From the NCBI GenBank assembly GCA_022828595.1, contig JAKGHH010000006.1, forward strand, positions 11,966,633 through 12,030,632: a stretch of 64,000 nucleotides of DNA, written 5' to 3'. Below are positions 1-64,000 of this stretch, one piece after another; position 1 is the stretch's first letter; each line of letters begins with the position of its first letter. The position numbers and the translations under genes are program-made. The notes beneath the pieces are model-generated. The model did not search any database, was not told where the DNA came from, and saw nothing but the letters and a program-made list of their open reading frames with translations. The stretch is from Nelumbo lutea. Lineage: Eukaryota > Streptophyta > Magnoliopsida > Proteales > Nelumbonaceae.

Positions 1-1432
1 TGCGTTTATTTGAAAAACTGCACTAGATCATTGTTACTGTCTTGATTTGTGTGAGAGGAAACCGTTGGGGAGAGCTTCATTTTTAATATTAAGGTGTTTA
101 TTTATTGTTCAGATTACGTGGTGCCTAACATGGAAAAAAAAACACATTCATCAACTAGGTTTTTTTTTTTCATTTTTCAAGATAAATCCCATACAAAATG
201 TTTAATAAATTAACGGCCACAACACCAAACAGCTTCAAAGTGAGAGACTAGAATGTCTAAAACTTATTTGAAAAAACCACACTCCAAAAATGCATTTTTT
301 CATCCTTTTGTTTGGCTAATTTGACATTTTCTGAAAGCAAGAAAAACAAAAACAACTATATGTTAAAGAACACCATCTTATAAATTACTTTAGGCCAGGG
401 TTGGCACAGCAAGGGGCCAAGGATGGGCCCAATACTGAGGATTGATAGATCGATCACTGTTGGTTGATTCAAGTGCTGAACATGGAGCCCATTTCTTTGG
501 TTGGTGATGCAACCAATAAGCTTGGAATGAGATATTTGTTGAAACAATGATTTAGTTAGGAGACATTAGGTAAAGAGAGCATAGAATAGAATAGGGCCAG
601 ATATGTCTACCCACCCAGAGAGAGAGAGAGAGAGAGAGATGAGAGCCTGGCTTAGTGTTAGTATTACAGCTTGGATTCCACCAATCTCACTAATGTTTTT
701 GGTACTCGTCTCGAGTCTCGACCACCCTTCCCTGCCCAAAAAGAAACCCAGCTCTCTCAATCTCTCTCCTACTCCACTATGGTTTTCAATGTATTTTGCA
801 CCACAAACTGGAAACTAGGCTGAGATTCTGAGAACTACACCAACTCAGTAGCAATGAGGTCATGCTCACCCTATCATGACGCATGAATCAGTATTTTTAT
901 CACAATTACTAAAACACCCTTACCCCTTTTTTTCTTGGGTAAGGTAAAAAGAAATAAGCCCTCCAATGTCCACAGTACCCTTGAATATATATAAGACCCA
1001 GTTCCATAAAATATTGGGAATTTGATTTCATCTTACTTAAGAATGTCTGAACAGAAGCAGAATCGCATCAAACTATTGCAGGCATTAATCCCAAAAGCAT
1101 TTTTTATTGTTATAGTTCTTTTATGCATTTTTCCAATTCTTGAAACCAAATCCGTTTTCAACCTGAAGTTTTCCAGCCTAAGTTGACCCCTACCCGGAAT
1201 AGGATTGAATTGGGCTGGACCGAGACCCAACCACTGTCTCTTTGTAGAAAGTATATGTGGTTTCCAATATTGAGTGCAAGCTAGACCAGATAGCTAATTG
1301 GGCTTAAAGTCAAGCCCATGCAACAATTCCATGAACTGTTATGCTACACTGAAACCACCTTGTTTTACCGGAATGAAGTGATCTTAGAAGCTTCCACGTG
1401 CCAAGATAAAAGGATTAAGACCTACCATTAAC
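1..1432. other. Intergenic, no gene seen
   Basis: This AT-rich stretch has no convincing coding sequence. The short open frames are not conserved-looking. The only distinct structure is a (GA)n microsatellite near 616-639. Confidence 0.6.
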
Positions 1433-1739
1433 TAGGGCTGTTAATGGACCAGGTTGGATCCTGTCAAAATCAAATTCACTTTGGTCCAAAGTATTTATTA
1501 GATTCGATTAGACCTGATTCATCCATCCTTAATGGGTTTATATTGGATTAGGTCAGATTGAACCAATATCTGGTCTATTAATAAAAGGTAAGAATACAGG
1601 TGTCAATGGACTGGGTTTGGTTGGAACCAGTCTAAATTAAAAGCAATTTGGACAGATTGGATGGTCCATACATTAAATTGAACCAGTCCAAAATTGGACC
1701 AAATTGGATTGGATCAAATTCAGTCCAATTGACACCCTA
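1433..1739. mobile_element. hAT-type MITE, 307 bp
   Basis: The element starts TAGGGCTGTTAATGGACC and ends CAATTGACACCCTA. It is flanked by near-identical 8-bp direct repeats, CCATTAAC (1425-1432) and CTATTAAC (1740-1747). An 8-bp duplication with TAGGG-like ends is the hAT signature. The interior is built from short GGTCCA/GGATTGG-rich words. A relative lies at 16488-16893. Confidence 0.7.
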
Positions 1740-1912
1740 CTATTAACTGGTTCCTACTTTAATACAACACTTTGACCAAAAATCGGCTTAATTGGTTAAC
1801 AAGTAGTTAGCTGACTGTATACAGTAGAAAAAGCTACTATTAGAATACCAAAATAAGATGACTAAAGGCTATCAAATCTTGCATATTATTGACAAACTAA
1901 ACTATTATATAT

Positions 1913-4900
1913 ATAGCAAGGGCCCATGTGATGCATGGGATTTGTTAAGTGAAAGCTAAATAATAGAAATGGTCATTTACTAAAACACCCCTATAGTTTC
2001 ATTGATTTACTGAAATATACCCTATAGTTTGTATTTTATTAAAACACCACTCATAATTTGCAATGGATTTAATCAATTTTTCTTTAGATGATAGTGGAAA
2101 ATGACAGTGTCTACCCTAATGTTCATTTAAAAAAATTTAATCAAAGGAAAATAAAAACACCATTTTTACCCCTAATACGACATGGGCAACCACTCTATTG
2201 GCTATATTTGATTAGTTTTGTTTTCTATACAAAGAAGTGTTAAGGGTATTTTTGGAATAAAAAATCATGGCCTAATAGCAAAACAAACTCCATAATGAAA
2301 TGTTGATTAAGTAAATAAGTTGTAAAATATATGTGATATTTTAGTGAAATGAAAATTATAAGGTAGGTTTAAGTAAATATGTAAAACTATAAGGTGTGTT
2401 CTAGTAAATGGCCCTAATAGAAACACAAAAGAGTATACAATTGCTTTATATTTTCAAATTTTTAAATAATTAATAATTATTCATATTTTATATACAACTT
2501 TTAATAATTTTTTTATAATACAAAAGTAACAATAATTAATTTCAGTTAGGTTTACTCATCAAACTAATGATGACCAATCCGATCAAATCGACCCAAGTTA
2601 GTCAGTTTTCTAATATTTTAGGTTGGCTTTGGTTCACAAGTTTTCCAACTCGACCAAGTTGGATCAGTTTTTCTTTGGTTATTTGTAAATCAACCAAAAT
2701 CGGATGACCTAACAATTAATATATATTAATATTTTACATTTTAAGTATAATTTTTAATATGGAAATGTGTGAAATTTCCCATATTTCTTAGTCTAATTAA
2801 AATGTTTTATATCATAAATTTATTTTTTAACAATTGCATTATAATTTTTAAAATTATAATTTATTTTTTAAGTTTAAATATTTCGAACCGACTGACCAAA
2901 CCAAAAAATCGACTCAAACCGATACAACTTGAGTGGGTCAATTTTCACAAATGGTCAGTCAGCTTTATTTGACCAACTCCCCACCCTAACCAAGTCAATT
3001 TCGTTGACCAAACAACCTACAACTTAACTAAATTAATAGTCTCGTCTCTAATAAATAACAATAGTTTAATCTCCAAAAATTATTAAAAATTTATAGCAGA
3101 AATACACAATAATTAAAAATATATTGATAATGAAAAAATACAATAAGTACTAAAAATATATTAAATAAGTCAATAAATAGTATAATTTCAAATAATAGTT
3201 TAATCTCTAATAAATATTAATCAATAAGTTATAAAAAAAATACAATAAATACAATAAGCACAATAAACTAAATTTAAAAATTTCAATAATAGTAGTTTAA
3301 TCTCCAATAACTATTGAAAGTTTTTTGTTTAATAACAAAACAAAACTAAATTTATACATAATTATTGAAAATACATTAATCACGATAACAACAAATAATT
3401 ACTGCAATATAATAAATACTAATATTAATATATATATAATTATGTAATAAATATATATTAAGAGATTAAAATGATTATTAAAAAATATTAATTTTTATGA
3501 AAGTTATTTTCTTGAATTATTAATTGATATAAGTGAAATTGTTTATTAACAATATTATGTAAACATATTAAATTATTACTAAAGTTATTTCATTATTAAT
3601 TTTGTAAAATATTAAATTATTATTAATTTCAATATTATGATATTTTTATTTTCTACTTTTCAGATTTTTTTTAATTTATTACATAACTTCTTTATTTTAA
3701 CTAATTTAAAATCTAGTTATGTTAAATATTTTTTTATTTAAAATATTTAGTTATTTAAATACTTAAATAATATGTAAAATATTTAACTTTTTAAAATATT
3801 AATTATTTATTGAATTTAATAATCCATAAAATTATAATTTATACTATTATTACATAACTTCATTGTTAAATTTGTATGATATTAAATTATTATTAATTTA
3901 AATATTATTTTATAATTATTTTTCTACATATAAGAAAAATTTTAATTTATTACATAATTTCGTTATTTTATGGATTATTTTAATAATCCATAAAATTATA
4001 ATTCGTACTATTAATACATAATTTAATTATTAAGTTTTTAAGATATTAAATTAATAATTTCATTATTAATTTTTAAGATATATTTTGTAAAAATTCAAAA
4101 TTAATTTTTTATGTTTTTAATAAATAATTTAAATTTATTATATAATTTTGTTAGAATTCTTAAATAATTCTTAGTTTTTGTAGTCCAAACTTTCTTTAGA
4201 TATAGATAAAAAGTGGGGGAGAGGATAAATAGGATTTAGAGATAATTTATACATTTATGATTTTAAAAATACATTTATCGTAAAAAACAATAAATAATTA
4301 CCGGAATACAATAGATATTAATTTTAGTATGTATAATTATATAATAAATACAGATTAAGAGTTTTAAATGATTATTATTAAATATTAATTCTTTTGAAAG
4401 TTATTTTCTCGAATTATTAGTTGATATAATTGAGATTTGTATTTACAATATTATGCAAAAATATTAAATTATTATTAATTTCAATATAATGTTATAATTA
4501 TTTTTCTACTTTTCAGAATTTTTTTTAAATTTATTATATAATTTATATATTTTAACTATTTAAGATCTAGTTATGTTAAATATTTTTTTATTTAAATACC
4601 TAAATAATATTTAAAATATTAATTATTTATTGAATTGAACTATCCATAAAATCACAATTTATACTCTTATTATGTAATTTCATTATTAATTTTGTAAGAT
4701 ATTAAATTATTATTAGTTTCAATATTATGTTATAATTATTTTTCTACTTTGAAGAAATTTTTAAATTTATTACATAATTCCGTTATTTTAACTATTTAAA
4801 TTTTAGTTATGATAAATCTTTGAATAATCTATAAAATATTTAAGTTTTTTTTATTTGAGTTTTATTTATTTAAACATATTACATGTTATTAAATATTTGA

Positions 4901-5356
4901 AAAGCATTTAAATTGATAATCCAGAAAAACATAATTTAAATTTTTAGTACATAGTTTCTTGATATGTTTTGTAAAAATATAAAATTATTTTTATGTTCTT
5001 AATAAATATTTTAAAGTTATTATTTAATTTTGTTAGAATATTTAAATAATTATTAAATTTTTTAATCCAAACTTTCTTTAGATAGATATAGCTAAAAATA
5101 GGGGATGGGATATATAGGAATTAGAGATAATTTAGAAGAGAAACTCTCTACTAAATTAGAGATAATTTTGGAGATAAATAGGAATTAGAGATAATTTGGA
5201 GAAAGTGGGGGATAGTGGGGGAGGTAGTTTAATAGAAATTTTAGGAGAAGAGATTATTTAGGTTATGTGAAAGTGCATCTCATTGGTTGTTTTTAAAATG
5301 ACATGGAATAACAAAAATAAAAAGTTCAAAAAAAGGAGAAAATTTCTAGTAGAAGA
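1913..5356 (-). mobile_element. Non-autonomous Helitron, copy H1
   Basis: Read on the minus strand, the element begins A|TCTTCTACTAG at 5356. It ends with a short hairpin (CCCATG-CATCA-CATGGG, about 1921-1938) followed about six bases later by CTAT. Two other copies end in the same hairpin followed by CTAA (17375) or TTAG (32432), pointing to a CTAG-like consensus terminus, the Helitron rule. The interior is extremely AT-rich, has no Rep/helicase frame, and holds an internal direct duplication (about 3440-4240 against 4260-5090). It also carries a MULE-type MITE. The terminal CTAT is one base off the CTRR rule. Confidence 0.6.
1970..2414. mobile_element. MULE-type MITE inside Helitron H1, 445 bp
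   Basis: The element is flanked by a perfect 9-bp duplication TAATAGAAA (1961-1969 and 2415-2423), the Mutator-like target size. Its ends form imperfect terminal inverted repeats of at least 60 bp: TGGTCATTTACTAAAACACC on the left, and GGGCCATTTACTAGAACAC as the reverse complement of the right. The related Helitron copy at 17375 carries the same host sequence once and uninterrupted (TAATAGAAA at 17412-17420), so it is an empty site. A truncated copy lies in Helitron H3, ending at 32376 beside TTTCTATTA. Confidence 0.8.
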
Positions 5357-6423
5357 TGCCACGTAGGTGGCCTGAGCTTTCTCTCCGTTACCCCAATGGA
5401 GAACTATCAACCCCTCTCATTTTAGCCTTTCTTGCTCCCTCACGAAATCATGCCATCAATGTCTTCTCCCTCTCTCACAAAGCCACATCATCATGCCTGC
5501 ACACTACTTCACATTTCCTAACTCCAAATCATGAGAGGAGACGTGATAAGGTAGGAAAACAGGGCCAATACGCCTATTAATTTTCTATGCTTCTTCTAAT
5601 TAATCTACTCACAAATCTTCATTAGGCCATGTGGCAAATCAATAATGGAAAATATCAATTAAGGCTTCATGATTTAATTGAGTTAGAATCAATCATGAAT
5701 CTAAATCGTGATTTTCATTCAACCCAAAATCAGACTCCTAACGCATCTCATAGTCTCTCTTCCAAGTGAAACACCGACATCTTCTCCTTTCTCCAACTCA
5801 GCCAACTATTCAATCAAGAATTGTTTCTTCATTTTTCTCCTTCTATGCCACAAAACAGGGGATCTACCCCATTGTGTTTCTAACCTATAGTCTTCTCCTA
5901 TTGTGGTTCAACCATAATTGAATTAAAAGGTATACCGGTGGCACTACAAAGTCCAGCCCATTGTGCTCTACAGGTAAGCAAAACTTATTGCTGAAACAAG
6001 GGAGTCGTCTTTCTTCTTCTAGGCAACAAAATAGGGGCTCTGCCCCATCTTTCTAAACCACCATCTTCTCCTCTTACAGTTCAATTATCCTTTGATTCTC
6101 ATGAAGTTAAGTTAAAAATCACTACCAACATACCTCTACCATTTAAATCCTCCCCCATAGGTGAGTCACTTTATTAATCGTTCAGTTATTGTTACATTTC
6201 ACCGCTACTGTAAATCATTTAGTTTTTCTCCAACAGATCTCCACTATTATTAATACATTCAGTTGATTTAGGTGATCACAAGCTCACAGTAGCAAAGGAA
6301 GAAGGATTGTATTCATTGCACCGGTTTTGGTGTTTTGCTACTGTAGAGGTATGCTACTACATTCAACACACCTGTGTTAGTTGGGACGCATCTACTGTGA
6401 TTGCCCATTCGAGCGATCACTAT
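5357..6423. other. Intergenic, nothing recognised
   Basis: No long open frame or recognisable repeat boundary is seen between the Helitron 5' end and the first copia homology. Several TCTTCT-rich tracts occur. Confidence 0.5.
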
Positions 6424-7545
6424 AGGGAAGAAAGTTTACAAATTGCAAAAGGCTCTATATGGTTTAAAGCAATCTCCAAGAAGTTGGTTTGACAAATTTT
6501 GATTGGCTCTTGAAAGGTTTGGTTTTGTATAGGCCACTCCAATCACACTCTATTCATTAAGAGAAATTGTGCTTCTCTCACCCTTCTTGCAGTGTATGTT
6601 GACGACATTGTTGTCTCTGGTTGTGGTGCTGATGAGATTGATTCTCTCAAACAATTACTTAATGAGGAATTTGAAGTGAAAGACCTTAGTGATCTGTGAC
6701 ATTTCTTGGGAATTGAAGTGGCCTGCTCTAGACATGGTATCTTCATTTCATAGAGGAAATATGGCCTTGATCTCCTTGAGGATACTGGGAAACTAGGGGT
6801 TAAACCAACAGACACACCTATTGAATTGAATCATAAGATAAATGTCGAAGAGGGTGAGCCTCTTGAAGACAAAGCAATGTACCAACGACTAGTCGGAAAG
6901 CTCCTTTATCTATATATCTCACTCGTCCTGACATCTCCTATGTTGTTAATGTTGTTATCCAATACATGCATTCTCCTAGAACCACTCATCTATTGGCTGT
7001 AGAAAGAATCCCTACTTACTTGAAAAATGTCCAAGTCGTGGAATACTCTTCAAAAATAATGGTCATATGAAAATCGATGGGTATATTGATGCTGATTGGG
7101 TCGGATGTGTTGATGGTAGAAGATTGACTTCAAGGTATTGTGCTTTTGTTGAAGGTAACCTTGTGTCATGGCATAGCAAGAAGCAAAATGTTGTTGCCCA
7201 TTCAATTGCTGAGGTAGAATATAGGTCCATGACCCATGGTGTGGCTAAAGTGTTATGGCTGAGATCTCTTCTTAAGGATTTAGGGATTGAGTATGAGAAA
7301 CCATTATGGTTGTATTGTGATAACTAAGCTGATATCAATATTGCTCATAACCCCATCCAGCATGATATAACTAAGCATATTGAGGTCAACCATCATTTCA
7401 TCTGCAAGAAAGTTATTTATCAAAATGTTTGCTTGCCTTATGTCACCTCTAATATGTAGCTTGTTGATCTTTTCACCCAAGGAGTCACCAAAGTCAAATT
7501 GGAATCAGATTTATGCAAATTGGGAATGATGAATATCCATTCTCA
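6424..7545 (+). pseudogene. Ty1/copia reverse transcriptase-RNase H, 3' half of pol, degenerate
   Basis: Conceptual translation gives the copia RT signature KALYGLKQSPRSWF at about 6445-6486, then the catalytic YVDDIVVSG at 6593-6619. RNase H follows, with DADWVGC at about 7087-7107 and an open stretch to 7327. Several stops and frameshifts interrupt the frame, for example a TGA at about 6697, so it cannot make protein. The first half of RT is missing. The end runs into a polypurine tract (GAGGGGGAG, 7550-7558) and then an LTR, so this is the 3' end of an element although the gag half lies downstream of the same LTR. Confidence 0.85.
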
Positions 7546-7558
7546 AATTGAGGGGGAG

Positions 7559-7888
7559 TGTAGTGATACAGTGGATCAAACTTGATGTTTTTTATGTGTG
7601 GTCCCATAAGTTCAGTCTTTTATTTCTTATTTTTGGCTTTTTGCTTGCTTTCTTGTATTGTTATAGGTAGAAGGGAATTTTTGTCCTTTTACCTAATGAT
7701 ATGTTAAACATATAAATAATACTACCTTGGGTGGTAGTAAGTGATTTTCACCCATTCCTCTCTTGCTCTTCTTTGATTCTCTTTTCTCTTCTTCTCCCTT
7801 CTTTTTCTTCTCTTCTTCTCTTTTCTTCTTCCTATTGATTTTTTATTTTCGCTTGTACCCAAAAGTTCTTCTAATAGCAATAACTTCA
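7559..7888 (+). repeat. Ty1/copia LTR, 330 bp
   Basis: The LTR begins TGTAGTGATACAG directly after a polypurine tract and ends AATAACTTCA, two bases before a tRNA-iMet-type primer binding site. A TATAAATA at about 7711 is a likely U3 promoter element. It is the only LTR in this copia block and has element sequence on both sides. Confidence 0.8.
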
Positions 7889-7890
7889 AG

Positions 7891-7902
7891 TTGGTATCAT
7901 AG
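7891..7902 (+). other. Primer binding site (initiator Met tRNA type)
   Basis: TTGGTATCATAG sits two bases downstream of the LTR end. It differs by one base from TTGGTATCAGAG, the common plant copia site complementary to initiator Met tRNA. Confidence 0.75.
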
Positions 7903-8453
7903 TAGGTTTAGTTCTGCTCGTGAATCCCATGTAGGCTCTTCCCAGTTGGCTATAGGAGATTTTAATAGGGTTGGGGTTTTAGTTCTGTTCATGGCTTGAT
8001 TCTTGGAGATTGGTGGAGTTCAAATCCTTGCATAGGATGTTTCTATTCTTTGAGTTTGCTCAACAATTAGGAAGAATTAGAGAAAACTCTTTTTGAGGTG
8101 AGATTTAGGGTTTAAATCTTGGATTGAAGGTGCTGCCCAAAAGTTTCTAGGTAGTTTTTTCTCAACTCTCCAGAAGTTTATAACTGAAAGTAGGTTTTTC
8201 TGAAACCTCTGAGAGGTGCGACTACTTTTTGGAATTTATTGGACCGAGTAGGGCTTCTGAAATCTCGGAGGGTTATGACTATTTTTTTCCTAAAATTTTA
8301 TGGACCGAGTAGTTGCTTCTCCTTTATTCTCTCATCTCTTTTATTCAAAAAGAAAAGCGAGTATGTTCTTGTACTTCTTTGTATTGGACTCAACATGGAG
8401 TTCTTTGGGGATGAATAGAACCTGCTAGAGAGGTTGCTGAAAGGGCTATTAGC

Positions 8454-9081
8454 ATGACTGATAACAACCCTTTTCAGGTTACCACAATCAGGTTTGGTGG
8501 TTCTAAATATTTGGAGTGAGCTCAATCTGCCATGATGACAATTGGAGGAAGGGGAAAGTTAGGCTATGTGACTGGAGACACTAAGGAACTAGCCAAAGAT
8601 GACCCTTCCTATTACAAATGGGTTCAAGACAATTATCTTGTGATGACATGGTTGTGCAACTCAATGCAGCCCCATATTAGTAGAAATTACCTTTGGACAA
8701 AGACAACTAAGGATATTTGGGATAATATGAAAGAGATTTATCCCCAACCACTTGTGGCTAGGGCTTATGAGTTGAAAATTGAAGTAAACAACCTGAACCA
8801 GGGGGAGAAACCTATAATAAATTGGTTGAGAGAAATAGAGTTTTTGAATTTCTTGCAAGTCTGAATTCTGATTTTGACATTGTTAGACAACTTCTCACTA
8901 GGGAAAATGTTACCTTGTCTCAAGCCTATTCCCTAGTACATAGTGAAGAGAGTAGGAGGAAAGTTATGCTACAAAATTCTCAAATGGAAGTGGCATTAGT
9001 AGCTGCAAGACATAGGTATAGTGGTGAGAGGGAGAAAGAGATGAAGAATGAAGGAAAAAAATGTGTGTTTTGTGAATATTG
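8454..9081 (+). pseudogene. Ty1/copia gag, degenerate
   Basis: The frame starts at ATG 8454 (MTDNNPFQVTT) and reads as a copia gag (UBN2/DUF4219-like), with the spaced motif KDIWDNMKEIY at about 8709-8741. A TGA at about 8517 and a frameshift near 8820-8870 break it. The continuation (LTRENVTLSQAYSLV) is in another frame. The conserved gag architecture and the position after LTR and PBS fix the identity. Confidence 0.75.
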
Positions 9082-10790
9082 AAAAAAAAACCTAGGCTAA
9101 CAAAAGACACATGTTGGAAGCTTCACCCAAATATTATACCAAAAAGACTCAGGGATAAGAAGGGAAATGCAAATGTAGCTATTACATCAGATAGTTCTTC
9201 GCTTCAGGGGCCTCGATCTACTTCTTTGGAGGTCAGAGTTGCAGTCAAGGCAGCATTGACTCAATTGGATAATGAAACTGGGCTTGTAGGATCATCTCAG
9301 TCTGTCTCTACTACTTTTGCACCTCCTTCCTCCACATCAGACTTTGCCCACTCAGGTACAAGAGTTACTACTTTTTAATGCTCTACTCCAAGTAATACTA
9401 ACCCTACTTGGATTTTAGATTCTGGTGCATCAGATCACATAACAAGCTTGTCTTCATTATTTACTTCATACAACTTGTCTTTAGGTAGAGATAAAGTATT
9501 CATAGCTGATGGCTCTATTGTTTCCATTTCTGGCAAGAGAAACATCAGAATCTTTGATGCCATTACCTTGTCCTTAGTTTTGCATGTACCTAAGCTTAGC
9601 ATTAATTTACTTTCAATCAATAGTCTTATAAAAAGTCAAAATTGCTTAATAACCGTCTTTCCTGACCATTGTATTTTCTAGGATCTGGTGACAAGGAAGG
9701 TGATTGGGATTGGCCATGGGATGAATGAAATCTACTTATTCAAGTACAAACCTAAAAGTGATAGAGGATTTGCGAAGTCTTTTGTTTCTCAGTCTATGAG
9801 TCAGTTTATGATTTGGAATAATCATTTAGGTCATTTGTCTTTTGGGTCTTTAAAAAACTTGTTTCTTAATTTGTTTAAGTCAGTTCAAATGTCTTTTTTG
9901 AAGTGTGAGAGTTGTGAACTTGCAAAACATTGTAAATCATCCTATATTTTGAGTAATAAAAGAAATAATACTTCTTTTGAAATTGTGCATACAGATGTAT
10001 AGAGGCCATATCATATTCCTATTATGGGGGGTACAAGTATTTCTTATGGTTTCTTGATGATTATTCTCGTTTTTCATGGGTTTATCTTATGCGTTCTCGA
10101 AATGAGGTTCCCACCTTAACCTGTTCTTTTCATCAAATGGTCATCACTCAAATTGAAGTTAGAATGAAAATTTTTAGATCTGATAATGCTAAAGAATATT
10201 TCACTAAACATCTAAATTTATATTTTCTTGAGTATGGGGTTGTTCATTAAAGTACTTGTCCCCATACACCTCAACAAAATGGGGTAGTTGAGAGAAAAAA
10301 TAGGCATATCTTGGAAGTTGCAAGAAGTATTATGCTGAATTCTCATGTTCCCATTCGTTTTGGGGGGAATGCACAGTTGTGTACCTCATCAATCGAATCC
10401 CTTCCCGTGTTTTGGATATGGAAACTCATTTTTTATTATTGCATCCTGAGAAAGATTTGTACACCATCCCTCTTAAAGTTTTTGGGTGCACTTGTGTTTG
10501 TTCAAATTCTAGGACCCCATCGTTCTAAGTTTGATCCTAAAGCTGATAAATGTATATTCCTTGGTTATGCACAGAATCAAAAAGGATATTACTACTACGA
10601 TCCTAGTTTTAGCTCTCATTTTGTGTCCATGGATGTTACGTTTTTTGAGGATGTCCCTTATTACCTAGGTGTTTCTTCTCAGGGAGAAAATAATGAGAAT
10701 GATAGTCCTTGTCCTGAAGTTCATCTACAGTTGCAATGTTTGCAATTCATTAGAGTTTTTTCACTGAAATAGGCAAGGATTTTGAGAGAG
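9082..10790 (+). pseudogene. Ty1/copia protease and integrase, degenerate
   Basis: The aspartic protease site WILDSGASDHI is at 9410-9442. The GAG-pre-integrase zinc-binding region (HLGHLSFGSL...CESCELAKH) lies at 9826-9930. The integrase core follows in shifted frames: HTDV at 9989-10000, then fragments such as HTPQQNGVVERKN around 10266-10302. The C-terminal side, with LGYAQNQKGYYYYDP at 10558-10602, is open to 10772. The homology stops near 10790, before RT, which instead lies upstream at 6424. Confidence 0.85.
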
Positions 10791-10799
10791 AAGGGCCTG

Positions 10800-11867
10800 T
10801 AGTTGACCCTTCTTTTTTTGTGCAATAAATTTTCTTGATTTTGGGTGGCCTTTCATGGATTTCGTGCATCCAATGAGGGGATTGGGGCATGCCAGACGTG
10901 CATCCAATGAGGTATGATCGAACAAATAGGGTCGAGATGATTGAGATCTATGGCTGACAAGTTTGGGTCAATAAGATTTATTAAAATAGAATATTTATTT
11001 AATAAAGGGTCAAACAGGGGGAATTTTGGGATGAAATTTGGTGGGTAGGCCTTTTTGAACATCCCGAATTTGATGGAAGTAATGGATCTTTGATCAGAGG
11101 TGTAGATTGATTGATTCAGTTCAGAACATGGTCTTAGCTTATAGTTTTCCAATCAATGAAAGGGTCTGAAATGAAATATTACTTTTTCAACGGTCAAATG
11201 GAAGTATTTGGTCATGAAATTTGATGTGCTGGGGTTCTTTGGGTCTCTGACATGGTGGTGGGGTTTCATTGTTCCAATAAGGCTTGGATGATGGAGATTT
11301 GTGACAGGTGAGCTTTTAATTAATAAGATTCACCAAAACAGAATCAAGGCTTAATATTGGGTCAAATAAGGGAATTTTGGGATATAATTTGGTGGGTAGG
11401 TATGGATTGCGATTATGAGGTTGTTGGAAGGGTTTGATCATGTTAGGTATGTATAGATCACGGGTTTTAGGTTCAAGGAGCGTTGTAGTGTCAAACGCAT
11501 TGAAATGGAATTTCTGATGGATGATTGGCTAAATCCAGGAATTTAAGATTGAAATCTTGAGTGATTGTTTGTTTGAGGATTTTGTTTCATGTGATGGAGT
11601 TTGATCAGGGATCAAGTATGGTGATATGTCATAATCAAGACCATCAAAAAAGAATCATGTAGATTTAATGGTGGATTTATGGGCATTTAGGCTAAAATTT
11701 GATTTCTTAGGGTTTTAACATGATTTAAAGTGATTGGTGTGGTCCGATTGAGCATCCAAAATGTGGGAGATGTGTCAAAGAAGGGCCCGACCAAAAATCG
11801 GGTGCTAACACTCACTGAACTAATCATGCCAAACTCAGGAGGGCGGGGAGCGGGGGGGGGGGTCAAT
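10800..11867. other. Unassigned region, probably retroelement-internal
   Basis: No gene is recognised. A block of about 85 bp at 10965-11055 recurs diverged at 11315-11400 (shared words TTTTGGGAT and TTTGGTGGGTAGG). A G-rich tract (11839-11862) resembling a polypurine tract lies directly before the LTR at 11868. Part of this may be the 3' internal end of that element. Confidence 0.4.
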
Positions 11868-12566
11868 TGATGAGGGGTGATTTGGTCCTCCAATGATATC
11901 ACATCATGGCATTGCATAATAGTATAATGATAACTCAACACAACAGAAACAGACCCCAAGAGCACTTCAGACACTTCACAACCACCTTGACAATCTCGAC
12001 ACCACTCTGGTAGGCCGAATTGTGAATGGCCAAGCAAGACATCAAGTCGGTGTAAGAGGCAAACTGCTTTTGCTAATCTGACCCGACTTCGGTTAGCGAC
12101 TTGCCTAACATGTCGAGCAGCCTCCCCCTTAGCTAGATGATCGTCTCCAACTTCCCAGCAATCACGACGCTATGTCAGAAGAGCCGGTTATCACCCCACC
12201 CTCTTGGAGTGTGATTGGATAAACATTACCCGCTTACATGGAGTCTACCTCCAAGCGTAAAACCACCTCTGAACCAGACATGCTAGAGATCTTGGACGTG
12301 CTTCATGAGGCTTACGGCAACTCGCCTATATAAATGCCTCCCCTTCAACCTCATAAGGTACTCACGATTTAGCTCTCAAGCACTCTAGTTGTCTTGCATT
12401 CTTGCAATCACATTCCCAATTTGTTGACTTAAGCATCGAGGTGCCCACCCCTGGGTAAAGCAACCCGGACACTCTGATCTCTCTCTCTTGCAACTCGACC
12501 AAGCAACCTACTAAGTCTGGCGCCCAAGCTATCTACCAGTAGGGAGCACCTGATCACGCATCATCA
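11868..12566 (+). repeat. Tat-like Ty3/gypsy LTR, 699 bp
   Basis: The LTR begins TGATGAGGGGTGATTTGG after a G-rich polypurine tract and ends CACGCATCATCA. The start matches, diverged, the minus-strand start of the LTR at 22535 (TGATGGAGGGTGATTTGG). Both have the same TGATG...CATCA palindromic ends. TATATAAATG at about 12326 is a probable TATA box. No matching 5-bp duplication is seen upstream, consistent with a 3' LTR whose body has been lost. Confidence 0.6.
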
Positions 12567-12849
12567 ATAACTGTTAATATTACTAAATATGGTTAACAGT
12601 AATAGTAATTATTAATAACTTACCCCAATTATTTTTTTGATAAATTTATTTATTGTTTATATTTTAATTTTCTATAATAATTATTGTTTCATAGTTATTC
12701 ATTATTGAAAAACTTTTAATAATTATTAATTATTTATGAAAATATGAATAGTAATTATTCAAATTTATTTAATTTATAAAAATTATTCATCAAATATTCT
12801 TCATGAAGTTCTTCATAATTATTTATCAATTTTGTTAATATTTTAGGAT

Positions 12850-15085
12850 CGTTCATTATATTAATAGTATTGATAATTATAAAACAATTTGTAGAAATAT
12901 CCAAAAACATAAACTTGGCATAAAATTATCATAAAATAGTAGAAAGTTGCAAATAATATAAATTATGTTAAATTACCAAGACTCAGCATGAAATTACCAG
13001 TAATTGTAGATAAATTATCTAAAATTTCTAGAAATTGCATGAAATAACCAAATAATATAACCAAAATAAATTACCATTATTTACAATAAATTTCTAATAA
13101 TTATGAAAAGTTATTATAAAATAGTGTAAAACTTCCAAAAAATAGTACAGTTTATCATAAAATGGTAGAAATATTGAAATATAGAAATTACACAAATTTT
13201 AAATGAAATAATGAAATTATTAGAAATTAGCAGAATTTAGTAGAACTTAGCAAAAAAGTTATCAATACTTTTAGAAAGGCTGATATATTTCTAGAACTTA
13301 GCAAAATATTACCACTTATTCACACAAAATACTATAAATTACCAAAAACTGAAAATAAATTATCATATAATAAATTACCAATACTTATTGATAGTTATCT
13401 TAAATTACTAGAAATTAGTTGAAATTATCGAAGAACCAAAACAAATTACCTTTATTTATCATAAACTACCAATAATTATAAAAATTGACATAAAATTGTA
13501 TAAATTTCCAAAAATATTCACAATTTATCGTAAATTAGTAGAAACATTCGCAAACGTTAAAAAATAAATTTTACATGAAATAAATAAATTATTTGAAATT
13601 ACCAAAAATTAGAACAACTTAGGAAAAACTTACCATTTATTTCCACAAGATATGATAAATTACTAGAAATTACAAATAAACTATCATATGATGAATTACC
13701 AGGACTTAGCACAAATTACCAATACTTATTGATAAATAATCTTAAATTTGTGGAAATTACCTAAAATGATCAAATAACCAAAAAAATGACCATTAGTTAC
13801 CATAAATTACAGATAATTATAAATAATTATCATAAAAAGTAGAAATTTTTAGAAATGGTCAGATATTAGGAACAATATCGAAAAATATAAATTACATAAT
13901 TTTTAAATAAAATAATCAAATTAATGAAAACTACCAAAAATTAGAAGAAAATAGCAAAAAAATACCACTTATTTCTACAAAATAAGATAAAGTACTAGAA
14001 ACTACAAATAAATTACCAGGACTTAGCACAAATTACCAATACTATTGATAAGCTCTCTTCAATTTGTAGAAATTACCTAAAATTATCAAATAACCAAAAT
14101 AAATTGCCATTATTTACCAGAAATTACCAATACTTATAAAAAATTATCATAAAAAGTAGAAATTTTTAGAAATGGTCAGATATTAGGAAGAATATCGAAA
14201 AATATAAATTACATAATTTTTAAATAAAATAATCAAATTAATTAAAACTACCAAAAATTAGAAGAAAATAGCAAAAAAATACCACTTATTTCTACAAAAT
14301 AAGATAAAGTACTAGAAACTACAAATAAATTACCAGGACTTGGCACAAATTACCAATACTATTGATAAGCTCTCTTAAATTTGTAGAAATTACCTAAAAT
14401 TATCAAATAACCAAAATAAATTGCCATTATTTACCAGAAATTACCAATACTTATAAAAAATTATCATAAAATAGTAGAAATTTCCAAAAATGATCACAAT
14501 TATCATAAATTAGTAGAAGTATCCAAAAACATTAATAAAATAGTTTTTAAATGAAATTAATTAATTAATTAAAATTACCAAAACTTAGAAGAACTTAGCA
14601 AAAAATTACCACTTGTTTCCACAAAATACGATAAATTACCAGAAATTACAAATAAATTATCATCTAATAAATTACCAAGACTTAGCACAAGTTACGAATA
14701 CTTATTGATAAATTATATTAAATTACTAGAAATTACTTAATCGAAACTATCAAGTAACCAAAATAAATTACCAATATTTACCATAAACTACCATTATTTT
14801 CTAGAAATTAGCACAAATTGTCATAAATTAGTATAAATATCCAAACACACAGACTTAGTGTAAAATTATAGAAAATTACCAAAAATTATTAAAATTTTTC
14901 TAAGACTTATCATAAAATTACCAATAATTATGGATAAATTATATTAAATTACTGGAAATTGCACAAAATTACCAAATTATATAACCAAAATAAATTACCA
15001 TTATTTACCATAAATTACCAATAATTATAAAAACTTATCATAAAATAGTAGAAATGTCGAAAAACATAAATTACACAATTTTTAA
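12850..15085. repeat. Degenerate AT-rich satellite-like array
   Basis: The region is made of short words such as AAATTACCA, AATTATCATAAA and AGTAGAAAT. A recognisable higher-order unit (CCAAAATAAATTACCATTAT) recurs near 13057, 13434, 13774, 14091, 14408, 14757 and 14983, a spacing of about 226-377 bp. No coding frame above 60 codons exists across the whole stretch. It starts shortly after a Tat-like LTR. Confidence 0.65.
13831..14464. repeat. Recent 317-bp tandem duplication in the array
   Basis: Two head-to-tail copies (13831-14147 and 14148-14464) are nearly identical; I counted only a handful of differences by eye. The spacing of CATAAAAAGT at 13831, 14148 and the diverged 14465 gives exactly 317 bp twice. 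The surrounding units are much more diverged. Confidence 0.8.
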
Positions 15086-15239
15086 AGGAATGATATGGAT
15101 GATTGGTTTGTTATACTATATCAACTTTTATTATGGATCGTCGTATATATTTCTTAGCTGATTAGACCCGAAATAGGTTTCATCTAATTTTTTATTATCT
15201 TACTCTTGCTTAACAAAGCTCACATCGCATGGATCCCGA

Positions 15240-15565
15240 CTAGTTATTCAACAAATGAACTAGAAATGGCTTCTCTCTCTCTCCCTCCCTCCTAATACAT
15301 CTCTTTCACGGGTAAATTTCATAACATCTATCTAATCATTGAATAAATGAACTAGAAATGGCTTCTCTCTCTCTCTCTCTCTCTCTCCTTCTAATACCTT
15401 CTCTTTCACGGGCAAATTTCATGCCACCTGTCTAATTATTGAACAAATGAACTAGAAATGGCTTTACACTTCGGTATTTTTTATCGTGATCTAATACCTC
15501 TCTTTCACGGGAAAATTTCATGCTACCTATCTAATTATTGAATATATGAACTAGAAATGGCTTTA
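15240..15565. repeat. Four tandem units of about 92-100 bp
   Basis: The word GAACTAGAAATGGCTT recurs at 15257, 15349, 15449 and 15548. It is followed by a CT-rich stretch in two units and by CTCTTTCACGGG in three. No coding potential. Confidence 0.75.
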
Positions 15566-15596
15566 CACTAAAGTAAAACCAACTTCAGTAATATAA

Positions 15597-16210
15597 AGCC
15601 ATGTTTGGGAGTGCTTGAAAATAAGTGTTTATTTGGGTTGGGATCAGATCATTAAGTACTTATTGGTATTTGGAAAATAAGCCCGAAATAAGTGTTCATT
15701 CTAAAAATAATTCTTATTTTTTAAGCAAATTTCTAGTTTTTTTTTGAGTGCTTATACAATAAGTATTTATACAACTTTTTCTTTCAAAACTATCCCTAAT
15801 TGAATTTTAAAATATCACTTGTAGAATTACTTATAAAATTATCCCTTGTTGAATTTTATAAAAGTACTTTCATAAAAGTGCTTTTATAAAAGTACTTTCA
15901 TAGAGGTGCTTTTATAAAAGTACTTTCATAGAAGTACTTTTGTAAAGAGTTTTTATTAAAGTGCTTTCATAAAAGTACTTTCTAAAGTACTTTTATTAAA
16001 GTGTTTTCATAAAAGTGCTTATTGGAAAGTACTTTCATGAAAATTTGAAAGAAAATGAAGGACAAAAATAGTCAAATACTTATTTAAGTGCTTATTGAAA
16101 AAACACTACCAAACGCTCAAAATGAAATAAAATAAGCACTTGAAGAGGTTGGGTGCTAAATGCAAATAAAATAAGCACTTATTTTTAATATAAACACTCC
16201 AAAGATGGCC
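15597..16210. mobile_element. PIF/Harbinger-type MITE, 614 bp
   Basis: The ends are AGCCATGTTTGGGAGTG on the left and CACTCCAAAGATGGCC on the right, imperfect inverted repeats that continue into AAAATAAGTG(T/C)TTATTT. A TAA trinucleotide flanks both sides (15594-15596 and 16211-16213), the Tourist/Harbinger target type. The interior repeats CTTTTATAAAAGTACTTTCA with strong self-complementarity. Diverged end sequences of this family also lie in intron 4 of the methyltransferase gene. Confidence 0.65.
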
Positions 16211-16487
16211 TAAATATCTATATTAATTGGATTTTATTCAAATTTGAATTCAGACAAACTGATACTTGTGACAGTCATTGTAAATATTCACACCAGTTTC
16301 TTATGAAAGGAGTAATGATTTCCAACGGTTGATTTCCCATCGAATTCTGAATTAATTCCTACTGAATTAAGAGCTGATTTAAGGTTAAACTATTTTAGTA
16401 CTCTACAGGTGATTTTGATGAATCCGGCAACTATTTGCATATTTTAAGCATATAATCATTGTGATACATTATCTTCTCAGGTACAGG

Positions 16488-16893
16488 TAGGAGTGTCAAT
16501 AATGGACTGGTTTTGCGTTATTCATTCAAATTAAAATTAATTTAAATGGATTGAACGGATGGACCAATAAGACATATTGGATTGGACCAGTCCAGACTTA
16601 ATGGTCCAAAGTATTTATTGGATTGGTTTAGACCTGATCCACCCATAATAGATCTATATTGGATTCAATTGGGTTGAACCACCCATAACAATACAAGTGT
16701 CAGTGAACCATGTTTGAATTGAAACAAATATAAATTAAAACCAATTTGATAAACTGGACATCTAAATATTAAATCAAACTGATCCAAGACGGTCCAGAGT
16801 ATTTATCAGATTGGATTGAACCTGATCCGTCTATAATAGAATCATATCAGATAGAATTAAATTGGACCAAATCCAGTCGGATTGACACCTCTA
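16488..16893. mobile_element. hAT-like MITE, 406 bp
   Basis: The ends TAGGAGTGTCAAT and ATTGACACCTCTA are inverted repeats. The interior (GGATTGGACCAGTCC-type words) is shared with the MITE at 1433-1739. I did not find a matching 8-bp duplication, so the insertion is old or rearranged. Confidence 0.55.
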
Positions 16894-17374
16894 AAAAGCC
16901 CGAACAGCCCAACTTGGGTTTTCTGCTCATTATCGGTTCATACATACGCAATTGGCTAACTTGCATGTTATGGATTATGTACTGATCCAAATACTGCCTT
17001 TTATATCAGTATGCCGCATAAGGCTTTAATATTTGGATTTTCTTTGTTGATTCCAAGCTAGACAAAATAATAAATTGGACCTCAAATCCACCTTTTTCAG
17101 TCATACCCAAGGCCAGCCCCAAATACCTGTCCATTATGCTGGCTCTGAGATGGACTAATCCAACCATTCCGCCACTTCTATAGTCCTAAGTTTGTTTGAT
17201 GCAAATGGAAATAAAAAACAATTTTTTTATAGTAAAAAGAAAATTTAAGTTCACATATTTCAACCTAAAAAAACTTGAAGTCCGACTTAAGTTGAAACAA
17301 ACGGAACCTTATTAGTGTGTCGACTAAGTAGATAACTTGTGTTGTGATATTATTTTAGATGTTATTAGTGGAAC

Positions 17375-17476
17375 CCGTGTGATGCACGTGATTTATTAAG
17401 CGAAAGCTAAATAATAGAAACACATAAAATTATATGATTGTCTTATATTTTCAATTTTTTAAATAATTAATAATTA
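17375..17476 (-). mobile_element. Helitron copy H2, 3' end (left part of split copy)
   Basis: On the minus strand this ends with hairpin CACGTG-CATCA-CACGGG then TTCCA and CTAA, followed by T, matching the CTRR|T rule. It lines up with Helitron H1 from its hairpin to the site TAATAATTA, where a foreign segment begins at 17477. The remaining part of the same copy continues at 45314. It lacks the MITE present in H1. Confidence 0.7.
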
Positions 17477-17620
17477 GGGTAAAATACAAAAACTTCCCAT
17501 GAACTTTCTGACAATCATAAAAACCTTCACTATAGTTTCACTTTAGCAAAAACCTCCCCGCTATGTTTAAAAAAATTTGACAAAAACTTCCTTCCGTCAA
17601 TAATCATGACGAAAAACATT
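17477..17620 (+). repeat. Left terminal inverted repeat of the 27.8-kb segment
   Basis: Pairs with 45171-45313 in inverted orientation. Shared words in order include GAACTTTCT, ACAATCATAAAAAC, ACTTTAGCAAAAACCTCCCC, TTTGACAAAAAC and ATCATGACG. Identity by eye is roughly four bases in five, so the insertion is not recent. Confidence 0.75.
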
Positions 17621-18582
17621 AAACCAATGATCAAATCTTTTCAAATACCTATTTTACCCTTTTACAAATTAAATCCCTCGATCTAAACTAGTCTTGATCA
17701 GTTGTGCTACAGCTCGGCCTTCCTGAAACTCTTTCTCTTCACTAAGGAACCCAATGGCAATAGTACGAAGAAAGACAAAGAATAGAGATCAGGAAATGAA
17801 GAGGGAGAAAGCGAATACTAGAAGGTTTACTATTCATTATCTTCAATGAATGAAGAAGACCTGAATAGAGGATGCCGCCCCGCCCCACCGTATCATACTA
17901 TCAAAGACAACTCAATCCAACACCTAGTGCAGTACTATAATCAAGTGTAGGGATTATATGTAATTTTTCAGTTTTGCCCATTAATCTCCAAGGTAAAGGA
18001 CATAACTGAAAAATGGTCCGGGTTTAGTGTTTCAACCAAATACACACTGCATGTGCTTTGGGTATAACTTTATCAGCTAAAACAAGCTATCCCAACTTCT
18101 TTGGCAAGAACATCAATATTAACTAAACACACACTGCATGTACTAAATTGTCGCATTTTAAAGTTTGGGGACCAAAGTAACACTAGAGACATAGTACAGG
18201 GTACTAATAGAGAATATTCCCCTTTTTTTTGTGAACATAGAGCTCCATTCTCATCACTCGGGCCCATTATATTAAATATGAGATGTGAAAGATGAGAATG
18301 AAATTGGTGGAAAGTTCTTTGTTTCTAACTTGAGAGTGACTAAATAGATGTAGTTTGTGGAAAATTTAATTTTGAGCTTTCAATTTTGTGGCCTTTTTTC
18401 AATTTTGAGAGTAAGTAAATAGATGTAACGTGTGAAAAAAGAAAAAATAGGTTTCTAACTTGAGAGTGACTAAATAGATGGATTTCTTCCCCAAATCCAC
18501 TAGTGTGAATAATTCTAAGCATTACTAAAGTCCTCTTGTTGGTTCCTGAATAACCATTGTAAGTTCCTGATTTACTAGTGTG
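17621..18582. other. Unassigned sequence inside the MULE-bounded segment
   Basis: No gene is recognised. The words CTTGAGAGTGACTAAATAGATG (about 18328 and 18459) and ACACACTGCATGT recur. The short open frames look incidental. Confidence 0.4.
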
Positions 18583-18985
18583 AATACTTGGGAAGAAATC
18601 CATGCCGTTGTAAGTTCCTAAATAACCTAAGGGCATTAGCGGTAAAACCTGCTATGCATAGGCCATCAACTATGGTGTTATATGTAGTTGGAGATGGAGA
18701 AACATTGCTTAGGATCATATCGCAGAAGATTTTGTTAGCTTCTACTGATTGTCCAGATTTAAAGAAACAGATCATCAAAATATTGTAACTCTATATGTTA
18801 AGAATGATATCATTTTGAAGCATTTCTTCGAACAAATTGAGACATAGTGGTAGTAAGCGATTCCTGGTGGCACCGACAATCAAAGCATTGTAAGTAATGG
18901 CATTTGGGTTGATCCCAGCTTCCCTCATTCTACCAAAAACTATGTATGCTTCATCAATTCCAACTAATCTACAATAGGCCACAAC

Positions 18986-19232
18986 TAGATCTGTTCATGG
19001 GCTGGGATTTTGCTCTTTATTAACATAAAATTTTCAGGCCCGAGCCCGAGCCCGGTCCTCATAAAAAACTTGAAGCCCATGCCCAAGGTCGAAATCCGAC
19101 CTGCAAGTCTGAGCATCGGTGACCTCTGAGGATTGAGAGAATGGTGCCTGTTGAGTTCGCTGATTCCTGGGAGTCTGAGAGTAAGAATAGAAATTGAGAA
19201 AGTGTGAAGATAGAAGATGACAACAATGCCAG

Positions 19233-19269
<37 letters not shown>

Positions 19270-19439
19270 CTAGATTTGGTGGTGCTATCTGCCAGTGCCT
19301 AAGTTCGTAGAATGAAAACAGTGCACCTGGGTTCTAGTGGCGCCAACTAGAGAGAGAACTGAGAAGATAGAAGACCTTGTTCTAAGAAGAGAGAAAACTG
19401 AGAATGAGAAGAAAGAAGATAAAAACGGTGCTGGCTGGA

Positions 19440-19505
<66 letters not shown>

Positions 19506-19841
19506 ACCTTCGAAGAGAGAGATGATTATTTTTGGTGGTGTCGATTGCTGGTGACTTAGTTCGCAGGTGCATCTGGGTTCGCCGGTTCTGAGAATTGAGA
19601 GGGAGAAATGAGAGCTGCTTCTAAGAGAGAGTGAAAAATGAGAATGAAAAGAAATTTTTTAAGTATTTAGGGTTAGGGTTAAGTAGTTTAGGAAAAATTA
19701 GGACGGGCCAAGCTTTTTTAACAAATCTCGAATCCGGCCCGTAAAATAGTCGGGCTCAGGCTAAAACACATACTTAAGCCCATCCGAGAGCTGGGCCAGG
19801 CTAGGCCGGATGTCAGGCTACCTGGCCCATGAACACCTCTA
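18986..19841. mobile_element. hAT element in the PPR sequence, 856 bp
   Basis: A perfect 8-bp duplication GCCACAAC (18978-18985 and 19842-19849) flanks ends TAGATCTGTTCATGGGC and GCCCATGAACACCTCTA. Removing the element and one duplication restores a continuous PPR reading frame (YNKLVVAYCRLVG). The interior has two (GA)n tracts (about 19234-19265 and 19441-19502) and no transposase. Confidence 0.9.
19441..19502. repeat. (GA)n microsatellite
   Basis: About 30 GA units, nearly uninterrupted, inside the hAT element. It produces a spurious RERERE-type open frame. Confidence 0.95.
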
Positions 19842-20037
19842 GCCACAACCAATTTATTATAAGTTACCACATTTGGGAGACACCCTAGTTGTATACCATC
19901 AATTAAAACCACTTGCGTTTTTTCTAATTGTCACACTTTACACAAAGAAGCTACACAGATATTCATTAAGCAAGTCAAAAGTCTACCGACGATTCCATGA
20001 AATAGGTCTAGAGAAATCCAAACCTGTATGAGATGGG

Positions 20038-21632
20038 AGCATTCCGTATCAAACAACACTAGAAAATGTAAGAATAACTAAAGGAAGGCATCCAAGCTTT
20101 TGGAACAAAAACAAAATTTACCCTAACTTCTCTCTTTCTTTCAAATCGGTACTGGAAAAGACATCCAAAGAAAATTTCTTTTTCTTGGTAGTTTCTACAT
20201 GACTTTACAGTAGTAGCCATTCTTGTAGAAATAGAAGAAATATGGTATCGCCATGGAGGCTTCTTACCTATGGGGTGGAGTGGGGTGGGGTGAGTGTGTA
20301 AGACCACTTTTTCCTTGTGTGTAAAAGAGTCAAAATCACTTATCAGGTTTACTGATAAGTGATTAATGCATAGTATTTGAACAAACCAGTGATACAACAA
20401 TCTTTAATGATGTCATAGTATTTAATGCATGATAAGTATATTTTTAAAATGTAAATTAATAAAAAGTAAGTAGACCATATAACGCCTTTAATGTGATTTG
20501 TTTAAATTTTTGATGTAACATGCAAGTAAACATTTTCAAATACACTTTAATTAGATTGTGTAGTTTAAGGAGTTAAATGATATCCCTCAAACTAAGAGTT
20601 TACATCACCTTTAAAATCTATTTATTTTACTTTAATTTCCCAAGTCTCTATGCCCATCATCATAAACTTCCTATTTTTATTAGGTCCTATTTATTTGTTG
20701 GTATTTAGCAAGTGGTAAGTTGGTTAAATAGGCAATTGACCACACATCTCCACATTCACATGCTACATATTGGCTCTCATGGTAAGTCAAGACCTATTAC
20801 CTCAACAACTAATACCCTCTTAGAGGGTGTGTAAGCAACTTATTCGTGCGCTGATAATGCTCCTCCCTAGTACCTCTCGTTTTATTTGGGTAAGTAGCTT
20901 ATATCACACAAGAACATTGGAATTGAACTTTTCCAGACACGTTTTACTTAGGAAACATTTTCCTAAATAAACTCATTTACCTAAGTGAAAATGAATGGAG
21001 CCAACTTAAGGTAAAAGACTTAAACATCCCTTGGCTTTTTCTCCAAAATATTAAAACTTCCACTCTTCTCAAATTGGACTAAGACCTCCCCCATCATATG
21101 ACATTATTGGATAAAGACTTCCCCTCCATTAACAATCCATCAACCTGTGACTAAATTTTGTTATTTTTTTTTTCAAAAATCCATATTGTGCCTCTTTTCA
21201 CACAATTATATGAAGGAATCCTTGAACTGTGATTTCTCCCAATCTGAAGGTTGAGAAAATGAGTAGGATGTAATCTCATGAACTAGAAGAGGACACAACA
21301 CTGTTCATCTAGTTACATGTGACCCTCTTCTAACCAACTGCATGACATAATCCAGTAGCCGTCATTCTTGGAATTGAGCATGGCTTAGATTTATTAATAT
21401 GTCCCCACCATGATGTCACCTTATCTCATTCAAGGTGGGGTTGTATCAAATTATCAGTACACCACTTTGATTTTCATGTAATTTACATTAATTGTGCATT
21501 TTTTTTTAATATAGACTAGCATTTTTTTTGTGGACAGTATGAAGCAATTTAATCTGAAAAATAGATGTAGAAAGGGAGGGAGAGGGACAAGCCCAAAGCA
21601 TGGGGCATGGCATGTTAAATGTGAAAATTACC
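20038..21632. other. Intergenic, no gene seen
   Basis: No supported gene is present. A 113-codon minus-strand frame at 20059-20400 has no recognisable features. The stretch is AT-rich spacer up to the Tat LTR. Confidence 0.5.
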
Positions 21633-22535
21633 TGATGGTGTGCGATCTGAGCACTCATAACTAGAAGTGGTTACGCTCCTATTTGGCAGCGGACGAAGCA
21701 TCTGCAAGGAAGAAGGTGAAGGATTTTTGGGGAGCTCTCCTATCAGAAACACTTTGATGCTTAAATCAAACTTGGTGGGGAGCTGGGAAAGAGAGAGTTA
21801 CAGGGAAGTAAGCTAAGAGTGGAGATGCGCAATTACCTTTGCCCATGAGGGGTTGGGTCTCTTATATGCTGATGTCCTGACAACTCAAGTATAACCGCCT
21901 CTGATTCTCTGCTGCAGTCGTTATTTGCTAGGGCTGAGCTGGTGGGCGCAGGTAACCATTGCAGGATACAGCCCTGCCAGACAGGGGACACTTGTCAGGG
22001 CATGATGCCGCCTGGCTAGAGATGTGGGAGCAGTCTCCAGATCTGGCGGGTATGGTTGTCAGGCGACATACTGAGCTACTTGGTACCGAGCTACTACTAA
22101 TATGCCGAGGTGCTTCTACCTGAGGCAAGTCTTTGAGGTGGCTACTTAGGCTTGGGCAGGAGCCTACTGGTGGGCTTACCTGAAGTGCCTTCAGTTCGGG
22201 ATGTTCCTTACCCTGGGATCTTAGATCGGGGTGTTCCCTTCTTGAGGAGGAGCTTAGGGGCTCCTTACTAAGGAAGAGCTCGGGGGCTCCTTACTTGTGA
22301 GGAGCTCGGGACTCCTCACTTGGAGGGACCTCGGGGCGCTCCCCCCTTGGGAGAGAGCGGGGTAATCGGAGTACCACTTTGCCACAAGCTACCACCTGTG
22401 CCAAGCTGTCAAGCTGGGTCCCAGCGAGCTCATTACACCGAGTTGTGGCTAGGTTGTCATGCCAAGTTGTCCCTTATGTCGAGTCATATCCACGTGTCCC
22501 CCTATTGTGAGGTCAGGCCAAATCACCCTCCATCA
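21633..22535 (-). repeat. 3' LTR of the Tat-lineage element, 903 bp
   Basis: The minus-strand start is TGATGGAGGGTGATTTGG at 22535 and the end is CGCACACCATCA at 21633. A minus-strand CATATAAGAGACCC near 21850 is a candidate TATA box. Both ends match the solo LTR at 34862-35209, diverged, including CGACCTCAC...ACACGTGG near the start. Confidence 0.75.
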
Positions 22536-22552
22536 ATTGCCCCCCACTCTCC
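22536..22552 (-). other. Polypurine tract of the Tat element
   Basis: The minus strand reads GGAGAGTGGGGGGCAAT immediately before the LTR start. This is the expected plus-strand DNA primer. Confidence 0.75.
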
Positions 22553-22843
22553 ATGCTAGGAGTCTTGACCCATTGTGGGGAGTTCACGATGTGACAGGTG
22601 GATTTGGCTCAAAGTTCAAGCCGTTCAGTCAGGCAGCTCGTTGGTCGGACCAGTTCGCAGCTTGGCTCAATCAAGGAAAACCTGGGTCGCGTACAGTTCA
22701 CGCGTAGATGTCACACGATTTATAGACTCCATGGACGTCAAAAAACGTGCTAAACTGATTTCACCTCCGGGGTCGTGTAGCCGGTTTTCTTAAGAGTCGT
22801 TAGATCCTCTTGATCATGATCATTGATGCTCGGACATAGCGGC

Positions 22844-22851
22844 TATAAATA
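22844..22851 (+). promoter_or_regulatory. TATA box for the antisense ORF
   Basis: GGCTATAAATAGGGGGG on the plus strand lies about 215 bases before the ATG of the antisense ORF. The sequence between contains a possible leader intron (GTGAGT at about 22975, a TTTTTCAG acceptor at about 23054). Confidence 0.6.
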
Positions 22852-23064
22852 GGGGGGGACCCAAGTCATTTTCTCCACCATAAGTTCACTAGCACTCGCC
22901 TTGAGGTTGCGTCTAAGGTCTTCAGCTCGGGTTCAGTCCGTCTCTTTTCCCCAACTCGATTGCTTTTTTCTTTGGTGAGTCTCCCTAGCTCATTCTTTCA
23001 GTTCGGTTCTTGTCTTTTCAGTTTCGTAGCTAGCTTCCTTTACTTCATTTTTCAGTCCGTAGCT

Positions 23065-25083
23065 ATGTCAAACCATAGCTTCAACAGTCTCTTAGATGAG
23101 CCCGAGGTGAGTGCCCCAGTTAAAGTACATAGTCTCTTAGATGAGCTCGAGGTGGGTGTCCCGGCTCAAGCGGGTGCCTCCGAGGTACAATCAATCTATG
23201 AGGTGTGGGAGACCTCGGGTAACCCAACATCCACCTCTAATTGAGGTTGAATAATAGACAATTTTGGTCCTTCTACCATGACGGTAGACAGGCTTAGGAG
23301 CCTGATAGCTCGGTATAACCTTCCTAGGGAGTATACCTACCACTTTCCTACGAGCGACTTCCCCTGGGAACACGGTCATGACAAGATCGTGATTTTCAGG
23401 AAATAGCTCATGGTCGGACTCCGCCTTCCACTACACCCCCTAATCGTTGAAGTGTTAAATCACTTCGACGTCACTATAGATCAACTCCACCCGAGCTATG
23501 TCTAGAATGTGTTTGGTACAATTTCCCTCTGCTTCGACTATGCCCTTCCTCTTGACCTTGACATTTTCTCTTCTATCTTGTCAATAAAAAAGAATGCATC
23601 TAGCATTCTCCCTAAGCACAAGCAGACCTACTACCTGTCCCCCCGCTCGGGCTTCAAGTTGTTGCATAAGCTTCCTAGTAAAGTCCCGGCTTGGAAACGG
23701 GATTACTTTGTAGTTCATAACTCTGTAGGGTGGCCCTTCCCTACTCACTAGAGAGTGGCCATTCAAGACTTCGGCATTAGGCTAGACTGGGATACAAGCG
23801 AGATACTTCAGTCTTGGGCGGAGCTCGGCTTAGACTACAAGGACTACCTCACCGAGAACAAGTTCATTGAGGCTGGCCTGAGTCCCAATAGGTTGCCTTG
23901 TTTAGAGTTAGTATTTTTCTTCGGTCGCCAGTTTCTACTTCTTGGTAGCATTACTGATGTTGAACTTTGTTGCAGGTCCAGTGGAGCGACTTAGTGTAGA
24001 GAAGCTCTTTGGAAAAATGAAGGGGAGAAGGAAGCGAGCTACAAAGAGAGCTCGCATTGAATCTCCACGGGCTCCTACTCCAAGCCTAAGCTGTCTGCTA
24101 AGCAGCCTGCTGATGATCCTCCGATGATAAACTTGGAGGAGTCGGAGAACCCCTCACCTCGGGAGCCTGAGGTGATTGCGGAGCCCGTTCCCAAGACAAC
24201 TACGGAGCTCACTCCCAAGACTGCTGCTACTATTTCGGGAAGCGGAGAATCAGCCCGGGGATCAGCCCAGAGTATTTTGAACCCGTAGTACAACCTCCAG
24301 AAGAGCAAAGGGGCTGCGTGTGCCGAGGAGGTCTCCAGTTGGGCCGAACTATCGCCTGCTAAGCTTGGAACTCGAGTAGCTACTCATTGCATGGTGGTAA
24401 GTTTCGTTATATTTCAACTTCAATTTCTGCAATTGTTGCTTTAATGGTGCTAACTGGCATTCTCTTGGCAGGTGAACAATGTCGTGCACGCCCTAACCTA
24501 CCAGTCTGAGCAGCACTTAAAGCGAGCTTTGTCTATCAAAGACCCAGCCCGCGCAGCCCACTCCGATCTGAAGCTAGCTCACGGCCAAATCCACCGGTTG
24601 GAGGGTGATGTGCTAGTTCAAAAGGAGCTAGTTGCGTTGTTGAAGTCAGAGAAGGAGGAGTGGTAGCGCGAGAAGGAGGAATTGCTGCACAAGGTGAAGA
24701 ACCTTGAGTCAGATAAGGGAACTTTGAAGTGTCAGGTTGAGAACCTCGAGGCTGATGTTAAGGAGCGAACTGAGATCCTCCTTACTGCCATGGAGGAGGC
24801 CAAAGTCAAGACCGTTCAAGACTACGTCAAGTTGGAGGAGTTCGATGGGGTGATGGTGGAGGCCTACCGCAAAGGCTTCAAGCTTAGTTGGTGGCTAATA
24901 AAGCGCGAGTTCCCGCAGCTCGACATGAGCGCCATCACCACTTTGCAGATCACAAGAGAGGTAGCCCGCATAGCCGCCGAGGACCAAGACTTCGAGGAGG
25001 AGGAGGAAGTAGCTGACATCAGGGAGGCTGCCGACCGAGCTGGCACTCCTGCGGAGACTTCTTCTAGGAATGATGACGAGTAG
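23065..25083 (+). pseudogene. Antisense ORF of the Tat element (gypsy-type PF04195-like), spliced, decayed
   Basis: Reading from ATG 23065 (MSNHSFNSLLDE), one frame runs to about 23910 with TGA/TAG interruptions near 23242, 23404, 23503 and 23749. It contains LPLHPLIVEVLNHF and YYLSPRSGFKLLHKLP, the style of the putative gypsy-type transposon family. A probable intron starts at 23911 (GTATTT) and ends TTTGTTGCAG at 23975. A clear intron at 24397-24471 (GTAAGT...TTGGCAG) joins HCMV to VNNVVHALTY in phase. The C-terminal part (24472-25083) is coiled-coil-like, with KNLESDKGTLKCQVENLEA and an acidic tail. It lies opposite to gag-pol. Its role in these elements is unknown. Confidence 0.65.
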
Positions 25084-25504
25084 TTCCAGCCCTTGTACTT
25101 TGAGCCCATGAGCTCAGTTTCTCTTTTCTTCTCTTTTTGTACCAAACTTATTGTAATGAAACTCTGGTAATGAAAATATGCTTTTTGCTAAGTGCTGTGC
25201 AATTTACTTTATTTGCCGATGTAATCATTTTACCCCGAGCTATTAAGCTATCGAGCTAAATACCCGAAGTAGGGGTTTCTTAACTGTCGTCACCCCAAAC
25301 TATCTCCCAATACTTAGGTGTGATTCTATGATGTACACCGAGGTGAGTGACATAGTAGGGTATATGCTCTTCCTGTCTGCACTCGGGTTACTTAAGTTGA
25401 TGTCGATTGTCCCTATTGGGTTCAACCCGTTGTATGCCAGGGTGGGTTATGCATCGTGGGATTCACACCCGAGCTGTCTGTGCCTTAGGCATTAAAAGTA
25501 CTTA

Positions 25505-26003
25505 GCCTATGCTGATGAGGCGACTAGGTCTTATGTGGTGCCGAGGTCTTTTATTAACTCGGTGCTTTAGCCCTTGGGCTGGGGGAGCGACTTATAGTCC
25601 ACTCTCCTAGAGTTTGCCCATGCCGAAGAGGCGACTGGGCACCGAGATCATTAGCTCAGCGTCTTGGCCCTTAGGCCGGAGGAGCGACTTATAGTCCACT
25701 CCTTTGGAGTTTGCCCATGCCAAAGAGGCGACTGGGCGCCAAGGTCCTTATCTTGGCGTTTCAGCCCTTAGGCTAGGGGAGCAACTTATAGTCCACTCCT
25801 CTGGAGTTCACCTATGCTGAAGAGGCGATTGGGTGCCAAGGTTGTTAGCTTGACGTTTTGGCCATTAGGCTGGGGGCGCAACTTATAGTCCACTCCTCTG
25901 GAGTTCGCCCATGCCAAAGAGGCAACTGGGTGCCGAGGTCCTTGGCTCGGCGTTTTGGCCCTTAGGCTGGGGGAGCGACTTATAGTCCACTCTCCTAGAG
26001 TTC
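25505..26003. repeat. 97-bp minisatellite, about five units
   Basis: ACTTATAGTCCACTC recurs at 25590, 25687, 25784, 25881 and 25978, an exact 97-bp spacing four times. Each unit also holds GCCCATGCCRAAGAGGC and GGCCCTTAGGCYGGGGG. It lies between the integrase end and the antisense ORF, that is, in the 3' untranslated region of the Tat element. Confidence 0.92.
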
Positions 26004-26109
26004 GGTAATTACAGGTGATATTGCCTTAGGTTGACAATATTCCATGCTCGAGGTACCTACTTCCCTTCTAGGGTTTCGAGCTCATACGTTCCTTCCCCGA
26101 GTACTCGCT

Positions 26110-26911
26110 TTACTCAGTAGGGTCCTTTCCAATTTGGGCCGAGCTTATCAACACCGGGCTTAGGTACCATGACTTTGCGAAGAACCAGGTCACCAACACG
26201 GAGATTCCGCTTCTTGACCCTGGTGTTATATTACCAAGATACTCTCTATTGGTAGGTTGTGGCCTTAATGTATGCAAGGTCCCGTACCTCATCAAGTAGG
26301 TCGAGGTTGGTGCATAGTTCATCCTTGTTTGCTTTGTTGTCGTATGCTTCCATGCGTAGCATGGCTCTCTTTGTGACCTCCGCTTGGCTGTTCACTTGAG
26401 GGTGCGCCACCGATGTAAAATTTTGTTGTATTCCCATATCTTTGCACCAATTCTAGAATTTAATGTCCTTGAGCTACTTGCCGTTGTTAGAGATGAGTAT
26501 TCGAGGTAGTCCGAAATGGAAAACTATTTTCTTCCAGAAGAAGTTCTGCACATTCCGTGTTGTGATCGTTGTGAGAGGTTCGGCCTCCACCCACTTAGTC
26601 AAATAATCAATTGCTACCACTAAGAATCTCTTTTGTCCTGTTGCAGGTGGAAATGGTCCAAGTATATCAATCCCCCATTGTGCGAAGGGCCATGGGCTTG
26701 TGAGGTACTTTAGGTCGACAACGGGTTGGTGGTGGATATTGGCATGTTTCTGACATTTGTCAGACTTTCTGACAAATTCAATTGCATCTGCTTTCAATGT
26801 TGGCCAATAGTATCCCTGTCGTAGCGCTTTCTGGGTGAGGGCCCTCCCCCCCCCCCAAGTGTCCACTGCACAGGCCCTCATTAGTGTTGCGGAGCACGAG
26901 CTCGGCCTCAA
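26110..26911 (-). pseudogene. Tat element integrase, degenerate
   Basis: The minus strand gives a zinc-binding remnant (RQGYYWPTLKADA...CQKHANIHH) and the core WGIDILGPFPPATGQKRFL with the first catalytic Asp. The second catalytic region reads LISNNGK where gypsy integrases have SDNG, so an Asp has become Asn. The third block (SVAHPQVNSQAEVTKR, about 26370-26420) is in a shifted frame. Downstream NKANKDELCTNLDLLDEVRD is the usual C-terminal region. Confidence 0.88.
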
Positions 26912-27072
26912 AAGGTCAAAAGTAGCATTGATAGGGGAGCGTGTAAGATCTTCGGTATATCCGTTTGTCTATCATGACGTATTTGGCTGCCTGATGCTCT
27001 ACCGTCTAGCAGCATTACGATCTGCAAGGAGGGTCCCGTGCAGTAGGAAGCTCACGAGTGTATCGATCTAGC

Positions 27073-27534
27073 TCAGCTCTGCTTGTATGACAGGACCGAC
27101 CTCCTCTGCCCCCCCCCCCCCCCGAGAATGCTAGGCCGAGGCAAGTTCTCTATGTACATGGTTCTCATGGTATTATCACTTGTGCTAGCTAACCGGGACA
27201 AGGCATTGGCCTTAGCGTTCTCAGATCTCGGGATTTGCTTAATGAAGTGGGACTGGAAGTTGAGCAGAGTCTCTCTTACTTTGGCTAAGTAGGCGACCAT
27301 GGTTTCATATTCACCTGTGACTTGGTTGACCATGAGCTGGGAGTCACTGCAGATGACGATGTGCTTGACTTTCACTTCATTTGCTAGAGCTAGCCTGGCT
27401 ATTAACGCCTCGTACTCCGCTTCATTGTTGGACATAGCGAACTCAAAGCATAGCGCATGCTCTAGTTTCACATCACTTGGCCCGTATAGAACGATTCCAG
27501 CCCCGCTGCCCTGCTGATTTGACGAGTTGTCCAT
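27073..27534 (-). pseudogene. Tat element RNase H, nearly open
   Basis: An open frame of 153 codons shows MDNSSNQQGSGAGIVL, then FAMSNNEAEYEALIARL, ICSDSQLMVNQV and RSENAKANALSRLAS, the RNase HI-like order of plant Tat and Athila elements. The catalytic Asp, Glu and Asp positions are present. A run of about 18 C bases at 27103-27120 follows the domain and breaks the join to integrase. Confidence 0.88.
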
Positions 27535-27842
27535 GTGAAGGATCCAAGGCTCCTAATCCCAGTTCGGGTTTAATCTAACTAGGAGAGAAACTGCACTGGT
27601 TGTTCCTTCGCGGTGCTCGGGCTCATCCAGCTTGGGGACTTCGGTGCTGAAAGTACATTCTATGACAAAGTCAGCCAAGGCTTGGGCCTTGATAGCAGTT
27701 CATGACTTGTATTGGATGTCGTACTCGTTGAGCTCGATGGCCCACTTTGTCAACCTATTTGAAAGTACGGACGAAGCTTCCGAGTTACAACAACTAGAGC
27801 ATACGCCAACTTTTCGATCTCTGGGTACCTCGTCTCGGCCCC

Positions 27843-28720
27843 CTACAACACTTTGCTAACATAGTAGATAGACCATTGGACCCGATCTACCTCTTTTATT
27901 AGTACCGAGCTGACTATATCGTCACTCGCGGAGAGGTATAGCTCCAAAGTATCTCCCACCTCGGGTCGGGTCAAGGTTGGGATATGGGCGAGGTACTTTT
28001 TGAGCTCGTCGAAAGCGAGCTGACAGTCTTCAGTCCATTCAAAGCCTTTACTTTTAATCGCCTTGAAGAAATGCAGGCAGCGATCTGCCGACCTAGACAT
28101 GAAGCGGCTCAGGGCGGCTATGCGGCCATTCAACCTCTGAACCTCCTTCAATTTTCGGGCTGGTCTCATATCTAAGATGGTCTTTATTTTTTCAGGGTTA
28201 GCCTTAATGCCACGTTGGTTGACGATGTAACCTAGGAATTTACCCAAGGTGACACCGAAAACGCACTTCTTTGGGTTTAATTTCATGTTAAATTTACACA
28301 AGATTTCAAAGACAAAATGTAAGTCTTTTATTAAATCACTTGAAAACTGAGTTTTGACGACCATGTTGTCTATATAGCATTCTACTTTCTTGTCGACCAA
28401 TGACTCAAACAATTTGTTTTCAAGTCTTTGGAATGTAGCTCCGATGTTTTTCAGCCCAATGGGCATGACCTTGTAGCAGTACATGTCAAGCTCGGTTATG
28501 AAGGCTATTTTTTCTTCATCAGCAGGGTCCATTCTGATATGGTTGTAGCCCGATTAGGCGTCCAAGAAGCTCAACAACTCATGCCCTGAGGTCGCGTCCA
28601 CCAAACGGTCGATCCTGGGGAGTGGGAAGCAGTCGTTTGGGCAAACCCGGTTTAGGTCAGTATAATCGACACACATGCGCCATTTACCGTTAGCCTTTTT
28701 TCCAGAACAGGGTTGGCCAC
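27843..28720 (-). pseudogene. Tat element reverse transcriptase, degenerate
   Basis: The 229-codon frame holds EKIAFITELDMYCYKVMPIG, then CYIDNMVVKT where the family has Y(V/I)DDM, so the second catalytic Asp is Asn. It continues with NPKKCVFGVTLGKFLGYIVNQRGI and GFEWTEDCQLAFDELKKYL. The preceding part (28533-28720) is in another frame with stops. Confidence 0.9.
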
Positions 28721-29704
28721 TCAGCTCAGGTAATGGACTTCCCTGATAAAATCGGCTACGAGGAGCTTCCCGACCTCCTCGTCAACTGCTCTCCAACGCT
28801 CCGGGGCTAGGTTGCATTTCTTCTGTCTAACGGGCCTAACTACAGGATCAGTGCTCAGTTTGTGAGTAATGATGCTTGGGTCTATGCCGGGCATCTCTGC
28901 CATAGACCATGCAAAAACATATAAATTTCTAAATAAGAAACTTACCAGTTGAGATCGCAGAGGCTCCTCGACTGAAGCGCCGATCTGGAGTGTCTGAGCT
29001 GGGTCCTCTATTGAAGTTGGCATGGAAACAATCTCTTCCGTAGGTGCAGCTTGGTCTTGGCAATGCTCCGCAGGTTGCTCCAGCTCGAGGTCTTCTGCCA
29101 CCTTGTCTTTTCCTTTGAGAGTGACGACGTAGCACTTGCGAGACTCGAGCCGATCCCCTCGTGCTACCCCAACTCTGAAGTTTGTGGGGAACTTCATCAC
29201 CAAATAATAGGTGGAGACCACCGCACGTAGAGCATGGGTGATGGACCGACCTATTATGGTGTTGTACGGGGAGGGAGTTACGACCACCAAAAAGTTGTGG
29301 TTGAGCCTCACTATGCCAGGCCAGGTGCCGACCTCCACAGGTACAGTGATTCTCCCCAAGGGCCTGACTTCCTCTCTGCTGAAGCCCACTAGGGGAGTAC
29401 TTGCGGGCTCAAGGTCGCTCTCTTGTAGCTGAAGCTTGTCAAACGTGACTTTGAAAAGAATGTCTGTCGAGTTGCCGGAGTTGACAAGGACATGCTTCAC
29501 CTCAAAATCATTGATCCTTATCTTCACGACAAGCACATCATTATGGGGGTAGTGGACTCCGTGCACGTCGTCCTTAATGAAGAAGATCGGTTCCTCTGTT
29601 CTTGGCCACTTCGGGGGGTTCTGCTCTTCCCTTCCAATCTCACGAGCCGAGGTCCAAGCTGCGGCCGAGGTGCAACTCACGACAATCGATCCTCGGGTGA
29701 TCAT
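28721..29704 (-). pseudogene. Tat element protease and RT N-terminus
   Basis: The 327-codon frame contains an aspartic-protease-like region (VKHVLVNSGNSTDILF at about 29430-29480, with NSG where the active site is usually DSG or DTG, then YNTIIGRS). It ends with the pre-RT segment HKLSTDPVVRPVRQKKCNLA. The Asp-to-Asn change predicts an inactive protease. Confidence 0.85.
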
Positions 29705-29721
29705 GTGTATGGTTCTCCGAA

Positions 29722-30753
29722 CTAGCCTCTCTTCAGGGGGCTGCCTCTGTGGATACTCGCCTTGCCTACTACTGGACTCAGGAGCATCTCTACCTTGCTC
29801 CCCCTGCCATCCTGTTTTATTATCATTTTGTACAAAATTTTTAAATATCCATGACGGATGAGTTCTTCTATCTCATCGCGGAGGTTCTTACAACTTTCAG
29901 TACTATGACCGTGATCTTTATGAAAATTACAATACAAATTTTTAATTCTAACACTCGGGTCCCCTCTCAGCCGAGGTGGCCACTTCATGTAAGGGGCGTC
30001 CTTGATCACCATGAGGATTTCGGCCCGCTTTGCGTTCAGAGGTGTATAGTCAGTCCTTTCTACTAGAGGATCTGGGAAATGCTAACCTAGCGTTCCTCCC
30101 CGGGCTGGGTCTTTCTTCTTCTTGCTGTCCCCATAGGTCGAGGACTCAGCTTCTCTTCTCCTCTTTTCAGGCAAACTTTCATTCTTCTGGTTAATCTCCT
30201 CCTCCGTTCCTATGAACTGGTCCGTGAGCTTGAGGAACTCGGATACAGACTTAGGTCGGTTGACAACTACATGCCACTTGAACTCCTTGTGTGTTATGCC
30301 TCTTGACTGCTATGAGCCGCACTACGGGGTCCAGGTCGGGTATCTGTAGACAAGCGTCATTAAACCGCATGATGTAGTTGCGAATAGACTCCCCTTCCCT
30401 CTGAACTATGCCGATGAGACTTTCTTGGGTTCTCAGACATCTTTTGCTGGTGACGAACTAGGAGGTGAAGACCTGCACGAACTGTGCCCAACTTTTTATT
30501 GTCCCGGGTGCGAGGTTCCTATTCCATGTGCGAGCTACTCCTCTGAAGGTGGTAGAGAAGGCTACGCACATGCAGGACTCGCTTGCCCTTGCCAAGTGCA
30601 TCTGTGACTGAAAGGCATCCACATGATCATTTGTTTCAAACAATCTGTCATACTTGTCCAGGGGAAGTACTTTGAAGTCCTTGGGCATTGGGACGGCCAA
30701 GAGTTCAGGAGACAAAGGGGATGGTACAGAGAGGAGCGGTGTGTTTTCAAAAA
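29722..30753 (-). pseudogene. Tat element gag, truncated
   Basis: The retrotransposon gag domain (LARASESCMCVAFSTTFRGV...WNRNLAPGTIKSWAQ, about 30470-30600) is followed by a CCHC-like region YCNFHKDHGHSTESCKNL at about 29875-29930. Frames change several times. The N-terminal part ends abruptly near 30740-30753, where repeat A begins. Confidence 0.82.
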
Positions 30754-31290
30754 AAATCATCAAGGTAATTTCAATCACTTGTGAGCACTTAATGTTGGGC
30801 ATCTCTGTGCATTAATATCCTGTAGGGTTCTTGAAGTGACAAAAAACTCTTTATCAACCCCAACCTTGCTGCAGCATAGCAACTTTAATATGCCTTACAC
30901 ACAAAAAGAATTTCCTGTCGAAAGCTATCAACTTGCTGTTGTGCTATGTCATGCTGGCCCATGGGTTTCGAACCCTCAGCCCAGCATGGCACGAACCTCT
31001 ATGCCATGTCTGACACGGTGCATTACTCATTATGCCATATCAAGCTGTGCTAGGCTATACCACGCGATAAGCAATCCAACCCAATTTATACCTCTAACTA
31101 TCATTTAATCATAAACCTGTTTTAGTAGTTTGGACTTCCAATTTGATAACAAGAGTATGTAAATGGGCCCGTTGAAGCCATGCAATAAGTCAAAGTGCGA
31201 AATACACAAAAATAATTACACCACAAACTTTCAAGGCTTTTGAAAGTCTTTAAATAAAAATTCCTAAGAATGTGGCCCTCTAAATCAAAG
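30738..31290. repeat. Dispersed repeat A, copy 1
   Basis: This runs from TGTGTTTTCAAAAAAAATC through AAGGTAATTTCAATCACTTG to TTACACCACAAACTTTCAAGG. It lacks an internal stretch of about 70 bp (ACCTTCATGGTGCACTACCC region) present in copies 2 and 3. The later half resembles a degenerate MITE with the words TTTACACCTCTAACTATC. Its origin is unknown. Confidence 0.75.
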
Positions 31291-31559
31291 AAAAAATTGG
31301 GCTTCATTCACTTCCGTCCTTAGAAGATGGTGATGAAAGAAGATGATAAAGAAAGTTTAGTCCATTGCTGGCTATATGCCATCTCATCATGCACCAGTTA
31401 TGTCATTAGCAACCAAAACTGTATGTCTCACAATTCATCCATAGTTGGTCCAATTAATGTAATTTCTTGAAACTGATTTGGATGTATAAAGCATTGGATG
31501 TATAAAGCATACAATGTCATCCAATGTTTAAAGCATATACAAATATGTGGTATTTTTAT

Positions 31560-32432
31560 ATTTTTATATGTAAAAATAAATTTATATTTTTATAAAGTAT
31601 ATCACAAAATTATGTACTAACAATTTAAATTATGTTCTTCTGGATTATCAATTTAAATGTTTCTCAATATTTAACAATATGTAATAGATTTCAATAAATA
31701 AAGTCCAAATAAGAAAAAAATATTAAATATTTTATAGATTATTTAAATATTTATCATAACTGGATTTTAAATGTTGAAAATAATGAAATTATATAATAAA
31801 TTAACAAAAAAATCTTCGAATTAGAAAAATAATTATAACATAACATTAAAATTAATAATAATTTAATATATTATAAAATTAATAATGAAATTATGTAATA
31901 ATAGTATAAATTATGATTTTATGGATAATTAAATTCAATAAATAATTAATACTTTAAAATTTACATATTTTACATATTATTTATGTATTTAAATAAATAA
32001 ATATTTTAAATAAAAAATATTTACTTAATCAACCTTTTATTAAGGAGTGTTTGTTTTGCCATTAGGCCCATGATTTTTTATTCCAAAAATACCCTTAACA
32101 CTTTTTTTGTACATAAAACAAAATGATCCAAATATAACCAATAGAGCGGTTGCCCGTGTCTTATAAAGGGCAAAAATGATATTTTTATTTTTATTTTGTT
32201 TTGGTTAAAATTATTTAAATGAACATTAGGGTCAACTTTGTTATTTTCCACTGTCATATAATTGAAGATTGATTAAATCTATTGAAAATTATAAATGGTG
32301 TTTTAGTAAAATTTTAACTATAAGATAGATTTTAGTAAATCCATAAAACTATAAAAGGTATTTTAATAAATGACCATTTCTATTATTTAACTTTTGTTTA
32401 ATAAATCCTATACATCGCACAGGTCCTGTTAG
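31560..32432 (+). mobile_element. Helitron copy H3, 5'-truncated, with MITE relic
   Basis: The sequence is the reverse complement of Helitron H1 parts. It ends on the plus strand with the degenerate hairpin CCTATACATCGCACAGG, TCCTG and TTAG, followed by T. A relic of the MITE seen at 1970-2414 ends at 32376 beside TTTCTATTA, the same insertion site. That places the MITE insertion before the split of H1 and H3. Confidence 0.65.
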
Positions 32433-33121
32433 TAATGATTTTATAAAAAGTTATTTTCTAAGAAGCCTGAATGGAGAACAGGCTAAATGTTTTCATGTCT
32501 ATTTCATCCATAGTTCCATTAAAGTTCTTTAAGCTAAACGGGATAAAATTTAGGTTGGACCAGGCTCATGAAATGAAGCTCAGTGACGAGCTAACCTTTA
32601 TCTTGTCTTGTTGAGACATTCAAAAAGCTAATTACTTCCTCCAAAATGTGGCCGGCCTATAAGCGGAAGAAAGATTCGAACTTTAACGAGTAACGACATG
32701 GTTAATGTCAGCTTGATGTAGGGGAAGGGGACCCACGTATGAGATGGTTAATGCTAATGGGCTCTATGCCCCTACATCAAGTACTAAGTGTTGTGGAAAG
32801 TAAAGAGGGAATGAAAAAACATGTCGAAGATTTAATCTTAATAAAATATAAATTTAAGAAAATGGTCCAATAATTGGACAGCCATGACTCATAAAGTCAT
32901 AAGTCATACATATATTGACGAGTTCCTGGTTCCAAGTCAAAAGTCAACCATGACCATATATTGCTAAAGTGTGGGACTTACGTCTATCCATCACTTTAAT
33001 TTTAGGAACTAAAGAGACTCCAATTTTACTTCAAGTCTATAAGATGTAGAACATGTGGGTATGTTGTGGTAATATGTAGACCACATAGATTATTATTCAT
33101 TTTGCTCTAATTACAGCTACC

Positions 33122-33129
33122 TATATATA
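33122..33129 (+). promoter_or_regulatory. Probable TATA box of the receptor-like protein gene
   Basis: TATATATA in the context ACCTATATATAGGAGAGG lies about 55-60 bases before the start codon at 33184, a usual distance for a short plant leader. Confidence 0.5.
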
Positions 33130-34861
33130 GGAGAGGGGAGTTAGAAAGCTGAAACAGGGGAAATCCATCCATTTCTCAAAATCATGGAGTGGGCTTCGAG
33201 GATGAGAACATTACGGGCATGGCTTATTGTTATGCTGCTGCTTCATCAGTTTCATCATCAATATCATGAATCAATGGCATGTTTGGAGCAGGAGAAGATG
33301 GCTCTTTTAGCTTTGAAGGCTTCTGTTCCATGGACTGGTGATGATGATACTTCTTCCGGCCGTCTCCCAACTTGGGTTGAGGACGATGATAATGATGATT
33401 GTTGTTCCTGGGAGAGAGTTCAATGTAATCTCACCACTGACAGAATCATCCAACTCTCTTTCTTTTATACCAGACAAAGTCGGACATTATATGGTGTTGT
33501 AGATCTACCAAATTGGCTTCTAAATGCCAGCTTGTTTCTTCCCTTTCAAGAGCTTCAACATCTTGACTTATCAAGTTTGGCAGACAATGAAGGTATTGCT
33601 AATTAATTAAGAAAACTGCAATTTGTTTTATAGTCGTCTTTCAGTTCATCTATTTCAAATATATATATATATATATATATTCTTATTGTAGGGCTGGAAC
33701 CGTTGGGTAGATTAAAGAAGCTGGAGGTTGTCGACTTGAGTGGGAATTCTTTCAACAACAGCATCCTGCCGTCTTTGGGTGCCCTCAAATCCCTCAAGAA
33801 TCTGAATCTTAGTGGTAACTGTTTGGAAGGGAACTTTCCTCCTGAAGGTATATTTAATTCAGATGAGGCACACATTATCTTTATATATTTATACACTCAA
33901 CTTTCATTAATAATTAATGATGTGCAGAACTTGTGGGTCTCGAGAACTTGCAAATGTTGGATTTGAGTTGGAATGATTTCAATGGCAGTGTTCAAGCAAT
34001 CCAAGGTACACGTACAAAAGCTCTTTTGGCAAAGCAATCCAAGGTACGTACAATGCATATGTTATCTTAACTAATCTCGATTCGTGTTACAATTATGACA
34101 CTGCTCCAGCAATAATTACTTAATTAAGCTTGTTTGACTCCATTCATGATATTGGTCATGCATCCATTTAGTGATGTTTAATCATTCATCATGGTCAATG
34201 AAATTCCAATTAATCCGACCAACAATTAGAGAATTTAATCCTTACAAGAAGCTTTTCTGCTTAATTAAGACATTGCCTTCTTTGATTTTATTTTGAATTA
34301 CTAACCAATTTACTATCTTTATAATTAAGGGGTTTGGACCATGGATTAGGTAGTCGTACAGGGTACAGTACAGGCCCAAACCATCTTTACAAGGCTTAAT
34401 TAGTATATTAGTTTAGCTGTAACTAAGAATGATGTCAGGTTGTATTGAGTGTTCCCTTCCTATTAATTAATTTGTAATTATTAATAGCTAAAGTATTTTC
34501 TATAAAATTTATGAAATGCTTCAATTCCATTGTTTACATGTATTTGGAACATGTACTAATAAGAATGAAGTCAAATATATATTTGTTAATTAATTAATTA
34601 ATATTTTTTTGCTTCAACTATATTAATTCTTCCCTTTTCAGATTTCTCGATGTATGTTTTTTCTCTTCATTCTATTTATACACTTTGCTTACATTTACAT
34701 TGCTTTAATTTTATATATATATATAACATTGAGGAAATGTAATTCTTTTAGGCTTCAAAAGTCTACAAGTTCTGGATCTGAGTGCTAATTATTTCACCAA
34801 CACTATTTTTACCTCCTTGATTGCCCTCAAATCCCTCAAGTCTCTTTTCATTAGAGATAAC

Positions 34862-35209
34862 TGAAGAAGGAAGATTTAGCCCGACCTCACTATTACGTGA
34901 CACGTGGCAGAAACAACAGCTCGGCAAAAGGGGCCAAGCCTAGGTGAGAACAAGGGCACTAGCGGACTGAGCTCCCTACCGGGGGCCCGAACTGACCCAC
35001 CTTGTAACAGCTCGGGACACACTTCGCCGAACTGACCCACCTTGTAACAGCTTGGGATACACTTCGCCGAACTGACCTTGTAACAGCTCGGGACACACTT
35101 CGCCGAACTGACCCACCTTGTAGCAGCTCGGGATACACTTCGCCGAACTGACCCACCTTGTAACAGCAAGGCAGCGGACAGCTAAGACCGGCCGGATCGC
35201 ACTCCATCA
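34862..35209 (+). mobile_element. Solo LTR in RLP exon 4, 348 bp
   Basis: It begins TGAAGAAGGAAGATTTAGCC and ends GATCGCACTCCATCA, flanked by a perfect 5-bp duplication ATAAC (34857-34861 and 35210-35214). Both ends match, diverged, the LTR of the Tat-lineage element at 21633-22535. Excision of 353 bp restores the leucine-rich-repeat frame (FIRDN joined to HLNGTFPAN). The first bases create an in-frame TGA at 34862. Confidence 0.92.
34991..35166. repeat. 40-bp tandem repeats in the solo LTR
   Basis: ACTGACCCACCTTGTAACAG units start at 34991, 35031, 35071, 35107 and 35147. The third unit is 4 bp shorter (36 bp) and the last is partial. Each contains TTCGCCGA at its end. Confidence 0.9.
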
Positions 35210-36967
35210 ATAACCATCTAAACGGGACATTTCCTGCAAATGGTACGTACATTCTTCTTTGCGTTCCTTCCCTAATTTTCTCTACGTACCAATGCAAATA
35301 CACAATTTGTCTCTCTTGATTACTACTTTTGTTACAATATAATTATCATTTTTATTTATGTTTGGTGTTTTCTTTTTCTTGTCAGAATTAAGTGATCTAA
35401 ACAACTTGCAAATGTTAGATTTGAGTGAAAATGAATTCACCGGCACTCTAGCAATCCAAGGTATATAAGCCTTCAAATCTCTCACGAATTTCTATGTAGT
35501 TGGATTATCTATTTCTTAATCAACTTTAATTTTCTTTGTTAATATTACTATCAAATTTGATGAATAATTTGTACAATTAACTGGGCTCCAGAACTTGCGA
35601 AGGTTGGATTTGAGTTGGAATAAATTCAATCACACTTCACCGATCCAAGGTACGTATTACGTAATGTGTGTGATCTTCATCACACATCCATATTTATAAA
35701 ATAAAATAATGTTGCATATCATAAACACAAAGTCGATGCATGCCAAAGGCTGTGTTGATTTGGTCTGTACACTGAAGGTTGTCTATCATGGTCTCAGCTG
35801 GTGTTAGGCGGGGCCTGTTTCAACAATTGTCTAAGTATATACATAAACTAGGAAACATCATGCTTATATATCGTTCAGCATCTGATCGACAACTAGAGAT
35901 TACTTCGGGTTGAAGTTTGTATGGGATTCATCTTCATTCATCAGCTTCGCAATACTCATCCACATGCTTTCTTAGAAAATTTTAAAATTTAAAAAGAAAT
36001 ATCACTAAAGATGTTTGGTTTGGAGGTAAACGTAGGGAAAGCTATATTGAAGTCTGTCCAAACCATGAACAGGTTTCCCTTCATTAATTTCCTTACCTTT
36101 TACTTCTAAGGAAACATAGCCTAAATTAAATGGATTTGGCTCTCAGGTTCTATACCTTCTTGCATAAATAACATCACATTTAAAGGAGAATCAAACTCAT
36201 ATAGAAGAAACTCAGAAGTTGAGCTTCTTCGATTCGCATATGATGATATATATACATATAAAAGTATGTTAATTCAATCTAAAAATGATTTCCATGATGA
36301 AAATGCCATGGTGGAAGTAGAAGTGGAGTTCACAACAAAATTCCGGTACGAAACTTACAAGGGTGTTGTTCTTGAGCTCATGTCTGGAATTGATCTCTCT
36401 TGCAACAAATTAATAGGCAATATCCCACATAAAATTGGAGATTTAAGTGATATTCTTGCATTGAACCTATCGCACAACTATTTAAATGGGCAAATCCCAC
36501 AAAGCTTTTCAAATCTGAGAAAAATAGAGAGTTTGGACCTTTCCTACAACAATTTGATGGGAATGATCCCTCCTCAGATGATTGAGCTAAACTCTTTGTC
36601 GAATTTCAATGTGGATCATAACAACCTATCCGGAAGGACTCCAGAGAGAAAAAAGACAATTTGCAACATTGGGAAAACTAGCTATGAGGGCAACCTTCTT
36701 CTTTGTGGAGAACCCTTAAAGAAGAATAATTGCACAAACAGTTCCAAGGCACCACCATCTATGCAAACAACTCCTGATGACATGGACATGGATATGGACA
36801 TGGACAGGTTTGTTGTAAGCTTTATAGCTTCTTATATAATAGTGTTGTTGGGTTTGGTGGCAGTCTTCTACATAAACCCCTATTTGCGACGAGTTTGGTT
36901 TTATCTAATTGATGTTTGTATTACCTCTACTTACTACTTTGTTACGGACAATATCCACAAATTTTAA

Positions 36968-37315
36968 CTTATTGTTGTTTTCATAAATATTTTATCTTTT
37001 TAAATATCCACAGATCACTTATTATTCCAACTCAGGTCTCATAGTTCGACAAACTGTTATATTTTTCTTATTAATTAACAATTATATATGATGAAGTGGT
37101 ACCAAAATACACTTGAGAAATACATTTCTCCTACATCATCCTTGTAGATTCAGTTTTTTTATTTTTATTTTTGAGAAAGTATTATTTCATTGCTCCAAAT
37201 AAGAATTCAGTTTGGTGAAATAGAATTAACCAGAGGTCGGGATTTCTCAAAAGAAAAGAAAATTCAGATTTCATCAGTACATCTCGCATCGTATTCTCTT
37301 TGAATGTGATTTGCT
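36968..37315. other. RLP 3' flank with repeat B
   Basis: No gene is present. A short block (TTGCTCCAAATAAGAATTC...GAATTAACCA, about 37181-37235) recurs at about 40999-41050 in the same orientation. Confidence 0.6.
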
Positions 37316-37950
37316 AGGTATGTACCCTCAAATTCCTCAAGTCTCTATCGCTTGTAATTACCAATTAAGAAAGAATTGGTTTAAGTCTACTCCCTAGAAT
37401 TCCCCTCCAACCCTAAAATTTGTTGATTTTCTTCTATTGTTTCACATTCTTTTTTTTTTTCTATTTTATGTGCTTTCTGAAAAACCATCAAGGTAATTTC
37501 AATCACTTGTGAGTACTTAATGTTGGGCATCTCTATGCATCAATATCCTGCAGGGTTCTTGGAGTGACAAAAAACTCTTTTTCAACCCCGACCTTGCTGC
37601 AGCATCAGCTACCCAATTAATTAACCTTCATGGTGCACTACCCAAAGGAGGCGGCCAAACCAGAGCATAGCGACTTTAATATCCCTTACACACAAAAAGA
37701 ACTTCCTGCCGAAAGCTATCAACGTGTTGTCGTGCTATGTCATGTCGGCCCATGGGTTTTGAACCCCCAGCCAACACGGCATGAACCTCTGTGCCATGTC
37801 TGACACTCTGACATGGCGCATTAGTCATTGTGTCGTATCAAACTATGCTAGGCCATAGGCAACCTAGCCCGATTTACACCTCTAACTATCATGCAATCGT
37901 AAAACCGTTTTAATAGTTTGGGCTTCCAGTTTGATAACAAGAGTATGTAA
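37316..37950. repeat. Repeat A, copy 2, with LRR exon scrap
   Basis: It begins GGTATGTACCCTCAAATTCC, similar to the RLP exon word GCCCTCAAATCCCTCAAGTC. It continues with GTTGATTTTCTTCTATTG, then the repeat A body. It stops abruptly at GTATGTAAATGGGCC, where gypsy sequence begins. Confidence 0.8.
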
Positions 37951-39630
37951 ATGGGCCTGGACGATGTAGTGTTGGAGCACACCATCAGGTTCGATTTCAA
38001 AGCGTCCAACAATGAGGCAGAGTATGAGGCCCCTAATTGTTGGGCTCTTAGCTCGTGGTCAACCAGATCCATGGCTAGTTTGAGGCTTAGGCTCCCTCTA
38101 TGGCGAGCTTCCTACTAAATGTGTAGGAGCTCATTCCGCAACTTGAGCACTTCGACATCCAGCAGGCCTCTCGGACTGAGAATGCTCGAGCCGATGCCCT
38201 TTCAAGGCTCACCAGCTTGCCTTAGGCCAACCTTGACTCAACTGTCCGTCTAGACATGCTGGCCGAACCGAGCATTACACCATCAACCATCCTCATCCTT
38301 TTCGTGCAACATGGCTCATCTTGAACGGACCCCATAATCGAGTATCTTTGAGGGCACCTCCCTAGAGGGTCGGGCAAAAGCAAGAAGACTCCAACATAGA
38401 GCAGCCAAGTATTGCCTGATATAGGGTCAACTCTACCGCCGTTCCCACACGCTTCCCTACTTGAGGTGCCTTCCCCCAACTGAGGCATACTACGTCCTTA
38501 GGGAAATACATGAGGGCATTTGTGGAGATCACCCACACTAGCCCATAAAGTGCTCTGACAGGGATATTTCTAGCCAACGATGAAGTAGGATGCCACCCAG
38601 CTAGTCCAGAAGTGCAACAGTTGCCAACATCAATCTAATCTATATCACCAGCCTGTGGCCCCTTTGAGACCGATCGCCAGCCCATAGCCATTTTCCCAAT
38701 GGGGAATGGACATCCTTGACCCCTTCCCCACCGCGGTTGCGTAGAAGAAGTTCCTTCTCGTAGAAGTGGACTACTTCACAAAGTGGCTAGAAGTTGAACC
38801 CCTAGTGCGCATCACCGCCCACAATGCCCAGAACTTCCTTTGGCGGGGAATCATCTGTCGCTTCGGTATCCTATGCATGATCATCACAGACAATAGAACA
38901 CAGTTCATCGACCATCGAACTACCATGGTACACTAACTTTAGAGCAACGGGCAGACCAAGGTAACCAACTGTGTCCCACTACATGGCCTGAAAACACGCC
39001 TGGATCAGGCCAAGGGAAGGTGGGTCGAGGAGTTGTCGAGCATTCTCTGGGCTTATAGGACGACCCCACAAGTTGCCACCAGAGAGACCCCTTTTAGCTT
39101 GACCTACGAGGCCGAGGTCATCGAGATAGGTTCCCTAACCCTTCGAACCGTGCTCTTTGATGAAGGATGGAATGAGGAAGATCTACACATGGAGTTGGAC
39201 CTAGTAGAAGAAGCTCGGGACTGGGCACATGTAAAGATGGTTGCACAACATTAGAAGATGGCATGACATTACGATTCTAAGATGACGAGGCATGAATACT
39301 AGACAAACGATTTCGTTCTACGCAAAGTCATAGTCCCCACACCAAGAGAAGGGAAGCTCGGATCAAACTGAGAAGGGCATATAGGGTCACTAGAGTCTTC
39401 GGACTAGGTACTTAAAGACTTGAAAACATTGAGGGTTGACCAATACCGAGGAGTTGGAACTTGGGAAACCTCAGGATGTACTACCAGTAGACCAACAAGC
39501 AATAAAAGTATCTTTTTAAGCTACTTCACCGACCCAAAGATGCGCCCATGACCACTGCACACACTACGCATGCACATGCTGAGTCGCACTGCCAACTAAG
39601 CTGACTCCGTCGATCCCCAAATGGTTGAAT

Positions 39631-39828
39631 CCATTGTGCCGAGCTCGACAGCACATTGCCAAGCACGATACCCGACTCAGTTGCCAACGGCTGAGCCCAT
39701 TGCACCCAGCTTGACATCACATTGCCAAGCAAGCTACCCGACTCAGCTACCAACGACTAAGCCCATTGTGCCTAGCTCGACAGCACGTTGCCAAGCAAGC
39801 TTCCTGACTCAGCTACCAACAGCTGAGC
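39631..39828. repeat. 66-bp tandem repeats, three units
   Basis: CCATTGTGCC, CCATTGCACC and CCATTGTGCC start at 39631, 39697 and 39763. The 66-bp period is a multiple of three and so keeps an open frame (22-residue repeats with QLPTAEP). Confidence 0.9.
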
Positions 39829-39990
39829 CTAAACGTGCAGGAAGAATGCCCCCCACCCACTAAGGCCTGAGGGCGGTCAAGGAACTCCACACTGCCTCCG
39901 ACTTAATGGTTGAGCTAGCTGGGAAATGGCTAGCCCCAAAAGGGCCCCAAAGGCTCCCGAGACCAAAAACTGAGTGTCTCATTATTGAGA

Positions 39991-40270
39991 GCTTAGAAAC
40001 TGAAAGATCTCAGACAATGGTAACCTCGATCAGAACAAGACTGGGGACGTCGATGTGTAGCCTGAGTTTGGAAACCGAAAGATCTCGGACAATGTTAACC
40101 TCGGTCAACACAAGACTAGGGACGCCGAGGCATAGCCTGGCTGGCTATGCCTCATCCAACAATACCTTGGTCAGCATAGGATTGGGGACACAAAGGTATA
40201 GCCTGGCTGGCTACACCTCAGCCACTCGACCAGCACAAGATTGGGGATGCCTGGGTTTGGAAACTGAAAG
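39991..40270. repeat. Diverged tandem repeats of about 75 bp
   Basis: TTAGAAACTGAAAG/TTTGGAAACCGAAAG recurs at 39993 and 40067 and again near 40254. Between them the words GGGACGCCGAGGCATAGCCTGGCTGGCTA repeat with variation. This is probably the 3' untranslated region or U3 of the gypsy fragment. Confidence 0.7.
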
Positions 40271-40275
40271 GTCGA

Positions 40276-40980
40276 GTACGTACCCTCAAATTCCTCAAGT
40301 CTCTATCGTTTATAATTACCAATTAAGAAAGAATTGGTACGTAACCTCAAATTCCTCAACCCTAAACTTTGTTGATTTTCTTCTATTGTTTCACATTCTT
40401 TTTTATTTTTCTATTTTATGTGTTTTCTGAAAAACCGTTAAGGTAATTTCAATCACTTGTGAGCACTTAATGTTGGGCATCTCTGTGCATCAGTATCATG
40501 TAGGGTTTTTGGAGTGACAAAAGACTCTTTATCAACCCCGACCTTGCTGCAGCATCGGTTACCAAATTAATTAACCTTCATGGAGCACTACCCAAAGGAG
40601 GCAGCCAAAGCAGAGCATAGCAACTTTAATATCACTTACACACAAAAAGAACTTCCTGCCTAAAGCTATCAACTTGCTGTCGTGCTATGTCATGCTGGTC
40701 CAGCACTGTACGAACCTCTGTGCCAAATCTGACACAGCGCATTAGTCATTGTGCCATATCAAGTTGTGCTGGGCCATACCGGGCCACAGGAAACCTGACC
40801 GATTTACACTTCTAATTATCATGCAATCATAAACCCGTTTTAGTAGTTTGGCCTTCCATAATGAGAGTATGTAAATGGGCCCGTTGAAGCCATGCAATAA
40901 GTCAAAGTGTGAAATACACATAAATAATTACACCACAAACTTTGAAGGCTTTTGGAAGTCTATTGGCCCGAAATAACATA
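40276..40980. repeat. Repeat A, copy 3, with LRR exon scrap
   Basis: This is a direct repeat of 37316-37950, including TACCCTCAAATTCCTCAAGTC, GTTGATTTTCTTCTATTG and the A body. It continues beyond the copy 2 breakpoint, as copy 1 does (CCCGTTGAAGCCATGCAATAAG). Repeat B follows at about 40999. Confidence 0.8.
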
Positions 40981-41344
40981 CATGACCCGAAGTGTTATTT
41001 CGTTGCTCCAAATAAGAATTCGGTTTGGTGAAATGGAATTAACCAATTAATAATTCAAAATACTCCCATCTGTATTTATCTTCCAATAGTCAAAATTCGG
41101 AAGCTGCTACACCAAGGGGGAATCGGCATTAGCATCAGTCTTAATTTGAACAATCTGTTGACCAATTAAAAGCTTTCCCTTATTTAAGGCTCAATTTTTT
41201 TCGACAGATAATATTCTAATAATTAAAAGAATATTAAAAGTAAGTTTTAACCAATTAAAAGAAAATGAAATCATGTCATTTAGTCTAATATATGAAATAA
41301 AATCATGTGACTAATTACTTTGTGATAGTGAGAATGTTAACTAT

Positions 41345-42105
41345 GATGAAATTATGGCTTTTGTAGAAATTCTCCGTGAAAGATCATGGAGAAGCCGCCT
41401 ATATCTTTGGACTTCAATTTTATAGAGATAGATCAAAGAGGATAATAGGATTATCCTAGTCTACTTACATTGACAAGATTATCAAAAAATATAGCATGGA
41501 GAACTCCAAGAAGGGATTTGTCCCTTTTAGGCATGGAGTCACTCTCTCCAAGGGTATGCCTCCTAAGACTCCCAATGAGATGGGCATGAGAGAGTTTCCC
41601 TATGCCTCAGCCGTAGGGAGCATCATGTATGTCATTCTGTGCACTCGGCCAAACATTGCTCAGGCAATGAGTGTGGTGAGTAGGTATTGATCAAACCTAG
41701 GACAAGAGCACTGGATATCTGTAAAGGACATACTCAAATACCTTCAAAGGACAAAAGAGTTTTGCCTAGTTTTTTGATAGTGGTTCACTATAGATCCTAG
41801 GGTATATCGATGCCGACTTCTAGTCAAATCCAGATGATAGAAAGTCTACATTTGGTTACATCTTTAGAATGTGGTCCTATGTAATAAGAAAAATAGTCCA
41901 CGACCCAGGCCAAGCACATTGCCATAAGTGACAACACTAGATTTTTGGGAGATTGTTGGGAAAGGGAATGTCCATATTTAGAATGTAGCATCAACGAAAA
42001 ATGTGGCAGACCCATTGACAAAGGCACTGACATAGAAAGTGTTTGAGAAATACGTGGACAGTATAGGACTCCAACTTGTACCCGATTGGACCTAAGTGCA
42101 AGTGG
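41345..42105 (+). pseudogene. Ty1/copia RT C-terminus and RNase H, degenerate
   Basis: Translation gives GEAAYIFGLQFYRDRS, YIDKIIKKYSMENSKKG, an open frame at 41496-41690 with SAVGSIMYVILCTRPNIAQAMSVVSRY, and then broken RNase H (IRKIVHDPGQAHCHK). It runs into a copia polypurine tract (AAGTGGGAGT). Only the 3' third of the element is present. Confidence 0.85.
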
Positions 42106-42109
42106 GAGT

Positions 42110-43818
42110 TGTTAGATAGTGTATACCCTTAGCTCCAATCAGATTGATGTACTTTTGACATTTATTGTAAATGAATAATAATACATAATTGATTTGTGTT
42201 ATATATGGTGTGTTTTTATATAATACCCTTAAATTGGACACTTATAAGACTCGTGTTAGTTTAGAATCTTCACAACCACTGGATAGACATAGGGAGGTTT
42301 ATCTTGCCAAGAATGAAACTAATGTGCTACCAAGTTGGTTGGGGTGGTTTGTCTCAGCTATCAGGGTGAGACCCAAAGCACATGTAGTGTGGGTTTGATT
42401 GAAACTCTGAACTGAACCATTTTTCAGTTGTGCCCTGGACCTTGGAGACGGATGGGCAAAACTTGAAAGTTACACCTAACCCCTAGACTTGATTATCTTA
42501 TTGCACTAGGTGTTGGATAGGGTTGTCTTTGATATGCCAATCAGTGAGATCCTTAGTGGGGGTCAAAACCTGGGTATGTTGGGGCAGTCTAAGAATTCAC
42601 CTGAGTGGATGATCATAGTGGTAAAATCAGCCCCTTTGTCAGACAAAGTGAATGATCGGGGATAGCACTCTCTCTGATGGAAACCTAAACTACTGGTAGT
42701 TGATTTCAAATGTGTTTGAAATTTGTTTTGCAAAATAAGTAAATATATGTGTATACATATTATGTTTTTATGAAAATTTGTTTGCAAAGATTTTAATTGT
42801 CGGGGTCCATCCTGTGTAAAGAGTGTGACATTGTACCTTCCAGCCAAGGGAGAAGTTCTCTCTTATCAGGCAGTGTTTGATTATTATGGGTTGAGAGGTT
42901 AAGTGTAAGACCATTTAGGGTTTTTACCTAATGGGCTAATCTCGCTTAAGTCCATAGTCCTTGGGCCTTCATAAAGTAGCCAGACCCAATGACCATTTAG
43001 TGTAAATGTTGGGCTTTCTAAAAGTCTATATTGATGTGCTCAGGGGTTCACTATGTTCAATAGTGAATTCGGCTAGGCCTTGTAATAGAGATTAAGCTGA
43101 ACCCATATGGATTTTGTGGAGATCAATGTTAGGGTCCCACGCCATACAAAAAGAGACAAGCTTGCCAACAAATTAAAAGGGAAGTGAGCCTGATAACTTA
43201 ATGGGCCTAAAGTCCATTTTGAACTAGGTTAATTTGATTAATTAAATATGGGCAAATTTGATATTAGATTTGGATATAGATCAGCAAGAGGATAAGATAA
43301 GTCTTATCCACTTAAGAGTTCAGATCCAAATAAAGATTTGGATCAAAGAACTCTTTCTTGATAGGATTAGGAAGATGATCCAGATAGGTTATAAATAGAG
43401 GGCGAATTCCTTTTATTAAACACTTTTGCAGAATCCAGTTCTTTCCTCTATTCTTGCCGCCCTACCCTGTTTGATCTCCATAGTCTTGGATTGATCAAGA
43501 TTCGATTTTGATTTTGATTTTGGCTAAAAAAATCAGATCTAAAGTTGTGCTCACATCCCCTATGTGATCTTTGCTGAAGGATTATTGTTCTTATTGAATA
43601 ACTACTTTATTAATCCTACTTCATCCTAAGCTGTGTCATCTTCAGTGGAGGCAGAATTTGGTGACCTCTTTAGGCATGAACACCTATGTTGAAGCTACAT
43701 TTGTGGATTCTGTATCAGGTATGTTCCTCCATCCTTTTGGTTTCAGATCTGGTCTAGCTTGTTTCAATAACGAACATTGAAAAATACAGTTTTTCTAAAT
43801 CAGGGAATACGATTCCCA
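42110..43818 (+). repeat. 3' LTR of the copia element, about 1.7 kb
   Basis: It starts TGTTAGATAGTGTATACCC directly after the polypurine tract. A TATA box (TATAAATA, 43390-43397) precedes AGAGGGCGAATTCC and a CT-rich leader. I place the end at CAGGGAATACGATTCCCA, but the right edge is approximate because no second LTR or primer site follows. Confidence 0.6.
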
Positions 43819-43867
43819 AAAAGGAGAATGAAATTTTTTGAAATTTCGCTCAGCCACCCTGCATGGT

Positions 43868-44488
43868 TCAACCATCCATATGTGGATCTCCCTTCCCTTC
43901 AGTCAAGGCCCCATAATCATCACTTACAGCCTTAAGCAACAGTTCTAAAAATTGTTTCTGATATTCTACTTCCACTAGAATGCAATCTAATGAATATGAT
44001 TGTTGACGTCGAGCAATGATGCAATCTTTATTCTGAATAATGTCCTTCAATATAGTAGTAATCCTTGCCAGTGATTCGCACTTCTTTTCCATTTCACTCA
44101 CATGCGTTAGATGTGCAATATTCTTGTTGTCCTTTCGACCTTGGAGCTCCACTTGCAAATCTTCTATTTTTCTTTGTACAGTGGTTAACTCTCTCAAGAC
44201 CTTTATCAGATCATCACTCTTGTCACCAGTATTGGTAGACAAGCTTTGCAGATCTTCTTGGGAAGGAGGAGAAGAAACTATAAAACCAAGATCAGCTGCA
44301 AGAGACAATGCATCAAACCTCCCTCCTAGGCCCCTAAGAGGTTTCTTTCCAATCCAACTTGTATCACTCCCCATTGAGATATCAGCAATAGCAGCCTTCC
44401 AAATCAATAGTAGGCCTTCTCTCTTCTTTGGTCTGGGTGTTGGCCTGAATTTACACAATGCACCAGGGGAACCATAGTCTCGTTTCAA
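43868..44488 (-). pseudogene. AUG2: AUGMIN subunit 2-like sequence, truncated and intron-less
   Basis: The plant AUG2 protein belongs to the augmin complex, which recruits gamma-tubulin to spindle and cortical microtubules. The frame matches from [18 protein letters not shown] (Met at 44374) through [20 protein letters not shown] and [18 protein letters not shown] to [20 protein letters not shown], about 160 residues, and then homology stops. That is the N-terminal half to two thirds of the family by memory. No intron is visible within it. It reads inward from the right terminal repeat of the 27.8-kb segment. It may be a retrocopy or a fragment captured by the MULE-like element. An extra N-terminal 38 codons look non-native. 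Confidence 0.75.
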
Positions 44489-45170
44489 TATCTGACCTCT
44501 TTGATTCGGAATCGGTCTGAAGGGATCTATTGTAAGAAAATGGAGTTCCGAGCTTAAGCTTTTCAGAGTTTATGAGTAGAATGTATGTTGGAGCTAACAT
44601 GATAGACCCACGTTTCTTCTACTCTTAGCTGGCGTGAATGATGAACAAAAGACTCACAGCAGTGTATGGGATGTGAAAATGAAAAAAGAACAGAGAAGAG
44701 AGGGAGAAAGAGAGAGAAAGAAAAAGAAATAAAAATCAGTGAAGGGAGGGGTGTCGTTTGCTATTTCTCTAGCTCTATTCGGGAGGTTGGGGATGATGGA
44801 TAGTGACCTTCCTTCGAGTTCGGCTCTAGTTTCACCAAGAAGGGATGTCATGCTAAAGTTAGAATCAATGATGGAGTGATGTGTCGTTGCTCCAAAGAAG
44901 TGACCGGAGAGGAGGAAGAGAAGAAAATGCCATCGCTGGGATCAAGAGGTTTTGTCCGCCGAGTCGCCGCCGCTCCTCTATTTTCATTCGAAGGGGGTAA
45001 GACAAGGAATAGTCAATTATCTCCCCTCTCTACTTTAGAATTTTCCCCCTACTCCGTTGCAACAGTTGGGTTTGCATTCTTCCACTCTATCAATAATAAT
45101 AGAAAATGTAAGATGTTGCTCTAGTTACAAAGTGATTAGATGACCTTTAGGGGTAATTTCATAGCTATAA
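44489..45170. other. Sequence between AUG2 fragment and right TIR
   Basis: No independent gene is recognised. The minus strand is GA/CT-rich around 44680-44730 and GC-rich near 44950-44975 (CCGCCGAGTCGCCGCC), which could be a captured 5' leader or promoter for the AUG2-like sequence. Confidence 0.4.
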
Positions 45171-45313
45171 ATGTTTTCCGTCATGATCATTGATGGAAGG
45201 GAGGTTTTTGTCAAAATTTTTAAACATAATGGGGAGGTTTTTGCTAAAGTTAAACTATGGAGGAAGTTTTTATGATTGTTAGAAAGTTCAGGAGAGGTTT
45301 CTATATTTTACCC
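45171..45313 (-). repeat. Right terminal inverted repeat of the 27.8-kb segment
   Basis: Inverted partner of 17477-17620. It ends TATATTTTACCC directly before the 9-bp repeat TAATAATTA (45314-45322). Confidence 0.75.
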
Positions 45314-47265
45314 TAATAATTATTTATATTTTGGGTTCAACTATGATATGGGAAAGATATGATATCTGGAATTTTTTGACAATCAATTGGTATCATAAAT
45401 GTAGTAGCCAATCAAGTGTTATTTATCAAAATTCATGGGTGGATTTTGATTGGTTAAAACTTTTCCAATCCATATATTTCCTACATCATAGATTTCACCT
45501 TATATTTTATATACGACATTTAATAAATTTTTTAATGAAATCGACCAACTTGGCCAATTCGACCCGAGTTGGTTGGTTTCTATCATTTTCAATTGTCTTT
45601 GGTTAAACAATTTCCAAACCTGACTATGTTGGATCAGTTTCACTTTGGCCATTTGTAAATTGACCAAAATCATACATATATATATATTGTACACCTTTAG
45701 TATAAGTTTTTAATACAAAAAGTGGAAAAGATTCCATATTTCTTAATCCAAAATAATTTATATCATAAATTTAATTTTTAATAATGCAATTGCAAATTTT
45801 TTAATTTAATTTTAATTTTTAAGTTTAAATCTTTTGAATTGACCAACTAAACTCAAAATTGATCCAAACTGATACAATCTGAGTTGACTGATTTTCACTA
45901 ATGGTCATTTAGTTTCGAGTGACTAACTCCCCAACCCAACGAGGTCGCTTTGGTTGGCCAAACAACTCACAACTAAACCGAACCAACTCATGAACACTCC
46001 TAATTTTAGCTAAATTAATAGTCTAATCTCTAATAAATAACAATAACTTAATTTCCAATAGTTATTAAGAATTTATAGCAAAAATACATAATTATTGAAA
46101 ATATATTGATAATGAAAATACAATAAATACCTAATGAAAATAATAAAGATAATAATTACAAAACGAAAATAAATACTAAAAATATATTAAATTAATCAAT
46201 AAATAGTGTAATATAAAATAATATTTGATACAAGTGAAATTAGTTATTTAGAATATTATTTAGTTAATTAAATAATATCATTATTTAAATTTTAAAATAT
46301 TATTTATTTATTGAATTTATTAGTTTATAAAATTATAAGTTATATTATTATTACATAATTTTGCTATTGATTTTTAAAATATTAAATTATTATTAAGTTG
46401 AATATTATGTTATAATTATTTTTATTGTTTTAAGATTTTTTTAATTTATTACATAATTTCTTTATTTTAACTATTCAAATCTAGTTATTTTAAATATTTC
46501 ATTAGTTAAAATATTTTGTTATTTAAATATTTAAATTTTTATTTGAAACTTTTTTATTTTAAAGTTATTACATAATATGATATTTTTTGTTATATAATTA
46601 TTTAGATATTTTTATTATTTTGTTATTTAAAATATTTAGTTATTGAAATATTTTAAATAATATTTTATTTTTTAATGTTACATTTTTATTTAAATAACAG
46701 TTAAATTGAATAATCCAGAAAACTGTAATTTATATTGATAGTACATAATTTCATGATAAAATTTGTAAAAGTATAAAATTATTAATAATATGTATATTAT
46801 TAAATCTATTATAAGTATTTTCTATGTTTTTAATAAATACTTTGAAGTTATTATATAATTTTATTAGAATATTTAAATAATTTTTAAAATTTTTAATTCA
46901 AAATTTAGATAGAAATAGATAAAAAGTGGAGGAGAGGATAAATATGAATTGGAAATAATTTATGAGAGAAACTCTCTACTAAATTAGATATAATTTAGGA
47001 ATAAATGAGAATTAGAGATAATTTAGGAGAGAAACTCTCTACTACATTAGAGATATTTTAGGAGAGAGAGGAGAAAGTGGGGGTGGTAGTTTAGGAGAAA
47101 TTTTAGGAGAAGATACTATTTAGGCAATTGGGATGTGTAGTAGAGAGAGAGAGAGATTTTTGGTAATTTATTTTATGGGGAAGAAGAGCATCTCATTGGT
47201 TGTTTAAAAAAATGGCATAGAATTAAAAAAATAAAAAAGTCAAAAAAATGAGAAAACTTCTAGAG
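45314..47265 (-). mobile_element. Helitron copy H2, main body and 5' end (right part)
   Basis: From TAATAATTATTTATATTTT onward the sequence follows Helitron H1 from the matching position: ATCGACCAACTTGGCC-type words, AT-rich blocks and GAGAAACTCTCTACTAAATTAG. It ends with TTGGTTGTTTAAAAAAATGG and GAGAAAACTTCTAGAG, corresponding to the H1 5' terminus. It is shorter than H1 because H1 has an internal duplication. Confidence 0.7.
45333..45499. mobile_element. Small MULE-type MITE in Helitron H2, 167 bp
   Basis: A perfect 9-bp duplication TTATATTTT (45324-45332 and 45500-45508) flanks imperfect inverted ends GGGTTCAACTATGATATGGG and, as reverse complement, GGTGAAATCTATGATGTAGG. Helitron H1 lacks it at the same position. 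Confidence 0.75.
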
Positions 47266-47279
47266 TGTTGTGTTTTATC

Positions 47280-47764
47280 TAGTGTGTATATGTATGTGTT
47301 TGTGTGTGTGTATGCGGGCGGCACAACCTATCACGACCCATATATACTATATATATATATATATTATATTTATATATAAATATATAATAGTATATAATAT
47401 ATTAATAAAATAAATAATTTTTTTAAGTTTTATTATATTAATTTATTTAATTATTGTATATATAAGCAATTATATACATCAAAATTCATATAAAATTAAA
47501 ATTTTAAGTTCTTTTTTCAAAATTTTTAAACAAGTAGCTTTGAACCAGTCCATGACCTGACCTAACCCAAGGCTTGGCCCACTGACCAGCCCAACCTGCT
47601 ACACGGCACGACATGGCATGGGCCTGCACGGACTTGGGCCATAGGCCATGCTAGGCCAATCGCCCAAGTTATCACAGGGGAGGGTGGCATGACCTGGGAT
47701 GGCCCATAGGCCTGCTATTTACACGCACTACCCGCAGGCTATAATAGACCCAATTTACACCTCT
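47280..47764. mobile_element. Degenerate hAT-like MITE
   Basis: The right end GACCCAATTTACACCTCTA is the reverse complement of a TAGAGGTGTAAATTGGG end typical of hAT MITEs in this window. The interior is AT-rich (47335-47520) and then rich in GGCCCA/GCATGGCC words. The left end is uncertain and no target duplication was found. Confidence 0.4.
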
Positions 47765-48485
47765 ACACCCAAGTCAACGAGTTGCTAATAAAAACAACAG
47801 CTTTTTGGTAAAGACACGTTTCAGGGGTGAAATAGAACCAGTTTTGTGGTGGGTTTCTGGGTCAAATGTTAACCATGGTAATCAATAATAGTTCAAAAAC
47901 CATAGTTACAGGAATGGCGACGGGTGACTTTGGGGCAGGGGTCATATTCCCTGTCTCCAACCCTGATTTTGGAATAAATCCTCGTCTTCGACTCTAATTC
48001 TCGTCCGAATGGTTCCTTCGATTTGAACCTCTTAAAATTTTTTAGTTAATATTATTTTATAAAAAAATTATTTAAAATAAATAAAAAATTTAAAATATAA
48101 TTGATATTTGATTGTCATTCCTACAGCTACATGGTCACATGTCCCAACTCCTAAACAAGATTTTGATCAGCCGGGTTTTAGAATCGGACTGCCCATTAGG
48201 CCTTTAGCACTGGGCCAGGTCCCAGGCCTGTAGCAAATGGACCAAACTGGAGCACTTCCTAAGAGATGGGGCCTGTGCTCTGGCCCACGAAAACGCCCTA
48301 CAGCTACAGCTACCCGTTGCTACAATGCTACTTGCAAGGGTGTGATCAACCTCAACTACCAGACTCGGTCCACTTAATTCATCAATCCACCCTTTTGTCC
48401 GCCAAATCTCCTCCAACTTAGGATCTTGGATTGTAAATTTGTAAGTTTGGATGAATGTCTTGAATTCGTAAGTTGGACGAATTCC
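47765..48485. other. Upstream region of the methyltransferase gene
   Basis: No gene is seen. This must include the promoter, but I see no convincing TATA box. Confidence 0.4.
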
Positions 48486-48522
48486 TCTCTCTCTCTCTCT
48501 CGCTCTCTCGCTCTCTCTAGAT
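48486..48522. repeat. (CT)n pyrimidine tract in 5' leader
   Basis: CTCTCTCTCT runs with interspersed CGCTCT lie about 100 bases before the ATG. CT-rich leaders are common in plant core promoters. The tract creates a spurious Ser/Leu N-terminal extension in frame with the gene. Confidence 0.8.
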
Positions 48523-48617
48523 CTCTATTCTTACCTACAGAACACAAAGCACAATCCTTCTTGCTTTTTATAACTCAATTTCTTATTTCGTTCTTTTCTT
48601 CCTTCTGTAAGTCGAAC

Positions 48618-51600
48618 ATGGCTTTTGGCAAGGCACGCTCCAGTAAGCGCTCGTCGTCGTCTTATACGTCGACGGTCACTATGGTTATTTTCATCGCTAT
48701 CTGTGTTATTGGTCTATGGATGCTAACATCCTCCTTTATTCCGCGACAAACCACAAGCACTGCCAACGACCTTTCTTCTTCCACCAATTCTCGAACTCAC
48801 TATCAGCACAAGGACCCTCCAGCCTTCGAAGACTCTCAGGGTGACCTCCCTGACGTCGAACCAAAGCAGATGGTTGAGATGTCTAATTATGATTCAAAGT
48901 CTCGGGAAGACAAGCAATCATCAGTATTGTTGCCAGAGAACCGCTCAGACCCAGTTGTAGAAGGCAATGCAGAAGACGAAACTGAGCTAGAAAATATTGA
49001 GGCCAGCAACGACGATGGCAATCCTAAAAGTAGTAACAATGAAGAACATGAGAAGGATCAATCTTCTCTCGAAGAAGAGAACACGGTAGAAACCCAGCAA
49101 AGAAAAGAAGAATCCGCTGATGTCGAACAGCAGGCAAAAGAAGAGAGTGAAACAGAAGAAAAGCAAGAAATCTACGCTCAGTCTGAACAACAGACAACAG
49201 AAGTCCAAAGTACTGAAAGAACTCAACAGGATACCCAACAGGAGACTGCAGAGTTGGAAAGCCAGGAAAACACGGATCACTCCCAACAACAGATATCACA
49301 GGAAGATCATCAGGAGATATCTGATTTCCAAAACGCTGAGATTCATGAGGGGATTTCAGAACCAGAAATTCGACAGGTTATGAACGAGGAAACCGTACTA
49401 CAGGAGCAGCAGGAATCCGAACAACAAGACGAAACAACTGACAACGAAGAATCCCAACAGAGTGAAAGAACAGAAGCTGAGAAACAAGAAGGTCAACAGG
49501 GCGAAGAGAATGACAACAGTTCCAACCAGGAGACTCAGCAACAAGAACAAGATATTTTGACGGAAGAAAAGGAAATGGACTTGAACTCGGGCGAGTCGTT
49601 CCTGGGTGAAGCCCAATCGGAGACTCAGCAACAAGGTATTATGACGGAAGAAAAGGCGGCAACGGATTTGAACTCGGGGGGCGAGTCGTTCCCCGGTGGG
49701 GCTCATCCGGAGATCCCAAGGGAGTCGATCGAGTCAAAACAGAGTTGGTCGACCCAGGCGGTTCAATCGGAGAACGAGAAGGAGAGAAGAAAGAAAGGAC
49801 CGAACGGTATAGACGGGAACCTGTACGGATACACGTGGGAACTGTGTAACGTAACAGCGGGCCCGGACTATATACCGTGTTTGGACAATGAGAAAGCTCT
49901 GAAGAAGCTACACAGCACTGGACACTACGAGCATCGCGAGAGGCACTGTCCAGACGAAGCTCCCACGTGCCTGGTCCCACTTCCCGATGGATATAAGAGA
50001 TCCATCGAGTGGCCCAAGAGCAGAGACAAGGTAAAAGATCAAAAGGATCACAGCCGTTTGATTGTCATATTTGAACTCCTTCCTTTCTTTTTCTTCATAT
50101 GTGCTCATCATCGTACGTGTATGTAGATATGGTATCACAACGTTCCGCGCACGAAGCTGGCGGAGGTGAAGGGTCACCAGAACTGGGTGAAGGTGACCGG
50201 AGAGTTTCTAACCTTTCCCGGCGGTGGGACCCAGTTTATTCACGGTGCACTACACTACATCGATTTCATCCAGCAGGTACGCACTGTGAAGCTTCATACT
50301 CAGATCTGGCTAGCTCTTCTATTATTTGTAAATAGTGTTCAGTATTGTTGAGTGTTGGATCGATCCAATTAATTTTGCTGCTTGGTGCTGTGCAGTCAGT
50401 ACCAAAGATTGGATGGGGGAAGCGGAGTCGAGTGATATTGGACGTTGGGTGTGGAGTGGCCAGCTTCGGTGGGTATCTATTCGGGAGAGAAGTTCTAACC
50501 ATGTCGTTTGCACCGAAAGATGAACACGAGGCACAGGTCCAATTTGCTCTTGAACGGGGAATTCCGGCAATGTCTGCCGTGATGGGTTCTCAGCGGCTGC
50601 CATTTCCAAGCAGGGTCTTTGATCTTGTTCACTGTGCACGTTGTAGGGTCCCTTGGCATGTAGACGGTTTGTAATTGCTTCTCTCCCTACTCATTTCAAT
50701 GCACATGTTCAATCATTTAATTGGTTTCTCCATCTTTAAAATACGATAATTCAATACCCGAACTTTAGAAAAAGCGTAATAATTTAGTAATTACGCGTTA
50801 ACCAGAAAGAGAATAAATACAAACACGTGCAATGCAAATGCATGAAAAATAATATAAAATATAAAGTTACTCCTTTCAAACTGAGCCCGAAGGAATACAA
50901 ATGCAAATTTGTAGAGAGTAAATCCTTGTATTTTGTATGTATTTGCATCGTACAAATTTGTATTTATATACCTTCCAAACTAAGCTTTAAGTGTCATTTG
51001 AAAAGATATAAATGTCTTTCAAAGGTCATCTAATTCTCTTTATAAACCATTCAAAAGTTGACAAAAAAAATGAACAATTTCAAATTCTTACCTCTTCTAT
51101 TTAAGAAAGTTGAGGTTGTCTTAATAAATAGTTGATAAAAAAAATTAAATGACACTTAAAAGGGTATTTGTGTCTTTTCGATTACCATTTAACTGCTGGT
51201 TAATGGGATGGTTAACAATAGATATTGGATTGGCAATTTTTAAAGTACTGAATTGTGAATTGTGGCATTTTAAAGTTATCAAAGTGATAGTAGACGCAAA
51301 GTACAGGGCCCTAATTGGAAAATTTTCCTTTAGTCTTTGCTGCTTTTGCTTTTTTGATCATTTAAAAATTTGGAGCATTAATTGTTGCAGACGGTATTCT
51401 TCTTTTGGAGATAAATCGTGTTCTACGCCCTGGCGGTTATTTTGTTTGGTCAGCCACCCCTGTGTACCAGAATCTGAAAGAAGATGTGGAGATCTGGAAG
51501 GGTAGAATCTTATATCTCATCTTAATTTATTTATAATTGAGGCTATATTTGATTTGATAAATTAGTGCTTAGGAGCTTTATGGGTGGGTGGGTGGAGGGG

Positions 51601-54600
51601 GGGAGTGGGGAGCCATGACCCATATGCGGTGAAAATCCCATAATACCAATTTTAAACCTCACTTAGATTTTGGCCCTACTTAAGTTTATTGGCTTTTTTA
51701 CTCTCCATCGATCCATGATTGTTAGCTTTTGGCCCCCTTCAATAAAAATTCTTAGCTCTGCCATGCTTAAAAATAAGTGATTATTTTCATAAGTGCTTAT
51801 CAGCATTTGGTGAAAAAATACTTATTTTAAACAAGAATAATTTATAAGGATGACAATTTTGTAGGAATTTTTTGGTATCTAACCCGTCTTAACTCTAAAT
51901 AGGACTTGTTTATCAAAACCCTATAGAGTATGCATTTTGACTTTAGGATATCCAATACCCTACCTTCATGTTTATTGGTTTACCCATTTACCCTCATGGT
52001 TTAACAATTAAGAACAAGAGTCCAAGAGTTATTGATGGGTAATTCTTCGCTTTTTTTTTTTTTTTTTGGTTCTTTGAAATTACAAACTTATTTGTTTATC
52101 CATTCTCTTATTTCACTTAGTTTTATTTATTTTTTGACTTATACTATCTTATTTTGCTCTTTTATATGAAAGTGTTCTATATAATGTTGGTTCTTGTTGA
52201 ATGTTGTTGGTTGATAATGAACTTTGAAGAACATTCTTCTATATATTTAATATTGAAACAAGGACTAAAGTATTAATATTGAGTATTGTATCAGGCAATT
52301 TGAATATAGATACGGATACAGATATGCTTTGGAAACACATGAATATAAACAAAAAATATGGAAAATCTTAGATACACTATGGAAATACATACAAATTTCA
52401 TAAATACATTAATAACACTAAATTTAAGGTCAAATAGCCATAAATAATCATATATACATATACATATCATATGCAAAATCATAATTTTTAATTACTAAAA
52501 TAATTATTTCATTTTTAAAAATTAGACTTCTATAAATTTTTTAAAACTAAAAATGATTTTTTCATATACATGTAAATTAGTGGATTTGATAAATTCAAAT
52601 CTTTTATTTTTGTATTAATATTATATTCTTGAATGTTTTGTATACAAAGCTTTAATTTTGTTTTTTGTAAATGATAAATATAGTGTTATTTAATAGATTA
52701 AAATATTAACTAATAATTATAAAAAGATATATAAAAATTGTAATTAATATATATATATATATCATGCACAAATTTATAAATTTTAAGTATTAAGATAATT
52801 ATTCTATTATTATTATTTTATTTGTATAAATATCTTGGGTTTAAAATCATCATTTGATGTAAATTTGGATTTGATAGATTATTTATTTCATTTAGTTATA
52901 AAATTTTAATTTTAAATATTATTGCTTTTAATTTTTATTTGGAATTTTTAATCTTCAATATGTATTATATGTTTGGATGAATACAAAAGTTAATAAAACT
53001 TATTTTATTAGTGGCTTTAAAGTAGTGTTAAGAGTTTCTACACCATCATTAGTTGATTCGGGTTCAAGTCACGCTTTAAATTTTAATAAACTTTTTTTAA
53101 GTAGAAAGTGTTAATTAACCTTTCAAATCAGGTGGGACGGGTGAGGACAGATTTGAGAAATTGAGAGGAAACATTAGACAGGTTTGGGAAAGGTTTGGCA
53201 AAATGAGAGCATTTTGCATAGGTACCCTACTCATTTCCATTCCTAATAGAATTTGCGTTTTCCAAATAAATACTTATTTTCAAATGCAGATAAGTCCGCT
53301 TATTGCAGCCTAAAATAAGTGATTATTTGAATAATCACTTATTTTTAAACACTCCCAATCTTACCCTTACAATCGAATAGCTTTTTCTATTAGCACATGC
53401 AGTTTATCACCAACCTTTCTTTCTTGTTATAACAGCAATGTCGGCACTTACACTATCAATGTGTTGGAATCTTGTTACCATCAAGAAAGACAAACTGAAT
53501 TCTATTGGTGCGGCGATATACCGTAAACCCATCACTAATGAATGCTACAACCACAGAAAGAACAACAGTCCTCCCATGTGCAAGGATGAAGATGACCCAA
53601 ATGCAGCGTGGTAGGTTTCATCAGTCCTACACATTGGAATTCGTTCTGTTCCTTCTTTCATAGAATTTGAATCCGTCTCTGTCGTCTCTTAATGCTTCTC
53701 ACTCACTCATCTGGGTACTGCTGCTGTATGTCTAAGGTATGTACCTCTGCAGTCGTGCTTGCAGTGGGTGCCTGTTGCTGGGACTGAGAGGGGCTCCCAG
53801 TGGCCTGAGGAGTGGCCTCAAAGATTGGAGACGCCTCCCTACTGGTTAAACAGATCTCAGATCGGAATCTATGGAAAACCAGCTTCTGATGATTTTGCTG
53901 CAGACTATGAGCACTGGAAAAGAGTGGTGAGAAAGTCCTATCTTAGTGGTCTTGGTATCAGTTGGTCCAACGTGAGAAATGTGATGGACATGCGAGCTGT
54001 TTATGGGGGGTAAGGATCAAGGAAATCTGTTGTTTGTCTCGTTGGTTTGGTATAACAATCATCAAGGCACCATCAACTTCCCCAATGGCCCATTTGGTTC
54101 AAGGGACCCTTGGGGACTGGAATAGAAATTGGAATGAGTCGTTCTAATTTTGACTATTTGGTTGAGCAGAATCAGAATCCCATGCCTATTCCTGGTGGAA
54201 TGGCATTTCCCTAATTTAGGGAATGGTCATTCCCTTCCCTCCCTTGAAATGAAATCCGATTCCAATTTTCATTCCGATTATTGTCTGAACCAAACAGGAA
54301 TAGACCATTTCGATTCCGACTGTGATCAAACAGACCCTAATTACTTAAATTAGAACTGATGGAAAAATGATATGTTCATATTTTGTACTTCAGGTTTGCA
54401 GCTGCACTGAAGGACCTAAAACTGTGGGTGATGAATGTGGTGACCATAGATTCCCCAGATACACTTCCCATCATCTATGAGCGCGGTCTTTTTGGGATAT
54501 ATCATGATTGGTGTGAATCTTTCAGCACTTACCCCAGAAGCTATGATCTCTTGCATGCTGATCACCTCTTCTCCAGGCTGAAGAAAAGGTAGGATTCTGT

Positions 54601-54904
54601 CTTCTACTTGCTGCCATTAAATTATTTTATATTTTTCTTCTTCTTCTCCTTCTCATTACCATGTTTTAACTGATTTGGATTTCAAAGGTGCAACGTTGTG
54701 CCTGTGATGGCAGAGATCGATAGGATAGTCAAGCCAGGAGGTAAACTGATTGTCCGCGATGAGTCCAGCATTGTGGGCGAAGTTGAGAACATATTGAAAT
54801 CCCTCCACTGGGAAGTTCGCTTAATCTTTTCAAAAGATCAAGAAGGAATCCTTAGTGCCCAGAAATCTGATTGGCGACCGAGAACATATTCAGCTTCTTC
54901 TTGA
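48618..54904 (+). CDS. PMT: Putative Golgi S-adenosylmethionine methyltransferase, PMT24-27 type (DUF248)
   Basis: Exons are 48618-50030, 50127-50276, 50396-50666, 51391-51501, 53436-53610, 53737-54009, 54394-54588 and 54688-54904, all with GT/AG borders. They sum to 2805 bases, 934 residues plus stop, with no frame break. ATG 48618 was chosen because [11 protein letters not shown] and the membrane anchor (about 18-40, [19 protein letters not shown]) match the family start; the upstream in-frame extension is CT-repeat derived. Residues about 60-390 are acidic and Gln/Glu-rich. The catalytic region starts near 400 (YTWELCN) and has [14 protein letters not shown] (SAM motif I, about 535), [51 protein letters not shown] and LLHADHLFS. 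Related QUA2-like proteins are type II Golgi proteins linked to pectin methylation. Substrate here is inferred. Confidence 0.93.
51502..53435. other. Large intron 4 of the PMT gene with MITE-like ends inside
   Basis: The 1.93-kb intron contains GCTTAAAAATAAGTGATTAT at about 51765, and an inverted counterpart near 53325-53355 (AATCACTTATTTTTAAACAC). These resemble the ends of the Harbinger-type MITE at 15597. Between them lies AT-rich sequence without a gene. This suggests a MITE with later material inserted into it. The boundaries are approximate. Confidence 0.45.
54087..54337. mobile_element. MITE-like element in PMT intron 6
   Basis: The left end GGCCCATTTGGTTCAAGGG and right end TGATCAAACAGACCC form imperfect inverted ends. 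The interior shows inverted GGAATG/CATTCC words. TAA follows the right end but is not clearly duplicated on the left, so a Harbinger assignment is tentative. Confidence 0.45.
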
Positions 54905-55219
54905 CTTTCGGAAGTTGTAGTAGCCCTCATGGTATATGGAGATTTTGACCAGTATTTCCAAGGGAAAGCCTGATGAAAGTAGTGCTTCTCATCCTTTGTA
55001 GGGTAAGTTAAATTCGACGAATCCGGCTAGGTAGATGCATCTGTTTTGTTTTGCAGATTGCATGTAAATCCGTAAGAGTTGTACAACTATAAACCAATCG
55101 AGGAAGAGTTGTAGTTGATGAATGAAGATAGCGTATAAGCATTGGTGTAGTGTAGTCTCCCCAACAGTGATATAATCTCTTTTGAAGGTCCATGACCAGG
55201 TAAACCAAGGGGGAAACCT
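54905..55219. other. PMT 3' untranslated region and flank
   Basis: Sequence downstream of the TGA at 54902-54904 up to the next LTR. No gene is seen and no canonical AATAAA signal is obvious. Confidence 0.5.
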
Positions 55220-55481
55220 TGTTAACAAACCTTGTTAAGGTAGTTGTTTGTAATTTTTATATTTGGTAGGGATATAAGTGTAATTTTCATTTTTAGTAGG
55301 GGTTTAATTTTAATTTTTAGTTACTAGGTTTCTTATAAATTCATATTATGTTAGGACTGTATTATGTTATGTTTTGAAGAATAGAAACTTTGGACTTCTT
55401 TTCCTTCTTAGAGTTGTCTCCTCCCTCTCTACTTTCCCCCATTTCTTTCTTTCTTCTTTTCCTCTAATAGGTGCTCCATCA
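55220..55481 (+). repeat. 5' LTR of the chromovirus, about 262 bp
   Basis: The LTR ends GGTGCTCCATCA, three bases before the primer binding site. The start is TGTTAACAAACC at 55220, or TGTTAAGGTAG at 55233; the short duplication TTGTTAA makes this ambiguous. Confidence 0.7.
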
Positions 55482-55484
55482 ATT

Positions 55485-55496
55485 TGGTATCAGAGC
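55485..55496 (+). other. Primer binding site (initiator Met tRNA)
   Basis: TGGTATCAGAGC is an exact match to the common plant retrotransposon primer site complementary to initiator Met tRNA. Confidence 0.9.
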
Positions 55497-55627
55497 TAAG
55501 GTTCAGTCCCACGTCTTTGTCTAGCTCCACCATTGAACCAAAGCATCTACAACTTAATCTGCAACCTTTGTCTCTTTCCACTGACTGAACAAAGGTTAGA
55601 TGTGTCTCTCCTTCTCTGTCTTCCTTT

Positions 55628-55672
55628 TCTCCCCCTCCTCCTCCTCCTCCTCCTCCTCCTTCTTCTTCTTCT
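55628..55672. repeat. CTC/TTC trinucleotide repeat
   Basis: An imperfect run of CTC followed by TTC units lies in the chromovirus leader. It gives a Leu-rich open frame that is not a gene. Confidence 0.9.
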
Positions 55673-56020
55673 TATTCTTCTCTCCAATCTACATCTGAAC
55701 CCTACAACAGTCATCGCCTCTCTCTCTCTGTTTCTTTTTGGTTTGCTTCTCCTTTCTTTCTTTCCCCTTTCTCCTTCTTCCTCAATTATGTTTTCAGCAA
55801 AAGAACCTTAACAGTAGCCATCTCTCATCCACCCTCCTCTCTCCTATTGTTCCACTTTCTCTTTTCCCATTGCCTCTTTCTCTCCCACCTTTCCCTTCCT
55901 TTTTCTTCTTTTTTTTGTCTTTTCCTCTCTCTTCTTTTTTCTTCTTCCTCTTCTTCCATTCCTATTCCCCACTTTCCCTCTTTTCACTTTCTTGATGTTA
56001 CAAATATTCAGCACCATTCC

Positions 56021-56451
56021 TAGGGGTGGAAACAAATTAATCTTTTCACAATCTATTCAAGCTTGGCTCAAGAAAAGCTTGATTTGGCTCGGTTTAAACT
56101 GAGCATCAAGCTGAACTCAATCACAATATATAGGATGATTTGCTAATCAAGCTGAGCTTGAGACCAATGAAGCTCGACTCATCTAGCTCGCGAGCCTAAT
56201 CGAGCCTAATGCATACATACATACATAAATACATAATATTTATTATATGTATAGTAATATTTATATATATATATAATATTTTCATTTTTTATGTATAACA
56301 ATAAATAATTTTTATTTTTTATAGGAAGCTTGGCTTGTAGTCAAGCTCAAACTTGCAAGCTTTTGAGCCAAGCCGAATTCGAGCTCGAGCCTAACATTGT
56401 TTTGGTAAGTTGAGCTTAAATAGCCAGGTATTCGGCTCAAATCCACGCTTA
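56021..56451. mobile_element. hAT MITE in the chromovirus leader, 431 bp
   Basis: Ends TAGGGGTGGAAACAAATT and TCAAATCCACGCTTA are inverted, the right one decayed. The 8-bp flanks ACCATTCC (56013-56020) and ACCGTTCC (56452-56459) differ at one base. The interior is rich in AGCTTGGCTC-type words and matches the inverted copy at 58479-58959. Confidence 0.8.
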
Positions 56452-57386
56452 ACCGTTCCTATCCCCTTGGTTATTTTCTTTCTTTATTTACTTTCCCCTC
56501 TCTCCTTCCTTCCTTCTTCTTCCCTTTATTTCCTTTATTTTCTCTATTTCTGCAACCAAGCTAAAAATGCCCCTGCAACAACATCTCTCTCCCCTCTCTT
56601 TCTATTCCAACTAGTAGCTAATTCTAAGTAAAGAACCTAGTGTAGCAGCAGATGAAACAACCACTTCTTGGGTTGAAACAAAGCTTCAAACAACGTTGGA
56701 AAGATGTCTTCATTCTCTACAAATTGAATCAAAGTTACATCAGATTATGAAGCCCAAGGCCTTTGTCTTCAACATTGCTATTAGCCAACAGCATGTGTTC
56801 CTTCACCAAAACCACAAAAGTGTTTGCTATAGCTGAATCTAGAAATTAGAGGTCACCAGTCCAAAGAATCCTGTATTTAGTTATAGCCAGAATTCCAGAA
56901 AAACCATCAAAGTTGAATAGGAAGGTAATTTAAGCACTTCGAGATATCTCCTCTATTTGAGCTTTGGATTAATTCATTAATCTATTGAGTAAGTAAATTA
57001 GTGTTATCAGGTCCTTGGCAATTTTTCAAAAGCCAAAAATACATATACCTTCTTACCATCAATAACCTGCATATTATTGTGTGCCCTCATCTTTCATTCA
57101 TTCATTCATTCATTAAAAAAAAAAAACAAGCCTCTTGTTTCTTATTTCCTACATATATCTCACACCTATATTATTGCATGAGAATAACATAGTTTCTTTT
57201 CAGAATTTTATATTTTCTAAGAGTGCCTTGCCTTAGTTTAGAATTTTGATTACTTATTTGTGATATTTTATCTGTATTGGCATTGCATTCTTATACTTTT
57301 ATCCCATTAACCTTTCATTAATACCCTATCATTACCAATGTTGAATTTCTACTAGGGTAGAAGCCTTGTCCAAGAGCTAAGAAAAC

Positions 57387-58478
57387 TTGACCAAAGCCCA
57401 AGAAGAAACAAAAGAAATTTTCGAAGAGAAGATACAAACCCTTAGTTCAGATATAAATACCCTTAAAGATTTTATGACTGAATTAATGAAAAAAACATCT
57501 ATATCCATGGGCAAGCATCTTATTGAAGATTCAAATAATGATTCCCAAGATTCTACCATAGGAAATAATTATAGAAATAGTCAACCCCTAGGTCCTAGTG
57601 CTCAACAACTGGGCATCCTCCCAACTCCCACAAGAATTAGCTGATGACGATGAATTTCTAGAATGTGACTTTGAGGATTATCCTAGACATAGATAGTATC
57701 ATGATAGACATTAGGATAAATTCTCTCCGCGTTAATGTTAGGCCCAAGATGATCGAAGAAATTTCCCTGACGATGATGAAATCACAAAGAAGGTCAAAAG
57801 TAGATATTTCTAGTTATGATGGTAGGTCAAACCCTAATGCTTTCCTTGATTGGTTAGCAAATATAGAAGATTACTTTGATTGGTATAACATGTCTGATAC
57901 CCAACATGTTCTCTTTACCAAGATAAAGTTAGTAGGGTCTGCCAAGCATTACTAGCAAGGGGTGCAATGGGACATTGAGTGTCTAGGTGAGGCACCCATC
58001 ACTTTGTAGGCTGAAATAAAAGCTAAATTGAAGGAAAAATATCTTCCTACATATTATAAAATACAATTATTAGAGTAATGGATGGATTTGAAACAAGGAT
58101 CGTCGAGTGTGATCGATTACCTTAACCGATTTAAGGATTTGTCTATGAAATGTAATATAAGGGAAGAATAATGGGCAACTCTCACCAAGTTCATTAATGG
58201 TTTAAGACTTGATTTGAAAAGGGAATTGAATCTATATTATCCTTACAAAATAGAAGAGGTTTGCCATAAGACCTTAGAGCTTGAAAAATTCCAAAAGTTG
58301 TCTACCATTCATCGTATGTCTTCCCTAGCTAGAGAGGCCCAAGCACCCAAATTGCTGTCTTTTCAAAGGACCAATAGGCTTGCATAGCCATAACTAGTGA
58401 TGTCTAGTGGTAGTAACAGTCCTATCCAAAGAACCAATAGTAACACTTAATAGTTCACAACAAAAAGGGTTGGACATT
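57387..58478 (+). pseudogene. Chromovirus gag, degenerate
   Basis: An open start (MTKAQEETKEIFEEKIQTLSSD, coiled-coil-like) runs to 57644. In a shifted frame the gag core KVDISSYDGRSNPNAFLDWL...IEDYFDWYNM reaches 57955, where TAG replaces the expected Trp codon. SSVIDYLNRFKDLSMKC and LEKFQKLSTIHRM follow with further stops. The zinc knuckle lies beyond the inserted MITE at about 58975-59016 (CFSCHGKGHVASHY), where the last zinc-binding Cys is replaced by Tyr. Confidence 0.82.
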
Positions 58479-58959
58479 TAGGGGTGGATTAGAGCCAAGC
58501 CAAGCCGAATATTTGACTATTTGAGATCGACTCGCAAAAATAGTGTTAGGCTCAAGCTCGATTCAAGCTAGAGACTTGAGCTCGAGCTCAACTTGATTCA
58601 AAAGCTCGCAAGTTCGAGCTCGACTGCAAGCCAAGCTTTTTCTAAAAAATAAAAATGATACATATAAAAATAATTTATTTATTTTACACACAAGAAATTA
58701 AGAATTATGAAAATTATTTACTATTATACATAAAAATAAAAATATTATATATAAAATATATTATTATATGTATATGTATATGTATATGTATGTATGTATT
58801 TATTATAATAGGCTTGATTAGGCTCGCGAGCCTCACAAGTTGAACTTCACTGGGCTCAAGCTTGGCTCAAAGTTCGATCGATTTAAACCGAGCCAAATCG
58901 AGCTTTTCACTAGTTGAGCTTGAATAGTTTATGAGAAGCTTGGGTCATGGCCACCCCTA
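58479..58959. mobile_element. hAT MITE in chromovirus gag, 481 bp
   Basis: The ends are TAGGGGTGGATTAGAG and CATGGCCACCCCTA. It is the same family as 56021-56451, in inverted orientation. The flanks TGGACATT and CTAACATT share five of eight bases, so the target duplication has decayed. It contains a TATATG microsatellite at about 58766-58800. Confidence 0.75.
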
Positions 58960-59016
58960 CTAACATTCAATGTTTTAGTTGTCATGGTAAAGGACATGTT
59001 GCTTCACATTATCTAA

Positions 59017-60452
59017 ATCGAACTTCATCCATAAGCACGGGTGTATGTAAAAGAGTCTTTTGAGGGTGAAGATGTTGATCAAGTTGTTGAGTCTTTAGAA
59101 GAACCCTCTAAGGCTGAATTTGAAGAGGACCAAGGTTGTGATCATCACCTTAGTGTTATGAGGTGTATTCTATCCACTCTTATTGAGACAAATGACTAGA
59201 GGTACACTAGCATTTTTTAAGCCTATTTTAAATGTGAGGATGTTGTGTGCAAAATCGTCTTTGATGGGGGTAGTTCCATAAATGTCGTATCCAAATCTAC
59301 CATATCAAGAAAGAAACTTAAACCTGAATCACACCGACAACCATATAGAGTAGCTTGGGTAGATGAGATTTCTTTACCCATAACTGAGAGATATTTGGTT
59401 CCCATCTAAATGGGTGATTATTCAAATAAGATCCGATGTGGTGCTCTACCTCTAGATGTTGCTCATGTCTTTGTTGGGGTGTCCATGGTTATATGATAGG
59501 AATGTCACCCATTATGGTCAATCAAATACATAGATCATCAAGCATAATGGGAAATCTATCTTTGTGAAACCAGTTAAACCATCTGCGAAAGACCGAAAAA
59601 GGTCTTCCCAATTAACCCTCCAAAAAGGAAACTTTTGCACATTCTAACTCGAAGATAATTTCAAAGGGAAGGCAGAGAGAGTCAAGTATAATTTTATTTA
59701 TTGTGGCTAAAGAAGATGCTAGGGTTGATTTTGTAGAATCAACTATAAATTCACCTGAGATTGCAACCCTATTGAAAGAATTCTAGGATGTGGCCCTAGA
59801 AGAATTGTCATGTGAATTACCATCCTTGAGGGATATTCAACATGCTCAAGGATGTGGCCCTAGAAGAATTGCCATATGAATTGCCATCCTTGAGGGATAT
59901 TCAACATGCCATTGACTTATTCCCAAGATCTCAATTGCCTAACCTTCTGCATTATAGGATAAACCCAAAGGAGCATATTGAATTGCAATAAGTGAACAAA
60001 TTTGTAGAAAAAAAAAGGTTTTATTCATGAGAGTTTAAGTACTTGTGTTGTGCCAGTTCTATTAACTCCTAAGAAAGATGAATCATGGAGAATGTGTATC
60101 GATAGTCATACAATCAATAAGATCGCAATTAAATATAACTTCTCGATACCTCAACTTGATGATATGTTGGATCTCATGGCCACAATGGTTTTCTAAGGTT
60201 GATCTTTGAAGTGGATATCACTAGATCTGAATTAGAGTTGGTGATGAATGGAATACTACTTTTGAAACAAAGTATGGGCCCCATAAGTGACTAGTCATGC
60301 CCTTGGCCCCTATTTTGATGAATTATTAATCTATAGTCATTTTAAAGAAGACCATCTCAGATTTTATGGCTAGTTCTTGAGACAATTCGAGCTCAAAAAC
60401 TATATATGAATTTAAAGAAATGTTATTTTTTGTAGTTGGAGGTCATTTTTTT
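59017..60452 (+). pseudogene. Chromovirus protease and reverse transcriptase (first part)
   Basis: Protease: VFDGGSSINVVS at about 59261-59296. RT: LPSLRDIQHAIDLFPRSQLPN...HYRINPKEHIELQ (59880-59990), then in shifted frames [15 protein letters not shown] near 60065-60110. The catalytic motif reads YFDELL (60311-60328) instead of YFDDIL, and the sequence just before it is deleted. A 64-bp tandem duplication (59787-59914) precedes RT. A MULE-type element interrupts at 60453. Confidence 0.8.
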
Positions 60453-61623
60453 CAATTCAGATTTCCTACTAACTTTATTTGCTCTCCACTCTACTTACCC
60501 AATTAAATTATACCACCTGTCCCAAACCAATGTGTCATAATATTTCCAACAACCCAACAAATGTTAACCTTAACCTCCGTTACCTATTATTTTATGCATA
60601 GATCTTTTGGGAAAAATCAACTCATAGTTTTTAGTTCCCACCATTTTCATTACTACTATTGTCAAGCCAAGAGTTTCCCTACAAAAATCAAAGTCTTCAT
60701 TTACCCCCACCAACATTCAACCAAACCAAATCAAATCACAATAAAGGAGCTTTGATAAATAAAATACCCAATTTACACCAAAACAAAAGAATAATACTAG
60801 TAGTAGATCTAGGAAATGGAAGAATAAGCTTTAATGTTGTGATATACACCTCAAATTTAGATCATTCCAACAAAAAAAAATAGAGCAAGTAATCATTAAT
60901 GGTAGCAAATGAAAGTGTTTGTATAGAAAATTTAGATGAAATCAATAAACAAGAAGGCAGATCTAAAAAAACAAAGGAGTTTGTTTTCTCTGGAAAGGGA
61001 TTGCATCCACCTCTGAACAACAAAGATCAATCCTGATTTGATAGGCTGCCCAGCTTTAAACTGTTATTTGATTCTCTGTTCAGAGTCATCGGATCTGTTA
61101 TTCTTGAGCCACCATAGAGGAGAGAAAGGGGGAGAGGAGATAATGGATCCATTACCCACTTTATTTGAGTTGTCGTATTTGTTATCCACCTCATTTGATT
61201 TGACAAGGAACAATCAAATCTCTTAACCACCTTATTTGATTGGTCGTTCAGGCTTGAATCGCTTGATATGTTCAAGCTTGGGCCACCGTCGTGGAGAGAA
61301 AGGGGGAGAGGAGAAAATGAATTGTTCAAGTTTGAGTTGTTGGATCTTTTCAGGCCAGCAATTGACAATTGGTTTTCTAGTTTCCAATGAGAATAAACGG
61401 TCGTGCCATGAATAACTAAAAAAGTGAAAAGTAGGGATTTATTTTTTAAAAATTAAAAATAGATATAATATTTTTGAAAAATGAAATAAGATAATGGAAG
61501 TTAACATTTGATGAGTTGTTGGAAATGTTAAATCTTTTTGACACACGGGTAGGAACACGTGGTATGATTTAATTGGGTTAGTAGAGAAGATAGTAGAAAT
61601 AGGTGAGTAGGAAATCCACACCC
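60453..61623. mobile_element. MULE-type element with long TIRs in chromovirus RT, 1171 bp
   Basis: The flanks CATTTTTTT (60444-60452) and CATTTTTCT (61624-61632) are 9-bp target copies with one mismatch. The ends share an inverted region of roughly 140 bp: ATTTCCTACTAAC near the left, ATTTCCTACTCACC as the reverse complement of the right, then ACCCAATTAAAT(T/C)ATACCAC and TTTCCAACAAC on both. The host RT frame resumes at FLGFIV just after. The interior carries two related 40-bp blocks (GAGAGAAAGGGGGAGAGGAG at about 61116 and 61297) but no transposase. It could hold captured gene sequence. Confidence 0.8.
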
Positions 61624-61632
61624 CATTTTTCT

Positions 61633-63375
61633 AGGATTTATTGTGTCTTCTAAAGGTGTAGTTGTAGAGTCTTCTCAAGTGAAAGCAATTAGAGATTGGC
61701 CAAAACTCACACCCATTACTGAAATTTGGAGTTCCAAGGGTTAGTTACCTTTTATAGGCGATTTATTAGAGGATTCAACTCCATTATGGCTCCTATTACT
61801 AATTGTATTAAGAAAATGAAATTTCAATGGACACTATCTGGTTCTAAGGAATTCAAAGAGATCAAAAAGAAAATGATTGAGGCACCTATTCTCCAACTTC
61901 TTGATTTTAATAAAGTTTTTGAGGTAGCACGTAATGCATCAAGAGTTGGAATTGGAGGTGTTATAAGCTAGGAGGGCCATCCAATTGCATATCTTAGTAA
62001 GAATCTCAATGATACTAAACAGAAATGTTCCACTTATGATAAGGAGTTTTATGCAGTGGTGTAAGAACTCTGACACTAGAGGCATTATCTATTATCTCAA
62101 GAAATTGTATTGTATTCTGACCATCATGATTTAAGGTATTTGCATTCACAACATAAACTATCTTAATGCCAAACATGCAAGGTGGATTAAATGTATTCAA
62201 GAATATACATTTGTTCTAAAACATCGTGTAGGTGTTGATAATAAACCAACAGATGCCCTTAGGCATGTACTCATTGTTCTCCAAACCATGAGCATCAATG
62301 TGATAAATACCCTTCTTGCCCAGATTTTGGTATCATTTTTCTTGATGTGCAAAGTGGTAATCAACATGATTATGTGGATTTTGTTATTCATGATGGTTAC
62401 CTATTTAGAGGATCTAAGTTATGTGTTTCCATACCTCATTGTAAGACTTTTTGATTTGGAAATTACATGCCGAAGGAATAGCTAATCACTTTGGTTGAGA
62501 TAGAACTATTTTTGTTGTTGATGATAGATTTTATTGGCCATCTTTAGAAAGGGATGTAGCTAAAGTTGTCTTAATGTCGAACATGTCAACTAGCTAAAGC
62601 CAAAAAGAGGAACATTGGATTATACACACCTTTACCTATACCCCACACTCCTTAGAAAGATATTAACATGGATTTTGTTCTTGGATTGCCTAGAACAGCT
62701 AGAGGACATGATTCCATCATTATGGTTGTGGAAAGGTTTTTCAAAATGGACCATTTTGTCCCTTGCCATAAAATCGATGATGCCTCAAATGTGGCCAAAT
62801 TGTTTTATAGGAAATTATTAGGTTCCATGGTTTCCCTACTTCAATTGTGTTAGATAGGGATGTTAGATTTGTCAATTATTTTTAGAAAACATTGTGGAAA
62901 CTCTTGGGTACTAAGTTGAAATTCTTAACTGCTTTCACCCACAAACTGATGGTCAAACTAAGGTTGTTAACCGAAGTTTAGGAGATTTACTTAGATGTTT
63001 AGTTGGTGAGCGCTTAGGTAGTTGGGACTCAATGTTTCCCATTACAGAAATTGCTTATAATAATTAAGTCAAACGATCTACTGACAAAACACCTTTTAAG
63101 ATTGTCTATGTCTTTACCCATCATACACTCCTTAACCTTGTTTTCTTGCCTCTTGGTGCCCATACTTTTTCTTCTACTAATTTTTCCCAACATATCTGTG
63201 ATTTTCATGCTAGTATAAAATGAAATTTCCTCTAGGTAATGAAAACTATAGACTTGATGCAAATTCACATCGCAAAAATCAATAATTCAATGAAGGAGAT
63301 TATGTCATGGTTTGTGTGCAGCCCAAGCATTATCCAAAACAACCCTTTAAAAAGTTATATGCTCAACCCAATGGC
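61633..63375 (+). pseudogene. Chromovirus RT end, RNase H and integrase
   Basis: RT and connection: [23 protein letters not shown] (61726-61810). RNase [46 protein letters not shown] (about 61918-62062). Integrase: zinc-binding remnant near 62475-62600, core [24 protein letters not shown] (62668-62740), then [12 protein letters not shown] near 62846-62881 with the second catalytic Asp. Frequent stops and frame changes. Confidence 0.82.
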
Positions 63376-63684
63376 TAGGGGTGAGCATTATTTGGTTAAT
63401 TAAAAAAAATGAATTAGTCGAACTTTATTATCTATAATATATATATATATATATATTAGCATATAATACATATATGATATGTATAAAATATATTATATTG
63501 TATTATATTATGTATTAAAATATATAATTTATTGTATACGTTAAATAATATATATTTTTTAATATATAATATATATTTCGGTTATTTCCATTTTTCAATA
63601 TTTTGGTTTCGGTTCAGTTTTTCATTTAAAAATTCGGTTTATTTGGTTAGGTTTTTAACCGAATAAACCATTTGCTCACCCCTA
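63376..63684. mobile_element. hAT MITE in chromovirus integrase, 309 bp
   Basis: A perfect 8-bp duplication CCAATGGC (63368-63375 and 63685-63692) flanks ends TAGGGGTGAGCA and TGCTCACCCCTA, a perfect 12-bp inverted repeat. The interior is AT-rich with ATATATA runs and GGTTAGGTTTTTAACCG near the right end. The intact repeats suggest it is the youngest insertion in this element. Confidence 0.93.
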
Positions 63685-63692
63685 CCAATGGC

Positions 63693-64000
63693 CCATTTTG
63701 CATCATTTGAAATATAGGACCTAATGCAAATGAACTTGATTTACCTTCGGACATGGGAATTAGCTCAACTTTCAATGTGAAGGATTTGTTTCCTTATTGA
63801 GGCACCTTTGAACCTCCTACTCTACCCGTAGGTGTGCACAATCAGCACTGCTTCACTTTCAGTACCCATACCCATTCTACCCTGAGCTCAGCTTTCACAT
63901 GCTGAGCAAATTGAGAGTATTCTCCAAGATGAAATTGTCACTTCCAGATTAGGTGGCTTTCAATGTTATCTTTTGAAATGGAAAGGTCGCGCTGACATTA
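63693..64000 (+). pseudogene. Chromovirus integrase C-terminus and chromodomain, cut by window end
   Basis: NELDLPSDMGISSTFNVKDLFPY (63732-63800) is the conserved integrase tail before the chromodomain. EQIESILQDEIVTSRLGG and QCYLLKWKGRADI (63905-64000) begin a chromodomain that continues past the window. Confidence 0.85.

Follow-up and report, generated by a model that had tools for sequence, protein, structure and literature searches.

The window, that is, the whole 64,000-nucleotide stretch of Nelumbo lutea DNA that was analyzed, contains no N bases and holds a 27.8-kb segment in which parts of PPR, RLP and AUG2 genes lie among transposable elements between the terminal inverted repeats (TIRs) of a MULE (Table 1). 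Pfam matches bore out the PPR, RLP and AUG2 contents expected in the original prediction, and the Gypsy, Copia, hAT-like and solo-LTR insertions found inside agree with its proposal of enlargement by nested elements. The Gypsy element is cut in gag at 30739, with no 5′ LTR seen, and this truncated Gypsy and the 5′-truncated Copia both face the RLP block. No Pfam match was obtained for the Copia RT/RNase H frame scanned or for the one frame (38943–39251) scanned in the fragment between the RLP-cluster segments, and the 10 kb to the left of the window gave no RLP match. By reading, the hAT-like insertion has the 8-bp GCCACAAC on both sides. The AUG2 copy of the segment is intronless; an AUG2 gene with introns lies at C1:178.46–178.47 Mb. 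Within AUG2 the edge of the Copia 3′ LTR is intact, and in the N. nucifera protein P0001 AUG2 bears the same tail derived from Copia.

Table 1. Features of the segment and of the Helitron-like repeats in the window (positions in the window)
Position	Strand	Feature	Evidence
1913–5356	-	Helitron-like repeat, uninterrupted copy serving as empty-site reference; 445-bp MITE at 1970–2414	
17373–17467	-	Left remnant of split Helitron-like repeat	
17468–17476	.	9-bp target-site duplication TAATAATTA, left copy	
17477–17620	+	Left TIR of MULE	Pairwise alignment, window self-comparison, genome search
17621–17898	+	Left subterminal part of Pack-MULE, common to L052 and L036	
17899–21632	.	PPR-cluster block, colinear with L054 (C2:32.70 Mb)	92.5%, 75%, 90% and 89% over four stretches
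17899–18096	-	Old Copia LTR fragment, reversed	
18600–18990	-	Broken PPR coding sequence; resumes near 19845–19950 past hAT insertion	Pfam PPR_2 (1.4e-33)
18985–19842 (limits approximate)	.	hAT-like insertion in PPR	18-bp ends, 16 matches
21633–30739	-	Gypsy: 3′ LTR adjoining PPR block, integrase, RNase H, RT, gag	
30740–41330 (right limit approximate)	+	RLP-cluster block; three related segments at 30740–31249, 37318–37957 and 40276–40961	
31571–32427	+	Short Helitron-like repeat copy, orientation opposite to the 1913–5356 copy	
33184–36967	+	RLP gene with introns, degenerate, middle not recovered	Pfam LRRNT_2, LRR_8
34863–35209	+	Solo LTR in LRR exon, 5-bp duplication ATAAC (by reading)	
37958–40275	+	Stretch separating two RLP-cluster segments, resembles Gypsy integrase/RNase H by reading	
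41331–43902	+	Copia remnant: RT/RNase H 3′ end (by reading) and complete-looking 3′ LTR from 42109; without 5′ part	
43903–44430	-	Intronless AUG2 copy (residues 1–158), cut by Copia LTR	Pfam HAUS2 (1e-52)
44428–45031	.	Second captured stretch of Pack-MULE	87% match at C3:106257185–106257783
45170–45313	-	Right TIR of MULE	Pairwise alignment, window self-comparison, genome search
45314–45322	.	9-bp target-site duplication TAATAATTA, right copy	
45323–47263	-	Right remnant of split Helitron-like repeat, with 169-bp element at 45333–45501	

The inverted repeats of about 143 bp that had been proposed at the two ends aligned end to end over 144 bp at about 86% (score 186, compared with 19, 19 and 26 for three shuffled controls). 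Part of the inner inverted similarity proposed earlier, 17899–18096 against 42338–42534, was ruled out as a longer TIR, being Copia LTR sequence. A TIR-like stretch near 21010–21140 (score 40 to the left TIR) was dropped, as it had no convincing partner. The predicted 9-bp direct repeat matches at 9/9 positions, for which chance on base composition alone is about 7e-5, and TAATAATTA occurs singly in the uninterrupted Helitron-like copy, which represents the empty site. On the left, 17373–17476 aligns to 1923–1969 and 2415–2479 of that copy; on the right, the flank from 45314 onward aligns as far as 5349. Joining the flanks on one duplication gave 75 gap-free alignment columns around the junction, confirming that a Helitron-like sequence is interrupted here and that its joined form lies at 1913–5356. 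The remaining gaps are due to the MITE and the 169-bp element, each with a 9-bp duplication by reading of the alignment. Long TIRs and a 9-bp duplication with an empty site, both marks of a TIR-MULE, are present at the locus. Helitrons begin with 5′ TC, end in a 3′ hairpin followed by CTRR and make no target duplication. The split copy has a hairpin followed by CTAAT; one end of the uninterrupted copy starts TCTACTAG and its 3′ end reads CTAT, not CTRR. Judged on these termini, the split repeat is consistent with a Helitron, without proving one.

Genome searches, each of which scores about 40 candidates, revealed a MULE family with the same TIR at no fewer than 40 scored places. Twenty of the 34 places other than the studied locus were fetched, four trimmed to already known pairs and the others extending about 9 kb inward. 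A partner end lay 0.78–4.50 kb away in 18 of the 20; the second TIR of several fetched members was matched only in part, so that element size was extrapolated. The 9/9-bp duplication was also found in L035, L042, L048 and L049. The other two copies, L031 and L040, had no partner end within about 9 kb and hence indicate that longer family members exist; a Gypsy element is present inside L040. A Pfam scan of 15 proteins from the segment gave no match to a MULE transposase, which non-autonomous MULEs lack by definition.

One family member, the sister copy L052, represents a complete Pack-MULE about 2.19 kb long and flanked by the 9-bp duplication ATTATTTTA (by reading); it has an intronless AUG2 copy and both ends of the locus; neither PPR nor RLP was found inside it. 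Its match to the locus covers the left end to 17913 and the right end from 43903, with nothing between, and the inner 26 kb of the locus therefore occupies the place of about 400 bp in the sister. The L052 locus also has Copia LTR and hAT-like matches, which lie outside its MULE. Another member, L036 (1.55 kb), shares the left and right subterminal regions with the locus and is likewise without PPR and RLP, and matches at C5:50127649–50128993 resemble a third short sister. Since L052 and L036 each hold both end regions, two different complete MULEs as sources of the ends, an outcome that the original prediction had allowed for, are unneeded; the ends may nevertheless stem from recombination between two copies of the same family. 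AUG2 host sequence lies between the TIRs at the locus, in L052 and in L053; the 5 kb fetched for L053 contained no left TIR. AUG2 alone is demonstrated as MULE cargo, in contrast to PPR and RLP: across L052, L036 and the matches listed, we saw neither the interior of the segment in a sister nor the unit elsewhere with its own duplication.

The passage from MULE to PPR block, at 17898/17899, falls within the Copia LTR fragment, which continues leftward in L054 and is cut at the MULE junction at the locus. L054, the one PPR-block copy read, keeps colinearity as far as 21632, contains no MULE and has a shorter hAT remnant at the same spot. Apart from the locus itself, 43 genome matches were listed for 17621–19030, of which 18 extended into the PPR part (eight starting exactly at 17899), five belonged to the MULE part and 20 were short and of LTR type; among them none crosses the MULE/PPR junction by more than 15 bases. 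No clear microhomology was seen at the left junction. At this join the PPR block lacks mobile-element termini, and a donor-like copy of it exists elsewhere in the genome. A single donor with PPR and RLP side by side was not borne out at the one PPR copy followed further: the next 8 kb beside the C2:32.70-Mb copy gave one 87-bp match (32945–33031) and no RLP exon.

These results suggest that the ends, although 28 kb apart, are most likely the halves of an ordinary 2.2-kb gene-carrying MULE, the middle of which gave way to 26 kb made up of other transposons and fragments of unrelated gene clusters. The original prediction of one very large MULE insertion stands in so far as both ends come from one MULE-type element and a single insertion; it is not supported as regards PPR, RLP and AUG2 being held as a unit. 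The TIRs, the target-site duplication, the empty site and the sister copy establish the insertion itself: a Pack-MULE, non-autonomous and about 2.2 kb long, entered the Helitron-like repeat with its intronless AUG2 and left the 9-bp duplication. A Copia element would then have entered AUG2; the 5′ part of this Copia would have been lost, as would about 400 bp from inside the MULE. Foreign chromosomal DNA would have been joined in, either through rearrangements or as filler copied during break repair: a broken block of the PPR cluster begins at 17899 and a block of the RLP cluster at 30740. A Gypsy, now truncated against the RLP block, would have inserted into the PPR block. The joins and the donor-like PPR copy are observed directly. 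The PPR and RLP DNA most likely arrived later than the MULE, via break repair or rearrangement plus nested insertion; the 27.8-kb segment need never have transposed in one piece, and as a unit it is probably without function. We count for this reading L052, L036, the 18 short pairs, the PPR matches, L054, the retroelements truncated facing the RLP block and P0001, and against it the unpaired L031 and L040, the left TIR not seen in the 5 kb of L053, the left junction without clear microhomology and the fact that every copy of the site with the MULE that we saw also contained the inner blocks.

The same ends and 9-bp duplication would also be expected had the whole unit moved, which weighs against replacement of the middle. 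Assembly of the PPR and RLP blocks inside a MULE at a donor site, at least 10 kb long before the retroelements, followed by transposition whole into the Helitron-like repeat, would explain why intact TIRs, duplication and empty site enclose everything, and MULE families of 17.7 and 16.2 kb are described for grapevine (PMC2528002). Those giants, however, are families with transposase, and 0 of the 15 proteins scanned here matched one. A sister that measures about 2.19 kb and lacks the blocks, joins that pass through retroelements cut short and fall within a fragment of an LTR, and the lack of a second copy of the 17898/17899 junction among the matches listed make this origin unlikely.

Inversions or a translocation with one break in the MULE could have put PPR/RLP-cluster DNA between the halves, the right half returning nearby later. 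Inverse-orientation Copia LTR sequence near both edges of the inner block and two truncated retroelements at the joins fit such a history, but at least two events are required to restore the order of the halves, and the two lotus species are reported to be syntenic, with no large rearrangements (PMC9325450), although such events could be older or smaller; we regard it as rather improbable. The likely source assembly comprises 1652 contigs with an N50 of 1.34 Mb (PMC9325450) and the region is repeat-rich, so unrelated repeats might have been joined within a real small MULE. Against such an error, the duplications match, both halves lie within 28 kb of window without N, and P0001 has the Copia/AUG2 junction in another species, making it very unlikely.

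A more speculative reading, to which we give a low probability, is that a MULE interior served here as a sink for large ectopic repair: the gap left by excision or a break would have been filled from one PPR and one RLP cluster, in a single step or a few, yielding a patchwork of more than 10 kb between intact ends that could still be mobile. A 2010 paper reportedly dealt with gap patching in plant genomes. Like Pack-MULEs, of which 1,447 are reported in sacred lotus (PMC4053705) and which in tomato peak in size at 1.0–1.2 kb with nested elements masked (PMC3310237), the locus has TIRs, a 9-bp duplication, captured host sequence (AUG2 and the second stretch) and short sisters; unlike them, it has 26 kb of cluster DNA and other elements in place of its middle. 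It resembles the MULE of PMC3903597 in being enlarged by retrotransposons inside it, but also has chromosomal PPR and RLP blocks, and no transposase was found among the proteins scanned. Foreign gene DNA at a transposon recalls filler-DNA repair and non-collinear gene insertion (PMC4423477, PMC3445842), and as in filler-DNA repair the foreign DNA is without its own termini at the one join examined closely; however, maize filler is given as 1–131 bp (PMC2686159), whereas the blocks here measure about 3.7 kb and as much as 10.6 kb, and such repair is a putative mechanism for them. The distant ends are reminiscent of the 16–18-kb autonomous MULEs of grapevine, which are multi-copy and carry transposase (PMC2528002), whereas members of the present family are short.

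The locus is ordinary in kind and unusual in scale. TIRs that match across 28 kb, even with a target-site duplication, are no proof that a transposon carried what lies between them; a sister copy can show this. The locus exemplifies, layer upon layer, the growth of a small Pack-MULE into a mosaic that would pass in a scan for a giant gene-carrying transposon, and illustrates the relocation of pieces of PPR and RLP gene clusters.

The inverted repeats (TIRs) of the original prediction proved to be real: 17477-17620 aligned with the reverse complement of 45170-45313 over 144 bp at ~86%, with a score of 186 against 19, 19 and 26 for three shuffles. So did the 9-bp duplication, as TAATAATTA flanks the segment on both sides (9/9 matching, chance ~7e-5 from base composition). 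Joining the flanks on a single TAATAATTA and aligning them with the uninterrupted Helitron-like copy at 1913-5356 gave 75 ungapped columns around the junction, the left flank continuing in the right as claimed for a repeat split at the segment. Remaining gaps are due to two small elements, one per repeat copy and each with its own 9-bp duplication: 1970-2414 (duplication TAATAGAAA) and 45333-45501 (duplication TTATATTTT). The two ends stem from one MULE insertion. Elsewhere in the window, 12886-15067 is a strongly self-similar tandem stretch (copies 71-79% alike), and a 581-codon open frame at 48381-50123 ends in a match to the beginning of Methyltransf_29 (3e-19).

We mined the genome (843,662,401 bases in 63 contigs as searched; the American lotus assembly is reported as 843 Mb in 1652 contigs, 1597 of these anchored in eight pseudochromosomes, PMC9325450) for further family members. 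A first look with the left TIR gave 1579 candidates. Forty were scored, covering 34 places besides the segment's own, and we fetched 20 of these. The opposite TIR lay within the fetched stretch in 18, spanning 1.47-2.48 kb in 16 members, 0.78 kb in one and 4.50 kb in another; duplications were 9/9 at L035, L042, L048 and L049 and imperfect, shifted or extrapolated in the others. The MULE family of this TIR is therefore one of short elements. No partner TIR was found within ~9 kb at L031 (C5:62676240) or L040 (C2:6280026), which may be further enlarged elements; L040 holds a Gypsy, so the 17477-45313 copy is not alone in having been enlarged by nested insertions. L031 is also the best match (91%) to the segment's left TIR. 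By reading, L035 at ~1497-2010 (C7:727.3-727.9 kb) is a Pack-MULE of the same family with a shortened Copia LTR like the segment's and CAAGG at both sides.

Besides itself, the right part (query 43770-45169) retrieved C1:146461144-146462367 (88%) and C6:29317197-29318427 (85%), both beginning at 43903, the first base past the Copia LTR. The former, L052, is a complete element of ~2.19 kb with the duplication ATTATTTTA (by reading); it matches the window at 17474-17913 (81%) and 43903-45331 (84%), the two matches lying ~400 bp apart in L052, and its interior gave no window match beyond these two. The latter matches the right part only, with no left TIR found within the 5 kb fetched. L036 (1.55 kb) matches 17666-17897 and 45052-45319, and C5:50127649-50128993, matching both end regions ~1.3 kb apart, looks like another short sister.

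The segment's AUG2 frame, whose best protein match is from Nelumbo nucifera, covers residues 1-158 of the 302-residue P0003, and that of L052 residues 1-259 in three pieces in different frames. Both AUG2 copies (43903-44430 in the segment) are intronless, whereas the matching gene spans 11 kb: the abutting query stretches 488-661, 362-488 and 257-364 match at C1:178462184, 178472818 and 178473235 (to 178473342), which suggests that a processed copy was captured. The abutting 44428-45031 (query 659-1262) matches C3:106257185-106257783 at 87% and is probably a second capture, which would make this a two-source Pack-MULE.

Searching with the left join (query 17621-19030) listed 44 matches, one being the segment itself. 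Among the other 43, five were of the MULE part (to 17898, one extending 15 bases further), 20 were short, Copia-LTR-like and from 17899 on, and 18 extended into the PPR part, eight of them beginning exactly at 17899. The best PPR-part matches were C2:32700263 (93%), C2:102226543 (88%), C3:83169045 (91%), C2:102275187 (96%) and C2:101988251 (94%). PPR-block copies cluster at C2:37.73-38.40, C2:101.99-102.29 and C3:83.17-83.18 Mb, several with the same LTR edge. The copy at C2:32.70 Mb (L054) is colinear with 17899-21632. Its LTR continues past the 17899 breakpoint, so the left join leads from the MULE into an LTR interior; both hold remnants of a hAT-like insertion at the same PPR spot, and the PPR block thus copies an already broken locus.

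Composition of the segment and matches of its PPR block to L054
Feature	Position	Size	Identity	Limit
MULE left part		422 bp		
PPR block		3734 bp		
L054 match	17899-18978		92.5%	
L054 match	19350-19692		75%	
L054 match	19814-20343		90%	
L054 match	20429-21632		89%	
Gypsy		9107 bp		
RLP block		~10591 bp		right, 41.33 kb by reading of frames
Copia		~2572 bp		left, 41.33 kb by reading of frames
MULE right part		1411 bp		

The Gypsy LTR begins at 21632/21633, where L054 reads on, and the element is broken in gag at 30739, followed by sequence recurring at 37318 and 40276. The RLP (33184-36967) has kept introns, and its end matches an RLP of N. nucifera at 86% with 74% query coverage. A solo LTR (34863-35209, ATAAC duplication by reading) sits in one of its LRR exons, with an edge resembling the Gypsy LTR near 22490-22538. 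The Copia, lacking its 5' part, terminates at 43902, in AUG2.

Foreign DNA lies between the MULE halves, the PPR block having a donor-like copy and the other joins carrying truncated retroelements. The original prediction of one very large MULE insertion, holding PPR, RLP and AUG2 and enlarged by retrotransposons, stands as to one MULE and its nested insertions; its main point, that a very large MULE carried PPR and RLP as cargo, found no support. That a giant MULE moved as one unit is improbable given the ~2.19-kb sister, the left breakpoint inside an LTR and the truncated retroelements at the joins. We favour instead entry of the PPR and RLP blocks after the MULE had landed, which would have occurred through break repair with copied filler. 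Such filler-DNA repair has been linked to transposon activity in plants (PMC4423477, PMC3445842), but the fillers quoted for maize genes measure 1-131 bp (PMC2686159), far below the block sizes here, and a large rearrangement that brought the foreign blocks between the MULE halves is therefore a serious rival to filler repair.

P0001, a 171-aa protein annotated in the Asian lotus N. nucifera as AUGMIN subunit 2-like, agrees with the truncated AUG2 of the segment in 148 of 168 residues. Both end in the same tail, which in the segment is translated from the Copia LTR, and P0001 is probably an annotated transposon-cut pseudogene. No Copia-AUG2 join besides the segment's own was found among the listed matches of 43770-45169 in the N. 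lutea genome. Given this and the shared tail, the Copia insertion, as distinct from the PPR and RLP blocks, to which this age argument does not extend, is probably common to N. lutea and N. nucifera, as judged from the sequence of this one protein; the divergence of the two species is put at 13.86 million years ago (PMC9325450).
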